Assembly (NCBI GenBank): GCA_019192545.1
Contig: JAHCMI010000055.1
Coordinates: 1 to 62,321, forward strand
Direction of reading: 5' to 3'
Source of the DNA: Rivularia sp. MS3
GTDB taxonomy: Bacteria > Cyanobacteriota > Cyanobacteriia > Cyanobacteriales > Nostocaceae
DNA: 62,321 nt
Shown here piece after piece: positions 1 through 62,321 of this stretch. A program made the position numbers and the translations under genes. The notes below the pieces were generated by a model, which saw nothing but the letters and a program-made list of their open reading frames with translations, had not been told where the DNA came from and did not search any database. Within the stretch, counting starts at the first letter, position 1, and every line of letters starts with the position of its first letter.

Positions 1-66
1 TCTTTCAATTCACTTATCTAATTGTATTTTTAGCATACTAAGTACTGAAGAGCCACTTTAGCCAGC

Positions 67-2196
67 TTGGGCTTAAGTCATTACAATATTTTTGACAAAG
101 GAAACCGTTACGCTCAAGTGCTTGCACAAGATACTCCCCGCAAGCTAGCGCTACTGGTAGGAATTAATTATCCAAACAACAATAATCTTAATAGCTTGAA
201 CGGATGCGTTAACGATGTAGATTTACAGCAGGAATTGTTAATTCACCGTTTTCAATTTAAAAAAAGCGATATTCTTCGATTAACAACTAAGGAATCCTTA
301 CAGCAGCAGCCAACTCGCAATCATATTTTAACTGCATTTGAAGAACACTTAATTAAACAAGCCAAACCTGGGGATGTAGTCGTATTTCATTTTTCAGGTC
401 ATGGTTATCGATTACTCGATCCTCATCCGATTCAGAATTGTGATAATCAACAATTCAATGATGATTATAACAGTACTTTTGTCCCGGTAGATGACACATT
501 AAATGGTTCACCTCAAGACATTATGGGGCGTAGTTTGTTCTTATTAATCTCAGCATTGAAAACCAATAACGTCACCGTTGTTTTAGACAGTTGTTTCTCT
601 GGTGGTGGTACTCGGGGAAATTATCAGGTTAGATCGGCAATTCGTAATAATATCAACACATTAGAACCCAGCCAAACAGAAATTGCTTATCAGGAAAGCT
701 GGATGAAGCGATTAAAAATATCTGATTCGGAATTTACTCGTCGTCGCTGTAATGGTGTTGCAAAAGGAGTAATCTTGGCTGCTGCTCAACGAGATGAGGA
801 AGCTTTGGATGCACCTTTTGACGGCTTTTATGCTGGTGCTTTTACTTATGCAATGACGCAATATTTGTGGCAGGAAACCGATAGCGTCAGAAATGCGATC
901 GCTTATATTTCTCCGACAGTAAAATCAACAGGTGGCCATTCTCCCTTTGCAGACGGTAATCAAAACCAACCAGTATATTTTATTGATAACAAGCTGCTGT
1001 CAACAGATGCAGTTATTACCAAAGTCAAAGGAAATCAAGCTAATTTATGGTTGGGTGGATTGAATAATAAAAGTTTAGCAACCTTTAATAAAGATGCAAC
1101 TTTCTCGATAGTAGATGCAACAGGAAAAACACGAGGTAAATTAAAGTTAGAATCCCGTGACGGATTGAAAGCTAAAGCTAAGTTAGTAGATAGTAAGGAA
1201 AATATAATTTCTCTAAAACCGGGGATGCTACTGCAAGAATCAAGTCGGGTGATACCAGCAGATTTACATTTAAGTGTTGGTTTAGATTCTTCTCTGGGAA
1301 ATGAAATTAGTATTGCTGAAACAGAACTTTCCCAAATTTATAGAATAAAACCCGTACCTGCTTTGAAGGATAATATTTCATATCCCGCAGAGGTACAGTT
1401 AATTCTGAGTCGGATGACTGAGGAATATTTACAAATACTAAAGCAGCAAAAAGTAGAAAATATACCAGCAGTTGGCAGTATCGGTTTATTTACTCAAGGA
1501 TTACAAATCGTCCCCCAATCTTTTGCTGAAAAACAAGAGTCAATTAAGACTGCTGTTTGTCGTTTAGAACCAAAATTAAAATCTTTTTTAGCAACTCGAC
1601 TTGTGGAAATGACCTTAAATAAAAATTCGTCTAAATTAGACGTAGAAGTTTCCATGAACTTAGTCGAACAACCAAATCAACCTTTTGCTAAAATTTCGAC
1701 ATTAAAATCAATTTATCCTCAGACAAAATTACCTCTAAATAAATCATTCCAGTTTCAAATAAAAAATAATAGTTCCCATAGTCTTTATGTGATGATGCTA
1801 TTAATAGATTCTACTGGAAGTTTAACGGTAATTCATCCTTACCCGTGGACGAACTTTAATAGAGGAATGCTACTAGCCTCAAACGATACTTTAATCATCG
1901 GTGAACCTAACAAGCCTAAATTACAAGCCGTAAAAAAAGGACTTGCACAAGCTTTAATAATTACCAGTCGTTCGAGTTTAGATAAAGCCGTACATGCATT
2001 AAAAAGAATCGAATCTGAATTAAAAACACAAAAAACAAATCAAAACAAATGCTTCGTTGACCAAACTAGAGGTGCTGAAGTAATAGAAGATTTAATTAAT
2101 GATTTGAGTGGAGAGCGTAGCGGTAAAAATGCAAAAACTAGGGAGATAAAAACCTCTAACATTGCTACTGTTTCATTTAGCTTTGAAGTCGGTTAA
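67..2196 (+). CDS. Caspase-family (C14, orthocaspase-like) protease with C-terminal DUF4384-like region
   Basis: The protein has an N-terminal caspase p20-like fold with the His-Cys dyad visible as FHFSGHG (His112) and VLDSCFSGG (Cys176, numbered from the TTG at 67). A C-terminal part (about residues 545-645) resembles DUF4384, which often follows caspase domains in cyanobacteria. The start is uncertain. TTG at 67 is the first in-frame start, but the codons before it (49-66) encode RATLAS, which looks like the hydrophobic part of a twin-arginine signal, and an in-frame TGA at 46-48 cuts it from any RR motif. The mature protein begins about residue 20 (VLAQ), so the export signal looks truncated. 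Caspase homologues cleave after basic residues in cyanobacteria (family knowledge). The substrate is unknown. The next gene is a CHAT protease on the same strand. Confidence 0.85.
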   Translation: MGLSHYNIFDKGNRYAQVLAQDTPRKLALLVGINYPNNNNLNSLNGCVNDVDLQQELLIHRFQFKKSDILRLTTKESLQQQPTRNHILTAFEEHLIKQAKPGDVVVFHFSGHGYRLLDPHPIQNCDNQQFNDDYNSTFVPVDDTLNGSPQDIMGRSLFLLISALKTNNVTVVLDSCFSGGGTRGNYQVRSAIRNNINTLEPSQTEIAYQESWMKRLKISDSEFTRRRCNGVAKGVILAAAQRDEEALDAPFDGFYAGAFTYAMTQYLWQETDSVRNAIAYISPTVKSTGGHSPFADGNQNQPVYFIDNKLLSTDAVITKVKGNQANLWLGGLNNKSLATFNKDATFSIVDATGKTRGKLKLESRDGLKAKAKLVDSKENIISLKPGMLLQESSRVIPADLHLSVGLDSSLGNEISIAETELSQIYRIKPVPALKDNISYPAEVQLILSRMTEEYLQILKQQKVENIPAVGSIGLFTQGLQIVPQSFAEKQESIKTAVCRLEPKLKSFLATRLVEMTLNKNSSKLDVEVSMNLVEQPNQPFAKISTLKSIYPQTKLPLNKSFQFQIKNNSSHSLYVMMLLIDSTGSLTVIHPYPWTNFNRGMLLASNDTLIIGEPNKPKLQAVKKGLAQALIITSRSSLDKAVHALKRIESELKTQKTNQNKCFVDQTRGAEVIEDLINDLSGERSGKNAKTREIKTSNIATVSFSFEVG

Positions 2197-2296
2197 TAAT
2201 TATCAATTATCAATTATCAGTTATTCACTAATTACGAATTACGAATTATACACACCCGCAGGGTGTAAATCATCAATTACCTATTACGAATTAATT
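2197..2296. repeat. Short tandem repeats (AATTATC, AATTACG) in intergenic spacer
   Basis: The spacer between the caspase and CHAT genes is built from AATTATC and AATTACG heptads, followed by a short palindrome (ACACCCGCAGGGTGT, about 2250-2265). Such heptad repeats are common in Nostocales spacers. The upstream in-frame extension of the CHAT gene is only translation of these repeats. Confidence 0.6.
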
Positions 2297-5200
2297 ATGT
2301 TTTATCGTTTAAAATATTTACTTGCAACCACAATAATGCTTTGTGTAACATTGCCCCCAAAAGTTGTGTTTTCTCAGTCAGAATTGACGAATGTAGAAAA
2401 AAATAACGCTTCTCAACAAAATTTACCCGTTAAACAAGAGCAACTGAGAAAGACAGCATTGCAACTATACCAAGCAGGCGAACAAAACTATCAGCAATCC
2501 AACTATCAAGAAGCATTAGAGAAGTTTCAACAAGCTTTACCAATTCTCCAACAAATCGGCGATCGCTCAGGAGAAGCTGCAACTCTAAATTATATTGGAC
2601 AAATTTATTTTAATTTGAAACAGTATGCCAAAGCCTCAGAATTTTTAAACGCAGCTTTAACATCGAATTGGGGACGTATACGCAAACGAGTACCAGATTA
2701 TGGTAGATTCCCCAAAGTAAAACCCGATGCTACAGCGAATCCTCTTCCTAACGAACCTTTCGTACATACTGCTGCTCCTGGTATAGGAGAGACTCTTCCG
2801 AGTGAATCCGAATCAAAACCAGCAACCGATGTTGGTATAGGCAATACCCTTCCTAGCGAATCTCCGTCACCATCTTTGTTTCAACAAGATTCTGTGAATG
2901 TGGGCAATACTCTTTCTATTCAGCCCCAAGCACAACCTTGTATATCTTGTTCGTATACGCCTATAGGTGACACTATATCAATCATCAATGAAAGCGACAA
3001 AAAAGAATTAAATGGAGCTATTAAAAATAATCTTGGTTTAGCTTACTTGTATCAAGGAAAGTATAATGAAGCAGAGGAATTAATCTATCAAGCTTTAGAT
3101 TTTTTTAGAAAAATTAATCGTAAAATAGAACAAGGTAATACGCTGAATAATTTAGCAGAACTTTATCGTCATCGAAGTCAATATCCAAAATCATTAGAGT
3201 ATTTAAATCAAGCAAAAGCAATTTTTACACGAAATAAAAATCAGCTTGGTATTGGAACTACTATGAATAATATTGGGTTAGTACATGATGAATTAGGTGA
3301 ACATCATCAAGCACTAAAACACTATCAATACTCCTTAGCAATCCGCAGGAAAATCAAAGATAAACATGGTATTGGCACAAGTCTTCATAATATTGGATTC
3401 ATACACGATAGATTAGAAGAATATGATACAGCACTTGAATTTTACCAACAAGCTTTAAAAGTTCATCATCAAGTGAATAACCGAGGAGCTAAAGCCTCAA
3501 CTTTAAATAATATGGGTTTAATTCATAATAAACTCGGTCGAAATACTTTAGCTTTACAATATCTCAAACAATCCAAATATATTTTCCAAAAACTTAACTA
3601 TCCGTCAAGTGAAGCCAACACCCTCGATAGCTTAGGAACAGTTTACAGAAGTCAGGGTGAATACAAGCAAGCTTCTGAAGCTTATCACAAAGCCTTAGCT
3701 ATCAGTCACAAGATTGAAAATCGGACTTTAGAAAGAATTATCCTGAGTAATATTGGTGACTTATTAACAGAAAAAAAACAACCGGAATTAGCAATTGTTT
3801 TCTATAAGCAATCAGTTAAAATCACCGAAGAAATTAGAAAAGGTTTGCAAAGCCTTCCCTTAGAACAACAAAAATCTTATACTAAAACAGTCACAGATAC
3901 CTATCGCAATCTTGCCAGCTTATTGTTAAAGCAAAATAGAATTCAAGAAGCACAGCAAGTTCTCGATTTACTCAAAGTACAAGAGGTAGAAGACTATCTT
4001 CATAATACCCGACAAACGAAAGCACAAAGATTAGAAAACTATCTGATTAACAGACCAGTCACTAATAAAAAAATCACAATATTACAACCCGAACTAAAAA
4101 TTATTCAAAAATATCATCAACAATCAAAAACTGCAATTGAATTAGGACAAGAACTTTCTCAATTACAAGAAATACCAGAAAAAAAACGCACCAAGGTACA
4201 GCGAAAACGAATTTTTGAATTAGTTCTAATACAACAAGACTTAAACAAACAATTCAATCAATTCGCCAAACAAAAAGATATCCTGCATTTATTAGAAAAG
4301 CTGACCCCCGAAGCTCGAAATCAAATAGTAGATATAAAAAGTCTTGATGCTCTGCGGGATGATTTACGTCGTTTGAATGCAGTAATCATATATCCTTTAA
4401 TTCTGGATAACCGTTTAGAATTAATTATTACCACTCCCGATTCTCCACCATTACGACGCACGGTTAATATTAAAAGCTCGGAGTTGAATCAAGAAATTAT
4501 CAATTTCCGTCAAGCATTACAAAATCGTCATTCCGATATCAAAATCTCTGCAAAGCGACTTTACAACTTACTGATTAAACCTTTGGAACAAGACTTAAAT
4601 CAAGCCAATCCCAAAACTATTATTTATGCCCCCGATGGTAAATTACGTTACATTCCTTTAGCCGCTCTCCACAATGGAAATCAATGGTTAATAGAACGTT
4701 ACCAAGTCAACAACATCACCGCGAAATCTCTAACCGATTTTACAGCAGAACCCAAACCCTTAAAAAAAGTATTAGCGGGAGCCTTCGGAAAAGGTAAATA
4801 CAACATAGAAATAGGACAGCGTATTTTTCCTTTTGCTCAATTACCTTTCACACTTCCAGAAGTCGAAAACCTTGCAAATATCGTACCCCAAACCAAAACA
4901 TTAATTAACCACCAATTCAGTAAAAATGCGGTTTTAAGCAGCATGAACGAACACGATGTCCTTCATTTTGCTACTCATGCTGCATTTGTACCAGAAGATG
5001 CTTCACAGTCATTTATTCTATTTGGGAATGGAGAAAAAGCAACCATTACAGAAATTGGTAATTGGACGCTAAATAACGTTGACTTAGTGGTATTGAGTGC
5101 TTGTGAAACTGGTTTAGGAGGAAAATTAGGTAACGGTGAAGAAATTCTCGGCTTGGGATATCAATTTCAAAATCGAGGAGTCAGAGCAACTATCGCTTCT

Positions 5201-5458
5201 CTGTGGAGAGTATCAGATGGCGCTACAAAAACCCTTATGAGTGAGTTTTACAGTAATGCTTTGAAAAGTGATGTTACCAAATCAGAAGCCCTGCGACAAG
5301 CTCAGATAGCATTAATTAAAGATGATGGTTCAGCTGTTGGCGTGAATAACAGAAGTATTTTTAAAATTAGTCAAGACGATTCACCGCAGGTGAAAACTAA
5401 AAAATTCCAGCATCCTTATTATTGGGCACCTTTCATCTTAATTGGTAACGGCTTTTGA
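2297..5458 (+). CDS. Secreted or membrane-anchored TPR-CHAT protease
   Basis: The start is taken at ATG 2297, which opens onto a signal peptide (MFYRLKYLLATTIMLCVTL, then cleavage near VFSQ). The longer upstream reading is repeat sequence. From the N-terminus it has one TPR pair (about 45-110), a low-complexity insert with the repeated phrase IG(N/E)TLPSES (about 150-230), then at least eight TPRs (about 235-520), a helical linker, and a CHAT domain (about 690-1050). The CHAT dyad is seen as HFATHAAF (His894) and LSACETGLGG (Cys936). CHAT proteases relate to separase and caspases, and TPR-CHAT proteins act as induced proteases in some bacterial defence systems (family knowledge). The location beside a caspase gene is notable. 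Substrate unknown. Confidence 0.88.
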   Translation: MFYRLKYLLATTIMLCVTLPPKVVFSQSELTNVEKNNASQQNLPVKQEQLRKTALQLYQAGEQNYQQSNYQEALEKFQQALPILQQIGDRSGEAATLNYIGQIYFNLKQYAKASEFLNAALTSNWGRIRKRVPDYGRFPKVKPDATANPLPNEPFVHTAAPGIGETLPSESESKPATDVGIGNTLPSESPSPSLFQQDSVNVGNTLSIQPQAQPCISCSYTPIGDTISIINESDKKELNGAIKNNLGLAYLYQGKYNEAEELIYQALDFFRKINRKIEQGNTLNNLAELYRHRSQYPKSLEYLNQAKAIFTRNKNQLGIGTTMNNIGLVHDELGEHHQALKHYQYSLAIRRKIKDKHGIGTSLHNIGFIHDRLEEYDTALEFYQQALKVHHQVNNRGAKASTLNNMGLIHNKLGRNTLALQYLKQSKYIFQKLNYPSSEANTLDSLGTVYRSQGEYKQASEAYHKALAISHKIENRTLERIILSNIGDLLTEKKQPELAIVFYKQSVKITEEIRKGLQSLPLEQQKSYTKTVTDTYRNLASLLLKQNRIQEAQQVLDLLKVQEVEDYLHNTRQTKAQRLENYLINRPVTNKKITILQPELKIIQKYHQQSKTAIELGQELSQLQEIPEKKRTKVQRKRIFELVLIQQDLNKQFNQFAKQKDILHLLEKLTPEARNQIVDIKSLDALRDDLRRLNAVIIYPLILDNRLELIITTPDSPPLRRTVNIKSSELNQEIINFRQALQNRHSDIKISAKRLYNLLIKPLEQDLNQANPKTIIYAPDGKLRYIPLAALHNGNQWLIERYQVNNITAKSLTDFTAEPKPLKKVLAGAFGKGKYNIEIGQRIFPFAQLPFTLPEVENLANIVPQTKTLINHQFSKNAVLSSMNEHDVLHFATHAAFVPEDASQSFILFGNGEKATITEIGNWTLNNVDLVVLSACETGLGGKLGNGEEILGLGYQFQNRGVRATIASLWRVSDGATKTLMSEFYSNALKSDVTKSEALRQAQIALIKDDGSAVGVNNRSIFKISQDDSPQVKTKKFQHPYYWAPFILIGNGF

Positions 5459-5671
5459 GACTTTAACCAAATTTGATATTACCCAAGCTCTCTTTTACAA
5501 GGGGGCTTTAGTAATTTTAATGCCTTGATATCAACAAATATTCCAGCAGCCATAGACTTACTTTTTACAAATTTTACATAAGTGTTTACTTCTCAAAGAT
5601 ATATCACCTCGGAAGCGATGAATGAATAATGAATCACTTCAACATTACATCTTACAAGGTTATCAAGAACA

Positions 5672-6277
5672 ATGAATACTCAAAATATTCGCAGAACATC
5701 CGTTAAATTAGTCAAAAGTTTTCTCGTAGCAGCAACACTCCTGACTGCTTCTGCTGCACCCGCTTTAGCTGCACCTAAAGTTGAAATTCTCGGAGCGGGT
5801 TACGGTGGAAATGGTTGTCCTGATGGCTCTGCAAGCGTTACCGTTAGCCCCGATGGCCAAGAATTAACTCTTCTATTCGATAAGTTCATCGCCGAAGGTA
5901 ATAATGTCAAACAGAGCCGTAAAAGCTGTAATTTATCAATTCCTATCAAAGTTCCTCAAGGCTTTCAAATCTCTCTCTACGATGCTGATTATCGCGGTTA
6001 TGTTTCTCCTTACACCAAAGGAAGACTCAGAGCAGAATACTTCTTTGCCGGTCAACGCGGCCCAGTTTTTCAGAGAATATTCAACGGTGAAATCGACTAT
6101 AACGTTCGCGATCGCCTAGCAACAGTTGCTAATGTCTGGTCTAAATGTGGTAAAAGCGAAAACATGCGAGTCAATGCAGCAATGTCTGCTCGCGGTCGGG
6201 GAATTGCCACAGTTGACTCTTTTGACCTAGCGCATCGTGGTTTGAAATATCACATAAAATATCGTGCTTGCAAATAG
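5672..6277 (+). CDS. Secreted DUF4360 family protein
   Basis: This 201-residue protein has a Sec signal peptide with cleavage near APALAAPKVEI (about residue 34). The mature part carries spaced cysteines (Cys in GNGCPDG, SRKSCNL, WSKCGKS and the terminal YRACK), which suggests two disulfides, and the conserved pattern of DUF4360 (SLYDADYRGY, then LRAEYFFAGQRG). Function of the family is not known to me. Secreted members are found in cyanobacteria and fungi. A long hairpin with a T-run follows at 6297-6386. It is probably a single-gene unit, and lies in the putative hupS element 1. Confidence 0.8.
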   Translation: MNTQNIRRTSVKLVKSFLVAATLLTASAAPALAAPKVEILGAGYGGNGCPDGSASVTVSPDGQELTLLFDKFIAEGNNVKQSRKSCNLSIPIKVPQGFQISLYDADYRGYVSPYTKGRLRAEYFFAGQRGPVFQRIFNGEIDYNVRDRLATVANVWSKCGKSENMRVNAAMSARGRGIATVDSFDLAHRGLKYHIKYRACK

Positions 6278-6296
6278 ATAAACACAAGCTCGAATG

Positions 6297-6386
6297 GGCG
6301 TTGCAGGTTGAAAGTGTAAAGGGGTTTAGGCTTTCAGTATCCTTGTTTTGTCATGTTAAATATGTAAATTCTGCAACGCCTATTTT
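6297..6386 (+). terminator. Hairpin with T-run after the DUF4360 gene
   Basis: GGCGTTGCAG at 6297-6306 pairs perfectly with CTGCAACGCC at 6371-6380, followed by TATTTTTT. The loop of 64 nt is long for a plain terminator, so this could instead be a small inverted-repeat element serving as one. Confidence 0.5.
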
Positions 6387-6944
6387 TTACCAGTCGGATT
6401 CACATCATTATTTTCTACCGGAACCGCGCACAATGTCTCTCATTTTTAACGCCACTTGCTACAACCGGTGGAACCCCGGCAACGCAGGGACACGCTGCGC
6501 TAACGCAAGAGTTTGAATCCTATTTACAATCTGTTACATAGCGCGGGTTCAATTACTCCCTTCCCGGCAGAAGATTACCGTTTGGGGTTGAGTCAGAGAG
6601 TGAGGGAGAAATTTTCATAGGAAATCTTAGAGCGGAATGGGAGTAAATGTAGACAAAACTTAGAATTAAAACCTTGAAACCCTTACTATGCTTAGATAAA
6701 GACTGTATTATCAATTAATTTGAACCATAAATAATTACTTTTAGATTTATTCCCTATTCCCTTTTTTCAGTATTTTTTAAGCATCCCTTTGTACGGATGA
6801 ACCGTAAAAACAATTATCCCTGCTATTTCAGTATCAAAATTGTCATAGTTCGCTATTAGCAGAAAACTTTACGCTCACAGTTAATCGTATATTTAACCCA
6901 AACGAAAAGTTAATCTCACAGTTAACTGAGAGAATGCCGTTATT
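6387..6944. other. Spacer with a dispersed repeat and possible gene debris
   Basis: No convincing gene is present. Positions about 6448-6500 (starting ACTTGCTACAA, containing GGCAACGCAG) match in inverted orientation the sequence at about 30858-30905 in the nif operon, so this is a dispersed repeat. Positions 6541-6620 keep one frame open for about 25 codons and could be debris of a lost gene, but I cannot name it. Confidence 0.4.
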
Positions 6945-7085
6945 ATGCGAATAGAAACTGACAAAGAATTTTGGACAAGACAACTTCAAGAATGGCGCAA
7001 ACTAGTTAAACAGAGGGAATTAAACAAACTCAATTCCCGTAACAACTCGCTTGTCAATAATAATGCGACGAACAAACCTGTTTAA
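6945..7085 (+). CDS. Possible 46-residue basic small protein
   Basis: A short frame from ATG 6945 to TAA 7085 encodes a charged peptide (contains FWTRQLQEWRKLVKQREL) with an N-terminal amphipathic helix. It converges with, and overlaps by 66 bp, the 3' end of the serine recombinase. Small basic proteins beside recombinases can be directionality factors, but nothing beyond position supports that here. No clear ribosome binding site. Confidence 0.25.
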   Translation: MRIETDKEFWTRQLQEWRKLVKQRELNKLNSRNNSLVNNNATNKPV

Positions 7086-8555
7086 TATCCGCTTCTTATC
7101 ATCCGGTGTTCTAGTCTGCCAAAATTCGCGATCGCAAAACATTCGGGATAATTCTTCTCTTACCAACAAGCTGCGTGTCGTTACCTTTTTATTCAAGCTA
7201 AGAATACTAGCTATTTGTTCGTGAATGCCATCTTTAGCTTGTTCGACAAAGGGATTATCGGGTAACTTCTCTAACCCTGCTAAAGTTTCCCTAAGTTGCT
7301 TAACTTCTGCGGGTTCTTCTCGTTTCTCAGACTCTAAATTTACCATTCCGGCCAGTCTCGTAGCTTCTTTTACCAGTAAATCTGCAACTTGTTCGTCGAG
7401 ATTATCGCTGCGAATCATTTCTTTGCGATCGCATCTTCCCAATGAAAAATAGCTGCATTGATAATAGTGGATTAATTTACCTCCCCTTTTAAGTTGTCCT
7501 GATGTACGAGTTAATGCTCCCCCACAGTTAGAGCATTTTAATAAGTTGGCGAAAGCATTGACTCTTTTACTACCAACCCAGCGATTGTTGGCATTAGAGC
7601 GAATAATTTTTTTAACTTGTTCGTGCTGCTCGCGGCTAATAATCCCTTCATGAGTATCCCAATTGCAATCCCATTTATCAAAATGATTTAGTTGCTTTCC
7701 CGATGGACTTTTGGTAGTTACGTTAAAAGGAGTTCCCCCAGCATTAACTGGATTAACTAAAAAATTCTTCAATCCTGATGGGGACCACTGTAAACTTCCC
7801 CAAGGATATCTTTTAAAAGTATTCTTCTTATTTGAAGAAAAATCAGCATTATCGAAATTCTCTCTATCAATGACGTGCTTGCGAGCTTGTTTACGACTTC
7901 GGGCTTCCACCTTACCAGGAGTGCCAAAGATTTTATTCAGAGTGTCGCAGGTTTTACGAACGCTACCACATTGATTAAATACTTCAAAAATAAATAAAGC
8001 TAACTCCCAGACTCGAAAACATCGATTACCTTCCAACAAACAAACGCACCAATTTTCATCTTTAACATAGCGATCGTTAACTACCTTCCATCCCAAAGGA
8101 GCAAACCTGTGACTTTTTCTTTGTGCCATTCGATGCTTGCGTTCGGCACTGACGCGACTAGATAACATTTTAATCTCAAATTTCGATGCTGCGAGCAAAA
8201 TATCAACAGTTAATTCCCCACCCAAACTTTCAGTATCAATAGTTTGATCCAGAGCTATTAATTTAATCTTTTTACTCCGCAATACTTCCATTAAGGCGTA
8301 AAATAATTTTGAAGAACTGCCAATACGGTCAATTCTTGTTACCATTAGTTCGCTAACTCTATCCTTAGCCGCTACTTTTAAATCATCAATCAATTGTTGC
8401 AGCCCGTCGCGAACTTCAGTAGTACGACTCTGAATATCCCAATAAAAACGCACGCATCCGGAATTTTTGCCTCTTTCTAACTGCTTCTTGAGCGCATCTC
8501 TATCTTCTTGCTGCTCGATACTAGATACTCGGGCATAAAACCATCTTTCGTTCAT
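7020..8555 (-). CDS. Large serine recombinase, XisF-like, of hupS element 1
   Basis: This 511-residue protein has an N-terminal resolvase domain opening with YARVSSIEQ, where Ser11 is the expected nucleophile. It also has the arginine-containing segment TRIDRIGSSSKLF, a recombinase domain (about 160-320), and a zinc ribbon with CSNCGG near residue 337 and a second Cys pair (QCSYFSLGRC) near 370, then a coiled-coil tail. This matches large serine recombinases such as XisF of the Anabaena fdxN element (family knowledge). It begins about 40 bp from the hupS fragment and reads away from it, and is the likely agent for excising the element. It is clearly related to the recombinase at 35676-37229. 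Confidence 0.9.
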   Translation of the reverse strand: MNERWFYARVSSIEQQEDRDALKKQLERGKNSGCVRFYWDIQSRTTEVRDGLQQLIDDLKVAAKDRVSELMVTRIDRIGSSSKLFYALMEVLRSKKIKLIALDQTIDTESLGGELTVDILLAASKFEIKMLSSRVSAERKHRMAQRKSHRFAPLGWKVVNDRYVKDENWCVCLLEGNRCFRVWELALFIFEVFNQCGSVRKTCDTLNKIFGTPGKVEARSRKQARKHVIDRENFDNADFSSNKKNTFKRYPWGSLQWSPSGLKNFLVNPVNAGGTPFNVTTKSPSGKQLNHFDKWDCNWDTHEGIISREQHEQVKKIIRSNANNRWVGSKRVNAFANLLKCSNCGGALTRTSGQLKRGGKLIHYYQCSYFSLGRCDRKEMIRSDNLDEQVADLLVKEATRLAGMVNLESEKREEPAEVKQLRETLAGLEKLPDNPFVEQAKDGIHEQIASILSLNKKVTTRSLLVREELSRMFCDREFWQTRTPDDKKRILNRFVRRIIIDKRVVTGIEFV

Positions 8556-8596
8556 AGAATTTTATTTTCTGTTTTTTGTTCTATAGAGAATATACT

Positions 8597-9164
8597 ATGT
8601 CATTCCTAAATGCCGAAGAACCAACAGCGGTCGATTTAGTAACTGACTTTGGGGTTAACATACTATGGCATCCATCTTTGGGAATGGAGTTGGGTACCGA
8701 ATTACAAACGATGTTGTGGGAATGTCTATTAGGTAAAAAACCTTTGGACATTCTCGTGTTTGAAGGTACCGTAATTAATGGCCCCAACGGTACCGGGGAA
8801 TGGAATCGTTTCGCCGATCGCCCTATGAAAGATTGGTTGAGCGATTTGGCTCAAGTCGCCAATTTTGTTGTAGCGGTAGGTGACTGCGCCTGTTGGGGAG
8901 GAATTCCCTCGATGGCACCAAATCCCAGTGAATCAATAGGGCTGCAATATCTTAGAAGAGAAGAAGGCGGGTTTTTAGGTAAAGATTTTCGAGCGAAGTC
9001 TGGTTTACCCGTTATCAATATACCTGGCTGCCCGGCCCATCCGGACTGGATTACTCAAATATTAGTCGCCATTGCAACAGGTAGAATCGGCGATATTGTT
9101 CTTGATGATTTGCATCGTCCCCAAACCTTCTTTAATACCTTTACTCAGACTGGTTGTACAAGAA
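8597..9164 (+). CDS. hupS: hupS, middle segment: uptake [NiFe]-hydrogenase small subunit
   Basis: HupS carries the iron-sulfur clusters of the uptake hydrogenase that reoxidises hydrogen released by nitrogenase. The segment from Met at 8597 matches HupS from MSFLNAEEP to FTQTGCTR, including the cluster-ligand stretches VGDCACWGG and NIPGCPAHP. The first ~16 residues are missing on the left (element 1), and after Arg of GCTR homology stops at a second interruption (element 2). Joining 8597-9164 to 11005-11351 gives 915 bp in frame, or 304 residues. Adding the missing 16 residues gives about 320, the usual HupS length. It lacks the first Cys ligand, so this piece alone could not make a working subunit. 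Confidence 0.95.
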
Positions 9165-9174
9165 TTATTCACTT
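9158..9174 (+). repeat. Left recombination site of hupS element 2
   Basis: ACAAGAATTATTCACTT here and ACAAGAAATATCCACTT at 10998-11014 agree at 15 of 17 positions and are 1,840 bp apart. Crossover inside the shared ACAAGAA gives the codons for Gly-Cys-Thr-Arg-Asn-Ile-His-Phe, the usual HupS sequence. Confidence 0.85.
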
Positions 9175-9491
9175 ATTCAACTCGAACTATTGCTGGACAA
9201 AATTTGTAGAAGTTTTGAATAATATTTGATTAATAGTTTACTAATTAAATTTATCTTCACAAATATAAATGTAGTTAAAAGCCCGATTTTTATTAACAAC
9301 TTTGATTGCAAATTAGTTTACTAATTATTTACTAAATTCATATTTAATAGAAATGAATTAAAATAAATTTAAATAATAGTAAGTATATCTACATATCATT
9401 GACTAAGCTTGCAAACTAAATAAATCTAATAACAAAAAAATGACCATCATACGAGGTCACTTAGCTATATACATTTACAATTTATTCGCTT

Positions 9492-10883
9492 TTACTTAGA
9501 TACAACAGATAAGCGCAATCTACTATTTTCTGATTCTAATTCAGCTATTCTTTCTGTAGCTAATCGTAATTTATCTTTTAACTGTTCTACCTCATTCATT
9601 TCTTCAAATGCTTGATTAAAAGCTTTTTTTCTGTTTTCTAGCCCAAACCATTTTTGATAAACGTTAGTATGCATTTCAACAGAATGACCTAAGTTGTCAG
9701 CAGCAGCTTTAATAGGAATTCCTTGTAAATGAGCTCTAATTGCACAAGCATGACGTAAGTCGTATGGAGTAAATGGAATACCTACTATCCTAAAATTTCT
9801 AGAAATTAAATCTATTTTTCTTCGCTGTTTTTCATTGTTACCATCACAGAAAAAATCTTTTTTAACCCAGTCAATAAGTGATTTGTTTTTTAAATCAAAA
9901 AGCTCAATCCATTCAGGTACAAAAGGAAAAACTTCCCTATAACCTGTTTTATTATCACTTCCTACTTTAAAAGTGCTATTTGTATTCTCAGAAGAAATTA
10001 ACCAATATAAATTCGAGTCATTGATTATCTCTCTAGGTCTTAATCCGTATACAGCCATTAAACCATAAAAAAATTTATATATCTTCCATCTGTCTTTTCT
10101 AGCTTGCTCAATAAATTTAGCTGATTCGTAATGTTTTCTAAATTCCGCAGCATAAACTTGTATTTCGCTATCGGTGGGTATATATCTTTGCTTAACTTGT
10201 TTTTCTAGAAATAAATCAGAAAAATCAATAGATATATCTAATAAGTTACAAACAACAGACGCTACAGAAATTGCCTTGATTCTAGTGGAGTAGGTATCGG
10301 CTTTTAAAATTAACTGTTTAAAATTATCTTTGTTAATTGATAAATCACTTAAAAATCTTTGTCTGTATACTTTTTTATGTCCTTGTATGGTGCCTATACT
10401 TTTACGAGTTTTTTTGCGATTCTGAAAATAAAGTTTTTCAAATATTTCGTAGAATTCTCTAAAAGTGATTTCTTGATTTCTTTTTGTATTAACTCCCAGA
10501 TACTTATCTGTCCAGGTAAAAGTCTGACGAGCAATCAACTTACCGAGAGTATAAGCTTCTTCTTCAGCAGTTTTTAAACCATCAAAATTTGCTGGAATCC
10601 TTAAGCTTATAGTGTATTGTTTTCGACTTCTACCTTGTCTGTGAGTATCATCAGGTTTTAAAGGGAGAGTAGCTCTAAGCTGTATTCCTCCTCGAATAGA
10701 GACTAAGCTAACCTTAGTTTTAGCAGACTTGAGCCGGGAATTGATTTGAGCTAATTCTTGGTTAAACTTCATCTCAAAGTGTTTCTTAGTAGCATTTGTT
10801 ATTTCTTTCATTCCTCTATAAGAACCATCAGAAGTAGTAGGAACTTCAAAATCAGCAAAAACTTTATCTTGAATATCTTCCAT
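9492..10883 (-). CDS. XisC-like tyrosine recombinase of hupS element 2
   Basis: This 463-residue integrase is closely similar to the hupL-element recombinase at 16648-18138 along its length (for example LRATLPLKPDD and LGKLIARQTF). Catalytic residues visible are Arg282 in YGLRPREI, Tyr374 and Arg377 in PYDLRHACAIR, and the nucleophile Tyr409 in NVYQKWFG. The second position is Tyr rather than the usual His, the R-Y-R-Y arrangement described for XisA and XisC. A coiled coil closes the C-terminus. It ends about 320 bp from the left site and starts about 115 bp from the right site. It is the only gene in the element and so the obvious agent of its excision. Confidence 0.93.
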   Translation of the reverse strand: MEDIQDKVFADFEVPTTSDGSYRGMKEITNATKKHFEMKFNQELAQINSRLKSAKTKVSLVSIRGGIQLRATLPLKPDDTHRQGRSRKQYTISLRIPANFDGLKTAEEEAYTLGKLIARQTFTWTDKYLGVNTKRNQEITFREFYEIFEKLYFQNRKKTRKSIGTIQGHKKVYRQRFLSDLSINKDNFKQLILKADTYSTRIKAISVASVVCNLLDISIDFSDLFLEKQVKQRYIPTDSEIQVYAAEFRKHYESAKFIEQARKDRWKIYKFFYGLMAVYGLRPREIINDSNLYWLISSENTNSTFKVGSDNKTGYREVFPFVPEWIELFDLKNKSLIDWVKKDFFCDGNNEKQRRKIDLISRNFRIVGIPFTPYDLRHACAIRAHLQGIPIKAAADNLGHSVEMHTNVYQKWFGLENRKKAFNQAFEEMNEVEQLKDKLRLATERIAELESENSRLRLSVVSK

Positions 10884-10997
10884 TCTTTTACTAACTGTTT
10901 ACTAGATTAATTAATGTTTTATTTGAACTATTAGTCCTAAAAACAAGTTCATAGTAAACATTCTACGGGTAAATAGCACCGTAGATTAAATGAATAA

Positions 10998-11014
10998 ACA
11001 AGAAATATCCACTT
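10998..11014 (+). repeat. Right recombination site of hupS element 2
   Basis: ACAAGAAATATCCACTT differs from the left site at two positions. The two differences allow the crossover to be placed: recombination before the first difference leaves the canonical Asn codon, recombination after it leaves Ile. Confidence 0.85.
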
Positions 11015-11351
11015 TGCCTATAAAGCATCCACCACAGAATTTGCTCAACGAAAAGGATGCTTATTTTACGATATCGGCTGTCGCGGCCCGATGACACATT
11101 CTTCCTGCAATCGCATCTTGTGGAATAGAGTCTCATCAAAAACCCGCGCCGGAGTTCCTTGTCTGGGCTGTACCGAACCAGAATTTCCCTTCTACGATTT
11201 AAAACCGGGAACAGTATTTAAGACGCAAACGGTATTAGGCGTTCCCAAAGATTTACCAACCGGAGTCAACAAAAAAGATTATGCCGTTTTAACAATGGCA
11301 GCAAAAGATTCAATGCCAGCTTGGGCAGAAGAAGACTTTTTTACGGTGTAA
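11005..11351 (+). CDS. hupS: hupS, C-terminal segment
   Basis: The frame continues HupS from the Asn-Ile-His-Phe junction through FAYKASTTEFAQRKGC, the cluster-ligand regions GCRGPMTHSSCNR and PCLGCTEPEFPF, to the end AWAEEDFFTV and TAA at 11349-11351. An internal ATG at 11091 is not a real start. HupL follows after a 93-bp spacer, consistent with one hupSL transcript. Together with 8597-9164 it supplies the medial and distal cluster ligands. Confidence 0.95.
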
Positions 11352-11394
11352 TGGGAATTGAGGATTGGGCATAGGGCATTGGAAGATAGATAAT

Positions 11395-11444
11395 TATCAA
11401 CTCATAACTACTAACAACTAACCACTAACAACTAACAACTAACT
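11395..11444 (+). repeat. Short tandem repeat between hupS and hupL
   Basis: Repeats of AACTAAC and close variants (ACTAACAACTAACCACTAAC) run up to the hupL start codon. In related organisms this spacer is also repeat-rich and can fold into hairpins. There is no clear ribosome binding site because the repeat occupies its place. Confidence 0.6.
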
Positions 11445-11954
11445 ATGGTTCAAACATTAGACATTTCACCCCTCGGAAGAGTCGAGGGGGATTTAGATGT
11501 ACGAGTTGATATTGATGACGGGCAAGTCGTCAACGCTTGGACTCATGCAGAATTATTTCGCGGTTTTGAAGTTATTCTCAAAGGTAAAGATCCACAGGCT
11601 GGATTAATTGTCACACCTCGTGTATGCGGTATTTGCGGTGCTTCCCATTTAACAAGTGCGGCTTGGGCTTTAGATACCGCTTGGAAAACCGAAGTTCCTC
11701 GAAATGCGATTTTAGCGAGAAATATCGGTCAAATTGTCGAGACTATACAAAGTATTCCTCGCTATTTCTATGGACTGTTTGCAATTGACTTAACAAATAA
11801 AAAGTATCAGCACAGTCATTTTTATCAAGAAGCTTGTCGCCGTTTCGCTCCTTTTACAGGTAAATCTTATGAAATTGGGGTAACTGTTTCTAGTAAGCCG
11901 GTGGAAATTTACGCTTTATTCGGCGGACAATGGCCCCATAGCAGTTATATGGTG
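11445..11954 (+). CDS. hupL: hupL, N-terminal segment: uptake [NiFe]-hydrogenase large subunit
   Basis: HupL holds the Ni-Fe active site. This segment runs from MVQTLDISPLGRVEGDLDV to GQWPHSSYM, and includes the first active-site motif RVCGICGASH (about residues 61-70). Homology stops at the 17-bp repeat at 11938-11954, where the hupL element begins. Joining to 18272-19354 yields 1,593 bp in frame (530 residues), a normal HupL length. Without excision the protein would end a few codons into the element (VIIS then stop) and would lack the second active-site motif. Confidence 0.97.
11938..11954 (+). repeat. Left recombination site of the hupL element
   Basis: ATAGCAGTTATATGGTG occurs here and at 18255-18271 as a perfect 17-bp direct repeat. 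It shares the core CAGTTATATGG with the 16-bp hupL-element repeat described in Anabaena PCC 7120. Confidence 0.97.
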
Positions 11955-12326
11955 ATAATTAGCTGAATTGTTTGTATTTTAGGGCTTTTGAGATAAATTA
12001 ATTATTATTCCTTCATTTTCCCCTAAATTAAGAGATGGTGGACAAAAAACAGAAACGCTAAAGACGCTCAAGAAAGAATATAGAGAGATTTTTCAAGCAA
12101 AATAGGATTAATTAAAAGTCATTTGATTTTCTAAATTATTACCTAATTTTTCCCTAAAGCAACTTGATGGGTTAAGTAAGTCGGCAGAAAAAAACAGAAC
12201 TATATAACAAAATGTAAATTAGCCTTAAACCCTTATTCCCACTGCCGACTGCCGACTGCCTTGCCCTAATTACAATTTTCAACGCCAACCTACTTACTTT
12301 ACTTGATGGAAAATTTTCAATAAATT
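11955..12326. other. Noncoding left flank of the hupL element
   Basis: About 370 AT-rich bases without a gene. I see only a short direct duplication (CTGCCGACTGCCGACTGCC, about 12242-12260) and general repeat-like sequence. Confidence 0.5.
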
Positions 12327-12932
12327 CTAACGGCTAAGAGTAAATGCCCAAATCGTAAAACAAATAGAAACCGCAAATCCTACTGCGATCGCTAATAAAC
12401 GATTTCTAGATTTTGTCGAATCTCTAACACTTAAAAGTAAACTTACAGATAAAGGAATCAAAATTCCTAGTTCAATAAAGATATTTCGATAGAAGAAATA
12501 GTTATCTAATTGAATTCGTCCGGCACTGGGTAATAATCCAAAAGGAAGTTTAAATGGGTGCAAGCTGAATGGATAAAGTAATGGCAGAGCAGAAACTCCG
12601 GTTAGCAAATCAAGTAACAGATGAGACATACCGATTAAAACTACCTGCAAACTTCTAAATTTTAAACTTTTTCCTCGTATACCCAATAACCAAAGCCCTA
12701 ATATTGTAAAACCGGGCATCAAAATTCCTCCTAGCAAAGAATGAGAAATTCTTAAGGTTTGATTAGCTTCTTGTATTCTTAATGCACGCACAAGGTAATC
12801 AATATCCGGCATTGAAGCAATTACCAGCAGCCAAATTAGCCATATCCAATTTATATGGCTACTTTTTTGCGACTGCTGAGTTACTGCATAAGTAGTTAAT
12901 CCTGCCAAACTATGACCAATAAATGATGACAT
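12327..12932 (-). CDS. YdjM/DUF457-like membrane-bound metal-dependent hydrolase
   Basis: This 201-residue protein has about five membrane segments and the histidine and aspartate pattern of the YdjM-like family: His7 in FIGHSLAG, MPDIDYL near residue 41, ISHSLLGG near 83, and GMSHLLLDLLTG near 103. Members are predicted metal-dependent hydrolases of the inner membrane. The true substrate is unknown. ATG at 12930-12932 opens directly on the conserved first histidine region. It is a single gene within the hupL element, and its job there is unclear. Confidence 0.8.
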   Translation of the reverse strand: MSSFIGHSLAGLTTYAVTQQSQKSSHINWIWLIWLLVIASMPDIDYLVRALRIQEANQTLRISHSLLGGILMPGFTILGLWLLGIRGKSLKFRSLQVVLIGMSHLLLDLLTGVSALPLLYPFSLHPFKLPFGLLPSAGRIQLDNYFFYRNIFIELGILIPLSVSLLLSVRDSTKSRNRLLAIAVGFAVSICFTIWAFTLSR

Positions 12933-13211
12933 CTAAAATATTCCTCAATGAGGCTTTGATTTACAAGTTTATGCAATTATATTTATAAATCATGTTTAAA
13001 CAGTATTTTTACGGTTAATGTTGTATATCTATATATATTTTTCGTAGATTGAGTAAATCAAAGCTGGCAATTATTAGCAATGTATATTTATATTCTTTGT
13101 TTAAAAATAAAAAGCCGGGTTTTTCTGCATATAAATACTTGAATTAGATTATTTAGGTTTTCATAGCTACCTTTATAACTTAACAACAGCATACCGAAGC
13201 ACTTCCAAAAC

Positions 13212-13409
13212 TTAAGTCGGATTGCAGCCGTATAAACCTGCTCCCCAAGCCGCATTTTGTTCGACTACAGCCCAACCCCTCCCTTTAATTACACCTACAT
13301 CGATTACTGTTGCCGAAGGAATTTCTACTCTGTTGTCGGATAATATAGCAACACGCCACAGAATTTGGGAATCTTCGCTGTAACGTGGAGTTAGGATTAA
13401 TGTTGGCAT
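13212..13409 (-). pseudogene. Internally deleted remnant of an ATP-grasp family gene
   Basis: The 65-residue frame begins MPTLILTPRYSEDSQILWR, which I recognise as the N-terminus of a cyanobacterial ATP-grasp protein of about 240 residues. After about 22 residues it jumps to sequence typical of that protein's C-terminal end (VIDVGVIKGRGWAVVEQNA, then WGAGLYGC) and stops soon after. Both ends are kept in one frame while the middle (about 170 residues, holding the ATP-binding fold) is gone, so the product cannot be an active enzyme. The family match is from memory and needs a search. Confidence 0.7.
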
Positions 13410-13503
13410 TTGAGAAGTGCGATAGTTTAAATCATAAATATTTTTATAAATTGAAATTATTTTTTAGATTATATTTACACTTATAATTACTCATCTATAT
13501 ATT

Positions 13504-13911
13504 TTAATCGCGATTTATTTGAATATCCGGTTTAATTTCGTTATTCGATATCTCAAACGCAAACCCTATATTATTATAAAGTGCGTGCTTGGCTGATTTT
13601 GACGGGAACCTATATCCCCGCATTTTCTCTTGAATGCGTTTCTTCTCAAACTGCCGCAATAGTTGTAAAAAAATATTTCTTTCTTCTTTTAAATTATCCA
13701 TCGCTTGATTAAGGCGATCGCTAACTCTTTTGGAATCTTTTGGAATGTCAGAATTGAAACCAAACCGATTGCTGTAACGTGCATAGGTAAATTGAAATTC
13801 TTGCTTGGTAAGCCAACAATAGCTGTTAATACATGAGCGAAAAGCAGAGTGCCGATTTTTAAAGGATAAGTCGATTTTGCGAACTTTTCGTGCATATGTT
13901 TGAAAGCTCAT
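13504..13911 (-). CDS. Unknown 135-residue protein, partner of the WYL-like gene
   Basis: I do not recognise this protein. It is basic and mostly helical, with a predicted coiled coil in the middle (RVSDRLNQAMDNLKEERNIF) and an aromatic, arginine-rich N-terminal half. Its ATG at 13909-13911 lies 3 bp after the stop of the upstream WYL-like gene, so the two are surely co-transcribed and perhaps translationally coupled. The C-terminal part (about 95-135) reads as a small beta segment. Carried in the hupL element. Confidence 0.65.
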   Translation of the reverse strand: MSFQTYARKVRKIDLSFKNRHSAFRSCINSYCWLTKQEFQFTYARYSNRFGFNSDIPKDSKRVSDRLNQAMDNLKEERNIFLQLLRQFEKKRIQEKMRGYRFPSKSAKHALYNNIGFAFEISNNEIKPDIQINRD

Positions 13912-13914
13912 TTG

Positions 13915-15336
13915 TTATGTGCGTGGATACCCGAATGAAAAACAATTATCGTAGTAAGTCTTCTTTAAATAGGCTAAATCAGTCTCCCAATCTTGAATTG
14001 CTTTTCCAAAACTACGTCTGTTGCGTCGTTTGGCGTTGCGAGTAAATGCAGCAATAGAATCAACCATTTTTTGCAATCTTTTAGCGCTTTTGGGTTCTCC
14101 CCATTCACTTAAATAAGCGGCGTTATCAATTTGCGATAGTGGAAGCAAGAAGACAGCATCGAGAATTTGCTGACGTTTGCTCTGCGATAAACCACTCTTA
14201 CCTACTTTGTACCCGTAATGTTTGAGTAGCCCTTGCTCGTATTTAAAAACATCATTCGATAAATTATCAGAACCAAGATTGGCTATTGTTGTTGGATATG
14301 AAAATTGTGTTTCTTGCAAAGCCGTTAATTTAGTCGCGATACGTTTACGTAAATCGAGGGCTTTTTTACGAGAACGAAATTCTAACTCGTCATGAATCTG
14401 ATTCAAAACTTCTACATTATCCCATTTTGAAGCAGCAATTGTTTCAAGTTCATTAGTACGATATTTTAAATAAGGACGTTGTTTAACGTGATTGTCCTTA
14501 TTCTTTGGTTCGGGTTTAGGTAAGGGAGTTTGTATAGGGCTTGCTTTCACCTCGATATTAACTAGTGGTGGTTTTACTACCTCTTGGCAAGTCACCTGCT
14601 CATAATCATTTTGGATAACTTCAGAAGACGGAAATTGTAATGTAGGAGTTAGTTTCGTCTCAACTTCGGGTGTTGTTATCACCTCATCAGAAGTCACATG
14701 CTGAGAATTAGCTTGGTTTACAGAAATAATTTTAATATTCTGCATACGCTTAAGCGCAAAGCTTCTTTTAGCGTTTCTTAGATGGCAGTAACTTTCTAAG
14801 CATAAAGTTTGTTTAAATGTCTTGAAGTTGATTGGGGTAACAGTGCGATCGCTCTTCTCACCGTTTTTTGTCTCATAGCTAAATCGTACTTTCTGACTAC
14901 TTTGAATTGCCCATTCGAGCAATTCGATTTGTGGCTTAACTAACTCAGTTTCTACTTTAATTGCTGCTGAATTAGGAAATGTTTGTGGAGGTGCGCTGCG
15001 TACAGAAGGTAATGAATTACTGGATTTTCTTTCTTGAAATTGTGGAGGTGATTGATATACAGCCTTTGGAGCATGAAATGCCGTTTGCTCTGCGGCTTGA
15101 GCAATATATCTATTGATAATACTTACAGCATAAGAGCCTACTACTGCCATAGTCAGAAATGCCCAAAAAAGGCGAGCAGTTAGCAACACCCCAAAAACTT
15201 GTAAATGCAAAAGTGGATTAAATATCTGAACAAAACTTTGCTGTAGAAAGCTCCATTCAATTGAGATAAATAAAATTCCATTCCCCAGGTACCCCAAACC
15301 CCAGAGAACAGTAAATAAAAATTTCAACAGTTTCAT
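13915..15336 (-). CDS. Membrane-anchored WYL-like domain protein
   Basis: The 473-residue protein has two N-terminal membrane helices (about 5-30 and 45-70), a proline-rich linker, and a WYL-like domain (about 135-205) seen as IQSSQKVRFSYETKNGE, RTVTPINF, and ALKRMQNIKII. A long low-complexity linker follows, then a conserved basic C-terminal domain (about 300-473: LKHYGYKVGKSGLSQSKRQQ, AAFTRNAKRRNRRSFG). WYL domains bind ligands or nucleic acid and often sense stress in transcription regulators and defence systems (family knowledge). Here there is no HTH and the domain is tethered to the membrane, so it is more likely a sensor or an RNA/DNA-binding anchor. It forms a two-gene unit with the 135-residue protein downstream. 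Confidence 0.65.
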   Translation of the reverse strand: MKLLKFLFTVLWGLGYLGNGILFISIEWSFLQQSFVQIFNPLLHLQVFGVLLTARLFWAFLTMAVVGSYAVSIINRYIAQAAEQTAFHAPKAVYQSPPQFQERKSSNSLPSVRSAPPQTFPNSAAIKVETELVKPQIELLEWAIQSSQKVRFSYETKNGEKSDRTVTPINFKTFKQTLCLESYCHLRNAKRSFALKRMQNIKIISVNQANSQHVTSDEVITTPEVETKLTPTLQFPSSEVIQNDYEQVTCQEVVKPPLVNIEVKASPIQTPLPKPEPKNKDNHVKQRPYLKYRTNELETIAASKWDNVEVLNQIHDELEFRSRKKALDLRKRIATKLTALQETQFSYPTTIANLGSDNLSNDVFKYEQGLLKHYGYKVGKSGLSQSKRQQILDAVFLLPLSQIDNAAYLSEWGEPKSAKRLQKMVDSIAAFTRNAKRRNRRSFGKAIQDWETDLAYLKKTYYDNCFSFGYPRT

Positions 15337-15514
15337 AATTGTTTTATAATGCGGGCTGTTTACCGTAATTTCAACACGTTGCTATGTTCTAATTTACGGA
15401 AGCATATATTGGACTCGATGTTCCCTATGAAGTTGTACGCATTATTACTGTATAAGTCAAGATGCAATTTATAATTTATTTACTTAAATTTACTTGAAGG
15501 CGATCGCTCTTGTT

Positions 15515-15560
15515 AAAAAGGCTTAACAACCTTGGTTAGTTAGATACGCCAAGGTTGTTA
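15515..15560 (-). terminator. Terminator of the RNase III-like gene
   Basis: TAACAACCTTGG (15524-15535) pairs perfectly with CCAAGGTTGTTA (15549-15560). On the minus strand the stem is followed by AGCCTTTTT, a normal intrinsic terminator 10 bp after the RNase III-like gene. Confidence 0.8.
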
Positions 15561-15570
15561 TGCTATGCCG

Positions 15571-16182
15571 TTAATCACCAGTTATATCCAAATAACACAT
15601 TCTCATTGTGCCGCATGTATCAGGATGAGAGCAGGTTTCACAAATGTTATAACGCATCCACATTTTACTCATTTCATCAAGTTCTGAGTCTTTATTAGAA
15701 GGTTTTTTCTCAGAATCTTCTAACGCTGCTTTACTAAATAGATTAATAAATAATCCTTTGGTTGTTTCATAGCTTTGGGTATCAAGATGAACTGCTGCAA
15801 CTAGCGCTTCAAATGTTTCTCCTAAAACTGAAGATTGTGTATAAATGCCTTGTTTTTGCTCTCCTATCCCAAAGCGAATAAATGGTGTAATTCCAATCTC
15901 TTGAAACATATTTCCCAAATTTTCTCGTTTTTCTAGATCGCTCTTCTTGTTTGTGATAGACTCGCGACTATCGTAACCCTTATTAATAAGCATCTCAACT
16001 AAGATTGCTTTTAAAACCGCGTCTCCAAGAATGCGGAAAACTTCTTGGTCTTCACAGTTTTGATTCTGTTGCTTTTGTTCTAGCGCAAATGCTTTACGAG
16101 TCAACGCTTGAACAAGTAAATCTTTGTTTTTGAAGGTATAACCCAAACGCTGCTCAACAGATGAAATATGTTCTGCTTTCAT
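15571..16182 (-). CDS. RNase III-like domain protein with altered catalytic site and C-terminal cysteine cluster
   Basis: The 203-residue protein matches the RNase III nuclease domain (about 8-150): FKNKDLLVQALTRKAF, the signature as QEVFRILGDAVL, and GETFEALVAAVHLD. Aligned by eye to bacterial RNase III (NERLEFLGD), the signature keeps the first Glu and the Asp, but the second Glu is Arg. In the second motif the usual Asp is Glu. There is no dsRNA-binding domain. In its place are 30 residues with four cysteines (CETCSHPDTCGTMRMC), probably a zinc or iron-sulfur site. It may bind RNA without cutting, or cut with changed chemistry. It is followed by its own terminator. Carried in the hupL element. 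Confidence 0.8.
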   Translation of the reverse strand: MKAEHISSVEQRLGYTFKNKDLLVQALTRKAFALEQKQQNQNCEDQEVFRILGDAVLKAILVEMLINKGYDSRESITNKKSDLEKRENLGNMFQEIGITPFIRFGIGEQKQGIYTQSSVLGETFEALVAAVHLDTQSYETTKGLFINLFSKAALEDSEKKPSNKDSELDEMSKMWMRYNICETCSHPDTCGTMRMCYLDITGD

Positions 16183-16647
16183 TATCTAATTTGATATTTT
16201 TTCCAATACGTCAGTAGCATTGGAATACCAAACATAGTCAGCAGGTATCTCCGCTATCAAGGGAAATAATTGCCAACTATAGATAACCGTCTCAAGCGCA
16301 CTATTTCTAAGCTTTAAACTATTGAATAGCCAATATTCTGAACTAACATTTACCTTAAATGAAATCTTTCATTTAGGATAAACGCTAAACCAAGATATTA
16401 AATACGCATCAATCTAAAAATTAAAGATAGTACGCTTGAGACGAACATCTAGAGTTGATATTCGTTGCATGAGTAAATATAATCACAGTCAATTATTATT
16501 GTCAAGCGTTGATTTTATAAATAGGCTTTAGTGCCATGTTGGTTTCGATAGGGTGTTGGGTTACTCGAAGAAATTGCTCCGCTTACACTTTGTTCAACCC
16601 AACCTACGAAATTAAGCTAGGAATACGCTTCAATTTATCAAGTATTA
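16183..16647. other. Noncoding spacer with an AACCCAACCTAC repeat
   Basis: It contains the upstream region of the RNase III-like gene (opposite strand) and, at 16553-16609, a copy of the dispersed inverted repeat GTTGGGTT...AACCCAACCTAC that recurs at 37251-37420, 60133-60200 and 62176-62210. No gene is seen. Confidence 0.6.
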
Positions 16648-18138
16648 TTATCGTAACAGTGTTGGGTTGCTACCAAGTTTCAACTTCTCAACTTCTAACC
16701 GCAATCTTTCATTCTCCATCTTCAGCGCTAAAATCTGATTTTTCTGCAATTCAATCAGCGATTTTTGACCAATCACTTCCCCGAAGGCTTTTTTACGATT
16801 TTCTATTCCAAACCACCTTTGATAAGTCTTGGTATGTTCGTCTACGGTATGCCCTAGATTATCTGCTGCGGCTTTGATGGGTATTCCTTGTAAATGAGAA
16901 CGAATTGCACAAGCATGACGTAGATCGTAGGGTTGAAATTCAACTCCAACTTTTCTAAACCATCTGGATATATCTCTTCTCATCCAGTTAATGTTTTGCA
17001 CGGATGTAATTTTTGAAATTTTTTTATCTAATATTGTTAGTGCTTGGGGATTTTTTAAGTTAAATAATTCTATCCATTCGGGTACGAAGGGAATCACTTC
17101 GCGATATCCGGTTTTAGTATTTTTATCAACTTTCCAGGTAGAATCAATATTTTGCTCGGATATCCACCAGTTAATATCAGGTTTGACAAATAATTCCCTC
17201 GGACGTAATCCAAAGGTTGCCAACATTCCGTATACCCAGCGCCACATTTCCCAGGTTTCGGTTGCATCAGATATATTTGTATTTTTCCGATTTAAGGCAA
17301 ATTTTGCAAATAGCTGATAAGAATGAATGATTTTATCGTCGTCGGGAATTTCTCGGTATTTAGGAGTTACTTTATCTCGCTTTATATCCAGGGTGAATCC
17401 TAAATTGAAGGTTTTGATAAATACGGAAGATACGGCGAGTAATTCATTTTTTTTATTTCCTTTTGTTTGATTAATGACTGATTCAAAATTGCTTTTGGTT
17501 GCCAAATCAGTTAATGAAAAATTTCTTTTAATTACCGATATGTAATTAGCAAAGGTATTCTGACTTGTTATATTTTTTTGACGTGTTTGATAATAAGTCT
17601 TTTCAAATTTCTCTAATAATTCACCAATAGTTTTTATCTTTTGCTGCTCTTGAATATTTGCTCTAAACTTTATTCCTAAATACTTTTCATTCCATACAAA
17701 AGTATGACGAGCAATTAATTTACCTAACTCGTAACTTTCTTCTATAGCGGTTTTTAATCCTTCTAAATTTGCTGGAATACCTAAAGATAAATCGTATTGC
17801 TTTTTACTTTTACCCGAACGATGATAGTCATCTGGTTTTAAAGGAAGAGTTGCTCGCAACTGTAGAGAATTCCCGGTTTGTTTGATGCTAACTCTAACTC
17901 TATCCCTTTTCAAATTAGAATTTGCTTCAGCTAACTTTTTGTCAAAGACTTCTTGATATTGTAATTCTGTTGCTTTAATTTTCGCCATCGTTCCCCTATA
18001 GCTACCGTCTGTGGTGTTTTGCGGTTCAAAATCGGCAAATATATTTGGGGAAAAGTTGGTTTCTGATGTAGATGCGCGATTTTCAAAGCGATCGCAAAAG
18101 GTATCGTAACTATCTTGTTGATGATTTTGTCCGCTCAT
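16648..18138 (-). CDS. xisC: XisC-like tyrosine recombinase of the hupL element
   Basis: This 496-residue protein is the expected site-specific recombinase for removing the hupL element in heterocysts. Catalytic residues visible are Arg312 in FGLRPREL, Tyr404 and Arg407 in PYDLRHACAIR, and Tyr439 in KTYQRWFG. This is the R-Y-R-Y set known for XisA and XisC rather than R-H-R-Y. The N-terminal part repeats blocks of its paralogue at 9492-10883 (FADFEPQNTTDGSYRG, LRATLPLKPDD). The start (18138) lies 116 bp from the right repeat, the position xisC holds in Anabaena. ATG 18136-18138 is accepted. The slightly longer N-terminus relative to the paralogue is poorly conserved. Confidence 0.93.
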   Translation of the reverse strand: MSGQNHQQDSYDTFCDRFENRASTSETNFSPNIFADFEPQNTTDGSYRGTMAKIKATELQYQEVFDKKLAEANSNLKRDRVRVSIKQTGNSLQLRATLPLKPDDYHRSGKSKKQYDLSLGIPANLEGLKTAIEESYELGKLIARHTFVWNEKYLGIKFRANIQEQQKIKTIGELLEKFEKTYYQTRQKNITSQNTFANYISVIKRNFSLTDLATKSNFESVINQTKGNKKNELLAVSSVFIKTFNLGFTLDIKRDKVTPKYREIPDDDKIIHSYQLFAKFALNRKNTNISDATETWEMWRWVYGMLATFGLRPRELFVKPDINWWISEQNIDSTWKVDKNTKTGYREVIPFVPEWIELFNLKNPQALTILDKKISKITSVQNINWMRRDISRWFRKVGVEFQPYDLRHACAIRSHLQGIPIKAAADNLGHTVDEHTKTYQRWFGIENRKKAFGEVIGQKSLIELQKNQILALKMENERLRLEVEKLKLGSNPTLLR

Positions 18139-18254
18139 TCCCTAAATATTCTCTTATTTATAAGCTTAATTATCGACAAAAAGTGTTCGTGAATATCATT
18201 CAAAATCTTATATAAGGTTATTTACGAACATTTTTTAGCATACCACTAGTTGTT

Positions 18255-18271
18255 ATAGCAGTTATATGGTG
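18255..18271 (+). repeat. Right recombination site of the hupL element
   Basis: Perfect copy of ATAGCAGTTATATGGTG at 11938-11954. The following bases (CCTGGTGGCGTAATG) resume hupL. Confidence 0.97.
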
Positions 18272-19354
18272 CCTGGTGGCGTAATGTGCGCTCCCACCTT
18301 AACCGACGTAACCCGCGCTTGGTCGATTCTGGAATATTTTCGGACTAATTGGCTCGAACCAGTTTGGTTGGGTTGTTCTTTGGAAAGATACGAAGAAATT
18401 CAAACCTATGAGGATTTTCTAAATTGGCTGGATGAAAGTCCAAATCATGCTAATTCTGACTTGGGTTTTTATTGGCGCATGGGTTTGGATATCGGCTTGC
18501 ATAAATATGGTCAGGGTTTGGGCAAATATATTTCTTGGGGATATTTACCTCACGAAGTAAAATATCAGCATCCCACGGTTGAAGGTAGAAATGCCGCTCT
18601 CATCATGAAAAGCGGAGTATACGACAGCTTCACGGATACTCACGTGCCGATGAATCATGGTTTTGTCCGCGAAAACACTTCCCACTCTTGGTATAACGAA
18701 GGTACGGGAGACATTCATCCTTACGACCGCAATACCCGACCGACTCAAAACAACGTTAAGGATTTTGATAATGAGTATTCTTGGGGAACAGCAGTAACTC
18801 ATGTAGATTACGGACGTTTAGAAGCTGGCCCCTTAGCTCGTCAATTGGTAGCAGGTGGTACTCACGGCGAAACTTGGCAGCATTATGATGGCTTTATCCT
18901 CGATGCTTTCAAACAAATGGGTGGCCCTAGTATCCATATCCGTCAATTAGCAAGAGTCCACGAAGTTGTTAAGCTTTACCGTCAAGCCGAACGTTGTTTG
19001 CGAGAATTTCGCTTAAACGATGATTGGTATATCAAGCCAAAAGAACAAGACGGACGCGGTTGGGGTGCTACCGAAGCATCGAGGGGAGCTTTATGTCACT
19101 GGATAGATATTGAAGGTGGCAAAATTAAAAATTATCAAATTATGGCTCCTTCAACTTGGAATATAGGGCCTCGCGACGGTGAAGGAAAACGCGGCCCCAT
19201 TGAAGAAGCTTTAATCGGTACCCCTATTTTTGACTCAACAGATCCAGTAGAAATAGGTCATGTAGCTCGTTCGTTCGATTCTTGTTTGGTATGTACCGTC
19301 CACGCTCACGATGCAAAAACGGGTGAAGAATTAGCGCGTTTTCGGACAGCTTGA
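18272..19354 (+). CDS. hupL: hupL, C-terminal segment
   Basis: This fragment continues HupL from VPGGVMCAPTLTDVTRAW to the second active-site motif DSCLVCTVHAHD and the stop. The peptide after CTVH (AHDAKTGEELARFRTA) is the C-terminal extension normally removed by the maturation protease once nickel is inserted; that protease (hupW) lies at 23719. A fragment starting by itself at 18266 would lack the first CxxC, so it needs excision of the element to be useful. Confidence 0.97.
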   Translation, partial: PGGVMCAPTLTDVTRAWSILEYFRTNWLEPVWLGCSLERYEEIQTYEDFLNWLDESPNHANSDLGFYWRMGLDIGLHKYGQGLGKYISWGYLPHEVKYQHPTVEGRNAALIMKSGVYDSFTDTHVPMNHGFVRENTSHSWYNEGTGDIHPYDRNTRPTQNNVKDFDNEYSWGTAVTHVDYGRLEAGPLARQLVAGGTHGETWQHYDGFILDAFKQMGGPSIHIRQLARVHEVVKLYRQAERCLREFRLNDDWYIKPKEQDGRGWGATEASRGALCHWIDIEGGKIKNYQIMAPSTWNIGPRDGEGKRGPIEEALIGTPIFDSTDPVEIGHVARSFDSCLVCTVHAHDAKTGEELARFRTA

Positions 19355-19459
19355 AAATTAGTAGCGAGTAGCAAGTAGAGAGTAGCAAGTTAAGAATTAT
19401 CTCCCACATTCTGCATTCCCTACTTTCTATCTAAATACAATTCACAAAAAAAATAATCT

Positions 19460-19885
19460 ATGTCCAAAGACTTACACGAACATCTTCCTAATCTTCCTTC
19501 TGAAGTCCTTCAAGAGTTTACTCAGTGGTGCGTGACTCAACATGCAAGAGAAGCGGGATACGAATTTACTCCCAATGAAACAAAACTCGAAAACTTGTCT
19601 ACAGCAGATTATATTCCAGAAATTGTCGGTCAATTTATGGATACAACAAGAAAGGATATTAGAACTGGATTAGTAGCAACATTTGCCGGAAAGAAAGCTG
19701 ATAATCATTCCTTATCTGGTTTAGCCGCGATGGTTGATTTTGTTTCGCTTTATGTTAAGCATTTGTTTCCTAGTGAAGGAAATGATGAAACACAAGCCGA
19801 AGAGTTGTTAAATAAAGCTTCTGAAGAGCAGTTTAATAAACTTGCTCAAATTGCTCAAGAACATAACGTCAGTTTATCAGTATAA
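19460..19885 (+). CDS. Conserved small protein downstream of hupL, function unknown
   Basis: A 141-residue acidic, helical protein without a signal peptide or membrane segment. It starts 105 bp after hupL on the same strand and is followed by an intrinsic terminator, so it is probably the last gene of the hupSL transcript. Features seen: TQWCVTQHAREAGYEF near the N-terminus, a central segment (DTTRKDIRTGLVATFAGKKA), and a helical tail. I cannot assign a family. A role in hydrogenase assembly or simply in heterocysts is inference from position. Confidence 0.75.
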   Translation: MSKDLHEHLPNLPSEVLQEFTQWCVTQHAREAGYEFTPNETKLENLSTADYIPEIVGQFMDTTRKDIRTGLVATFAGKKADNHSLSGLAAMVDFVSLYVKHLFPSEGNDETQAEELLNKASEEQFNKLAQIAQEHNVSLSV

Positions 19886-19915
19886 ATACATAAATTTTCG
19901 ACACAAAGAATTATT

Positions 19916-19949
19916 AACCTGGCTTTTGTTGCAAAATCCAGGTTTTTTT
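19916..19949 (+). terminator. Intrinsic terminator after the hup operon
   Basis: AACCTGG (19916-19922) pairs with CCAGGTT (19938-19944), followed by TTTTTG. It closes the hupSL-plus-small-gene unit. Confidence 0.8.
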
Positions 19950-20526
19950 GTTGAGTCAGTATCTTTAACGAATTAATAAGAAAATATTAAATTAATTTAG
20001 TCATTATCCACAGCTGTATGTATTGATTAGTTCGTGTTAAAAGTAGCGAAAAAATTTTTTGATTGAATTATTGTTAATTTAATTTGAATTGATGAAACCT
20101 TTGCTATCAATGGATTATAAGTGTTTCTGCTGCGAGCTTACGATTTTCTTCTCAAGTAAATTAAACGGGGAATGCTGTTCGTGGAACTACTATAGGTAAA
20201 TCTTTAAACTTTTATTAAAACGTTGACTATTTACACTTGAGTCAGTTAAAACCAATTAAGAAATCATCACATTGTATTTGTTCTGATTGAATCTAATGTT
20301 GTCGGACAGTTTATTCTCTGGCGGCATAGAAAATTAACAGTTATGTCGCTTCTTGAAGCAAGAATAATTCCTTCAAAGAAGATAAATATTATCCTGCAAA
20401 TGCTTGTAGTTGATAGCGTTTGAACTGGGTGTAATGCTAGTGCTGCATTTACCTTAATTTTGGTATATCTACTTTTCAATTTTTGCCCAACAATTTCAGC
20501 AATTTATTGACGGAGAATCAATTAAA
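19950..20526. other. Noncoding upstream region of sucrose synthase
   Basis: AT-rich spacer that must hold the promoter of the sucrose synthase gene. I see no gene or clear box. A GGAG ribosome binding site lies at 20512-20515, about 11 bp before the start codon. Confidence 0.5.
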
Positions 20527-22959
20527 ATGTCTAATTTAATTCAAAACGTAATAGACACTCAGGAAAAAAATCATTTACGTACCTTTATCGATCTATTACG
20601 TCAATCAGAAAAGCGTTATCTACTTCGTAACGATATTTTGATTGCGTTTTATAAGTATTGCGATACTAACGAAGATAATAAGGATTTGTATCGCGACTCA
20701 GTTTTAGCTAAGTTAATCTACTCAATTCAAGAGATTATTCTAGATAAGGAAAGTCTTTACTTAGTCGTTCGTCCAAAAATTGCCACTCAGGAAGCTTATC
20801 GTTTGTTGGATGATATGACGATAGAATCTATAAGTATTGATGAGTTATTAAATTTACGAGATAAACTGGTTGATTCTAGTCTTTCTCAAGATGAGGAAGT
20901 ATTGAAAATTGATTTTCAGCCTTTTTATAATTCCTCTGTTAGCCTGCCTTCTGCGAAAAAAATCGGCAATGGTGTTGATTACCTAAATCGCTATTTATCT
21001 AACAAACTATTTGATGATAATTGCGGCACTTGGCAAGAGTCTTTGTTTAACTTTCTGAAGCTGCACAAATATAAAGGTCAACAGTTATTAATTAACGAAC
21101 GCATCAAAAGTAAATCTCAGCTATCTGAAAAGGTAAAACGAGTCATTGACCTTTTAGAAAAATATCCCGATCGCACTTCCTACGAAAACTTTCGCTTTGA
21201 ATTACGCAGTTTCGGTTTTGAACCTGGTTGGGGAAATACGGCACAAAGAGCCAGAGAAACTTTAGAATTACTTGACCAGTTGATTGATTCGGCCGACCAT
21301 GAAATCTTAGAAAAATTCATGTCCCGAATTCCTTTGATTTTCAATGTTTTAGTAACTTCTCCCCACGGATGGTTCGGACAAGAAGGTGTTTTAGGAAGGC
21401 CCGATACTGGCGGACAAGTAGTTTATGTCCTCGATCAAGTAAAGGAATTAGAAAAACAAATTCAGGAAAATGCCAGACTTGGGGGACTTGATGTACTCGG
21501 TAAAATCGAACCTAAAATAATTGTACTTACACGTTTGATTCCTAATAGCGAAGATACCAACTGCAATCAGCGCTTGGAAAAAATATACGGTTCAAATAAC
21601 TGCTGGATTTTACGGGTTCCCTTCCGCGAATCTCAACCTGAAATTACCCAAAATTGGATTTCCCGTTTTGAAATTTATCCTTATTTAGAAAGCTTTGCTA
21701 CTGATTCCGAACGCGAACTTTTAGCGGAGTTTGAAGGTAAGCCAGATTTAATTATTGGGAATTATACTGACGGTAATTTAGTAGCATTTTTGTTGTCGCG
21801 GCGGTTGAATGTAACTCAATGCGTTATCGCTCATGCCTTAGAAAAATCAAAGTATGTTTTCAGCGATATTAATTGGCAAGACCTCGAACAACAGTACCAT
21901 TTTTCACTTCAGTTTACTGCCGATTTAATTGCCATGAATGCCGCTAATTTCGTTGTTAGCAGCACTTATCAAGAAATAATCGGTACCGAGCATACCCTCG
22001 GGCAGTACGAGTCTTACCAATCTTTCACCATGCCAAAACTCTACCATGTAGTTAGCGGCATCGATTTAAAAAATCCTAAATTTAATGTTGTTCCCCCCGG
22101 TGTTAATGAAAACGTTTATTTTCCTTACACCAAAATTGAAGATAGATTGCTAAATAACCGGGAAAGACTGGAAGATTTATTATTTACTTTGGAAGATTCT
22201 ACTCAAGTTTTTGGTAAACTTGCCGACATCAGCAAGCGTCCTATCTTCTCGATGGCACGATTGGATAAAATCAAAAATCTTACAGGTTTAGCCGAGTGTT
22301 TTGGAAAAAGTAAAGAACTTCAACAGCAGTGTAATTTGATTTTAGTGGCTGGGAAACTTCGTACAGAAGATTCTACAGACAGCGAAGAAATCAACCAAAT
22401 TGAAAAACTTTACCAAATCATCGACAAGTACAACTTACAAGGTAAAATCCGCTGGTTGGGAGTGCGGCTATCAAAAACCGACTCTGGAGAAATTTATCGG
22501 ATAATCGGCGATCGCCAAGGTATTTTTGTTCAACCAGCGTTGTTTGAAGCTTTCGGTTTAACTGTACTCGAAGCAATGATTAGCGGACTTCCTACCTTTG
22601 CAACTCGCTTCGGCGGACCTTTGGAAATTATCCAAGACAAAGTCAATGGATTTTATATAAATCCCACGAATCACCAGGAAATGGCGCAAACGATTTTAGA
22701 ATTTCTCAGCAAATGCGATTTTAACCCCAACACCTGGAATGATTTTTCTCAAAAAGGTATCGAGCGAATTTACGATAACTATACCTGGAAGATTCACAGC
22801 AACCGCTTGTTATCCCTAGCAAAAACCTACAGCTTGTACAATTATGCTTCTGGAGACAACCGCGAAGACATGTTACGCTATGTCGAATCTTTATTCCACC
22901 TACTTTACAAACCCCGCGCTAAGGCTTTATTAGAGCAACATACCACCAGCGTTGGTTAA
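20527..22959 (+). CDS. susA: Sucrose synthase
   Basis: Sucrose synthase (810 residues, the usual length) converts sucrose plus NDP reversibly to fructose and NDP-glucose. In filamentous cyanobacteria it is tied to nitrogen-fixing metabolism because sucrose is a carbon carrier into heterocysts (family knowledge). Seen here: the N-terminal regulatory half, the substrate motif HGWFGQEGVLGRPDTGGQ near residue 280, the GT-B core with ISKRPIFSMARLDKIKNLTG near 570, and the GT4 E-x7-E motif EAFGLTVLE near 673 followed by FATRFGGPLEII. A GGAG ribosome site precedes ATG 20527. It sits between hup and nif genes, which fits heterocyst use. Confidence 0.95.
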   Translation: MSNLIQNVIDTQEKNHLRTFIDLLRQSEKRYLLRNDILIAFYKYCDTNEDNKDLYRDSVLAKLIYSIQEIILDKESLYLVVRPKIATQEAYRLLDDMTIESISIDELLNLRDKLVDSSLSQDEEVLKIDFQPFYNSSVSLPSAKKIGNGVDYLNRYLSNKLFDDNCGTWQESLFNFLKLHKYKGQQLLINERIKSKSQLSEKVKRVIDLLEKYPDRTSYENFRFELRSFGFEPGWGNTAQRARETLELLDQLIDSADHEILEKFMSRIPLIFNVLVTSPHGWFGQEGVLGRPDTGGQVVYVLDQVKELEKQIQENARLGGLDVLGKIEPKIIVLTRLIPNSEDTNCNQRLEKIYGSNNCWILRVPFRESQPEITQNWISRFEIYPYLESFATDSERELLAEFEGKPDLIIGNYTDGNLVAFLLSRRLNVTQCVIAHALEKSKYVFSDINWQDLEQQYHFSLQFTADLIAMNAANFVVSSTYQEIIGTEHTLGQYESYQSFTMPKLYHVVSGIDLKNPKFNVVPPGVNENVYFPYTKIEDRLLNNRERLEDLLFTLEDSTQVFGKLADISKRPIFSMARLDKIKNLTGLAECFGKSKELQQQCNLILVAGKLRTEDSTDSEEINQIEKLYQIIDKYNLQGKIRWLGVRLSKTDSGEIYRIIGDRQGIFVQPALFEAFGLTVLEAMISGLPTFATRFGGPLEIIQDKVNGFYINPTNHQEMAQTILEFLSKCDFNPNTWNDFSQKGIERIYDNYTWKIHSNRLLSLAKTYSLYNYASGDNREDMLRYVESLFHLLYKPRAKALLEQHTTSVG

Positions 22960-23718
22960 TAAATCGGTTTTCATCGCTTCCCCTCTGCCTTTATAAGGCG
23001 GGGTGAGGTTAATCTATATTACCGATTACTCTAACTTATGCTTTTTCTTAAGGCAGAGCCTTTATATCAATTCCGGTTGCACCAGAATGATATAGCGTTT
23101 CCTAATCTATTGAAGTACACCTCAAAACCTCACCCCCAACCCCTCTCCAAATTATTGGAGAGGGGAGATAAAGCACAGCTTTATCGGGGGTGAGGTCATT
23201 TTTGGACCTCAGTTGCTGTAGGAATGCTATAAAAAACCACAGAGTACGCACAGTGAGAATAAGAGAGAAAAAATTTAAATAATTCCGATATAAACGGAAA
23301 AGATATCAAGCGTTTCATCTCGCGGTTAAACCCCCAAGATAAAAACCAACGAACAATAAATAATTTAATATCACCAATCACCTATTACCAATCACCAATT
23401 ACCATTATATTTTTGATACATATTTTTCGTAAATCTGCATACTAAAATAAAATTTATGTATGCTAATAAAAATATTAATTTATTTTTTTCTTCTAAAACA
23501 TAAAAATATTGCTCGAAAATATGTAGAATAGGAAAACAAACAAAATCTCTGAATTCGATAATCTAGTTTCTTAAGAATTCTTCGTAGAATTTTGTAGAAG
23601 TTAGCCTATATATCTTTTAAAGCTGTAGTGATTAAAGTATGAATCCATATCCGATGTAATTATCGTATCACGACAATACTTACCTACCCTTCTGAGTGCA
23701 ATTAAAGAATGATTGTAG
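22960..23718. other. Noncoding spacer with structured repeats
   Basis: No gene. It holds a CCTC(A)CCCC-type repeat near 22980-23010 and the folded repeat at 23128-23195 described separately, STRR-like ACCAATCACCTATTACC near 23375-23405, and the upstream region of hupW. A plain promoter cannot be picked out by eye. Confidence 0.5.
23128..23195. repeat. Dispersed repeat predicted to fold as a three-way junction
   Basis: CCTCACCCCC (23128-23137) pairs with GGGGGTGAGG (23186-23195). Inside it CCCCTCTCC pairs with GGAGAGGGG, and GATAAAG pairs with CTTTATC. One outer stem with two inner hairpins makes a three-way junction. A partial relative (CCCCTCTCC...GGAGAGGGG) occurs near 37440-37465. Confidence 0.7.
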
Positions 23719-24228
23719 ATGACCAACGACCACAACAAACTAACAATTATTGGTTGCGGAAATCTTAACCGCAATGATGATGCCGTAGGCGTAATTGTAG
23801 CCCAACGCCTACAGCAGTATCTTGCAACATATCCTCATCCCCATGTGAAAGTTTACGACTGCGGCACCGCAGGGATGGAAGTCATGTTCAAAGCAAGAGG
23901 TAGCAAGCACCTAATAATTATTGATGCGAGTTCGACAAATTCCGAACCAGGTGCTGTATTTAAACTTCCAGGGACAGAATTAGAAGCTTTACCAGAACCT
24001 AGTTATAACTTGCATGATTTTCGCTGGGACAATGCAATAGCTGCTGGAAAACAAATCTTTAAAGATGATTTTCCTCCTGTCGTCACCGTTTATTTAATTG
24101 AAGCAGCAAATCTTGATTTCGGCTGGGAATTAAGCTATGCCGTACAGCGTTCTGCTGCAAAGGTGTTTGAACAAATTAAGGCAGTCATCAGAAACAATGC
24201 AGAATATGGCGAAACGGTTTTAAGCTGA
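23719..24228 (+). CDS. hupW: Hydrogenase maturation protease for HupL
   Basis: A 169-residue member of the HyaD/HycI endopeptidase family, which removes the C-terminal tail of the hydrogenase large subunit after nickel insertion. The N-terminal GCGNLNRNDDAVGVIVA carries the conserved Asp (about residue 20) that contacts nickel, and DCGTAGMEVMF follows the second strand. In Nostoc, HupW is the protease for the uptake hydrogenase, and the partner HupL with its tail is encoded at 11445-19354. It ends overlapping by 9 bp the convergent gene 24220-24594. Confidence 0.9.
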   Translation: MTNDHNKLTIIGCGNLNRNDDAVGVIVAQRLQQYLATYPHPHVKVYDCGTAGMEVMFKARGSKHLIIIDASSTNSEPGAVFKLPGTELEALPEPSYNLHDFRWDNAIAAGKQIFKDDFPPVVTVYLIEAANLDFGWELSYAVQRSAAKVFEQIKAVIRNNAEYGETVLS

Positions 24229-24594
24229 GTCTTCCTGATAAACAGATAGTTCATCTACTCTCATTTCAAAAGGCATACCTTCACTGCTCGGAGGGCAAAC
24301 ACGAATCTTAGCGTTACTAGCAACATTATTTAGTAATGATGCCATCGGTACCATTTTCTGTAAAATCCGCCAGTTGGTTACTTGATCTGGACATTCAATT
24401 ACCAAAGTCATTGCAGAGGTGTGGGTAGTAACATACCATCGACAAGCAGATAACAAGTCTTTAATTTTGCGATCGCAATTTTCGTAAAAGAACTTGCTTA
24501 GAGATTTTTCTAACTGCTGACGCAATATAATATCAGCCACGGATGGTTGAAACGGACCCAAATCATCATTCTGAAAGAAATACTTGTTGTTCAT
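24220..24594 (-). CDS. Conserved hypothetical protein convergent with hupW
   Basis: A 124-residue soluble protein with no family I recognise. It has three cysteines (NCDRKI, SACRWYV, RVCPPSS), a helical N-terminal half and a beta-rich C-terminal half (AMTLVIECPD, FEMRVDELSVY). Its last 9 bp overlap the end of hupW on the other strand, a tight convergent pair. No signal peptide. It may be specific to heterocyst-formers, which is a guess from its neighbours. Confidence 0.65.
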   Translation of the reverse strand: MNNKYFFQNDDLGPFQPSVADIILRQQLEKSLSKFFYENCDRKIKDLLSACRWYVTTHTSAMTLVIECPDQVTNWRILQKMVPMASLLNNVASNAKIRVCPPSSEGMPFEMRVDELSVYQEDSA

Positions 24595-25591
24595 TTGTTC
24601 TAGTGTCTATTGATTCTTTCAAACTCAAATCACGATACCACAAACCAAATATTGAATTGTAGCTAAATATTCTATATTTTTTGTTTTCATAAAATACTGT
24701 CATACAGACAATAATAATTACCAAAAAATTAGCTAAATATATATTTAGCCAAAGAATATTTACTTACAACCGAATATTTCTGTACTGAATAGTTCCTCAA
24801 CTATTATAATCATATACAATCAATAAAGTGAGTATATGATATAAAAAAACATTTGTTTAACGAATAGATAACCTATTGTTTTACCCTCAATTACCAACAT
24901 TTAACTTAATCCTTACCTTTACATAAATAAAGATTCTATTTTAGACATAGTTGATGATAGAAGCATTATTAATTGTTTTTTGTTCATTGATTAAAAGACA
25001 GAAATCAATAGGTGTAATGGATAAACTATTGCAGAAACTTAGCTAACAAAAATTACCAAACCAGCAACCCAATATGAAATGATTAAGGGCTGGCATATAG
25101 TCTGGTAGATGAAAATATTACTACTACGGGCAAGTTATAAAATTTCAATTGCCGCTAATCATTCCCTGATAATGGAATTTACCGGTGATGTTGTCTTTAG
25201 AAATTGCTCGATAGTTCAAACACACTTTACCATGTAAGCTCAGATCGACATCAAGACCGAATCTGCCAAAATCGGAAATTGAATGTAAATCTATGTTTTT
25301 GAGCATAAAGTGCTGTTTGTAATCCTACTTAGATGATGTTCTTAATCAAAAAGCTACTTCTTAGATTTGGAGAATCTATATTTTGAACTAGACCTATGAT
25401 ATACACAATTTATATAAAAAAAGAAGCGAGCGATACTATTCTTGCAAAATATATCAATTATTTGCTGTTTACAGGATAAATAGTCATTTTATATACACAA
25501 ATATCGGCAATATTTACAACATAATTCGTATTTTCTCAGATTTGCTTTTTTTAAAGTGAATTAAAACTTTATATAAATTTTACAAAAGCTG
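24595..25591. other. Long noncoding AT-rich stretch
   Basis: About 1 kb with no gene on either strand that I can support, and no tRNA or other RNA gene recognised. It contains only AT-rich sequence. A small RNA cannot be excluded by eye. Confidence 0.5.
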
Positions 25592-25622
25592 AAAAACCCG
25601 GTTTGTTGCTGAAACCGGGCTT
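25592..25622 (-). terminator. Intrinsic terminator downstream of the CBS-CP12 gene
   Basis: CCCGGTTT (25597-25604) pairs with AAACCGGG (25612-25619) and the minus strand continues with TTTTT. It lies about 210 bp after the CBS-CP12 gene; on the plus strand it is followed only by CTTTAATT. Confidence 0.65.
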
Positions 25623-25693
25623 TAATTAATGACTAACTATCAAATAGACAGCAATTACCCACCGACAGATAAACTTCTTCAAGGGATATGCAA

Positions 25694-25817
25694 TAAATAA
25701 AATGTCCTATCGTTTAAAGTGCTGCGTTTAAAGTTTGTATATCAGAGGCAGGCAGGATGCCTGCACTACAAGAATGTAGCTTTATGGCACAACACCGACG
25801 CTGGGACATTTTATTAT
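25694..25817. repeat. MITE-like element with terminal inverted repeats
   Basis: AATAAAATGTCC at 25696-25707 and GGACATTTTATT at 25804-25815 form a 12-bp inverted repeat around about 100 bp that includes GGCAGGATGCCTGCACTAC, a sequence type often dispersed in cyanobacteria. There is no coding capacity. Confidence 0.5.
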
Positions 25818-25834
25818 CTGTAAATACCTAAACT

Positions 25835-26434
25835 TTAAGCAAACTCTTCAACTTTGCTTTCTTCAGCAAATTGATGTCTTGCAGATTTTTCAGGTACTGG
25901 TGCGCCGTTAGCAATTGCTTCGGCTTCAATTTTGTCTACTAGTTTCCAAGCGTCGGCAGCTTCTAGGGAGTAAACACCGTATTGTCCGCAAGTTGAGCGA
26001 GCGTTGGATATTGCTTTGTGCAATTCTGCTTTGAGGAATACAAGCTTTTGCTTGGCAACAAAGTCACCCTTGTTAATAATATCGGTGACAGAGATAATTC
26101 CTACTAAATCATCTTTAATAACTGGGGCACGCCAAATATCTGTTTGGGCAAACAGTCGTGCTACATTTTCTATAGTTAAATCGGGATCTATAACCACGCA
26201 GGGCTTGCTCATAATTTCTGAAACTAAAACGCTTTCAGGTTGACGAGCTAAAGCAATTACTTTAATCGCAATATCGCTTTGGGTTACAATTCCGTATGTA
26301 TCTTCTGAAATTGCAGGTTCGACGATTAATGCACGTAATTGTGTAAGTCTTAATAATCTTACTGCTTCTGCTACAGTAGCCGAACCAGGGATAGTTGCTA
26401 CATTCAAGCTCATGATATCTCTTGCTTTCATCAT
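25835..26434 (-). CDS. CBS domain pair fused to a CP12-like domain
   Basis: The 199-residue protein has two CBS domains (about 5-58 and 70-125: MKARDIMSLNVATIPGSATV and VSEIMSKPCVVIDPDLTIEN), which bind adenosine nucleotides, and a C-terminal CP12-like part (about 133-199) seen as HKAISNARSTCGQYGV and AADAWKLVDKIEAEA. CP12 controls GAPDH and phosphoribulokinase in the Calvin cycle, and CBS-CP12 fusions occur in cyanobacteria. The canonical C-terminal Cys pair is absent; only one Cys stands before the AxAW core, so disulfide-controlled complex formation like that of CP12 is unlikely. It is a single gene with its own terminator, between hydrogenase and nif genes. Confidence 0.87.
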   Translation of the reverse strand: MMKARDIMSLNVATIPGSATVAEAVRLLRLTQLRALIVEPAISEDTYGIVTQSDIAIKVIALARQPESVLVSEIMSKPCVVIDPDLTIENVARLFAQTDIWRAPVIKDDLVGIISVTDIINKGDFVAKQKLVFLKAELHKAISNARSTCGQYGVYSLEAADAWKLVDKIEAEAIANGAPVPEKSARHQFAEESKVEEFA

Positions 26435-27035
26435 GACTTTCTCTCCAATATTTTTTTACTCAGCAAGCAAAGGAATTAACGTGCTTATTGCTGCTCCGGC
26501 TTTCCAATTAGTAATCTACTTGATTGTTTTAATTAAGGAAAAAGTATCCTGCCACAGTAGACTGTCCTTAATTATTTTTCAACAATATAGATTTTGCAAA
26601 CCTTTGTAAAAGACATTAATCATTTCTTGTGCAACAAGAATTAACCAGACTTTTGGAGAGGATTTACGCTTTTACCCTTATATTTTTTCGTTTAAAGAAA
26701 CTTCTTAGTTTCTAGCAGATTCGAGCATAAAGTCTGTTTATTGAATTGTCTTAATAAAAGGTATTGATTGTTTTTGATTAGCTAAGCCGGTGTCTTCACA
26801 ACAATTTAGCTTATATACATATTATCTTTCTCTTGAATTTAGGCAAAGAACAATTAATAAAACTTCGTAGTTAATATCTGTTTACTTAAAGGTAAATAAA
26901 CATAAAATATTTTGCGAATTAGTAATTTTTAGTTTATTAAATATAGTTCATTTAATCAATAAAACAATAAAAAAAATATAAAATATTAAATGTGATGTAG
27001 GAGAAACAAAGTTAGTTAAATGAAATTAATTGAGA
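26435..27035. other. Upstream region of the CBS-CP12 gene, noncoding
   Basis: About 600 AT-rich bases with no gene seen. It must carry the CBS-CP12 promoter, reading leftward. The A/T composition makes box calls by eye unreliable. Confidence 0.45.
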
Positions 27036-27081
27036 ATCAAAAAAATACCCTGCGAGCCAAGTCTTTGCTCAAAGGGTATTT
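27036..27081 (-). terminator. Terminator of the methyltransferase gene
   Basis: AAATACCCT (27043-27051) pairs with AGGGTATTT (27073-27081), with an inner GAGC/GCTC stem. On the minus strand the hairpin runs into TTTTTTT. It lies 60 bp after the gene. Confidence 0.8.
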
Positions 27082-27139
27082 GCTCAAAATCAATTTTCAA
27101 TTAACAAATGCTAAATGGCAGATATTTATGATTAAAGAA

Positions 27140-27772
27140 TTATTTTTTACGTGCGACAATGTGAAAAATATGCCAATGTTTTTCATGACCTAAAGCAGTT
27201 TTACCGGCATGGTCTTCTTCAGAGAGCAATTCTACTTCAAAAGGTTGTAGGAGTGCTTCAATCTCCGACATAGTATGATGACTCATGGTTGGATCGATTG
27301 CCCAAGAATCGCGATTGCCGAATAACTGACCGCTAAAACGACCCCCAGAAGCCAAGCTAGAGATGATTTTATGCCACAACTGAGAAAAATTTTCTGGTTT
27401 ACAAAACGGTAGGCTAAAACCAGCATTGATTAAATCAATATTTAACGGTAATTCGATATTTTCAAACTCAGCTATACGAGTTTCTATAACAGCTTTCTTA
27501 TCGCAACGGTTTTTTAAACGCTCAATAGCTTCGGTTTGGCTATCGATAGCGATAACCTTCCAACCCCGACGCAGCAATTCCACCGTATCTCTACCTTCCC
27601 CACAGCCCAAATCTATAGCTGTTCTTGCTCCAGTTTTGTTTTCTGGCTCGAAGTTTGCTAGAGCGGTGAGTAAGGTTTCTCTAGGGGGACGATTCGCAAC
27701 AGCTTTGTAATAATCCGACCAGTTGCGAGGAGCAGCTTTATCTATAGATTGATTATCATTAAAATTCGACAT
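27140..27772 (-). CDS. Class I SAM-dependent methyltransferase (TehB-like)
   Basis: A 210-residue soluble protein with the SAM-binding motif TAIDLGCGEGRDTVELL (about residues 51-67), the acidic loop IAIDSQTEAIERL, and the later motif INAGFSLPFC. It resembles small class I methyltransferases of the TehB type. The substrate cannot be read from sequence. It is a single gene, divergent from mop, with a terminator behind it. The position beside the nif genes may be incidental. Confidence 0.8.
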   Translation of the reverse strand: MSNFNDNQSIDKAAPRNWSDYYKAVANRPPRETLLTALANFEPENKTGARTAIDLGCGEGRDTVELLRRGWKVIAIDSQTEAIERLKNRCDKKAVIETRIAEFENIELPLNIDLINAGFSLPFCKPENFSQLWHKIISSLASGGRFSGQLFGNRDSWAIDPTMSHHTMSEIEALLQPFEVELLSEEDHAGKTALGHEKHWHIFHIVARKK

Positions 27773-27908
27773 CTTTCAAAAGTTAATATCCGTTAATTAC
27801 AGTAAAGAATAATTGATTAATCGTGAATAAAAAATGAAAATAATCATATAAATAATCTCCTAAACGGTAAGATTATTAAGTATAAAATTACTAGACAAAA
27901 ATAACACC

Positions 27909-28118
27909 ATGAAAATTAGCGCTCGCAATCACATTAAAGGAACTGTAAAAAAGATTATACCTGGAGTTGTTAGCACTGAGGTAACTTTAGAAATTGCACC
28001 AGGAGTAGAAGTAGTTTCAGTAATTACTAAATCTTCAGCAGACCAAATGCATCTTTCTCTAGGAAAAGAAGCTTATATGGTAGTAAAAGCAACAGATGTT
28101 ATGGTCGGTACGGATTAA
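27909..28118 (+). CDS. mop: Mop-type molybdopterin/molybdate-binding protein
   Basis: This 69-residue protein is a single Mop (TOBE) domain: ARNHIKGTVKKIIPGVVSTE, then EVTLEIAPGVEVVSVITKSS. Such proteins bind molybdate as oligomers, buffering it for nitrogenase cofactor synthesis (family knowledge). It is the only plus-strand gene in this stretch and is divergent from the methyltransferase. The next genes on the right, on the opposite strand, are the fdxH end of the nif operon, which supports a link to nitrogen fixation. Confidence 0.85.
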   Translation: MKISARNHIKGTVKKIIPGVVSTEVTLEIAPGVEVVSVITKSSADQMHLSLGKEAYMVVKATDVMVGTD

Positions 28119-28360
28119 TTAAATTTATGTTAGGGCATTGGGAATAGGTCATTGGGCATTGGATAATGGCTAAGAGAAAATTAATGATGAGAGAAAGCTA
28201 ATTATTTAATTATTTTGAGCAAGATTTTATAGTTATTAGTATCTTTTTTAAAAGTTCTGATATCTTAGATTTAAATAATTGGAACTGTATTCTATTATTA
28301 ATCTCCAATCCTCAATGCCCAATGCCCAATGTCCAATGCCCAGTTTTCAATCACTAATCA
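28119..28360. repeat. Spacer with short repeats between mop and the end of the nif operon
   Basis: It has two runs of a heptad-like repeat (GGGCATTGGGAATAGGTCATT near 28133, and CCAATGCCCAATGTCC near 28311-28340) in opposite orientation, which could pair. No gene is seen. Confidence 0.5.
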
Positions 28361-28396
28361 ATAAAAAAGTCATAGCTAATTAAAGCTACGACTTTA
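28361..28396 (-). terminator. Terminator at the end of the nif operon (after fdxH)
   Basis: AAAGTCATAGCT (28366-28377) pairs with AGCTACGACTTT (28384-28395) with one mismatch. The minus strand continues as TTTTTTATTG. It lies about 46 bp after fdxH. Confidence 0.8.
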
Positions 28397-28441
28397 AATA
28401 AATTATAAGCGTGTAATTATGAAATTATTCAGTCAAAAAAA

Positions 28442-28741
28442 TTACACTAAATAAGGCTCTTGATGAGTTTTGATTGTACAGTTGGAGCGGGGATAGGTGA
28501 CGCAAAGTAAAGCGAATCCTTTGGAAATTTGCTCGTCATCTAAAAAGTTTTGGTCAGACTGGTCGATTTCACCTTCGGTGACTTTACCAACACAGCTAGA
28601 GCAAGAGCCAGCAGAACAACTGAAAGGTAATTCAATTCCTGCTTCTTCTGCTGCTTCTAAAATAGTAGTTTCTTCATCAACTTCTATTGTGGTGTCTAAA
28701 TCTTCCTTTTTGTTAATCAGTCTAACTTCGTAACTTGCCAT
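28442..28741 (-). CDS. fdxH: Heterocyst [2Fe-2S] ferredoxin
   Basis: A 99-residue plant-type ferredoxin. The cluster ligands are visible as CSAGSCSSC (about residues 42-50) plus a later single Cys (LLCVTYPRS). FdxH delivers electrons to nitrogenase in heterocysts. The sequence has the tail typical of the heterocyst form ([17 protein letters not shown]) and sits at the 3' end of the nif operon, as in Nostoc. A GAGGAG ribosome site precedes the ATG at 28739-28741. It is the last gene, followed by a terminator. Confidence 0.95.
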
Positions 28742-28769
28742 GTTTCAGTTCTCCTCAAACGACGTATAA

Positions 28770-28955
28770 TTTTTGGATGTTAGTTGTTAGTTCTTAGTTA
28801 TTAGTTATTAGCTGTTAGATGTTAGTTTATGAAGGGCAACTTATTTAAACAGCTTACGGTGAAGAAGTTGTAAGCAGATAAATATTTTACGAATCTCACG
28901 AGCTACTAACTACTAGTTACTAATTACTTACTATTAATCACTAACTACTAACTAC
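28770..28955. repeat. Heptad repeats in the hesB-fdxH spacer
   Basis: TTAGTTGTTAGTTCTTAGTT and variants near 28778-28825, and ACTAACTACTAACTAC near 28900-28955, are opposite-strand forms of one repeat and could fold back. No gene is seen. They separate hesB from fdxH inside the operon. Confidence 0.65.
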
Positions 28956-29327
28956 TTATTGATTGCAAGGTGTACCTGATGGGGTACAATCACCAGCTTC
29001 AAATGACTTGCCACAACCGCAGGTGCTGGTTGCATTGGGATTAGTAAACTTAAAACCGCTTTCCATCATCCCTTCGATAAAATCGATTACCATTCCATCT
29101 AATAACGGCGCACTTTTTGCATCAACATAAATTGTTATGCCATCTTGTTCAACCACCAAGTCATCAGCAGCAGGCTTGCTGGTGGTATTCATTGCATATT
29201 CGTAGCCGTTACAACCACCATCTTTAGCGGAGACTCGGATACCTTTAGGTTTTCCGTTTTCACCTGTTGTATCTTGTAAAAACGAATTTAAACGTTGTGC
29301 TGCTGCTTCTGTCAAACTAATTGTCAC
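28956..29327 (-). CDS. hesB: HesB-like iron-sulfur cluster assembly protein
   Basis: A 123-residue A-type iron-sulfur scaffold or carrier. The three conserved cysteines are visible: GGCNGY (about residue 39) and the C-terminal STCGCGKSF (residues about 102-104). HesB lies in the heterocyst nif operon between hesA and fdxH and is thought to help supply clusters to nitrogenase. The tail has two more cysteines (GDCTPSGTPCNQ), as in other nif-linked HesB proteins. Confidence 0.92.
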   Translation of the reverse strand: MTISLTEAAAQRLNSFLQDTTGENGKPKGIRVSAKDGGCNGYEYAMNTTSKPAADDLVVEQDGITIYVDAKSAPLLDGMVIDFIEGMMESGFKFTNPNATSTCGCGKSFEAGDCTPSGTPCNQ

Positions 29328-29446
29328 GTTTCTTCCTCCGTACTAATAGATAATGGTTGTTTTTGCTCAAGGAACGATAAATCAATCATCGAAGCGATAT
29401 TGAAATTACCAAAACTTTAAACTATGTAAAATGCTACTTGTCTCGA

Positions 29447-30247
29447 CTAGGACTTGATGTTACCAGTGGTTTCCAGAGGTTGAGACTGCGAATACCTCCA
29501 GGGGGCACTGTTGCCACATACCGGACACTCGCGATCGCGATAAGAACGACGCTTCGCAAAGTCCATTCTGATAAAATCGATTGTCAGCAATTGCGATAGT
29601 AAAGGCTGACTAAATCCGGTGATTAACTTGATAGCTTCCAAAGCAGTGAGACAAGCTAAAGTACCGGAAACTACACCTAATACTGAAAATGCACGTCTAT
29701 CCCAATCGGGTTTTTCCGGAAATAGACATGATAAACAGGGAGTTACACCAGGTATAATAGTTGTTAGATAAGCCTCCATCGAATCCATTGCAGCTTCTAC
29801 CATTGGCTTTCGCCAGCGAACGCAAGCTTCATTTAACAAATTACGCTCGGTAAAGTTATGAGCGCAGTCTAAAGCCATGTCGGCTTGCTGTACTAAAGAA
29901 TCTACGTTATCCGGATTGATATAATCGTGAATCGTTTCTATCTCAATATCGGGATTAATAGCCTGTAGGGTTTCCTTAGCTTTAAAAACCCTTGGCTTTC
30001 CTACCCAATCGTGAGTCATGAGAATTTGACGATTCATATCATCAAGCCGCAAGTCACCTCCTCTAACTAGGATTAATCGTCCTACGCCTGCAACCGCAAG
30101 GTAAAGTGCAGCCGTACCGCCTAATCCACCAACACCAGTTACCAAAACAGTCGCCGACTTTAAACGCTTTTGTGCCAATTCACCAAAGTTAGGTAGCGAC
30201 ATTTGGCGACTATAGCGTTCTAACTCGGTAGGTGTTAGGTTTACCAC
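29447..30247 (-). CDS. hesA: HesA, ThiF/MoeB-like E1 family protein
   Basis: A 266-residue adenylating-type protein with the Rossmann motif VLVTGVGGLGGTAA (about 34-47) and a structural zinc site made of CLSC (about 173-176) and CPVC near the end. HesA is a conserved nif-operon protein of unknown exact role, presumed to act in sulfur or cofactor transfer. The start is GTG at 30245-30247, supported by AGGAGG about 6 bp upstream, and it overlaps no neighbour. NifW ends 12 bp upstream. Confidence 0.93.
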   Translation of the reverse strand: MVNLTPTELERYSRQMSLPNFGELAQKRLKSATVLVTGVGGLGGTAALYLAVAGVGRLILVRGGDLRLDDMNRQILMTHDWVGKPRVFKAKETLQAINPDIEIETIHDYINPDNVDSLVQQADMALDCAHNFTERNLLNEACVRWRKPMVEAAMDSMEAYLTTIIPGVTPCLSCLFPEKPDWDRRAFSVLGVVSGTLACLTALEAIKLITGFSQPLLSQLLTIDFIRMDFAKRRSYRDRECPVCGNSAPWRYSQSQPLETTGNIKS

Positions 30248-30258
30248 TTTATTACCTC

Positions 30259-30576
30259 CTAATCCGAATCAATTTCTGTCAGCTTGACTACATTTTTTGG
30301 CTTCTGGTGAAACACTTTGAAAAGTTTTTCTTGTTGGGGTGTTGACTCTATAAATACCTGATAAGCACTCTCTAATGCTTCGCGATATTTACTTAATCTT
30401 TCCTCGTCATTAAGTTCTGAATTATTCTTGTCAATTTCCTGAATAAATTCAGAAAATTTTTGTAGAATATGTAAACGATTTACATGTACAACTTTTTGGT
30501 CGTATTCTAAATCAAAAAATTGGAAATAGTCTTCTGTATTTACTAGCTTTTTGAACTCTTCCAAGCTTTTACTCAT
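30259..30576 (-). CDS. nifW: NifW, nitrogenase stabilising/protective protein
   Basis: A 105-residue member of the NifW family, which protects the nitrogenase MoFe protein from oxygen (family knowledge). The typical opening (LEEFKKLVNTEDYFQFFDLE) and the segment YREALESAYQVF are seen. It overlaps the stop of the DUF683 gene by one base at 30576, so the two are probably translationally coupled. Confidence 0.92.
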   Translation of the reverse strand: MSKSLEEFKKLVNTEDYFQFFDLEYDQKVVHVNRLHILQKFSEFIQEIDKNNSELNDEERLSKYREALESAYQVFIESTPQQEKLFKVFHQKPKNVVKLTEIDSD

Positions 30577-30800
30577 TATGCTTGCTCCATCTTCTTCAGT
30601 TTTTGTTTAAGGTCGTTTAATTCACAATATATTTGATAAGTAGCTTCAGCTACTCCCATAAGATTTTCGTAATCAGTAGGCAAACCTTCTGCCAAATCGT
30701 GCAAGTCCATTTTCATTTGACCTGCTTTACTATTAAGACGCTTTATCTTTTTTTTTAACTCTTCAATATCTGTAATTTCTTCAGTTTGAGCCATAGACAT
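30576..30800 (-). CDS. DUF683 (Rop-like) nif-operon protein
   Basis: A 74-residue two-helix coiled-coil protein (KKKIKRLNSKAGQMKMDLH and AEATYQIYCELNDLKQKLKK), typical of the small DUF683 proteins found between nifX and nifW in diazotrophs. The function is not settled. The start could be ATG 30800 or the second Met codon at 30794. Its stop codon shares one base with the start of nifW. Confidence 0.85.
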   Translation of the reverse strand: MSMAQTEEITDIEELKKKIKRLNSKAGQMKMDLHDLAEGLPTDYENLMGVAEATYQIYCELNDLKQKLKKMEQA

Positions 30801-31012
30801 CCTTTATTAATTTTATATTTTGGATTGGGGATTTTAGATTTGGGAATAGGTAATAGGTGAAACACTGCGTTGCGGAGGAACACGACCGTTGTAGCAAGTG
30901 TTAAACCCGAAGGGTAATAGGTAATTTATAATTGGTAATGGGTTATTCAATAATTGATTTAATTACCTTTGACCTTTAACCTTTAACCTCTTACCTATTA
31001 CCTCAAAATTAC
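30801..31012. repeat. Repeat-rich spacer inside the nif operon
   Basis: It contains STRR-like runs (ACCTTTAACCTTTAACCTC near 30970-30990) and, at about 30858-30905, the inverted copy of a dispersed repeat found at about 6448-6500. No gene is seen. Confidence 0.6.
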
Positions 31013-31489
31013 TTACAATTCTCCGACTTCACGAAAACGTGTGGCTAATTCAACGCCTTTTTCTACCAAGCTCTCTCCTTCTTCGGCTAATTTTTCCAAA
31101 GAATTAAAACCAAACCTATGAACATCACGCATAGTCTTTTTAACCAGTAAAAGACGACCGGAAAATACTAATACCCATCCGAATCCTTCGTGATTTAAAT
31201 CGGTAACAACCTGCGATAGCAAACCAGTTTCCTGTTCGATGCGAATTGCTATAGCTCGGTAAAAAGCATTAATACGCGATATTGTCCTCAGATCGACTTC
31301 ACCCTCGACAGAAATTTCGCGTTTTTGTTGTTTGCTGACAACATAGGGTTTAAGAAGTAAATCATCCGACCATTTTTTATAAGTTCCGTAAGTATCTAAA
31401 CCCCGAATTTGTTGAACTAATGCCTTAATAAAAGAAGAACTCAAGACATCACTGGTTGCAGTTCCATTTACACTATTACTGGTGTTCAT
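31013..31489 (-). CDS. NifX-associated protein (DUF269)
   Basis: A 158-residue member of DUF269, a family encoded next to nifX in almost all diazotrophs. Typical features are ALVQQIRGLDTYGTYKKWSD and FGWVLVFSGRLLLVKKTMRD. It probably acts in cofactor assembly or handling (inference from the conserved pairing). It overlaps the end of nifX by 4 bp, which suggests translational coupling. Confidence 0.9.
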   Translation of the reverse strand: MNTSNSVNGTATSDVLSSSFIKALVQQIRGLDTYGTYKKWSDDLLLKPYVVSKQQKREISVEGEVDLRTISRINAFYRAIAIRIEQETGLLSQVVTDLNHEGFGWVLVFSGRLLLVKKTMRDVHRFGFNSLEKLAEEGESLVEKGVELATRFREVGEL

Positions 31490-31899
31490 ACAGTTGCATC
31501 CTCTTCTAATTCATCTTCAAAGTTACGGTCTTTTTGTTGTAAAGCTTTACGCAACCAAGGTGGAGGGCTTCCTTTAAGAGTTTGCACCAATCTTTCTAAA
31601 ACATCTTTAATTTCATCTTGCTCCGACCGTGCTTTAATTGGAGTTACACCCTTTTTAATTAAGCGAGCAGCAGCGCTACCTCCAATTGCACTAACGTATA
31701 CAATCGTGCAATCTTCTAAAGCTTTTAGTTTAGGAACTAATTTATCTTCGTTACCATCTTCTTTTAATTCGCCGCCGAAGGAAAGAGTTTCTATAAACGT
31801 ATAACCTTCATCTGAAATTTCGTAAACATCAATTTCTCTTGCCCACCCAAAATGAGCATTAATATGAACTTTATCGCTTGTCGTAAAAGCTATTTTCAT
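31486..31899 (-). CDS. nifX: NifX, FeMo-cofactor carrier
   Basis: A 137-residue NifX protein (KIAFTTSDKVHINAHFGWAR; IVYVSAIGGSAAARLIKKGV), which holds cofactor precursors (NifB-co, VK-cluster) on the way to NifEN (family knowledge). Its stop overlaps the DUF269 start by 4 bp. A linear acidic tail (DRNFEDELEEDATV) follows the core. It lies 61 bp after nifN. Confidence 0.93.
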   Translation of the reverse strand: MKIAFTTSDKVHINAHFGWAREIDVYEISDEGYTFIETLSFGGELKEDGNEDKLVPKLKALEDCTIVYVSAIGGSAAARLIKKGVTPIKARSEQDEIKDVLERLVQTLKGSPPPWLRKALQQKDRNFEDELEEDATV

Positions 31900-31960
31900 T
31901 ACAAATAAGTACTCCTTTTGATTAGGTCAAAGTTATAACTTCTAACTCCTAACTTTTAAC

Positions 31961-33271
31961 TCAATGACCGTGTTTGACACTCATTTCCTCTTCTTCTAAA
32001 AAGATGTTGCCAATATCAAATAAAATTTGCATGGTTCCCCGATAACCAACTTTAGTATATTGACCTATACCTAAACGGTCATAAATCGGGATACCCTGGC
32101 GATAAAGAGGAATATTTTTCTTTTTGGCAATTGTCGAAGTGTGAGAGTTACCAATTAATAAATCCGAACCTTCTACAACTTGTTCAAAATCTTCTAAGTC
32201 ACCAATAATAACTTTTTCAAGATTAAGTTTTTCTAGTAAAGGAGAACGTGTAGTAGTAACTGCGGCTTGAATTTCTGCTCCCATTGATTGCAAAAAATTA
32301 ATAGTTGACCACAGCAAATCCGGTTCTAATGCTAAGGATACTCGCTTGCGACCAAAGAAAAAGTGAGTATCGAGCATAGCGTCTTGTAATTGACGACGTT
32401 GACGACGATAATTATCTGGAACCCTAACACCACTAACATCTGATAGGGCTTGTAAAAAGTTATCTACAGCATCTAGCCCGGTTAGTTCGCTAAATAATTC
32501 ATAAGGAATAGCAAAGCGCTTATCTAAAATTTCAGCCGCACCCCGCATACTTTCCCCGATCGCAATAGTAAAAGCCGAACTGCCCATGTTACGCAATTGC
32601 GACAAAGTAGTACCACCGCCGGTTATCGGACTCCAAGAATCATCTAGATGACCATCTAATGAGGCGGAAAGGTCTGGCGCAATAATAGGAACTAATCCAA
32701 AAGCACTAACAATATCTTTGATTTCCTGTAAGTCTCCTGGAGTAAAAGCAGAACTGACTAAAAGATTAACTTGGTTAGGTCTAATTTCTCCCTTTTGGGG
32801 AAGTTCTCTAACCATGCTTTCTACAGCAGCAGCATATCCATCTTGTAATGCTCCCTTAAAATCTGGCGAGGAGACTAACAAAATAGGTAACTCTTTTAAA
32901 TGAGGATGACTTTGACGAAACTCTCGGAGGATTTTCTCCATATCATCCCCTCTAGTTTCCGTCAGCCCCGTAGTACAAAGACCTATAATTTCCGGGTTTA
33001 CCTTTTCCACCAAAGTTAGAATTGCCTGCTCGACATTATCCTCTCCACCCAAAATAGTAGAGACTTCCGTCATCGCCGTAGTAGAAAGAGGAATAGCTTC
33101 TCGAAAATGCCGCACCAATATCACTTTAGCGAAAGCCGTACATCCTTGGGAACCGTGCAGCAGTGGTATCATACCCTTCAACCCTAAAAAAGCTAAAGCC
33201 GCACCTAATGTCTGACTTTGCTTGAGAGGATTTACTATAACTGGTTTATTTTGAGTCGCTACTATAGCCAT
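31961..33271 (-). CDS. nifN: NifN, FeMo-cofactor assembly scaffold beta subunit
   Basis: A 436-residue NifN. It shows the family opening with the ligand region (NPLKQSQTLGAALAFLG, HGSQGCTAFAKV), the central domain, and the terminal segment with a duplicated-fold Gly-rich turn (GIPIYDRLGIGQYTKVGYRG). With NifE it builds FeMo-cofactor before transfer to NifDK. Between its end and nifX is a 61-bp gap. Spacer repeats occupy 33272-33389. Confidence 0.96.
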   Translation of the reverse strand: MAIVATQNKPVIVNPLKQSQTLGAALAFLGLKGMIPLLHGSQGCTAFAKVILVRHFREAIPLSTTAMTEVSTILGGEDNVEQAILTLVEKVNPEIIGLCTTGLTETRGDDMEKILREFRQSHPHLKELPILLVSSPDFKGALQDGYAAAVESMVRELPQKGEIRPNQVNLLVSSAFTPGDLQEIKDIVSAFGLVPIIAPDLSASLDGHLDDSWSPITGGGTTLSQLRNMGSSAFTIAIGESMRGAAEILDKRFAIPYELFSELTGLDAVDNFLQALSDVSGVRVPDNYRRQRRQLQDAMLDTHFFFGRKRVSLALEPDLLWSTINFLQSMGAEIQAAVTTTRSPLLEKLNLEKVIIGDLEDFEQVVEGSDLLIGNSHTSTIAKKKNIPLYRQGIPIYDRLGIGQYTKVGYRGTMQILFDIGNIFLEEEEMSVKHGH

Positions 33272-33440
33272 TGGAATTAATAAATAGGTTAAAGGTTAAA
33301 GGTCAAAAGTCAAAGGTTTTTAATTGGAATCGGAATTGGTAATTAGGAGATAAAGAAATAATTATTAACTCCTAATTCCTAACTCCTAACTACTTACTGC
33401 TCACTGTTAACTGCTCGCTGTTAACTGCTAACTGTTCCCA
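33272..33440. repeat. Short tandem repeats spanning the nifE-nifN spacer and the nifE 3' end
   Basis: AGGTTAAAGGTCAAAAGTC near 33288-33315 and then GTTAACTGCTCGCTGTTAAC near 33408-33427 are heptad-like repeats. The second block reads into the 3' end of nifE and encodes its last residues. A similar block (CAGTTAACAGTTAACAGTGA) lies at 58980-59000. Confidence 0.7.
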
Positions 33441-34799
33441 AGGAGCGGGTTGACGAATTTGTTGCCAAACTGGACTGTAGAGGGCTTCGTCTAGTTCTCT
33501 TGCCATGTTTACCATGCCGTCGTAACCAGCATAAGCGTGATGGCGTTCTTGGTTAATGTCTAAAAACGGAATTCTGGCTTTGAGGGCAGTGTATTGATTT
33601 CTACCGCCAGCAATCAGCATATCTGCTTTGGTTTCTCCGATGACTCGTATCAATTCGGCAGGATTACCTTTGGGCATCATGATACCGTCTTTACCAAGCA
33701 ACTTTTGAATTTTGGCTTTGTCTTCTTCAGTACTTTTCTTTGTACTGGTAGCAACAACATCCATTCCTAAATCTTTAGCTGCGGAAATAATCGACCAGCT
33801 TTTAACACCGCCGGTATAAAGTACAACTTTCTTTCCTTTCAATCGAGCGCGATATGGAGCTAACTTTTCATCTAGTTTTGCAGTTTCTTCTGCAATCAAT
33901 TTTTCAGTTCGCTCTTGTAAGTCTTTATCTCCCAATTTTGCTGCTACTGTTCGTAGAAAGCGGTTCATGTCATCTACACCGTAAAAAGATTCTTCTATAT
34001 AAGGAATCCCGTACTTTTCCTCCATTTTTCTAGCCATGTTAATCAAGGCTTTGGAGCAAATCATTACGTTTAGTTTGGCACGGTGAGCGTAAGAAACTTC
34101 TTTATAACGGGCATCTCCAGTAATTTTACTTAAAACTCGAATGCCTAATTTTTCTAACAGTGGCGTAACGTTCCACATCTCGCCAGCAATATTATATTCA
34201 CCAATCAGATTAATATCGTAAGGAGTCGTGTATTCCGGTTCTCCCGTACCAACGACATACTCTAATAAAGTTTCTCCAGCCAGACGATTGCCAAGATTCT
34301 TACTACCAACAAATCCAGGTGCATTTACAGGAATAACGGGAATACCAACTTTTTTCTGGGCTGCTTTACAAACAGCATCAATATCTTCACCAATTAAAGC
34401 TGTGACGCAAGTCGAGTAAACAAATATAGCTTCAGGGTTGTAGTTTTCTTTTACGTGCTTGATAGCTTTATATAGTTTTTTCTCACTGCCGAAAATCACA
34501 TCATTTTCCGTTAAGTCGGTAGTAAAGCCCTTTTTATACAGCATTGGGCCGGAGGAAAGACTACCGCGACTGCCCCAGGAGTTACCCGAACAAGCGATGG
34601 GGCCATGCACTAAATGAGCCGCATCGGTAATCGGAACCAAAGCAATCATAGCCCCATCAAAGGAACAACCTCCCTGTGCTGCTCCAGGTTGTGCTTGTTG
34701 TTTACAAGCTTTATTTTTCTTTTCTCCGTTTTTTTGATGATTATGTTCGCATCCTGGTTCGGTTAACAGTTCGTTGATTTTGCTTTGAGTAATTTTCAT
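33390..34799 (-). CDS. nifE: NifE, FeMo-cofactor assembly scaffold alpha subunit, with repeat-encoded tail
   Basis: A 469-residue NifE with the cofactor-site motifs [20 protein letters not shown] and [16 protein letters not shown], and the second-domain pattern [20 protein letters not shown]. The usual C-terminus ([12 protein letters not shown]) is followed here by about 13 extra residues ([14 protein letters not shown]) translated from a short tandem repeat, so the coding end has been extended by repeat sequence. The insert between Cys ligands at the N-terminus (residues 17-33, Lys-rich) is a normal variation. It follows nifK by 554 bp. Confidence 0.95.
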
Positions 34800-35353
34800 T
34801 TTTCAAGTTTAATGATTGAGTTTGCTATTGGTAATAGGTAATATCTTGTTTGGTTAAACAGTTATCATATCGATGAGGTTTGATAAGAAGTAATTGCAAA
34901 ATTTTGATAATAAACCGTATTTAACTCAAGTTTTGTATGTTTCGGATTATCAAATCCTTTTTAATTAGAATAAAGATACAGCACTTTGCAGTTAAATCAG
35001 GTACGATTTCATATCATAAATTTTTGGGGAATCAGCATCATTTTCCGCTAAGATATACCATTAGAAGATGAAATATGCTGCATTCTAATAAAAAGCAATC
35101 CTGTATTTTATAGGATTGAGCTTCAATTTATCTCAAATATTGACAGTAAATTTATTTCTGCTCGCAATTTACTATTACCGATTACCTATTAATAATTACC
35201 TAAAAATAAATGGTAAAAAAGGAGTGCAGAAGTATAAAGGATGAAGGATGAAAAATATTCATTATTCATACTTGAGCCTTTATACTTCATCCTTAATTAC
35301 CATTACCTTTTAGATCAAAGGTAGGCGACAGGAGCCTATCCTTAATTTAATTT
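34800..35353. other. nifK-nifE spacer, noncoding
   Basis: About 550 bp between nifK and nifE, AT-rich, with STRR-like ATTACCGATTACCTATTA near 35170. I see no gene. The spacer is long enough to include an extra promoter for the nifEN genes, which is a possibility only. Confidence 0.5.
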
Positions 35354-35613
35354 CTAACGAATTAGGTCGAAGGAGATATCTGTCTTAGAAGGAATATTCG
35401 TGTTGCGGTCAATTTCCTCAAAGATTGCGTTTACAACCCAGGTGATTAGGTTGATGGTTCCTTCGTAGCCAATAGTCGAGTATCTGTGTAGATTGTGACG
35501 ATCCATGATAGGATAACCAACTCTGATTAAAGGAGTCTTGGTGTCGCGCTCTAGGTACTTACCGTAGGAGTTACCAATCATGAAGTCAACTGGCTCGGTG
35601 AACAGTAAAGAAC
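35354..35613 (-). CDS. nifK: nifK, 3' fragment: nitrogenase MoFe protein beta subunit, C-terminal ~85 residues
   Basis: The fragment reads SLLFTEPVDFMIGNSYGKYL through NIPSKTDISFDLIR and stop at 35354, which is the C-terminus of NifK. Homology ends near 35613; upstream, the frame meets stop codons at once. The first ~425 residues, with the P-cluster cysteines, are absent from the window. A serine recombinase starts 63 bp beyond the break and reads away, as at hupS. The gene is therefore read as interrupted by a large element (to the right) that must be excised before nitrogenase can be made. Confidence 0.93.
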
Positions 35614-35675
35614 TAATATGTTAACTATCAGGTAAAATGCATAGTAATATTAAATATTGCTGTAAGGTTTACTGT

Positions 35676-37229
35676 ATGGACGTTTGGGGATATGCTCGTG
35701 TTAGCACGGATGAGCAAGCAGACGATGAAGGAGCATTAATTAAACAAATGCGTCGTTTGCGGAGTGCGGGAGCGACGAAATTATATTATGACGTTGAAAG
35801 TCGTACCAGCGATAAGCGGAAAGGGCTTTTACGGTTAATTGAAGATATTAATGCTTTGTCTAAGGGTAAAGTCTCTAAGCTATTATTTATCAGAATTGAC
35901 CGTTTAACATCATCATCAATGACTTTTTATCGGTTGATGGATGCTTTGAAAAAAAAAGGTATCGAACCGACTGCAATTGATGAGCCTTTTGATATTTCTA
36001 GTATTGGTGGAGAATTAACTATTGATGTCAGGTTAGCTGCGAGTAAATATGAAGTGAAAATGTTGGGAATGCGGGTAAAAAAAGAACGAGATACTCGCAA
36101 AGCGAATAAAAAAGCTCATTGGAATGCTCCTTTAGGATATTATGTTGAGAATGATAAGTATAAAAGAGATGATAGTCCCTGTGTTTGCATTATTGCAGGG
36201 CAAATTCAACTATCGCGATCGCAATTAATGAGATTGGTATTTGACACGTTTTTTGCAGTTGGTACCATATCCCAAACAGTGAAGAGACTGCACGAAATTT
36301 TGGGAATTCAAGCAAACGCCGTAGCCAAATTCCGCAGTGAAAAAGTTAATATTTTAGGAGAAGAAGAAGAAATTATATTATCCAATATCAACAAGTCTCG
36401 TGGCACTGGCTTAAATCTGCGTTATCCCCATACAAGTTTAAAATGGTCGGTTTCTGGCTTGCGTTCAATTCTTGTTAACCCCGTATATGCGGGGGGAATT
36501 TTATATAATACCATTGTTAATTCCAAAAAACATCGCAAGCCTTTTGACGAATGGGAAGTGATATGGGGAACTCATGATTCGGAAGCGATTATTAGTTATG
36601 AAGAACACGAGCGCGTTAAAAGCATGATTCGCGGGAATCGCAACAACCGATGGACTAGCGAACAAAAACATACTAATCCCTTTGCAAATTTAGTAAAATG
36701 CCAACATTGCGGTGCTGCTTACAGTCGTCAGTGCAAAAAATTTGTGAAAAAGCAGAATTTTTATAGGCATCACTACCAATGCAGTTTTTATCGTACTGGT
36801 GCTTGCGATAACAAAAAAATGATTTCTTCCGATAGCTTAGAAAAACAAGTCATAGAACATTTAGTCAAAGTAGCCGAAAGGCTAGCGGGGTTAGTAGAAA
36901 AAGAAACAAAAGTTCTAGAAGAACCAGCATCTGTCAAAACCCTCCGAGCATCTTTAAATACTCTGGAAGCACTGCCATCAAATCCAGCTATTGAAAAAGC
37001 CAAAGAAGATATAAGGATACAAATTGCTGATGCTTTAGCTACTGCGACTAATGATTCAGTGCAATATTTGATTGCTAAAGATAGAATTATCCGGGCATTT
37101 TCCAATCCAGAATTTTGGCAAGGATTACAAGTAGAAGATAAAAAAGCTTTATTGCAAGGATGCGTTCGGAAAATAATAGTTGATGGTAATAAAGTGGCAA
37201 GACTGGATTTGATGCATCTTTCGTCTTAG
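35676..37229 (+). CDS. Large serine recombinase of the nifK element
   Basis: A 517-residue XisF-like recombinase from ATG 35676. The earlier in-frame ATG at 35637 would add a poorly conserved 13-residue leader. The resolvase domain opens GYARVSTDEQ with nucleophile Ser10, followed by LLFIRIDRLTSSSMTFY. There is a recombinase domain, then a zinc ribbon (CQHCG near residue 341, QCSFYRTGAC near 370) and a coiled-coil tail. It is homologous throughout to the recombinase at 7020-8555, including WYARVSS-like starts and the DKKALLQGCVRKIIVDG end. It should excise the nifK element in differentiating cells. Confidence 0.92.
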   Translation: MDVWGYARVSTDEQADDEGALIKQMRRLRSAGATKLYYDVESRTSDKRKGLLRLIEDINALSKGKVSKLLFIRIDRLTSSSMTFYRLMDALKKKGIEPTAIDEPFDISSIGGELTIDVRLAASKYEVKMLGMRVKKERDTRKANKKAHWNAPLGYYVENDKYKRDDSPCVCIIAGQIQLSRSQLMRLVFDTFFAVGTISQTVKRLHEILGIQANAVAKFRSEKVNILGEEEEIILSNINKSRGTGLNLRYPHTSLKWSVSGLRSILVNPVYAGGILYNTIVNSKKHRKPFDEWEVIWGTHDSEAIISYEEHERVKSMIRGNRNNRWTSEQKHTNPFANLVKCQHCGAAYSRQCKKFVKKQNFYRHHYQCSFYRTGACDNKKMISSDSLEKQVIEHLVKVAERLAGLVEKETKVLEEPASVKTLRASLNTLEALPSNPAIEKAKEDIRIQIADALATATNDSVQYLIAKDRIIRAFSNPEFWQGLQVEDKKALLQGCVRKIIVDGNKVARLDLMHLSS

Positions 37230-37840
37230 TTTGATTGTGAGAAAGTAATTGTAGGTTGGGTTAGACGCTTTTATAATTTCGAGTTTAATTGCTGAATTTA
37301 TATAGCGTTGTAAGCCAATATATGAAAGGTATATCTACTTCGGATAGTGTTGGGTTACGACACTACAGGAAAAGATACTCGTAATAATCAAGATTGATTT
37401 TGGTGTCTAACCCAACTTACAAACTCAACCTCACCCCTTCCCCTCTCCTTAATAAGGAGAGGGGTGCCGGTCGGGAAAAATGTATTAGACTCAACTGAAA
37501 TTCGCTATATAGGAAAAATAGTACCCTTTGGTGTACCAAAAACTTTTCGTAATTCCACCACCGAGGGTTGATGAATTATTTAGTCAACAAATTCAGAGTA
37601 AGGATTATGACAGTAGTTACAACAAATCAACGGGAACAAGCTAATTCTGCGAGCAGATTATACAGACGTTTCCTGCCTTAGTGCATAAGTTGATTTTCTT
37701 GTTTTCTACTACACAACAGGAAGAATGAATACTAAGCATTAAAAAAGTGCATCAGTTAATTCTTCGAGTATCTGCAACTAATCAGACAAGCGTCGAAAAG
37801 ACGATTACACCAACCAATTTTTTAAAGGAGTAATTTCCAC
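37230..37840. other. Noncoding spacer with dispersed repeats
   Basis: It holds the inverted repeat GTAGGTTGGGTTAGACGC...GTGTCTAACCCAACTTAC (37251-37420) and a CCCCTCTCC...GGAGAGGGG hairpin (about 37440-37466). From ATG 37607 a 24-residue frame (MTVVTTNQREQANSASRLYR start) can be read but has no other support. The upstream region of the tandem small genes lies at the right end, with GGAG about 37827. Confidence 0.5.
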
Positions 37841-38101
37841 ATGAGTTACGCTCAAAATCATACCAATCAGAACTACTGTGAATGTGAATTCACCGTTCCC
37901 ATAAAATTGAATATCCCTATCACTATTGATTCCCCGGTATACGTAAATCCAGTACCTATTACCAAGCAAAAATTACCCGTATTTATCGAACCCGACTTGG
38001 TATTAGAGCCTGAAGTTAGAGCTAAAACTCCCATATGCTATCCCGACTATCAACAGCAACTACCATATTCCAAACCAGAAGTTTTACCAGCTAATAATTA
38101 A
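37841..38101 (+). CDS. Small protein, first copy of a tandem pair
   Basis: An 86-residue protein of no known family to me. It begins MSYAQNHTNQNYCECEFTVP, has a Cys-Glu-Cys pair at 13-15, then a strongly hydrophobic-polar alternating beta-like stretch (IKLNIPITIDSPVYVNPVPI) and a proline-rich tail. A clear AAAGGAG ribosome site precedes ATG 37841. It is a near-identical copy of the next gene to residue 65, then differs (PDYQQQLPYSKPEVLPANN). A third nearby protein (38542) shares the phrase LNIP. Confidence 0.8.
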   Translation: MSYAQNHTNQNYCECEFTVPIKLNIPITIDSPVYVNPVPITKQKLPVFIEPDLVLEPEVRAKTPICYPDYQQQLPYSKPEVLPANN

Positions 38102-38142
38102 TTCCATTCAAACCAATTTGTTACTAAAGGAGCAATTTCAAC

Positions 38143-38409
38143 ATGTCTTACGCTAAAAACCACACCAATCAAAACTACTGTGAATGTGAATTCACCGTTC
38201 CCATAAAATTGAATATCCCTATCACTATTGATTCCCCGGTATACGTAAATCCAGTACCTATTACCAAGCAAAAACTACCCGTATTTATCGAACCCGACTT
38301 GGTATTAGAGCCTGAAGTTAGAGCTAAGCCTCCCGTATGCTATCCCCAAGATGATTGCGAATATAAGAACGTACAACATGAAGATATGATGCAGTCAGTA
38401 GAAATTTAA
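38143..38409 (+). CDS. Small protein, second copy of the tandem pair
   Basis: An 88-residue paralogue of the protein at 37841, with the same Cys-Glu-Cys pair and IKLNIPITID stretch, but a different tail that adds two Cys (VCYPQDDCEYKNVQ) and an acidic end. The gene starts 41 bp after the first stop and has its own AAAGGAG ribosome site, so both copies seem to be translated. The difference between the copies lies in their C-termini, which could be the variable, partner-specific part. Confidence 0.8.
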   Translation: MSYAKNHTNQNYCECEFTVPIKLNIPITIDSPVYVNPVPITKQKLPVFIEPDLVLEPEVRAKPPVCYPQDDCEYKNVQHEDMMQSVEI

Positions 38410-38541
38410 TAGCTTGTACGTAGCTTATTATTTCTTTTCAACTGTGCTTAATTCATAATTCACACCATCAATTAATTCGGATGGTGTGAATTATGAATTG
38501 AAAAATCAAAATCAATCGGTAAAAAGCAAGAGATTATTATC

Positions 38542-39027
38542 ATGTCTGTTACAACCAAATCAAATTACAACTTGCAAGACAATAAGATAGTAGTGCGTCT
38601 CAACTTAAATATTCCTTTAGAGTTTGAGATAGATTTACAAACTATGAATAATGCAGAATCTAATCAATTCGACGAAGGGAAAAGCTTAAATTCTGCCATA
38701 AGTGCCAACTCCGATTCAATTATTGATAAAATAAATGATGCTGACTTTGACCAAGCAATCAAGGTTGTATCAAATAAATTCGCTACTGAAATATTAAATA
38801 ACCATAATCAAAAAAAAGAATTAAGCAAGGAACAGAAAACAAATGTTTTAAATACATCAATAAATAGTCAAAATCACTTACAAGGCAATCAAGAAGTCAT
38901 ATATAATACTAAGAAAAAAAGAAAAGTTACTATGGCTGACTCTTTGAATGATAGTTTTACTATGGCAGTAAATTTAATTGCTACTATGCTTTTTCTAGGT
39001 AAATTAGCTAACTACAGTTGGGAATAA
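38542..39027 (+). CDS. Unknown protein sharing the LNIP motif, with C-terminal membrane segment
   Basis: A 161-residue protein from ATG 38542 (GAG site upstream). The N-terminal strand VVRLNLNIPLEFEIDL repeats the KLNIPITID motif of the two preceding small proteins. The middle is Asn/Ser/Gln-rich. Near the end KKKRKVTMADS precedes a hydrophobic segment (FTMAVNLIATMLFLGKLAN) that could insert into a membrane. No family recognised. The same strand and neighbours suggest one functional group with the small proteins and the sigma-like gene that follows. Confidence 0.7.
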   Translation: MSVTTKSNYNLQDNKIVVRLNLNIPLEFEIDLQTMNNAESNQFDEGKSLNSAISANSDSIIDKINDADFDQAIKVVSNKFATEILNNHNQKKELSKEQKTNVLNTSINSQNHLQGNQEVIYNTKKKRKVTMADSLNDSFTMAVNLIATMLFLGKLANYSWE

Positions 39028-39204
39028 AATATACAAGCAATAGAATATAGTCTTAAAAGTTGAGCGCAAACTTTATACTTAAGGTATTGTAAATAAGAAT
39101 GTACGAATTATGTATCTATATCTTGCATAATCACTGTATGCTAACATCCACATACATAGTAAGACTGTTTGAAAAAGGGATTTATAATAGGTGATGCAGT
39201 TACT

Positions 39205-40635
39205 ATGAATACTTCTTCGAGATATTGGAAAATTTGGCGTATTAACCCTGCTGCGGAAAGATTGGGGTATAAACAAGTTTTAGTTACGGCTGCTCGGGAG
39301 TTTGCAAATAAAAAATTTTCTGGAGTAGAAACGGGTGATAAACAAAACATTTTATTATCGTATTTTAACGGTGAAGAAAATGATACAGAAACGATAAAAA
39401 GAGCTATTGCTGGTCTTTGTCTTAGGTGCTATGTTTCCGAACCAATACTAAAAGAATGTAAGAAATTAGACTCTTTGTTTAGCGGTGAAAAGCAATTTAC
39501 TTATCGGGACTTATTACCTTTCGTTCTTAATGATGATGGACAAAAATTGGTTGTTTTAGATGGAGATGGTAAAACTCAATTAACGGTAGATGAAAATTCT
39601 CAAGTGAAAGTTTCACGATACAAATATTTTTCAGTTACCGTATTGCAAAGCTTTAATGCTGATTTACAGTCTCGCATGAGCTTGGACAATTGGGCATATT
39701 TACAAACCAAACAAAATTCGGAATTAAAGAAGTTTTTATCCGAGTTTGGTTTCCAACACTTAAGTGACTGGGCACTTTTAAATAGAATTAGAAAAAAACA
39801 GCTTCAATGTTTATCAGAGCAAGAGCGCTACATTGTTGAAGCTTTTCATGCAGTTTATCGCCGAGACAGACAGCAACAACAAAATAAAGGTAATAAAAGA
39901 TGTCCCGATCCTAATTCTGCTCAATTGCAGGAAATGTTAATTTATTTGCAGCAAAAGCAAATTTTGATTAATACTCCTGTCGAGTTGATGAAAAAACTCA
40001 AACAAATCGGTTTACAGTTGAGAAGATATGATATTTGGAGTTCAAGAGAATCTTTAGATATATACGATGCCGGAAGCGGTACTTATATAACCAGAAGGGA
40101 TTTACCCTATGCTTCTCTTGATGAGTCTGATTTAGAACAGCAAGAGTTTTTACAGTTTCTGCACCAGCACCTCCAGACAATTTTAACTCAAGCAATTGAG
40201 CAAGTTATAGAAGCTAATATTCAGAAATTACAAAAGAGTACAAGATATTCGCCTTTTGCCCACAAATACATTCAAGGGCTGTATTTTTATTACTCCGAGG
40301 CAATGTCATTAAAGGAAATAGCCCCTAAACTAGGAATGAGTAGTTGGGATCAAACCAGAAGAATTTTGAATCCCGGAGAACTTTTGTCCAAAGTGCGAGC
40401 TAAAACGGTAGAGCAGATGTTAGACAGTATTCTCAAAAAAGCCGCACAGAAGGGTTTAACTGAAATTCCGCCAGAAGCAAATTATCTGCTGGCGTTAACC
40501 CAACAAATCGAATCTTATCTTGATGAAGAAATATTTCAACAAGCTGCCGGAGAAATTAGAGCCGGAAAAAATCGTAAGTTGAGTGGTTTATATGCAAACC
40601 AACTTCTTGCCTATATTCAACCGTTACTAACATAA
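39205..40635 (+). CDS. Sigma-70-like regulatory protein of module A
   Basis: A 476-residue protein from ATG 39205; a TTG at 39169 would add 12 unsupported residues. It is basic and mostly helical. A helix-turn-helix of the sigma region 4 type is seen near its C-terminus: SEAMSLKEIAPKLGMSSWDQ (about residues 370-390), preceded by an amphipathic region with RYIVEAFHAVYRRDRQ. It is placed directly before a DUF1822 gene, as the clear sigma-like protein at 55333 is placed before its own DUF1822 gene. Overall similarity is weak, so a specialised sigma-like regulator is a tentative call. Confidence 0.6.
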   Translation: MNTSSRYWKIWRINPAAERLGYKQVLVTAAREFANKKFSGVETGDKQNILLSYFNGEENDTETIKRAIAGLCLRCYVSEPILKECKKLDSLFSGEKQFTYRDLLPFVLNDDGQKLVVLDGDGKTQLTVDENSQVKVSRYKYFSVTVLQSFNADLQSRMSLDNWAYLQTKQNSELKKFLSEFGFQHLSDWALLNRIRKKQLQCLSEQERYIVEAFHAVYRRDRQQQQNKGNKRCPDPNSAQLQEMLIYLQQKQILINTPVELMKKLKQIGLQLRRYDIWSSRESLDIYDAGSGTYITRRDLPYASLDESDLEQQEFLQFLHQHLQTILTQAIEQVIEANIQKLQKSTRYSPFAHKYIQGLYFYYSEAMSLKEIAPKLGMSSWDQTRRILNPGELLSKVRAKTVEQMLDSILKKAAQKGLTEIPPEANYLLALTQQIESYLDEEIFQQAAGEIRAGKNRKLSGLYANQLLAYIQPLLT

Positions 40636-41066
40636 TCTCGCGAGTGGAATTAGTTTCTAGTACTCAACCACATTAATTTTGATGGGTAATACCAATTTCA
40701 TTGCTAACAAGATTAATCCTCTTTATCCTCTTCCTCCGCGCTCTCTGCGCCTCTGCGGTATTTTTTAAAGAGGGTTTTATCATTTTCTCCCCCTGCCTCC
40801 CCTGCTTCCCCTGCTCCCCCTTAACTATCATATTTAATGAAAACGAGTACTAGTCTACCAAGTTAACAAAGCAGGGGTAATTGTTTTTACTACTTACTAC
40901 TTGCTACTTACTTCTTTCACCCAGAAATGTTAGCTTGTTCGAGTAATAGTACTTATTTTTTCAAAGAAAAAGTGGGTAGCAGTCAGTGGTTTCCTTGATA
41001 TTATTTAAACAACTGCATAAGTTATTTAAATTTACATCTAGTTACCTTTATACAAGAGGTAAAATC
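40636..41066. other. Spacer with palindromic repeat and pyrimidine-rich inserts
   Basis: No gene. Arms of a dispersed inverted repeat are near 40658-40686 (CATTAATTTTGATGGG) and 40830-40857 (TTTAATGAAAACGAGTACTAG), enclosing the common CTCTGCGCCTCTGCGGTA repeat and a run of CCCCTGC units. Ribosome site AGAGG for the next gene is at 41055-41059. Confidence 0.6.
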
Positions 41067-42149
41067 ATGTCGAACTCACCTTATTCTCAAGATTTAAGAT
41101 TTTTGTTACCAGAAACTATCTGGTTGGAAACCGAACATTTTTCCTTCGCGAAAGAAGCCTGTTCTTCGCAAACTTTCAACTCTAATGATTCTTGGCAAAC
41201 CTATTTGAATGCGTTAGCGGTAATTGCTTTTGAAGAATGGTTAAAAGAACGTTTACCGAATCAACCTGTTTCTAGAGATATAGATGTAAATAAAACTATT
41301 GGTAATCTTAAAGTTGATGAGTTCAAATTTTGCGCGATCGCTACCGAGCATTTATTAGATGAAATTGTGAGAATACCGCAAGCAGTCATCACAGAGCCGG
41401 AATTAGCAGCCCATTTTTATGTGTTGGTTGAGGTATTAGAAGAAGAAGAGCAAGTTGTTATTAAAGGTTTTGTAACTCACAAGCAGTTGAGTGAAAATAA
41501 GAGTAATTTACAGTTATTAACGGATAAAGGTTGCTACTATGTTCCGCTATCTTTATTTGATATGGAACCAAGCCATTTGTTGTTTTATCAGCGCTACATA
41601 CAAGCATCAGAATTTGCCTTACCCGTTGTACCGAGTCAAGCTAATCCAGTAAACGAAACTATAGCAGAACTTGTTAGTACAGCCACCACTAAATTAAGCC
41701 AATGGCTGCAAGGAGTAATTAATGAAGGTTGGCAAACAATTGATTCCCTTTCTCAACCGGAATTAAGCTTAGCTTTTAGTACTAGAAATATAGATACGAG
41801 TACTAAGAAAGCAAAAATAATTGATTTAGGAATAGATTTAGGTCATAAAAAAGTTGCGCTGTTAATTAATATATCTCCCGAACAACCTATAAACAATCAA
41901 GCTCGCGAATCCAGTCAAAATAAAATTAATGTTTTAGCGCAATTGTACCCAATGGATGGAGAAAAGTTTCTACCGCACAATATCAAATTACAGTTAATTT
42001 CTAAAGCAGGTAAAACTCTTCAAGAAGTAACTTCTAGACTTCAAGATAATTACATTCAGTTAAAACCTTTTAAAGGGGAAGCTGGAAAAAGGTTTAGTAT
42101 TCAGATAACCTTGGGAGATATAATTATCAAAGAAAATTTTGAACTATAA
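41067..42149 (+). CDS. DUF1822 family protein of module A
   Basis: A 360-residue protein from ATG 41067 (the upstream in-frame ATG-like starts add an unconserved 27 residues). It opens with LPETIWLETEHF and has the FVTHKQL segment of the DUF1822 family. The C-terminal third is an immunoglobulin-like or beta domain (KIIDLGIDLGHKKVALLINI, NYIQLKPFKGEAGKRFSIQI, ending IKENFEL) matching the end of the DUF1822 protein at 54064-55308 closely. DUF1822 proteins are specific to cyanobacteria, often near CHASE2 or CHAT genes, and of unknown function. It lies about 430 bp after the sigma-like gene. Confidence 0.83.
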   Translation: MSNSPYSQDLRFLLPETIWLETEHFSFAKEACSSQTFNSNDSWQTYLNALAVIAFEEWLKERLPNQPVSRDIDVNKTIGNLKVDEFKFCAIATEHLLDEIVRIPQAVITEPELAAHFYVLVEVLEEEEQVVIKGFVTHKQLSENKSNLQLLTDKGCYYVPLSLFDMEPSHLLFYQRYIQASEFALPVVPSQANPVNETIAELVSTATTKLSQWLQGVINEGWQTIDSLSQPELSLAFSTRNIDTSTKKAKIIDLGIDLGHKKVALLINISPEQPINNQARESSQNKINVLAQLYPMDGEKFLPHNIKLQLISKAGKTLQEVTSRLQDNYIQLKPFKGEAGKRFSIQITLGDIIIKENFEL

Positions 42150-42254
42150 GTAATTATGTTTGAAAATGAGGTTTTGATTGTAGCATCAACTGTATTTGAT
42201 GAAGTTAATAAAAAAGGCGCTATCTTATTTCTATAGTTACTACTATACATCTAC

Positions 42255-42381
42255 AGGAATGGCCGCAACTGGCATGTTTTTCTCGTAGGGTGCTGTGACA
42301 CTTTGACTAATTCTGAACGTAGTAATAACATGCAGGCTGTGTCACGCACCAACCGGCATTGTGACAATTGCGGCCATTCCT
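42255..42381 (+). repeat. MITE-like element, copy 1
   Basis: A 127-bp sequence with terminal inverted repeats AGGAATGGCCGCAA...TTGCGGCCATTCCT. It is the reverse complement of 61176-61301 with only scattered differences, and does not code for protein. It occupies most of the gap between the convergent DUF1822 and TPR-CHAT genes. Confidence 0.9.
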
Positions 42382-42389
42382 ATAAACAT

Positions 42390-45227
42390 TTAAAGCCAGT
42401 TTCCTATTAATACATAAGGTGCCCAAGTTAAAGGCAGTTCATCATTCTTCAAAAGATTAATTTGTGCTTGCTGTAAAGCTTTAGCTTTATTCAATTTATT
42501 TTGTTGCAACTGTTGATAAAATTGACTCATTAATAGCGCTGTAGATTCATCTTCTACTGCCCATAAAGTAGCTAAAGTACTTCTAGCACCGGCACGAACT
42601 GCAATTCCAGAAAGTCCTAAACTTGCTTTTTTATCTCCACTTGCAGTTTCACAAGCACTCAAAACTAATAACTCGATAGTGCGAGCATCTACGTTTGTAT
42701 TAACTTGAAACAGTTTATCAAAATCTTTAACTTTGAGCAGTTTGTTCCAAGTCAAAATATAGGTTTCTTCTAAGTTTGAACTAAAATTACCGTGGGTAGC
42801 AATATGAACTACCGTGTATTTAGCAGAATTAATTTGTTTTTCTAAGTTTTTTTCGGTAAAAGATTGATTTAAAAGTTTTTTGCTCCGAGGTATTTGTGAT
42901 TGAATTGTTTTTAATTCTACGAGTATGTTTTGCAAAGGGTTGAATTCCCGATTGCCAATTAGCCGCTTTTCGCTAACTCCAGCCATCAAAATATTTAATT
43001 CTGTGTTTTCTAATGGCTTTGGCTCTAGCATTTGTAAACCTGGAGTTAAAGTAATGGCATATTTTTCAATTAGATATTTTGCTTCTGTTTCCTGGGTTTG
43101 ATTGTCGTAAAGTACAGCCATCGGAATATTTCTTAAATTACCATCTAAAACAAATACTAATGTTTGTATATTTTTGGCTTGCAAGTCTGCTTCTAATGGT
43201 TGGATCGTCCATTTATATAATTGTGCGGATAGTTCTTTGACTTTGTTTCTTTGCTCTGGCTGTCTAAGGCTATTTTGTAATTTTTCGATTGTATTTTCAA
43301 GTACTTCTGCTTTAACAAACGTCGTGTAATGATTCAATTTATTTTGTAGTGGTAATTTTAAAATTATTTCCAGACGATTTTGTAAAATAATTGGATAAAT
43401 CACGGCTGCTGTGGTATCTTTTTTATCAACAACCGTATCAACAATCTCTGGCTTAGCCTGCAAGCAAACTTCCTGAAAATAATTTTCTATTTCCCTTAGC
43501 TGTAGGGCTTCAATGACATCCCGAGCTTTATTGATATTATTATTAATGATATTTGCATTCACACTATTGTCCGATTTAACCTGAGTAATCTGAGATTTTG
43601 AAGGTTGTAAAAGTAAATCAACTAGTTGTCTGTATACTGGTTCAACATTATCTCTAAAAGAAAACTGTATATCTGGCTTTAGTACGAGTAAATCACCGCG
43701 TAAATTGTTTAAATTATTAACTGCTTGCGAGTAATTTTCTATTGCTTGGGGGATGTTTTCTTGAAGTTTATGTATATATCCTAACTGCCATTGCCAAAGA
43801 TAAGCAATATCCTTTGCTTCTATTTTTAAAGCTAAATCAACTGCTTTCTGCGTCAGTTGTTGAGCATCCGCTAAATGATTAGTTTGTAAATATATGCTAC
43901 CTAGGGTGCCTATTCCATAAGCTTGCAGTCTTGTATTTTCTAAAGCTTCTGCTTGTTTAATTGCAGTCGCTAGAATTTTAGCTATATTTTCCCATGCCGG
44001 TGCATTCCCAGCACTAGCCTGTTTTAATAAAAATAAGTTTTCCCCTAGTTTAATTTTAGCTTTAACTGATGTCTCTGATACTGGCAATTGATTAATATTT
44101 GATTGTAATTGAAAGGCTAACTCACCGGCTCGTTGAAATTCTTTAAGCTCTATCAATAGACTAATTACATTTAATTGTGCTTTTGCTTGAATGATGGGTG
44201 ATGTTGATGCTGCTATAGTCTGCTCGTAAATGTTTACTGCTTGTTGATATAATTTTCTGGACTCTGACGATATCTGCTTACCGACATAAACTAAAGGTGC
44301 TGTCTTATTAAATAATGTTGTGTTTTGTAAAGGCGATCGCGACTGATTTGCTTTTGCAAATAGAGCATTACCGAGGCTAAGCAAAGTTTCAGCGATTTGA
44401 GGAGCAGATTTAATTTTGAGTGCGATGTCATAGCTTTGCTGTAAAGTTTTTAAGGAAGCGTCTATTTCGCCGAGGTATAGCTGAGCATCACCAAAGCTTC
44501 GCAATGCAGTTACTTTAAGAATCGAAGCTGGCTGTTGATGTAAATTCGCAAGCAAGTCTGTCAATATTTTTAAAGCTAGTTGATAACGCCCATCAGCTTG
44601 TAAAGCAATAGTTTGATTAATTAAGCTACGAATTTTTTCTTGTTGCAAGTTTTGCTGCTGGTAAATAGCAGCAGCCTGTTTCCAGTTTTCGACTGCTGAA
44701 GTGGGTTTTCCTAAAATTAACTGTAAATTAGCTTGAATATCTAAAATTTGAGCAAATATTTTTAATTTCTCTGCGTTATTTTCGTCAATTGATTTTATCT
44801 TTAATATTTCCCGGCTTTGGGAAATATATTTCAGTGCCATATCGTATTCTGCAAGCTGTTTATAAGCGCTGGCAATATTGCTCAGCGCAATAGAATGTTT
44901 AATCGAATTATTTTGTGTTTGAAAAATTACTGCTGCTTGCTTTAAAACAGATATAGCTTCAACATATTTTTCTTTGTCATACAGTTTTTTCGCCTCTTCT
45001 AATAAATCTTGCGGATTAAGATGATTTTTATAAATCTCTATAGGGTTATGTATATCCCCAGCATCAGCTTTAGAAAGTACAACTGGTATGAAATTTAATT
45101 CCCAAATTGCAGTAAAAATAAAGGCTAAAACAAATAAAAGTACTTTTCGCAGCAGTTTTTGATAAAATTTAGCAACCCACTGATATAACTTTGTTTTCCT
45201 TAAAGAATCATTTTTTAACAGTTGCAT
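42390..45227 (-). CDS. TPR-CHAT protease of module A
   Basis: A 945-residue protein with an N-terminal membrane anchor or signal (LLRKVLLFVLAFIFTAIWEL, about 25-45), TPR repeats through about residue 530, and a C-terminal CHAT domain (about 610-945). The catalytic dyad is seen as HIATHGNF (His812) and LSACETASGD (Cys859). It ends with the typical WAPYVLIGNWL, as does the related protein at 2297-5458 (WAPFILIGNGF). Its 3' end faces the DUF1822 gene across a MITE. Likely a regulated protease outside the cytoplasmic membrane, but no substrate can be inferred. Confidence 0.88.
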   Translation of the reverse strand: MQLLKNDSLRKTKLYQWVAKFYQKLLRKVLLFVLAFIFTAIWELNFIPVVLSKADAGDIHNPIEIYKNHLNPQDLLEEAKKLYDKEKYVEAISVLKQAAVIFQTQNNSIKHSIALSNIASAYKQLAEYDMALKYISQSREILKIKSIDENNAEKLKIFAQILDIQANLQLILGKPTSAVENWKQAAAIYQQQNLQQEKIRSLINQTIALQADGRYQLALKILTDLLANLHQQPASILKVTALRSFGDAQLYLGEIDASLKTLQQSYDIALKIKSAPQIAETLLSLGNALFAKANQSRSPLQNTTLFNKTAPLVYVGKQISSESRKLYQQAVNIYEQTIAASTSPIIQAKAQLNVISLLIELKEFQRAGELAFQLQSNINQLPVSETSVKAKIKLGENLFLLKQASAGNAPAWENIAKILATAIKQAEALENTRLQAYGIGTLGSIYLQTNHLADAQQLTQKAVDLALKIEAKDIAYLWQWQLGYIHKLQENIPQAIENYSQAVNNLNNLRGDLLVLKPDIQFSFRDNVEPVYRQLVDLLLQPSKSQITQVKSDNSVNANIINNNINKARDVIEALQLREIENYFQEVCLQAKPEIVDTVVDKKDTTAAVIYPIILQNRLEIILKLPLQNKLNHYTTFVKAEVLENTIEKLQNSLRQPEQRNKVKELSAQLYKWTIQPLEADLQAKNIQTLVFVLDGNLRNIPMAVLYDNQTQETEAKYLIEKYAITLTPGLQMLEPKPLENTELNILMAGVSEKRLIGNREFNPLQNILVELKTIQSQIPRSKKLLNQSFTEKNLEKQINSAKYTVVHIATHGNFSSNLEETYILTWNKLLKVKDFDKLFQVNTNVDARTIELLVLSACETASGDKKASLGLSGIAVRAGARSTLATLWAVEDESTALLMSQFYQQLQQNKLNKAKALQQAQINLLKNDELPLTWAPYVLIGNWL

Positions 45228-45852
45228 TCCTCTTGTTCCTATTACAAATCTTTAACTCCGGTAATGGACAATGGATAATTGTAAATAAAATATATTGATT
45301 GCATAAATCTTTGGTAAAGACAAAATTTTGTAAAGTAAACCGATGCTTCCATCCAATTATTTATATAAACATATTGATTTTAAATTAGTAATGTATCAGT
45401 CTTAGGTGCTTCTCGATAGCGAGTTTTACCGACAGTTTCTTCCGGATTAATACAGCATTAGATGATAAAAATTTTATGGTACGCATAAAACAACAAGCCC
45501 GGAGATATTCTTATTGTAAATATTTCATAATTTGCCTTTTTTTGATAGGGTACAAATTTACTGAATGCGGTTTTGTCGAGTATTAGACTCTTTTATTCAT
45601 ATGGAAGTAAGCTTAAAACAATTATGAAGTCTAATGTTTGTAACAATTATTTAAGTTTAAACTGCATAACTTGGCAAACATTTCACCTATAAAATAGAGA
45701 AGCAACTCTTGCATCAAATTAATTTATAATTTGACTGGTTTTTACCGTTAATTGTCAGATTACTGAATCTTTCCTGCCTTCCCAGCTGGAAATGCAATTC
45801 ATGCAGGGTGTAGCTCATCTCGCAGTGAATCACGATAAATATATAAATTTAA
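45228..45852. other. Noncoding spacer upstream of the TPR-CHAT and receiver genes
   Basis: A divergent intergenic region of about 620 bp that must hold promoters for both sides. I see no gene, RNA or conserved box. Confidence 0.45.
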
Positions 45853-46281
45853 ATGATAAAAATTTTATTAATTGAATCAGAATTATCCCAATTATTCGAT
45901 AAAAACAATTTTTTAGAATGCTTGGAAAATAACGGATACACCGTATTAGTAGCACATAATACCCCCGAGGGTATTCATAAAGCAAAATCCGAACTTCCCG
46001 ATTTAATCATCTGCAATATCGTTGAGATAGAACTTAATCATCATAATCCCCCCAAAGCTCTGTGTGAATTTTCGACTAAGGCAATAGTACCGTTAATTTT
46101 TGCGATTGATAAAATGACTCAGGCTAATATTCGTAAAGCAATGGAAATGGGGGCTGATGACTGTATTAGCAAATCCTGTACCCATAAAGAATTATTAAAC
46201 GCCATCGCAAGTCGTTTGGATAGACTCGTCTTTCTTCGACAGTGGTGCGCCGCGCAATTAGAGAAAAATTTACTCGATTAG
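45853..46281 (+). CDS. Degenerate response-regulator receiver domain (pseudo-receiver)
   Basis: A stand-alone 142-residue receiver fold (MIKILLIESELSQLF, then GADDCISKSCTHKELLNAI). The phospho-acceptor position, usually IICDI, reads IICNIVEIE, so Asp is replaced by Asn. The acidic pair near residue 9 is also reduced (IESE). The conserved Lys (CISKSCTH) is retained. It therefore probably cannot be phosphorylated in the usual way and would act by binding. It has no output domain. An alternative is a constitutive mimic of the phosphorylated form. Confidence 0.8.
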   Translation: MIKILLIESELSQLFDKNNFLECLENNGYTVLVAHNTPEGIHKAKSELPDLIICNIVEIELNHHNPPKALCEFSTKAIVPLIFAIDKMTQANIRKAMEMGADDCISKSCTHKELLNAIASRLDRLVFLRQWCAAQLEKNLLD

Positions 46282-46494
46282 CCACACAAAGCCTAAATGT
46301 AAATCTAGGTAAAAAAGTGTTAAGAAATCAGAGATTTTCTATCATTACTGCATAATTTAGAAAAAGTTTCCCAATACAATAAATAGTATAGAGCCTCTTA
46401 TAAATTAAGAGGTTTTAGTAAAGGTTCAATGAAACATATTGAACAAATTTGTCATGAAAATTATTGTTTGTGTTTTGTCATTCAAGGGTAATTG

Positions 46495-46818
46495 ATGATG
46501 CGGAATACTAATAGAGAAAAGTTAAACAATCAAGAAGTTGCTTATAAATTTTATAAGTATAGCTCGGCATCTTCTGAATACAATATTTGGGAAAATGATA
46601 TCGATACGTTTTATATTATCGAGAAACAGAACAAGTTGATATTAGGGCGGAAAGTCAATAACACAAAATTCTCTGGGAATGAAATATTTCTATGCATTTT
46701 AATTCTAGTCATGTTATTAGTTGCCTTCGGAGGTCATAATTGGATAAAAAATAGAACTAAACAAAAATTAATTTATGATTTAACGCCACAAACTGAGATT
46801 TTTTACCATTCTGAATAA
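46495..46818 (+). CDS. Small single-pass membrane protein, unknown
   Basis: A 107-residue protein (start ATG 46495 behind AAGGG). The first ~60 residues are polar and Tyr-rich (YKFYKYSSASSEYNIWENDI). One membrane helix (IFLCILILVMLLVAFGG, about 64-80) is followed by a basic and then acidic cytoplasmic or external tail. No family recognised. The next small gene at 46975 has the same overall layout (polar N-terminus, one helix, short tail), but without clear sequence identity. Confidence 0.6.
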   Translation: MMRNTNREKLNNQEVAYKFYKYSSASSEYNIWENDIDTFYIIEKQNKLILGRKVNNTKFSGNEIFLCILILVMLLVAFGGHNWIKNRTKQKLIYDLTPQTEIFYHSE

Positions 46819-46974
46819 ACTCAAAATTGTTTTACAAGTCTTAACAGATTGCTGGTATTGTTACAAAAAATTAAATAAATAAACTTAACAGACTTAATTT
46901 ACACTGCCTGAGCCTGCTATATACCTATACAGTAAAAGTATCATCTTAAGTTTAGCCTTAATCATAATAATGTC

Positions 46975-47304
46975 ATGAAAAAAAACTATCAATCAAAAAC
47001 ACAATTGAGCGAACATGCAGTTTACTTTATGAAAGATTACGAACATTTAAGAAAAAAAAGTTTATATCAGCAATTTAGCCAACCGAAAAATAACATTTAT
47101 CCGCTAAAACAGAAATTCAAGTATTCTAGAAATAGACATAATTTAAATTCTCAATCAAGTTCAATAATTAAACCATCTTTGGTATCTATAGTATTGATAT
47201 GTACTTGGAGTTTAGCAATATTATTTTTAGCTCAAGTCAGCTATAAGTTTTTGCAAGAAATTTATCTTAATTCAGCACAAGAACTATATCTGCATCGTGA
47301 ATAG
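46975..47304 (+). CDS. Small single-pass membrane protein, unknown
   Basis: A 109-residue protein with a very basic, Gln/Asn/Lys-rich N-terminal part (LRKKSLYQQFSQPKNN, KQKFKYSRNRHNL), one membrane helix near the C-terminus (LVSIVLICTWSLAILFLAQV, about 71-90) and a short tail. Composition suggests the N-terminus stays in the cytoplasm. No family recognised. It is convergent with the DUF928 gene on the other strand. Confidence 0.6.
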   Translation: MKKNYQSKTQLSEHAVYFMKDYEHLRKKSLYQQFSQPKNNIYPLKQKFKYSRNRHNLNSQSSSIIKPSLVSIVLICTWSLAILFLAQVSYKFLQEIYLNSAQELYLHRE

Positions 47305-47351
47305 TCTTTTCCTATCCGTGAAGCTTGGTAATTGGTAATAAATGGTAAGCA

Positions 47352-48128
47352 TTAATTAATTTTTCCCACAATCGGCTGATTAGATAAATCTTGCAAACCC
47401 ATATTACTTAATAGCTGCATCCAGTCTTTCGCAAGGCTCTTATTTTGGAAATTTGATAAACGAAGTTTTGCTGACTGAGTTAAAGCTGAATACCAAATTC
47501 CATTTTCAGCATAGAAAGCAATCCGCTGACGCGACGATCTAAGTTGACTCAATTGCGTTTGCTGTTGCGGTTCTAATGCTATCCTTTGCACCCATCCACG
47601 CACGTAAATAGGTATTGATGAGTTATCGCCGTCGCAATACAGTTTGAAATACCACTGATAGCTCTTATTAGTTTTCAATGTATAAGTATTCCCGGAAGCA
47701 AGATTAATACTGACAATTCCTTTACCTTTCTCTACAGAAAATTCATTGCGATATACATTATTATGAGCTTCATCCTGCAAGACAAATTCTCCCTTATGTA
47801 TCCTGTTAGATTCATAAGGAATAAAAACCCAAAATGTCGGTTTTGCTTCGACGACTTTACCTACTTGATTCTCTGGGATTAAAGCAGTTAGTGGCATATC
47901 TGTTGCGGGACAATCATTACGGCTTCCTACTGCTCTTCTTCTGGTAGGTCTTCCTCTTCTATCACCCCTCGGTCGCTTTCTGTTAACTTTTACTGGTTTT
48001 TTAGGAGGATTTTTAGTAACTTGCCTTTGTGTATGTGCCTCTGCTGGCTGATGCAAGCTTGCAAAACCCAAAAGCATTAATAACAGAATAAAGCTAAATT
48101 TAATTTGATTTAATATTTTGCTTTTCAT
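47352..48128 (-). CDS. Secreted DUF928 family protein
   Basis: A 258-residue protein with a Sec signal (ILLLMLLGFASLHQPAEAH, about 14-32), an Arg/Pro-rich linker (KVNRKRPRGDRRGRPTRRR), and the DUF928 core: GSRNDCPA, LTALIPENQVG, PTFWVFIPYES, SYQWYFKLYCDGDNSS, VRGWVQRIAL. DUF928 proteins are cyanobacterial and often next to CHAT and CHASE2-type genes. Function unknown. The two Cys could form a disulfide. It is likely periplasmic or outer-membrane associated. Confidence 0.82.
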   Translation of the reverse strand: MKSKILNQIKFSFILLLMLLGFASLHQPAEAHTQRQVTKNPPKKPVKVNRKRPRGDRRGRPTRRRAVGSRNDCPATDMPLTALIPENQVGKVVEAKPTFWVFIPYESNRIHKGEFVLQDEAHNNVYRNEFSVEKGKGIVSINLASGNTYTLKTNKSYQWYFKLYCDGDNSSIPIYVRGWVQRIALEPQQQTQLSQLRSSRQRIAFYAENGIWYSALTQSAKLRLSNFQNKSLAKDWMQLLSNMGLQDLSNQPIVGKIN

Positions 48129-48656
48129 AAAGATAATTATACTTCCCTAACAGTAATTTAATTATTTCAGGTAGCGGATTGAAATATTTATAAGATTCAT
48201 AGAATTTAATTATGTAGCGATCCTGTAAATGTGTAATACCATACATGATTTTTTTTTAAATAAGAGTTATCGTGTTTTTTAAAGGGTTCGTTTACGCTTA
48301 CTAAGCTCACTTCCATTTTGTATAAATTTTTCTCAATTGTCTTAGCAGGCTGTATTTACCTTCACAGATAAACCTTGTAAAAGCATCAACTTTTTAACTT
48401 TCAATTCAAAATCTGTATCAGCTAACTTTAAGAGCATCTAGTTAAGAATGTAAGGAGAAAAGAAAACTTATTCTCCTTCAAGTAATTGGTTTAACTGCTT
48501 GATTATTTTCTGTTTAACTATCAATCTTTTACAGAAGAGTGCAAGTTTTACTAGGCTAATTCATCGCAGTTAATCTATCTTCAAAAGTATTTCTGTCTAA
48601 TACTTGTTTCGTAAGATAACAGTCCATAAATTCAACAACTGATTAGGAGTAAAACC
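48129..48656. other. Noncoding AT-rich spacer
   Basis: Divergent promoter region between the DUF928 gene and the cysteine-tailed peptide gene. I see no gene. A GGAG ribosome site for the peptide is at about 48645. Confidence 0.45.
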
Positions 48657-48926
48657 ATGAACTTAGAGAAAATACAGCAGTTAAAGCAAGAAGTTGACCA
48701 AAAAATGATAGATGGAATTTATTATTCTAAAGTCTTTGATTTTCTTACCAAGGAAGGTTTAGAAGGACAAGTTGTGAAAGTCAAAGTTGTACTCGACTTA
48801 AAGGAAATCAGAGAAACAGATATTGTCAAAGATGAAGAATTAAGAGATTCTTTACGAGAACTACCCGGCCAAGAATTCGTACTTACTTCTTGCTGGCCTT
48901 GTAATAATGGTGGATGGTGTACTTGA
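48657..48926 (+). CDS. Small protein with cysteine-rich C-terminal tail, RiPP-precursor-like
   Basis: An 89-residue protein with a strong ribosome site (TTAGGAG) before ATG 48657. The first ~75 residues are leader-like: helical, charged, without membrane segments (EKIQQLKQEVDQKMIDG, KDEELRDSLRELPG). The last 13 residues (TSCWPCNNGGWCT) hold all three cysteines plus Trp and Gly, a composition seen in the core peptides of modified peptides. No modifying enzyme (LanM, YcaO, radical SAM) is visible in the window, so this is a structural resemblance only. A terminator follows about 70 bp on. Confidence 0.7.
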   Translation: MNLEKIQQLKQEVDQKMIDGIYYSKVFDFLTKEGLEGQVVKVKVVLDLKEIRETDIVKDEELRDSLRELPGQEFVLTSCWPCNNGGWCT

Positions 48927-48997
48927 TGCTAATCGAGTCTCGGTGTAGAAGCAAGAAAGAATAATTATTTAGCGATATTATGCTATATAATTTACTT

Positions 48998-49033
48998 CCT
49001 CGACTTACCATTAGCAGTCGGGGATTTTGTTTT
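48998..49033 (+). terminator. Terminator after the cysteine-tailed peptide gene
   Basis: CCTCGACT (48998-49005) pairs with AGTCGGGG (49016-49023, one G-T pair), followed by ATTTTGTTTTT. Confidence 0.7.
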
Positions 49034-49138
49034 TATGTATTATAAATTTTCGCTACAAATACAGGCATATATATGTGTTTTGACAGTGGAGTGCGTGCAG
49101 TGGTACTATATCGTGCATAAGTATTTATGTATTGTTGA

Positions 49139-51445
49139 ATGAAGGTTCATCAGCATTGCTTTCATAAGCTAGCGGCAGCAACATTTGCAACCTTAGCATT
49201 CTACGTTAACTCAGCGAATGCTGAAATTATTCCCGATAAAACCTTACCGAATCATTCGAGCCTTACAACACAAAATAATATCAAAATTATTGAAGGTGGA
49301 ACCCAAGCTGGAATAAATTTATTCCACAGTTTTGAGCAGTTTTCTGTACCAGGCAATACTACGGCATATTTTAACAATATTCAAAATGTTCAAAATATTA
49401 TTACCCGCATTACGGGCAAATCTATTTCTAATATTAATGGCACAGTTCGCGCCAACGGTAGTGCAAATTTATTTTTAATTAATCCCAATGGAATTGTTTT
49501 TGGTGAAAATGCTGCTTTAGATATTGGTGGTTCGTTTTTAGCTACTACTGCAAGTAGCATTAACTTTGCCGACGGTACAAAATTTAGCGCCACACAATCC
49601 GAAACTGCGCCTATTTTAACTATAAACGTTCCTGCTGGTTTACAATTCGGCTCAACACCCGCACCTATCCGCAATCAATCTCAAGCATCTGTTAATGGTG
49701 CAACTAATTTTTTTGGCCAACCTATTGGTTTGCAAGTATCAACGGGTAAAACTTTAGCACTGATTGGGGGTGATTTGATTTTAGAAGGCGGTAATTTAAC
49801 CGCAGATTCAGGACGAATTGAATTAGGAAGCGTTGCTGGTAATAGTTTCGTCAATCTCAACTCAATTGATAAAGGTTGGTTTTTGGGATACGAAAATGTG
49901 ACAAATTTTCAAGATATTCAATTAATTCGAGGAAATACAAATGATTCTATCGTTGGATCGATAGTAAGCGTAAGTGGAAAAGATGGTGGTGGTAGTATTA
50001 GCGTACAAGGTAATTCTGTTGAGTTGATTGGTAATTTCGTGCGTTTAAGTACTGCAACGACAGACAACACAAATGCTGGAGACATAATAATTAACGCCAC
50101 AAAATTCGTCGTTGCCGACGGCGCACAGGTATTAGCTTTTACTTCTGGAAAAGGCGCGGCAGGAAATATAATTGTTAATGCTTCGGACTCTGTGGAGTTA
50201 ATTGGCACGTTTATTGATGAAAATGGTAACACTATAAATAGTGGATTAATAAATGCTACTGCTGGCGATGGAAATGGAGGAAACCTTACTATTAACACAA
50301 GCAGATTAGCTATTTATGATGGAGCAAGAGTCTCAGTACAAACTTCTTTTAAACCCGGAAGTGACAATTCACAATTTATTTTAGCAACAGGAAAGGCCGG
50401 TAATTTAACTGTAAATGCTTCTGAGCTTGTAGAATTGGCTGGTAAATCAATAACAGATAGAAGCAGTACCCTTGTATCCAGCACGTCAAATTCAGCAGAT
50501 GCAGGAAAAATCGCGATCGCAACAAAACAATTAATTGTTAGAGATAAAGCTGAAATTAGCGTTAGTAGCCAATTCCCGGAATTACCATTAACTTTTACAA
50601 TTGTTGGCGATAAAACTAATTTAGGAAACGCAGGACAACTTCAGATTGCTGCCGATTCTATACTGTTAGATAATCAAGGTAAGCTAATTTCTGAAACTGA
50701 ATCAGCAAGCGGAGGAAATATTAATCTCCAGTTAAAAGATGTACTATTACTGCGTCGCAACAGTCAAATTTCGACAAATGCCGGAAAAGCTGGACTCGAC
50801 GGCGACGGCGGTAATATAAATATTGATATTCCTAATGGTTTTATAGTTGCCCTACCCGAAGAAAACAGCGATATTACCGCCAATGCTTTTACTGGTGCAG
50901 GTGGTAGAGTCGATATCAATGCCACCGGTATTTTCGGCATTCAACCTCGCAGTCGAGATGAATTAATAGAAATTTTAGCTACCAATCAAGCAAACGAATT
51001 AAATCCCCAAAAGCTTTTAACCAGCGATATCACCGCAATTTCTGTACAAAATCCAAATTTAAACGGTGAATTAAATATTATTGCTCAAGATGTACAGCCG
51101 ACAAGAGAAGTAGTACAGACACCAGAAATACCAGTAGATACAAAAGTCTCTCAGGTTTGCAGATTCCGTAGAGGCAATCAAAGCGAATTTGTTTTTAGCA
51201 GACGCGGTGGTTTACCTCCTTTACCCAGTGAAGTATTAAAAAGTGATTCTGCTTTGAGTGTTGGTTGGATTGAAGGAGAGACAACGGGAGATGAGAAGAT
51301 GGGGAGAAGGGGAGATGGAGAGAAGGCAAAACAAAATCCCATTGTTGAAGCTACTGCTTGGGTTAAACATAAAAATGGTGATATCTACTTTGTGGCTGGG
51401 AAAGGAAATGTCAAAGGCAATAATTTTCCAGGAGTTGGTTGTTAA
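49139..51445 (+). CDS. TpsA-like exoprotein with filamentous-hemagglutinin secretion domain
   Basis: A 768-residue protein with a signal peptide (cleavage near SANAEII, about residue 28) and the TPS secretion domain (about 30-170) marked by INLFHSFEQFSVPGN and NLFLINPNGIVFGENAAL. The remainder is a predicted beta-helix with repeats (LVELAGKS, GNLTVNASE). A C-terminal CRFRRGN and LPPLPSEVL segment is typical of cyanobacterial members. Residues near 717-735 (EGETTGDEKMGRRGDGEK) come from a purine-rich repeat inserted in the coding frame. The expected transporter is at 57223-58980. It would be exported to the surface or medium. Confidence 0.9.
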   Translation: MKVHQHCFHKLAAATFATLAFYVNSANAEIIPDKTLPNHSSLTTQNNIKIIEGGTQAGINLFHSFEQFSVPGNTTAYFNNIQNVQNIITRITGKSISNINGTVRANGSANLFLINPNGIVFGENAALDIGGSFLATTASSINFADGTKFSATQSETAPILTINVPAGLQFGSTPAPIRNQSQASVNGATNFFGQPIGLQVSTGKTLALIGGDLILEGGNLTADSGRIELGSVAGNSFVNLNSIDKGWFLGYENVTNFQDIQLIRGNTNDSIVGSIVSVSGKDGGGSISVQGNSVELIGNFVRLSTATTDNTNAGDIIINATKFVVADGAQVLAFTSGKGAAGNIIVNASDSVELIGTFIDENGNTINSGLINATAGDGNGGNLTINTSRLAIYDGARVSVQTSFKPGSDNSQFILATGKAGNLTVNASELVELAGKSITDRSSTLVSSTSNSADAGKIAIATKQLIVRDKAEISVSSQFPELPLTFTIVGDKTNLGNAGQLQIAADSILLDNQGKLISETESASGGNINLQLKDVLLLRRNSQISTNAGKAGLDGDGGNINIDIPNGFIVALPEENSDITANAFTGAGGRVDINATGIFGIQPRSRDELIEILATNQANELNPQKLLTSDITAISVQNPNLNGELNIIAQDVQPTREVVQTPEIPVDTKVSQVCRFRRGNQSEFVFSRRGGLPPLPSEVLKSDSALSVGWIEGETTGDEKMGRRGDGEKAKQNPIVEATAWVKHKNGDIYFVAGKGNVKGNNFPGVGC

Positions 51446-51673
51446 GAGGGGGAGAATTTTTTAGTCTTTTCGTTTTATCCGTCAATTTTGATGAGAAAGA
51501 TTACTACTCCTTTGCATTAGTTTTGATGGGCATATCGTAAATATAAAAAATATTTTCTTCCCCCACTCCCCCACTCTCCCGCTCTCCCCCTCCCTGCCCT
51601 TACCCATCAACTTTAATGAAAAAGACCACTAATACTCCGTTACATAAGTCGTAAAAATATTTTCTCGCTGCTT
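51446..51673. repeat. Palindromic dispersed repeat with pyrimidine-rich centre
   Basis: Arms CCGTCAATTTTGATGAG and TTAGTTTTGATGGGC (51479-51530) and CCCATCAACTTTAATG (51603-51618) enclose a CCCCCACTCC-rich core. The convergent ends of the TpsA and CHAT-CHASE2 genes lie on either side. Confidence 0.7.
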
Positions 51674-54067
51674 TCAACTTCTTAATCTGTAAGTTGCAAC
51701 GCTAGCGCTACCGCCTATCAAAGCAAAGACGGAGGGAATGAAGGGTATCCAAGCACCTTGGATTAATATGCAGTAGCAAAGTAAATATAATACAGCTTGA
51801 GTTAAACCTAAAGTGAATGCTAATTGTAATGATGATTTACAGCGCCAAGCTAGCATTCCTCCAACTATTGCCCAACAGTAAATCCAAACTGCTTCTGCCC
51901 ATTTTGACCATACCCATAATAACGGTCTGTTATCAAGGGCTGCGCTAATAATTTGACTGACCATATGTGCGTGTATAATTACCCCCGGTGTCTTGTTGTG
52001 CGGGGATTTTAAGCTATAAGGCGTTGACCAATAATTATTAAAGCTTTCGGCGGTGGTACCAATTATGACAATTTTATCTTTGACTAAATCGGGTGTAAGT
52101 TTATCTGCAAGCACTTCTTGCAGGGTAATTCGCCGTGCTATTTCGGGTGTGGAGCGCCAATTAAGCATTATTTGATAACCGAGACTATCAATATTGCTAT
52201 AGCTGCCGCTGTTACTTTCTAAATGTGGCAGTAAAAGTTTATTGTTTAAATTATTCTTTGATTGAGCTACTTCTGGATCTAATTCGAGGTAAATGTTTTC
52301 TTGGGCTAAGTAAGCTGCTGCAAGTTGGAAGCTAAAGGATTTATCGGTATTGCAAGGTGGAGCGGGAGCCATTGCTAGTAAGTGACGGCGTAACATAGCA
52401 TCCGAATCTTCTACAATATCTGTAAACCCCAAGCTTTCTGAAGAAAGTTCTGGAGGTGGCGGTACGCCAGGATTTTCTTCTCCTTCGCTGACTTGACAAA
52501 CTCCAATAAATTTAGAACTCGTTTGCATCCATTTACTTAAATTTTCATATTGGGATTTAATCGGGCTGTCTCGATAAATATTTAAACCTATAATCCGGGG
52601 GTTGTATTTCTCTAATTTGTTTATCAATTGTGCTAATACAGTATCTGAAATTGAGGCAGCACCTCTTTCCTCTGGATTCTGTGCTTGTACATCTACCTCA
52701 GTAATTTCTACAATCAACATGCGATTATCTTTACCTTCATAGGGACGCGCTCGCATCATGCTATCAAAGGCTGTTAGTTCCCAGGTTTCTAGTAAGCCGA
52801 GACTTCGCACTCCCATCATAACTGTAGCGATCGCTAATCCAGTGGCGAAGATTGCGGGTATAATTTGACGGGTGTTTGGTGGGGAAACAAAATTGAGTTG
52901 ATTGGTGTGTTGATTGGTATGTTGATTGGTGGTTGGAATCGAATTTGACCATACTAAAGGCGCTTCGGTAGGATTTTGACAAATTACCGGCAACCAACTA
53001 GCACAGGGAAATTCGGCTTCTAAACCTTGCAGTTTTTCCCCGGCTTCACGTACTGCTAAGTTAAATGATTTGGATTCGGAAAAGGATGATAAGAAAAATT
53101 TTAAAAATCTTTGAGCGACTAAATCCGGTACGGGTTCGCGCATGACAATTATTTGCGGTATCTGCAATGAAGCTAATTGCGTGGCTAATCCCAAACCATC
53201 ACAGGAATTGAAAATTGCTAGGTGTAATCCCCGCGATATCGCCGCTCTCAAACCATTTTTTAATTGCTCGATTGTTAAACTATCTCGGGGGTTAAGATAA
53301 ATTTGCCCGGTTTCTCCATTTTCTTGCGTAGAACTATGTCCGGCAAAAAATAGTATATCCCATCCTTTTTCATCCCAAAGCATCAAATCTAATTCTTGAC
53401 GCTGGGCTTCTATCAAAAAAACTGTTTCTGCGCCAGGTAAATTTTCTAAAATGATTTTATCTTCTTGAGTATCAATATTTTCGCTACTACCTAAAATTGC
53501 TAAAATTCTGATTCGATCTCGTTTAGGTTTGCGGATACTGTCTAATTTCTCAAAATCCGGTTTGCTCAAACATAAAACAGCATTTGGATAATCATCAAAA
53601 AAGTCCCATAAGTTCCAAGGTAATCGTCGCACTTCATCTAAATCCGTTTGGATAATTACCTGTATTTCTTCGCTAGAGTTTAATTTGGTACGTAATTTCT
53701 GCTCTAAATCCACGAAAGTCGGATTATTAAGCCAAATGTTGATTCTATTTTTCAAATCATCGCATAGATTGTTGAATTCAACCGATGAAATATTAGTTAC
53801 ATCTTCCGACTCGATTTCAATTTCCGCATCGGAATCAAATTCTTGTCGCCAAATTAAATCGGGAATTAAAGAATCGTAAAGCAAATTGTAGAGAATTTGC
53901 CAGCGACGATAAATTTGAGTAAGTTCGGGTGCTGCTGGCAAACTGCCGGTAAACTGAACGCAGAAAAGATTAACTTCTGCTTCGCGCTCGTATACTTGAG
54001 CGATCGCGCCGGAAAATCCCTCCTTTAAGCTACCTTTGCCCAGATTCAACACTACTAACTTGCTCAT
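51674..54067 (-). CDS. CHAT-CHASE2 membrane protein of module B
   Basis: A 797-residue protein. The N-terminal part is a CHAT domain (about 130-380) with the dyad FFAGHSST (His244) and FNSCDGLG (Cys289). A membrane segment (about 400-420) is followed by a CHASE2 sensor domain on the outside (about 425-720: LLETWELTAFDSMMRARP, IIGLNIYRDSPI, DKIVIIGTTAESFNNYWSTP) and three C-terminal membrane helices. CHASE2 is usually joined to kinases or cyclases, so here the intracellular output is a protease-like domain. ATG 54065-54067 overlaps the DUF1822 stop by 4 bp. It is the third gene of an apparent operon. Confidence 0.9.
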   Translation of the reverse strand: MSKLVVLNLGKGSLKEGFSGAIAQVYEREAEVNLFCVQFTGSLPAAPELTQIYRRWQILYNLLYDSLIPDLIWRQEFDSDAEIEIESEDVTNISSVEFNNLCDDLKNRINIWLNNPTFVDLEQKLRTKLNSSEEIQVIIQTDLDEVRRLPWNLWDFFDDYPNAVLCLSKPDFEKLDSIRKPKRDRIRILAILGSSENIDTQEDKIILENLPGAETVFLIEAQRQELDLMLWDEKGWDILFFAGHSSTQENGETGQIYLNPRDSLTIEQLKNGLRAAISRGLHLAIFNSCDGLGLATQLASLQIPQIIVMREPVPDLVAQRFLKFFLSSFSESKSFNLAVREAGEKLQGLEAEFPCASWLPVICQNPTEAPLVWSNSIPTTNQHTNQHTNQLNFVSPPNTRQIIPAIFATGLAIATVMMGVRSLGLLETWELTAFDSMMRARPYEGKDNRMLIVEITEVDVQAQNPEERGAASISDTVLAQLINKLEKYNPRIIGLNIYRDSPIKSQYENLSKWMQTSSKFIGVCQVSEGEENPGVPPPPELSSESLGFTDIVEDSDAMLRRHLLAMAPAPPCNTDKSFSFQLAAAYLAQENIYLELDPEVAQSKNNLNNKLLLPHLESNSGSYSNIDSLGYQIMLNWRSTPEIARRITLQEVLADKLTPDLVKDKIVIIGTTAESFNNYWSTPYSLKSPHNKTPGVIIHAHMVSQIISAALDNRPLLWVWSKWAEAVWIYCWAIVGGMLAWRCKSSLQLAFTLGLTQAVLYLLCYCILIQGAWIPFIPSVFALIGGSASVATYRLRS

Positions 54068-55308
54068 ATCTTCGAGGGAGAAAATCCTTCGAGTATAAAG
54101 TTCTCTTTTATCTTGACATCTTTACGGGCAACTTGGATACTGAAGTATTTTCCCAAGGGTAATTTAAATCTTTTTAACTGAATGTAGTTGTCGTAGCTTC
54201 TTGACTTTACTGACTGTAAGGTAGCTCCCGATTCAGAAAGCAAAGTTAATTGCACGCTATCTGGTAAATAAACTTCTCCAGAAGCAGGATAAAGTTGTAC
54301 TCGGATACCGACTTTGTTATCAATTTGCGGCGATAAGCCAATCAATAAAGCCACAGAATTACTTTCTAGCTGCATTCCTAAATCTATAAGTTTGGCTCCT
54401 TTGACGCAAACTTCATTTAAAACCGAATCGCTTCTGAATTGGAAGGCTGTTGTATTTGTCAAGTTAAGCAAATCATCTACAGAGCAGAAACCGCCACTAA
54501 AAACATTGTGAAACCACGAACTCAACTCGAGTACAATTTCTGATGAGTTTTCCATGAGATGAACCTTTAAATGATTGATTCTGTGGTTATACAAAGCTTC
54601 TCTATATTTCTCGGATGCTAAGATAGCTCCCCATTGTGCAAACCTTAGATGCAAGCGGGGAGAATAAAAGCTTATCTGGCTTAACTGCTCTATCAATTGT
54701 TTGGCTTCAGACTCTAATAAAGTTGGTAAAAATTGAACCTGGGGCTTTTTGAGGGTACAGAGCTTCTGGGCAACCCACATAATATTAATATCGGCAATTA
54801 AATCATCGCAGTTTATACAATAAGTTCTATCTATAGAATCATATTGTGCTTTTTGGCGAAGTTGTTCGTGGCTAATAAAACCCGATACTTTTAACCAACT
54901 TTGTTCGAGATTTAACTGTACTGCTAAATAATAATTGGCAGCCCAATTAGGAATATCAACCCATTCTTGAGGGATGCGAAACTCATCGCAATCACTTTCC
55001 TCGGTTGGCACTAACACCAATCGAGCTTGAGTAAAGTTTAAATCAATGCCATTTACAAACTGCCATCGTTTATCTATATCAGAAGATGGTGCGGGCATCG
55101 AGAATTTTTCGAGTAAATCTGGTTCTTCTTGCAACCATTTGAGGAAAACGCTTAGGCATAAGCGATTTATAAAAGCTCTATGACTGACAACATCGCTTTG
55201 ATAATTATTAGTTGCAGTTTGCTTTAAGGCTGCTTCTTTTTCTAGAGATGAAAATTCGATCCATAAATTATTCGGATGAATTTCTATTAAAGCGTCAAAT
55301 TTCAACAT
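54064..55308 (-). CDS. DUF1822 family protein of module B
   Basis: A 414-residue protein with HPNNLWIEFSSLEKEAA at the N-terminus and the FISHEQLRQKA segment. Its C-terminal domain matches module A closely (KLIDLGMQLESNSVALLIGL, NYIQLKRFKLPLGKYFSIQV, KENFILEG). It overlaps the following CHAT-CHASE2 gene by 4 bp and lies 24 bp after the sigma-like gene, so all three should be one transcript with coupled translation. The unknown DUF1822 function must be linked to both partners, given the repeated arrangement. Confidence 0.85.
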   Translation of the reverse strand: MLKFDALIEIHPNNLWIEFSSLEKEAALKQTATNNYQSDVVSHRAFINRLCLSVFLKWLQEEPDLLEKFSMPAPSSDIDKRWQFVNGIDLNFTQARLVLVPTEESDCDEFRIPQEWVDIPNWAANYYLAVQLNLEQSWLKVSGFISHEQLRQKAQYDSIDRTYCINCDDLIADINIMWVAQKLCTLKKPQVQFLPTLLESEAKQLIEQLSQISFYSPRLHLRFAQWGAILASEKYREALYNHRINHLKVHLMENSSEIVLELSSWFHNVFSGGFCSVDDLLNLTNTTAFQFRSDSVLNEVCVKGAKLIDLGMQLESNSVALLIGLSPQIDNKVGIRVQLYPASGEVYLPDSVQLTLLSESGATLQSVKSRSYDNYIQLKRFKLPLGKYFSIQVARKDVKIKENFILEGFSPSKI

Positions 55309-55332
55309 TTTAAAGTACCATTGCCTTGAAAA

Positions 55333-56865
55333 TTATCTTTGTTTTGACTGTATCCATTCATTTACGATGTTAGCTATCTTATAATTAACTACAGACAGAG
55401 AATCTTTTTTTAAACACATAGTAGTTTCTATATGCTTTTTGAATTTTTCTAATAATTGAGAATTTACTGGTTGGGAATCGTTATTTACCCCTGATTCATC
55501 TGCTTGTAATTTAACTAGCAAGCTTCTTTTGTAATTGAAGCTAATCAATATGTTTTGCCGTTCCTCATCGCTATATGCTTCCCAAATATCATTTAGTGCA
55601 GATAAAAACATTTCTTGACAGTATTGCTGCAAGCATTTATCTAAAGCTGATTTAATTCTTTCGATATCTTTTTCATCATTCAGAGAGATTTCTGGATTAG
55701 TTTTATTCCATTGAAAAGCAAACTCCTCTAATATTTTTCTGCCGTATTTTTTTAATTGACGAGCTACTTGATATTGCTTTTGCAACTCGGGATATTTATA
55801 TTTTACTAAATTTGCTATTTCAGTTTGAGTTAAGTTTAATCCCTGCCATAAATTAAATAGTGTTTGACATTGTTCTGGCATATGTTTAAATAAATTGTTA
55901 AGAATAATTTCTATTTGCTGACATTCTTCTTTGTTTATCATTACATCCCATACAGAAGCCGTAGATTCGGCAATAGCGCAGTAATTTTCCTCAAAATACA
56001 AATATTGCTTATGACGATAATTTTTCGCCGCCTTTATACAAGTTGAAAGCATTTCTAAAATTTCGATATCTGTTACCAGGGGATTAAACAGATGAAGTTG
56101 ATTGCATCGTTGGTTGTAATAATTAGCAATTGCGAGCAATTGTGGTTGGGAAGGGCTTCGGGTGCGATTATTTAAATTATTAGCTGTGATTTGGAAAATT
56201 TCACAAAAACACTGCCAAGCTAAACGATAAGATACAATTTTTTGGACTGAAAAACTTTGAGCCTGCAACGCTTCGGTTAACTCCCGAGCGTTTAAATCCT
56301 TCAATAAACCGTAACTAGAAAATCTTGTTCTCCTCGCTTCTAAATCTTGTCGATAAATTTGATTGCGAATAAATCTTTTGAAAGCAGTTATGGCATATGC
56401 TTCTATATTTATTTGATGTCGTTCAAAGTTAAAATTCTTAAAAAACTTACTGGGCGTGCTTGCCGCGATGTTAGCTATTTGAAAATATTCTTCTAAGGAA
56501 TATTTATGTTTGATATATTTAAATTCATTGTATATATCTCTCGCAGCTTTAAAACAGGCTTCTTGTAGATATGCCGAAAAATGTTTCTTGGCTGTGGACA
56601 AACAAGGCTGAGATTTAATTTTAACTAAATTTTGATTGTCGGTAGAAGATTGAACTAATAACACCTTCAAAAAATGTTGCGCCCAAAAACTTTCCTTAGC
56701 TTCTGGATCTGCCTTTACTTTTGATTGTATATTTTTCTTTAATTCTGCATCAATCTTCCAATGCAATCTAATTTGATGATTATCTTCTGTAAAACAGATA
56801 AAGCTAGAAAATTTATCTACTACATTTTTACGTTTTTTTTCAAGCATATGTTTTTCCAGAAACAT
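55333..56865 (-). CDS. Sigma-70-like protein of module B
   Basis: A 510-residue protein (start 56865; Met at 56847 also possible). The middle has a sigma region 2-like segment (EAYAITAFKRFIRNQIYRQD, about 150-170) and the C-terminal half a region 4-like helix-turn-helix (LTQTEIANLVKYKYPELQKQ, about 335-355). Such large divergent sigma-like proteins are found in cyanobacteria. It is the first gene of an operon with DUF1822 and CHAT-CHASE2, so it could be a sigma or anti-sigma controlled factor released by the protease (inference). Confidence 0.72.
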   Translation of the reverse strand: MFLEKHMLEKKRKNVVDKFSSFICFTEDNHQIRLHWKIDAELKKNIQSKVKADPEAKESFWAQHFLKVLLVQSSTDNQNLVKIKSQPCLSTAKKHFSAYLQEACFKAARDIYNEFKYIKHKYSLEEYFQIANIAASTPSKFFKNFNFERHQINIEAYAITAFKRFIRNQIYRQDLEARRTRFSSYGLLKDLNARELTEALQAQSFSVQKIVSYRLAWQCFCEIFQITANNLNNRTRSPSQPQLLAIANYYNQRCNQLHLFNPLVTDIEILEMLSTCIKAAKNYRHKQYLYFEENYCAIAESTASVWDVMINKEECQQIEIILNNLFKHMPEQCQTLFNLWQGLNLTQTEIANLVKYKYPELQKQYQVARQLKKYGRKILEEFAFQWNKTNPEISLNDEKDIERIKSALDKCLQQYCQEMFLSALNDIWEAYSDEERQNILISFNYKRSLLVKLQADESGVNNDSQPVNSQLLEKFKKHIETTMCLKKDSLSVVNYKIANIVNEWIQSKQR

Positions 56866-57222
56866 AAAACGTCTAATGGTTGATGTTTGAACGAATTCAT
56901 AAAAGTTAACAACTAAATTTTGTATTTAGTATATTTGTATGGGTTGATCGACTGAACCCGTGGAAAATGGGAATGTTATATGTTTATGGGTACTGCAATA
57001 GGTGAATTATGCAGTTTTAAGAAAGGTTTTTACGAAGCAACTAATCTAAAACTAAAATATATATTGTTGATTTTTGCTATTTTTACTGATTTATCTCTTC
57101 TTTTTAGTGGTAATTAGTCACTACTCATGACTCGCGAACAAGTACGGAGTAAATTTTGCCACAAGAAAATTATGATAAAAAGATAGTGTAAAAATAGACA
57201 ATCAAATTCTCTAAAAGCTCAA
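56866..57222. other. Divergent promoter region of module B and the TpsB-like gene
   Basis: About 360 AT-rich bases between two divergent units. No gene. It must contain both promoters. I cannot pick out boxes with confidence. Confidence 0.45.
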
Positions 57223-58980
57223 GTGTCCAAAATCCCATATTTTATAAATAAAGAACTAAATTTTTTGTGGATTGCTTCAATTTTTATCGGTAGCTTCTAT
57301 ATTTTTTGTAACTCAGTTTTGGCTGCTGTACCCGAATTAATCACACAAGCACCAAATTCGGAAGGCGACGTAAATCAAGAACGTTTTCCTCAGCCAGTGC
57401 CAAACATTGAACCTTTAAAACCTTTAATTAAACCTGAATTGCAGCCATCGCCAACAATTAGGGAACCATCCGCACAACCATCTGCGAACAGAATTAAGGT
57501 TAATCAAATTAAAATCACCGGGAGTAGTATTTTTGACTCTAAAGATTTCGAGCCAATTATTCGCGAAGTACAAGGAAAAAGCGTCACCTTAGCAGAATTA
57601 AGAAAAGTTGCCGACGCAATTACACAGTTGTATTTGCAACGAGACTATATTACCTCAAGAGCAATTTTAGTTAATCAAAAAATCACCGATGGTATCGTCA
57701 CAATTCGCGTCATAGAAGGTTCCTTAGAAAAAATTGAAATCCAAGGAAACCAGCGCTTGAGAAAAAATTACTTGCGATCGCGCTTAGCAAATGCTGGGAA
57801 AAAGCCTTTATCAAACAAAATTTTGGAAGAGCAACTAAGATTGTTGCAGTTCGATGCAAATATTGAAAATATCGAAGCTAGCTTACGAGCGGGTAGCGAT
57901 TTCGGTAAGAGTATTTTAACAGTGAGAGTTACCGAGAGTAAACCATTCACAATTGGATTGGGAGTTGATAATTATTCTCCACCAAGCGTAGGCTCCGAAA
58001 GATTAAGGATAAATACGATATACCGCAATTTGCTCGGAATCGGCGATGAAATTGCAGCATCTTATTATCGTTCAACTAGGGGTGGTTCAAATATTTTCGA
58101 TTTCAGCTATCAAGTACCATTAAATCCTAAAAATGGAAGTTTGCAATTACGCACCGTTATTAACAATAATAAAGTTGTGCAGCCACCTTTCGATGCTTTC
58201 GACATTCGAGGGGAATCGCAGCTATACGATATCAGCTATCGGCAACCATTAATTAGAACACCTCGTGAAGAATTTGCATTATCCCTTGGTTTTAGCTTAC
58301 AAAACGGGCAAACCTTTACCTTTGCCGGGGCTACCCCCTTTGGTTTCGGGCCAGATGCAGAAGGAAATAGTCGCACCCGCGTTATAAAATTTGCACAAGA
58401 TTACGTCCGACGAGATGTTAAGGGAGCATGGCAAATTAGGTCATTACTGAGTTTGGGAACTGGTTGGTTTGATGCCACAATTAACTCAAATCCCGTCCCC
58501 GATGCCCGTTTTTTTAGTTGGTTGGGGCAATTGCAGCGAGTGCAGCGTCTGAATAAAAATAACTTGTTAATTACCCAGCTTGACTTACAGTTAACACCCA
58601 ACGGTTTATTACCATCCCAGCAATTTGTAATTGGTGGGGGGCAATCAATACGAGGTTATCGTCAAAACCTACGAGCCGGAGACAACGGGGTTCGATTTTC
58701 TATAGAAGATAGGATAACAGTAGCAACAGACGCATCGGGAAATCCTTCTTTACAAGTAGCACCATTTTTTGATGCAGGTGTCGTTTGGAACGTTGATGAC
58801 AACCCGAATCTTCAGCCAAAACAAACATTTTTAGCCGGTGCAGGCATCGGAATATTATGGCAACCAGTACCCAAGTTAAATTTAAAACTAGATTACGGTT
58901 TGCCTTTAATTGAATTAAATGATAAAGGTAACAATGCTCAAGACGAAGGGTTTTATTTTAGCGTCGGCTATCAGCTTTGA
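57223..58980 (+). CDS. TpsB-like outer-membrane transporter (FhaC/ShlB family)
   Basis: A 585-residue protein starting with GTG 57223. It has a signal peptide (cleavage near VLAAVPEL), a Pro-rich linker, two POTRA domains (about 88-165 and 165-240; KVNQIKITGSSIFDSKDFEP and KIEIQGNQRLRKNYLRSRLA), and a 16-stranded barrel with the conserved plug-tip motif FVIGGGQSIRGYRQN (about 466-480). It should secrete the TpsA-like protein at 49139. The two genes are separated by the module B operon on the opposite strand, unlike the usual adjacent tpsBA. Confidence 0.92.
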   Translation: MSKIPYFINKELNFLWIASIFIGSFYIFCNSVLAAVPELITQAPNSEGDVNQERFPQPVPNIEPLKPLIKPELQPSPTIREPSAQPSANRIKVNQIKITGSSIFDSKDFEPIIREVQGKSVTLAELRKVADAITQLYLQRDYITSRAILVNQKITDGIVTIRVIEGSLEKIEIQGNQRLRKNYLRSRLANAGKKPLSNKILEEQLRLLQFDANIENIEASLRAGSDFGKSILTVRVTESKPFTIGLGVDNYSPPSVGSERLRINTIYRNLLGIGDEIAASYYRSTRGGSNIFDFSYQVPLNPKNGSLQLRTVINNNKVVQPPFDAFDIRGESQLYDISYRQPLIRTPREEFALSLGFSLQNGQTFTFAGATPFGFGPDAEGNSRTRVIKFAQDYVRRDVKGAWQIRSLLSLGTGWFDATINSNPVPDARFFSWLGQLQRVQRLNKNNLLITQLDLQLTPNGLLPSQQFVIGGGQSIRGYRQNLRAGDNGVRFSIEDRITVATDASGNPSLQVAPFFDAGVVWNVDDNPNLQPKQTFLAGAGIGILWQPVPKLNLKLDYGLPLIELNDKGNNAQDEGFYFSVGYQL

Positions 58981-59068
58981 CAGTTAACAGTTAACAGTGA
59001 GCAGTGAGCAGCGAACAGTTACCAATTACCAATGCCCCATCCCCCATCCCCAATTCCCAATCAAACAT
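58981..59068. repeat. Heptad repeats between the TpsB-like gene and the BMP gene
   Basis: CAGTTAACAGTTAACAGTGA and GAGCAGTGAGCAGCG are the same repeat type as in the 3' end of nifE. Upstream in-frame reading of the BMP gene is only this repeat. Confidence 0.7.
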
Positions 59069-60073
59069 ATGTCAATTAATTTTAGTCGTCGCCAATTTAT
59101 TTGGTACAGTTCCGCAGCTTTTGGTACTAGTTTACTACTAAAAGCTTGTAGTAATAACCAAACTTCTACATCTACAGTTGAAGATGCTGGGGAAGCTTTT
59201 AAAGTTGCGATCGCGCTGCCCGGAGCGATTACTGATAAGACTTGGAACCAGTCTGGTTATGAGGGCGTACAGTTAGTAAGGGAAAAATTTGGTGCGGAAA
59301 CTGCTTTTTTAGAACAAATTCCTCAGTCAGAACAAACAGAAGCATTAACCGATTTTGCTCGTAAGAAATATGATGTCATATTTGCCCACGGCGGACAATT
59401 TGATGCAGCAATTCAACAGGTAGCACCAAGATTCCCCGATTCGTTTTTTATTGCTGTTAATGGTGCAGTTACAGGAGATAATATTGCGGCTTTACGGATT
59501 AATCACCAGCAAGCAAGTTATTTATGTGGAATTGTCGCCGCTTCGATGACAAAATCAAATCAAATCGCTTACATTGCCGGACAAAAGTTTGCTGCAACAG
59601 AAGAAGAATTAAAAGGTTTAGAGTTAGGAGCAAAGTCAGTTAATCCTAATATTAAAATTACTTCTACTTTTACCGGCGATTGGAATGATGCTGCCAAAGC
59701 AAAGGAAGCAACTCTAGCATTGATTTCTACCGGTGCCGATGTCATTTTTCAATGGTTAGATAATGCCTCAGCCGCCGTATTACAAACTGCTGCGGACAAA
59801 GGTGTTTATGCTTTCGGCAATACAAAAGACCAATTAGAAATTGCACCGCAAGCAGTATTAACTAGTGCTGTCAAAAGAATGGATTTAGCAATAGCTTATA
59901 TTGCAGAATTAGCGAAGAACAAACAATTAAAAGGTGATATCTATAAAATAGGTTTAGAAAAATCAGATATTCTCAGCTTAGGTAAATTTGGTGATATGGT
60001 ACCCGAAGATGTTCAAAAAAAGGCAATGGATGCAAAGCAGGGGATATTAAATAATCAAATAAAAATTGGTTAA
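59069..60073 (+). CDS. BMP-family substrate-binding lipoprotein
   Basis: From ATG 59069, a 334-residue protein. It has a twin-arginine-like signal (SRRQFIWYSSAAFGTS) and a lipobox ending at Cys27 (LLLKAC). The mature part matches the BMP/Med family of nucleoside-binding ABC proteins: VAIALPGAITDKTWNQSGYE, KYDVIFAHGGQFDAA, NIAALRINHQQASYL, ADVIFQWLDNASAAVLQTAA. Its permease and ATPase genes are not in the window. In cyanobacteria BMP genes are sometimes beside TPS pairs, but the link is unclear. The longer upstream start would add repeat-encoded residues before the signal. Confidence 0.88.
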   Translation: MSINFSRRQFIWYSSAAFGTSLLLKACSNNQTSTSTVEDAGEAFKVAIALPGAITDKTWNQSGYEGVQLVREKFGAETAFLEQIPQSEQTEALTDFARKKYDVIFAHGGQFDAAIQQVAPRFPDSFFIAVNGAVTGDNIAALRINHQQASYLCGIVAASMTKSNQIAYIAGQKFAATEEELKGLELGAKSVNPNIKITSTFTGDWNDAAKAKEATLALISTGADVIFQWLDNASAAVLQTAADKGVYAFGNTKDQLEIAPQAVLTSAVKRMDLAIAYIAELAKNKQLKGDIYKIGLEKSDILSLGKFGDMVPEDVQKKAMDAKQGILNNQIKIG

Positions 60074-60084
60074 ATTAGGTGGAA

Positions 60085-60200
60085 TACTAGTGGTTCTTTT
60101 CATTAGTGTTGACGGGTTTGTAAGCTTTAAATGTAGGTTGGGTTGAACGGAGAGAAACCCAACATCTGAGTTGGGTTGCGCTTCGCTTAACCCAACCTAC
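60085..60200. repeat. Dispersed repeats downstream of the BMP gene
   Basis: A TTTTCATTAGTGTTGACGGG arm (about 60097-60116) is followed by GTAGGTTGGGTTG...AACCCAACCTAC (60133-60200). Both families recur in the right part of the window. Confidence 0.7.
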
Positions 60201-60303
60201 CTTCTACTTGCTACTTATTTCATTCACGCGGAGCGTGTGGATCATCCCACTTTTTTAAATGTGGGTTCTTCTTCCTTCTTCCCTCTTCCCTCTTCCTTCG
60301 TGA

Positions 60304-60945
60304 CTACCTTCTTGTTCTGATGGGCTTGAATTTCCAAAGCTGTCCGGAAACATTTTGGCAGTTGTCCATAAATGCTGCTCCATTCAAAGTAGAACCAGGA
60401 GCAAACCTATTACCTTCGAGACACTTATTTTCCTTTTCCAGAAACATTGTTGTCAAACGAAAATACCCATTTCTGGCTGGTACCAACTTCCAAAGCTGTC
60501 CAGAAACGTTTTGACAGTTATCCATAAATGCTGCTCCCTTCAAAGTAGAATTAGGAGCAAATCTGTTACCTTCGAGACACTTGTTTTCTTTCTCTAGAAA
60601 TTGTGTTTTCATACGGAAGTAACCATTACCAGCCGGTACCAGCTTCCAAAACTGCCCGGAAACATTTTGGCAGTTATCCATAAATGCGGCTCCACCGAGA
60701 GTTGAACCACGAGCTACCCTATTACCTTCGAGACACTTATTTTCTCTTTCTAGAAACATCGTTGTGAGCTTATAAAAGCGATTAGGCTTTGGCTTAGAGA
60801 CTTTAACTTTATTAACGGAGGCAACGTTAATTTTTATCGCCTCGGCTGAACTAGGAGTTAATATCATTCCTCCTAACATTGAAACTAAAGCTGCACTACT
60901 AAACAAAGCACGACGTAGATTTATTGCTAAAAAATTATTTTTCAT
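60304..60945 (-). CDS. Secreted protein with three ricin-like (QxW) repeats
   Basis: A 213-residue protein with a signal peptide (cleavage near SSAEAIKI, about residue 36) and three near-identical 49-residue repeats (about 57-105, 106-154, 155-203). Each has ENKCLEGNR, GGAAFMDNCQNVSGQ and the W of a QxW motif (GQFWKLVP, GQLWKLVP, GQLWKFKP). Two cysteines per repeat suit disulfides, and the three QxW units suit a beta-trefoil carbohydrate-binding fold. High DNA identity of the repeats suggests recent duplication. It is likely a secreted lectin-like protein. Confidence 0.85.
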   Translation of the reverse strand: MKNNFLAINLRRALFSSAALVSMLGGMILTPSSAEAIKINVASVNKVKVSKPKPNRFYKLTTMFLERENKCLEGNRVARGSTLGGAAFMDNCQNVSGQFWKLVPAGNGYFRMKTQFLEKENKCLEGNRFAPNSTLKGAAFMDNCQNVSGQLWKLVPARNGYFRLTTMFLEKENKCLEGNRFAPGSTLNGAAFMDNCQNVSGQLWKFKPIRTRR

Positions 60946-61095
60946 GTCGAATTGTCCTTTAACTTACAAAAAATGACGGTTTTGTGTATCACATCATTTA
61001 ATAGAGTCGGTTTATTCAGGTTTATGCAATATTTCTGAATCATTATCAAAAAAGATACAAGTGAATCATAAGAGTATGCTTACGATATTAAAAAA

Positions 61096-61133
61096 ATCAG
61101 CAGCTTCCAGTAAGTCCAGAAAACTGCTGATGT
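61096..61133 (-). terminator. Possible terminator downstream of the DM13 gene
   Basis: ATCAGCAG (61096-61103) pairs with CTGCTGAT (61125-61132), with an inner TTCCAG/CCAGAA arm. On the minus strand the stem is followed by TTTTTTT. It is about 260 bp after the DM13 gene, past a MITE. Confidence 0.5.
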
Positions 61134-61175
61134 CATGGTGTGTATGGTTAAGCGAAAAATAAAAGAATAAAAATC

Positions 61176-61301
61176 GGGAATGGCCGCAATTGTCACAATG
61201 CCCTATTGGTGCGTGACACAGGAAAGCTTATTACTACGTTCAAAAATAATCAAAGTGTCACAGCACCCTACGACAAAAATATGCCAGTTGCGGCCATTCC
61301 T
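61176..61301 (-). repeat. MITE-like element, copy 2
   Basis: A 126-bp copy of the element at 42255-42381 in opposite orientation, with the same GGAATGGCCGCAA terminal inverted repeat. No coding capacity. Confidence 0.9.
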
Positions 61302-61348
61302 AAAAATATATCTATATATAAGGGCGAATATTAAATCAGCGAAGCAAG

Positions 61349-61383
61349 CAGTTGTCAGGCACGAATCTGTTTACTGACAACTG
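61349..61383. other. Perfect inverted repeat at the DM13 3' end
   Basis: CAGTTGTCAG (61349-61358) and CTGACAACTG (61374-61383) form a 10-bp stem just after the DM13 stop codon (opposite strand). There is no T-run, so it is not a plain terminator. Confidence 0.55.
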
Positions 61384-61390
61384 TTGAATA

Positions 61391-61870
61391 CTAAGCACCC
61401 TGCAATCTAGCAAAACCAAAAGTGACGTTGAACTCTTCACACCAAATCGCTACAGATTTGAAGTCATCTAAATCAAAGTTGGCAGGAATTTCGTAACGTT
61501 GAGCGCCATCGAAGCGTTGTAAGTTAGCTAAGGTTACGTAATTTCTTTCATTCAAGTTAACGGGTACGGTGCTTTTGCGATGTAAAACAACTCTTACTTT
61601 TGGTCCCCGTGCTGTGGTAAATCCTTTACTAAACTCTAAATAGCGTTTACCGTTTTTCTCAACAATCTTAGCTGTACCGTTAGTGGGATGATCTTGTTCT
61701 GTGGTTACAAAACTACCGGATGCAATCAGTGACTGTGGTTTTGCTGCAACCCTTACACTTCCTCCCGCTCTTTGTGCTTGTGCTGGTTGTGCGTTGAGTG
61801 TTAATTGTGCGACGCTACCGAATAATACGATTGATGCAATTCCGAATCCAGCTAATTTATTGAATTTCAT
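61391..61870 (-). CDS. Secreted DM13 domain protein
   Basis: A 159-residue protein with a Sec signal (cleavage near AQPAQAQRAG, about residue 34) and a DM13 domain (about 45-155: SGSFVTTEQDHPTNGTAKIV, GPKVRVVLHRKS, VAIWCEEFNVTFGFARL). DM13 domains have a conserved Cys (AIWCEEF) and are proposed to take part in redox or electron transfer. It stands alone. Confidence 0.83.
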   Translation of the reverse strand: MKFNKLAGFGIASIVLFGSVAQLTLNAQPAQAQRAGGSVRVAAKPQSLIASGSFVTTEQDHPTNGTAKIVEKNGKRYLEFSKGFTTARGPKVRVVLHRKSTVPVNLNERNYVTLANLQRFDGAQRYEIPANFDLDDFKSVAIWCEEFNVTFGFARLQGA

Positions 61871-62321
61871 TTGTTGTTACCTCTTGTTGGTTGTTTTCTC
61901 TTCGTTACTTATTACTATGAGGGATGAAGCTGAGGCGGTAGTGAATCATAACTGAAGGGTTGATAAGAGTTATATGAGAAAACTGAGAATCAAAAGAAGA
62001 CAGAAACTATTAAAGTGGAGGTGCGCTAATAAACTTTCAGATTCCTCTATTTTCTTTTCCTCTACGCCCTCTGCGTCCTAGAAGGGTTATATTAATTAAC
62101 TCATCAAAACTAATAAAAAAGATTACTACTACTCGTTTTCATTAAAATTGACGGGTTTTGAAGTCGTTAACTTAAGTAGGTTGGGTGAAGCGAAGCGCAA
62201 CCCAACCTACAACTCATCAAAATTAATGGGACAGAGTATTACTTCTTTCAACGCCAAGCTATATTCACTGATAGGCTTAACATATGAATGCTATAAAACA
62301 AACTTTATTACAAAAACTTTA
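61871..62321. other. Noncoding right end with palindromic repeats
   Basis: It includes a palindromic repeat (62102-62155: CATCAAAACTAATAAAAAAG to CATTAAAATTGACGGG), a GTAGGTTGGGTG...AACCCAACCTAC copy (62176-62210), and another arm at 62213-62228. No gene is seen before the window ends. Confidence 0.6.

What the first reader, a model, noticed from the sequence alone, without database searches (positions are those of the whole stretch)
39205..56865. Duplicated module: sigma-like protein, DUF1822 protein and CHAT protease
Twice in the cargo a sigma-70-like gene is followed directly by a DUF1822 gene and associated with a CHAT protein: 39205/41067 near the TPR-CHAT at 42390, and 55333/54064/51674 as one tight operon (24-bp gap, 4-bp overlap). 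The DUF1822 C-terminal domains are clearly homologous. The arrangement suggests a signalling chain in which an extracytoplasmic sensor (CHASE2) controls a CHAT protease, which acts on or with DUF1822 and a sigma-like factor. I know of no described function for this set.
Basis: partly seen in the sequence, partly recalled or inferred. Interest (0 to 1): 0.8.

Follow-up and report, generated by a model that had tools for sequence, protein, structure and literature searches.

The report
Caspase-like protease-controlled sigma factor switch
Two gene sets in this cyanobacterial DNA look like members of a large family of switches in which a caspase-like protease, often fitted with a sensor, frees a gene-activating sigma factor from a protein (DUF1822) that probably holds it back.

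Summary
The genes are as described, but the modules are not copies of each other: the DUF1822 proteins share 30% identity and the sigma proteins do not align. They belong to a large cyanobacterial family: 21 DUF1822 genes here. Of 113 sampled DUF1822 ORFs, 103 have a sigma-profile gene within 450 bp upstream and 77 a caspase-fold protease within 720 bp downstream, same strand. The neighbourhood is in print (Kaur 2021, EACC2 systems), with DUF1822 called a TPR protein. Added here: (1) in two genomes an anti-sigma-like domain is fused to the DUF1822 C-terminal domain, between a canonical ECF sigma gene and a CHAT gene; (2) sigma class and DUF1822 clade are strictly paired while the protease type is swapped; (3) sigma divergence tracks the DUF1822 N-domain; (4) both window sigma genes carry the same bipartite promoter-like site, also upstream of some DUF1822 and protease genes in relatives. 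Best reading: DUF1822 is an anti-sigma adaptor whose cleavage releases an autoregulated sigma factor. Inhibition and cleavage are inferred. Structure predictions split: a short-class pair suggests docking, the window's own pair does not.

The parts
39124..39158 (+). bipartite promoter-like site TGCATAA-N16-YCCAYAWAYATA, 81 bp before ATG 39205
   Evidence: footprint in orthologues; 0 mismatches; rank 2 of 124,574 window positions with the PWM of the other sigma clade
39205..40635 (+). divergent long-class sigma-like gene (sigB39; ORF can start at 39169)
   Evidence: homologues at E 1e-10 or better in 102 of 217 family genomes
41014..41048 (+). weaker copy of the promoter-like site, 19 bp before ATG 41067
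   Evidence: rank 5 in window with the PWM of the sigB39 clade alone; only 5.3 with the pooled PWM; alignment
41067..42149 (+). DUF1822 gene of module 1
   Evidence: PF08852 E 5.5e-64
42390..45227 (-). TPR-CHAT protein with N-terminal hydrophobic segment (signal-like); convergent with module 1
   Evidence: CHAT E 3.8e-59; hydropathy; homologue is the third gene of the operon in L205-L207
45594..45628 (-). promoter-like site upstream of the TPR-CHAT gene (3 mismatches)
45663..45697 (+). promoter-like site between the TPR-CHAT gene and the divergent response-regulator ORF 45853-46281
51674..54067 (-). EACC2-like/CHAT-CHASE2 protein; His and Cys of the dyad present; hydrophobic segments about 401-423 and 749-785
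54064..55308 (-). DUF1822 gene of module 2 (predicted alpha/beta N-domain, helical part, beta-sandwich C-domain)
   Evidence: PF08852 E 2.6e-81; AF2
55333..56865 (-). long-class sigma-like gene (sigA55); the sigma model of 165 positions is spread over 278 residues, so an insert is likely
   Evidence: TIGR02937 E 1.8e-9
56979..57013 (-). bipartite promoter-like site upstream of sigA55, same pattern as 39124-39158

Best explanation
Each module is a proteolysis-controlled sigma switch. The DUF1822 protein is a soluble anti-sigma adaptor: its N-terminal domain holds the cognate sigma-like factor and its C-terminal beta-sandwich domain meets the protease. The third gene encodes a caspase-fold protease carrying the input: CHAT on the inner side of the membrane with a CHASE2 domain outside (51674-54067), or in relatives other EACC2-CHAT proteins, TPR-CHAT, or C14 caspase. 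When the sensor fires, the protease cleaves (or strips) DUF1822, the sigma factor is freed, and it transcribes its own module from the TGCATAA-N16-CCATAWACATA-type promoter, giving a positive loop. Shown by computation: recurrence, strict pairing, protease swapping, anti-sigma::DUF1822C fusions, shared upstream sites, conserved catalytic residues. Inferred: sigma binding and inhibition by DUF1822, cleavage of DUF1822, topology, and that these sigma factors use this site.
For: (1) Sigma-profile gene upstream of 103 of 113 DUF1822 ORFs; L027 adds one by Pfam. (2) Caspase-fold protease downstream, same strand, within 720 bp in 77 of 113: EACC2-CHAT 68, C14 7, TPR-CHAT 2; Pfam confirms the C14 of all 7 and the CHAT of both TPR-CHAT. 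(3) Two genomes have canonical ECF sigma > anti-sigma-like domain fused to the DUF1822 C-domain > EACC2-CHAT: L027 (NF052375 7.4e-11, PRK13920 2.4e-6; PF08852 positions 215-370, 9e-17) and L297, 74% identical (NF052375 4.6e-9, PRK13920 1.4e-6; PF08852 227-369, 5.8e-16). (4) On the DUF1822 tree sigma class changes once (shuffles mean 34.8, min 29; n=115), protease type 6 times (shuffles mean 7.8, min 6; n=73). (5) Partial distance correlation: sigma follows the DUF1822 N-domain (0.75 against 0.42 for the C-domain, long class, n=57; 0.52 against 0.10, short class, n=43); CHAT follows the C-domain in the short class (0.54 against 0.29, n=31). (6) The PWM of either sigma clade ranks the other clade's site 2nd of 124,574 positions; sites of score 13 or more upstream of DUF1822 4 of 19 and protease 4 of 26 genes, against 0.05 and 0.10 expected. 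(7) Catalytic His in 0.99 of 74 rows, Cys in all 73 rows with a residue there. (8) Short-class sigma-DUF1822 read-through model: pTM 0.72. (9) Precedent: the CHAT protease Csx29 cleaves the sigma inhibitor Csx30 (PMC10028731, passages).
Against: The window's own sigma-DUF1822 pair gave pTM 0.55, no sign of a fixed interface. Neither Pfam nor NCBIfam finds an anti-sigma domain in the window's DUF1822 proteins. In the two fusions the anti-sigma models score below their curated cut-offs (42.5 and 36.6 against 100 bits; only the N-domain matches). Foldseek: no match with E under 0.001, and the 50 rows shown hold no sigma-binding anti-sigma domain (one sensor domain of the anti-sigma RsgI4, E 0.031, rank 32) and no sigma factor. 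36 of 113 DUF1822 ORFs have no protease downstream on the same strand within 720 bp, the window's module 1 among them. In the long class, the window's class, CHAT does not follow the C-domain (0.29 against 0.57 for N, wide intervals), and in the 26 long triples the sigma N-against-C difference has an interval that includes zero. sigB39 matches no sigma model. The full promoter pattern is confined to the two clades it was found in; in the wider long class TGCATA occurs in 15 of 55 upstream regions (4.4 expected) but also in 9 of 55 antisense. Training sites were picked with a joint pattern, so the leave-one-clade-out test is not fully independent, and several loci are close relatives. 28 of 113 DUF1822 proteins have a hydrophobic stretch.
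Confidence: 0.5

Rival explanations
1. DUF1822 is a scaffold or activator, not an inhibitor: it holds sigma factor and protease together, and the protease cleaves the sigma protein (a pro-sigma with its insert) or a third target.
For: Long-class sigma proteins are long (median 433 aa) and sigA55 appears to carry an insert within the stretch matched by the sigma model. The order sigma > DUF1822 > protease fits any three-part complex. Many sigma-DUF1822 pairs have no protease next door.
Against: In L027 and L297 the DUF1822 slot carries a domain of a known sigma-inhibitor type. Short-class sigma proteins are mostly near ECF size (median 229 aa, range 210-374), with little extra length to cleave.
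Confidence: 0.2
2. As Kaur et al. 2021 propose: a stimulus-sensing system in which the EACC2-caspase protein activates by autoproteolysis with its variable C-terminus as sensor; the sigma factor is a coupled transcriptional output and DUF1822 an accessory adaptor without inhibitor role.
For: Published neighbourhood analysis (PMC8195603, passages). Lengths of the downstream proteins vary widely. A one-mismatch copy of the site lies upstream of an EAD1-domain gene in this genome.
Against: It does not explain strict sigma/DUF1822 pairing while proteases swap, nor sigma-DUF1822 pairs without such a protease, nor the anti-sigma fusions. The predicted fold shows no TPR array and Pfam finds no TPR in either window DUF1822 protein.
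Confidence: 0.22
3. The set is a hitch-hiking cargo of nif-interruption elements and the genes have no joint function.
For: The window's modules lie inside what looks like a nifK-interrupting element, and two relatives carry the module beside a truncated nifE-like gene.
Against: The arrangement recurs in 37 sampled genomes, the 36 others all outside this genome's family, with catalytic residues kept.
Confidence: 0.03

Closest known systems
EACC2-caspase / ECF sigma / DUF1822 neighbourhoods (Kaur et al. 2021, eLife, PMC8195603)
   Same: Same gene set: caspase-fold protein with variable C-terminus including CHASE2, ECF sigma, DUF1822 (passages).
   Different: They call DUF1822 a TPR protein; in the passages seen it has no inhibitor role. 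The anti-sigma fusions, long sigma class, protease swapping, promoter-like site and module 1 without an adjacent same-strand EACC2 gene are added here; their supplements and figures were not seen.
Type III-E CRISPR CASP: Csx29 (TPR-CHAT) - Csx30 - CASP-sigma (Strecker et al. 2022, PMC10028731)
   Same: A CHAT protease cleaves a protein that binds and inhibits an ECF-like sigma factor (passages).
   Different: Input there is target RNA through Cas7-11; here a CHASE2 or other domain is fused to the protease. The DUF1822 profile has no match above chance to any PDB chain. Long-class sigma proteins match the CASP-sigma model (14 of 37, best 4.7e-8) but the general sigma-70 model matches more of them and better (23 of 37, best 6e-38).
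Regulated proteolysis of anti-sigma factors (RseA/DegS, RsiW; RskA family)
   Same: Protease-released sigma factor; the L027 fusion carries an anti-sigma-like N-domain, with a weak RskA_N match.
   Different: Those use membrane-associated site-1/site-2 proteases (passages; otherwise recalled); here the protease is caspase-like and encoded next door, and the window's DUF1822 proteins show no transmembrane segment.

Membership tests
DUF1822 (PF08852) | score over the curated cut-off of 25 bits | tested here: met
   217 and 274 bits
sigma-70 family (TIGR02937) | single-sequence score over the curated cut-off of 42.9 bits | tested here: not met
   sigA55 37.4 bits; sigB39 no match
sigma-70 family, as a group | profile of the group matches solved sigma factors | tested here: met
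   long class (37 rows): sigma factor chain 1l0o 1.5e-10, FliA, RpoS; short class (26 rows): SigK 3.8e-4, RpoE 1.9e-3
EACC2-caspase systems (Kaur 2021) | caspase-fold domain with variable C-terminus next to ECF sigma and DUF1822 | tested here: met
   module 2; catalytic H and C present
EACC2-caspase systems (Kaur 2021) | EACC2 alpha+beta domain at the N-terminus | not testable with these tools
   their alignment is not held; the label EACC2 for the N-terminal part is inferred from position and gene set
TPR protein (label given to DUF1822 in Kaur 2021) | tetratricopeptide repeats | tested here: not met
   no TPR match in either DUF1822 protein; predicted alpha/beta + helical + beta-sandwich layout
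classical anti-sigma factors | recognisable anti-sigma domain | tested here: not met
   window DUF1822 proteins: none in Pfam or NCBIfam; only the L027-type fusions match, below the curated cut-offs
classical anti-sigma factors | binds and inhibits the cognate sigma factor | not testable with these tools
   needs a bench test; AF2 gives pTM 0.72 for a short-class pair and 0.55 for the window's pair
Type III-E CASP | Cas7-11/gRAMP and CRISPR array at the locus | not tested
   no search for Cas7-11 or a CRISPR array was run
Type III-E CASP | Csx30 homologue | tested here: inconclusive
   DUF1822 profile against PDB chains: only 7 chance-level matches, none named Csx30; it was not checked that Csx30 is in that copy

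The most novel reading that the evidence does not exclude
DUF1822 defines a new class of soluble, protease-addressed anti-sigma adaptors. Cyanobacteria run many parallel, insulated caspase-to-sigma channels (21 DUF1822 genes in this genome) in which N-domain/sigma pairs give specificity, the C-domain is a common docking part for interchangeable caspase-fold proteases (EACC2-CHAT, TPR-CHAT, C14), and each channel is autoregulated from its own promoter; some channels travel in nif-interruption elements.
Probability: 0.4. Interest if true: 0.82.

Novelty: new variant of a known kind. Interest (0 to 1): 0.66.

Why it matters
Caspase-like proteins are abundant in this genome (69 CHAT and 13 C14 matches), and the substrates of most such cyanobacterial proteins are unknown (recalled). 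If DUF1822 is their substrate and a sigma inhibitor, each cluster gains a ready biochemical test: a protease, its substrate, its transcriptional output and a predicted promoter. It would also widen the CHAT-to-sigma logic known from one CRISPR type into a common signalling design, and offer a modular sensor-to-transcription part for engineering.

Tried and rejected
Recent duplication of one module into the other: rejected. TPR fold for DUF1822: rejected. Sequence homology of DUF1822 to solved proteins: nothing above chance. Structural homology: only weak Ig/Fn3-like hits for the beta-sandwich, E 6e-3 or worse, 50 of 778 and 50 of 1303 rows seen. Interface in the window's own pair: not seen. 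A divergent lipoprotein as a fourth module part: found in only 4 loci. A promoter common to all long-class sigma genes: only a half-site trend, antisense also raised. Own-genome-only co-divergence of short-class sigma and DUF1822: not significant, n=6, 149 of 2000 shuffles reach it. Recombination repeat at the nifK junction: no shared word longer than 12 bases in the stretches compared, same strand only.

Rows dropped or kept: two DUF1822 rows seen twice in overlapping regions (L168 at 311, L128 at 8686) were dropped. Kept although fragments: L026, and both halves of the split gene in L142, so the 113 ORFs are 112 genes. Ten of 113 lack a sigma-profile hit: L124, L020, L159 (contig end), L174, L173, L161, L027 (true ECF sigma by Pfam), L026 (fragment), L169, L142 second half. 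Searches used only proteins over stated length limits. C14 genes cut by contig ends were missed, so the third-gene changes there are a lower bound. One of the 12 PWM training sites (L195 at 14390) lies before the divergent lipoprotein gene, so one of the two 'other' hits is a training site.
Full report
WHAT IS THERE. All named ORFs exist. Module 2 is a tight - strand operon: sigma-like gene 56865-55333, 24-bp gap, DUF1822 55308-54064, 4-bp overlap, CHAT-CHASE2 54067-51674. Module 1 is + strand: sigma-like 39205-40635, a 431-bp gap, DUF1822 41067-42149, then a TPR-CHAT gene on the opposite strand (45227-42390). Pfam confirms DUF1822, CHAT and CHASE2. sigA55 reaches 37.4 bits against the sigma-70 model (cut-off 42.9) and sigB39 matches none, but sigB39 was drawn into an iterative profile seeded with sigA55 and three relatives, and an alignment of 37 such proteins matches SigF, FliA and RpoS chains; 23 of the 37 match the sigma-70 model on their own at E 0.01 or better.

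NOT A DUPLICATION. The two DUF1822 proteins are 30% identical over 408 columns and the two sigma proteins do not align (blastp E 0.99). In a FastTree tree of 124 DUF1822 proteins, 36 and 53 of the 123 others are nearer to each than its window partner. They are two members of a large family.

A FAMILY. The genome has 22 PF08852 matches, two of them pieces of one frame, so 21 genes, fragments included. I took all 91 non-own places over the cut-off, split matches merged, from a sample of 60 genomes of the class (37 with such a match, own included; regions), 19 own neighbourhoods and the window. Profiles seeded on a few members and run over 2021 ORFs without using position give 113 DUF1822 ORFs; 103 have a sigma-profile gene within 450 bp upstream on the same strand (58 long class, 45 short class), and 103 of the 105 sigma hits are that neighbour. 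An EACC2-CHAT gene lies downstream on the same strand within 720 bp in 68; a C14 caspase in 7 and a TPR-CHAT in 2 take that place; 36 have none there. Pfam confirms all 7 C14 and both TPR-CHAT. In this genome, 18 of 21 have the sigma-profile neighbour and 14 of 21 a protease there. The short class matches solved SigK and RpoE weakly (3.8e-4, 1.9e-3), and 12 of 26 members match the sigma-70 model at E 0.01 or better.

PRIOR WORK. Kaur et al. 2021 (PMC8195603; [quoted passage not shown] They propose autopeptidase activation and a possible sigma output. So the gene set is not new. Of two papers in the library with the word DUF1822, the other lists it in a table of variants (passage). One paper holds both 'CHAT domain' and 'anti-sigma' (Strecker 2022), none holds 'CHASE2' with 'CHAT domain', none holds CHAT, CHASE2, sigma factor and cyanobacteria together, and the one hit for metacaspase, sigma factor, anti-sigma and cyanobacteria is a Streptomyces paper (listing only). 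The library is open-licence papers only.

THE KEY CLUE. In own-genome locus L027 the middle protein (238 aa) starts with an anti-sigma-like domain (NF052375 7.4e-11, PRK13920 2.4e-6, RskA_N only 0.23) and ends with the DUF1822 C-domain (PF08852 215-370, 9e-17). Its upstream gene is a canonical ECF sigma (PF04542 1e-15, PF08281 3.7e-15) and its downstream gene an EACC2-CHAT. A 74%-identical protein lies in a genome of another family with the same gene order (L297: gaps 23 and 6 bp; NF052375 4.6e-9, PF08852 227-369 5.8e-16; sigma PF04542 1.4e-16), with a remnant in L298. The anti-sigma models cover only the N-domain and stay under their curated cut-offs. So the DUF1822 slot can be filled by what looks like a sigma inhibitor that keeps the DUF1822 C-domain.

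PAIRING AND SWAPPING. On the DUF1822 tree, the class of the upstream sigma changes once (shuffle mean 34.8, min 29, n=115), while the downstream protease type changes 6 times (shuffle mean 7.8, min 6, n=73; protease within 1500 bp). Among 19 loci with a close sigB39 homologue (58-83% identical in the table), the third gene is TPR-CHAT on the same strand in 4 (L205, L206, L207; L191 after a longer gap), EACC2-CHAT in 7 (L199, L201, L202; separated or shortened copies in L190, L192, L193, L200), two C14 genes in L194, a broken EACC2-CHAT in L195, the window's convergent TPR-CHAT in L189 (80% identical to the window's), and none seen in L196, L197, L198, L203 and L204, of which L196 ends at the contig end. 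Distances of cognate sigma and DUF1822 correlate (r 0.88, n=57 long; 0.76, n=43 short; 0 of 2000 shuffles), also within this genome for the long class (0.88, n=11), not for the short class (0.40, n=6, 149 of 2000). Partial correlations split the protein: sigma follows the N-domain (long 0.75 against 0.42, n=57; short 0.52 against 0.10, n=43, and 0.66 against 0.07, n=31; bootstrap intervals of these differences exclude zero; in the 26 long triples 0.76 against 0.56, interval includes zero). CHAT follows the C-domain in the short class (0.54 against 0.29, n=31, interval -0.02 to 0.68) but not in the long class (0.29 against 0.57, n=26, wide intervals). Co-inheritance as an operon explains part of this; the split between domains is what points to contacts. 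The N-domain has more columns than the C-domain, which favours it in such a test.

PROMOTER-LIKE SITE. Aligning upstream regions of orthologues showed one conserved block in each sigma clade: TGCATAA, 16 bases, then CCATAAACATA or CCACATACATA. With TGCATAA-N16-YCCAYAWAYATA the genome has 10 matches at 2 mismatches or fewer (reversed control 0); the only two exact ones precede the two window sigma genes. That pattern was made from these sites, so I also trained on one clade only: either PWM ranks the other module's site 2nd of 124,574 window positions, and the next of the sigB39 PWM are 45594-45628 (upstream of TPR-CHAT), 45663-45697 and 41014-41048 (before the module-1 DUF1822). The test is not fully independent, because the training sites were collected with a joint pattern. 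The last site is weak: 5.3 with the pooled PWM. In 20 loci, sites scoring 13 or more lie upstream of 11 of 22 sigma genes (training sites included), 4 of 19 DUF1822, 4 of 26 protease and 2 of 102 other genes (expected from 40 column-permuted PWMs 0.02, 0.05, 0.10 and 0.10). One of the two others is a predicted lipoprotein divergent from a sigma gene, and its site was in the training set. Some of these loci are close relatives, so the counts are not independent events. This fits autoregulation of the module; that these sigma factors read the site is inferred.

STRUCTURE. sigA55 + DUF1822 folded as one read-through chain: pLDDT 82.9, pTM 0.55, about what one of the two proteins alone would give, so no evidence of contact. 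A short-class pair (L112, natural 38-residue in-frame spacer): pLDDT 86.7, pTM 0.72. By my estimate a placed DUF1822 alone (324 of 581 residues) would give about 0.55, so part of sigma seems docked. No coordinates or PAE were available to check this, and no swapped-partner control was run. DUF1822 is an alpha/beta N-domain, a short helical part and a beta-sandwich; Foldseek finds only weak matches, mostly Ig/Fn3-like, in the 50 rows shown.

MECHANISM. I commit to: DUF1822 = anti-sigma adaptor, protease = releasing enzyme with the sensor, sigma = autoregulated output (confidence 0.5). Parts, as my judgement: sigma and DUF1822 act together, about 0.9; DUF1822 inhibits, about 0.65; protease acts on DUF1822, about 0.55. 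It works like CASP (Csx29-Csx30-CASP-sigma; PMC10028731 passages) but is not shown to be related to it.

CONTEXT. nifK appears split: a C-terminal piece at 35423-35644 (-), with one stop inside the matched stretch, next to a serine recombinase ORF (35637-37229), and a longer N-terminal piece on contig C109:25233-26315 (the gene name rests on position beside nifE and on recall of NifK). The modules therefore probably lie in a nifK-interrupting element; nifK elements with xisF-like recombinases are known (PMC4874684, passages). Two relatives carry the module-1 type about 170 bp from a truncated nitrogenase-type gene that resembles nifE (L190, L193).

Noticed in passing
window 35423-35644 (-) and 35637-37229 (+); C109:25233-26315: nifK looks split by an element with a serine recombinase; the window's cargo from about 35.6 kb to its end would be inside it.
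   Followed up: partly
L190:3824-4612 and L193:3659-4516: In two relatives the module-1 type sigma gene starts about 170 bp from a truncated nifE-like gene, suggesting that this module travels with different nif elements.
   Followed up: partly
window 47352-48128, 49139-51445, 57223-58980: DUF928, a TPS-domain exoprotein and its TpsB transporter sit among the modules; DUF928 recurs beside module-1 relatives in L189, L191, L205 and L207, a TPS protein in L199 and L207.
   Followed up: partly
L195:14481-15371, L199:3298-4146, L207:11619-12482, L011:2889-3839: A predicted lipoprotein family is transcribed divergently from long-class sigma genes; L195 has the promoter-like site 91 bp upstream.
   Followed up: partly
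window 60304-60945 (-): Three-repeat secreted-looking protein (by eye) whose start lies 83 bp after the 5' end of a site scoring 11.9 with the promoter PWM; possible further target.
   Followed up: no
G000:C8:14335-14369 (L286): One-mismatch copy of the site about 290 bp before a gene with an EAD1 domain.
   Followed up: partly
window 67-2196 and 2162-5458: A C14 caspase gene overlapping a second TPR-CHAT-like gene at the left end of the window.
   Followed up: no
L161:778-2109: A DUF1822 protein with a different, HTH-looking N-terminus (judged by eye), with a MASE1-cyclase gene 681 bp downstream and no protease seen.
   Followed up: no
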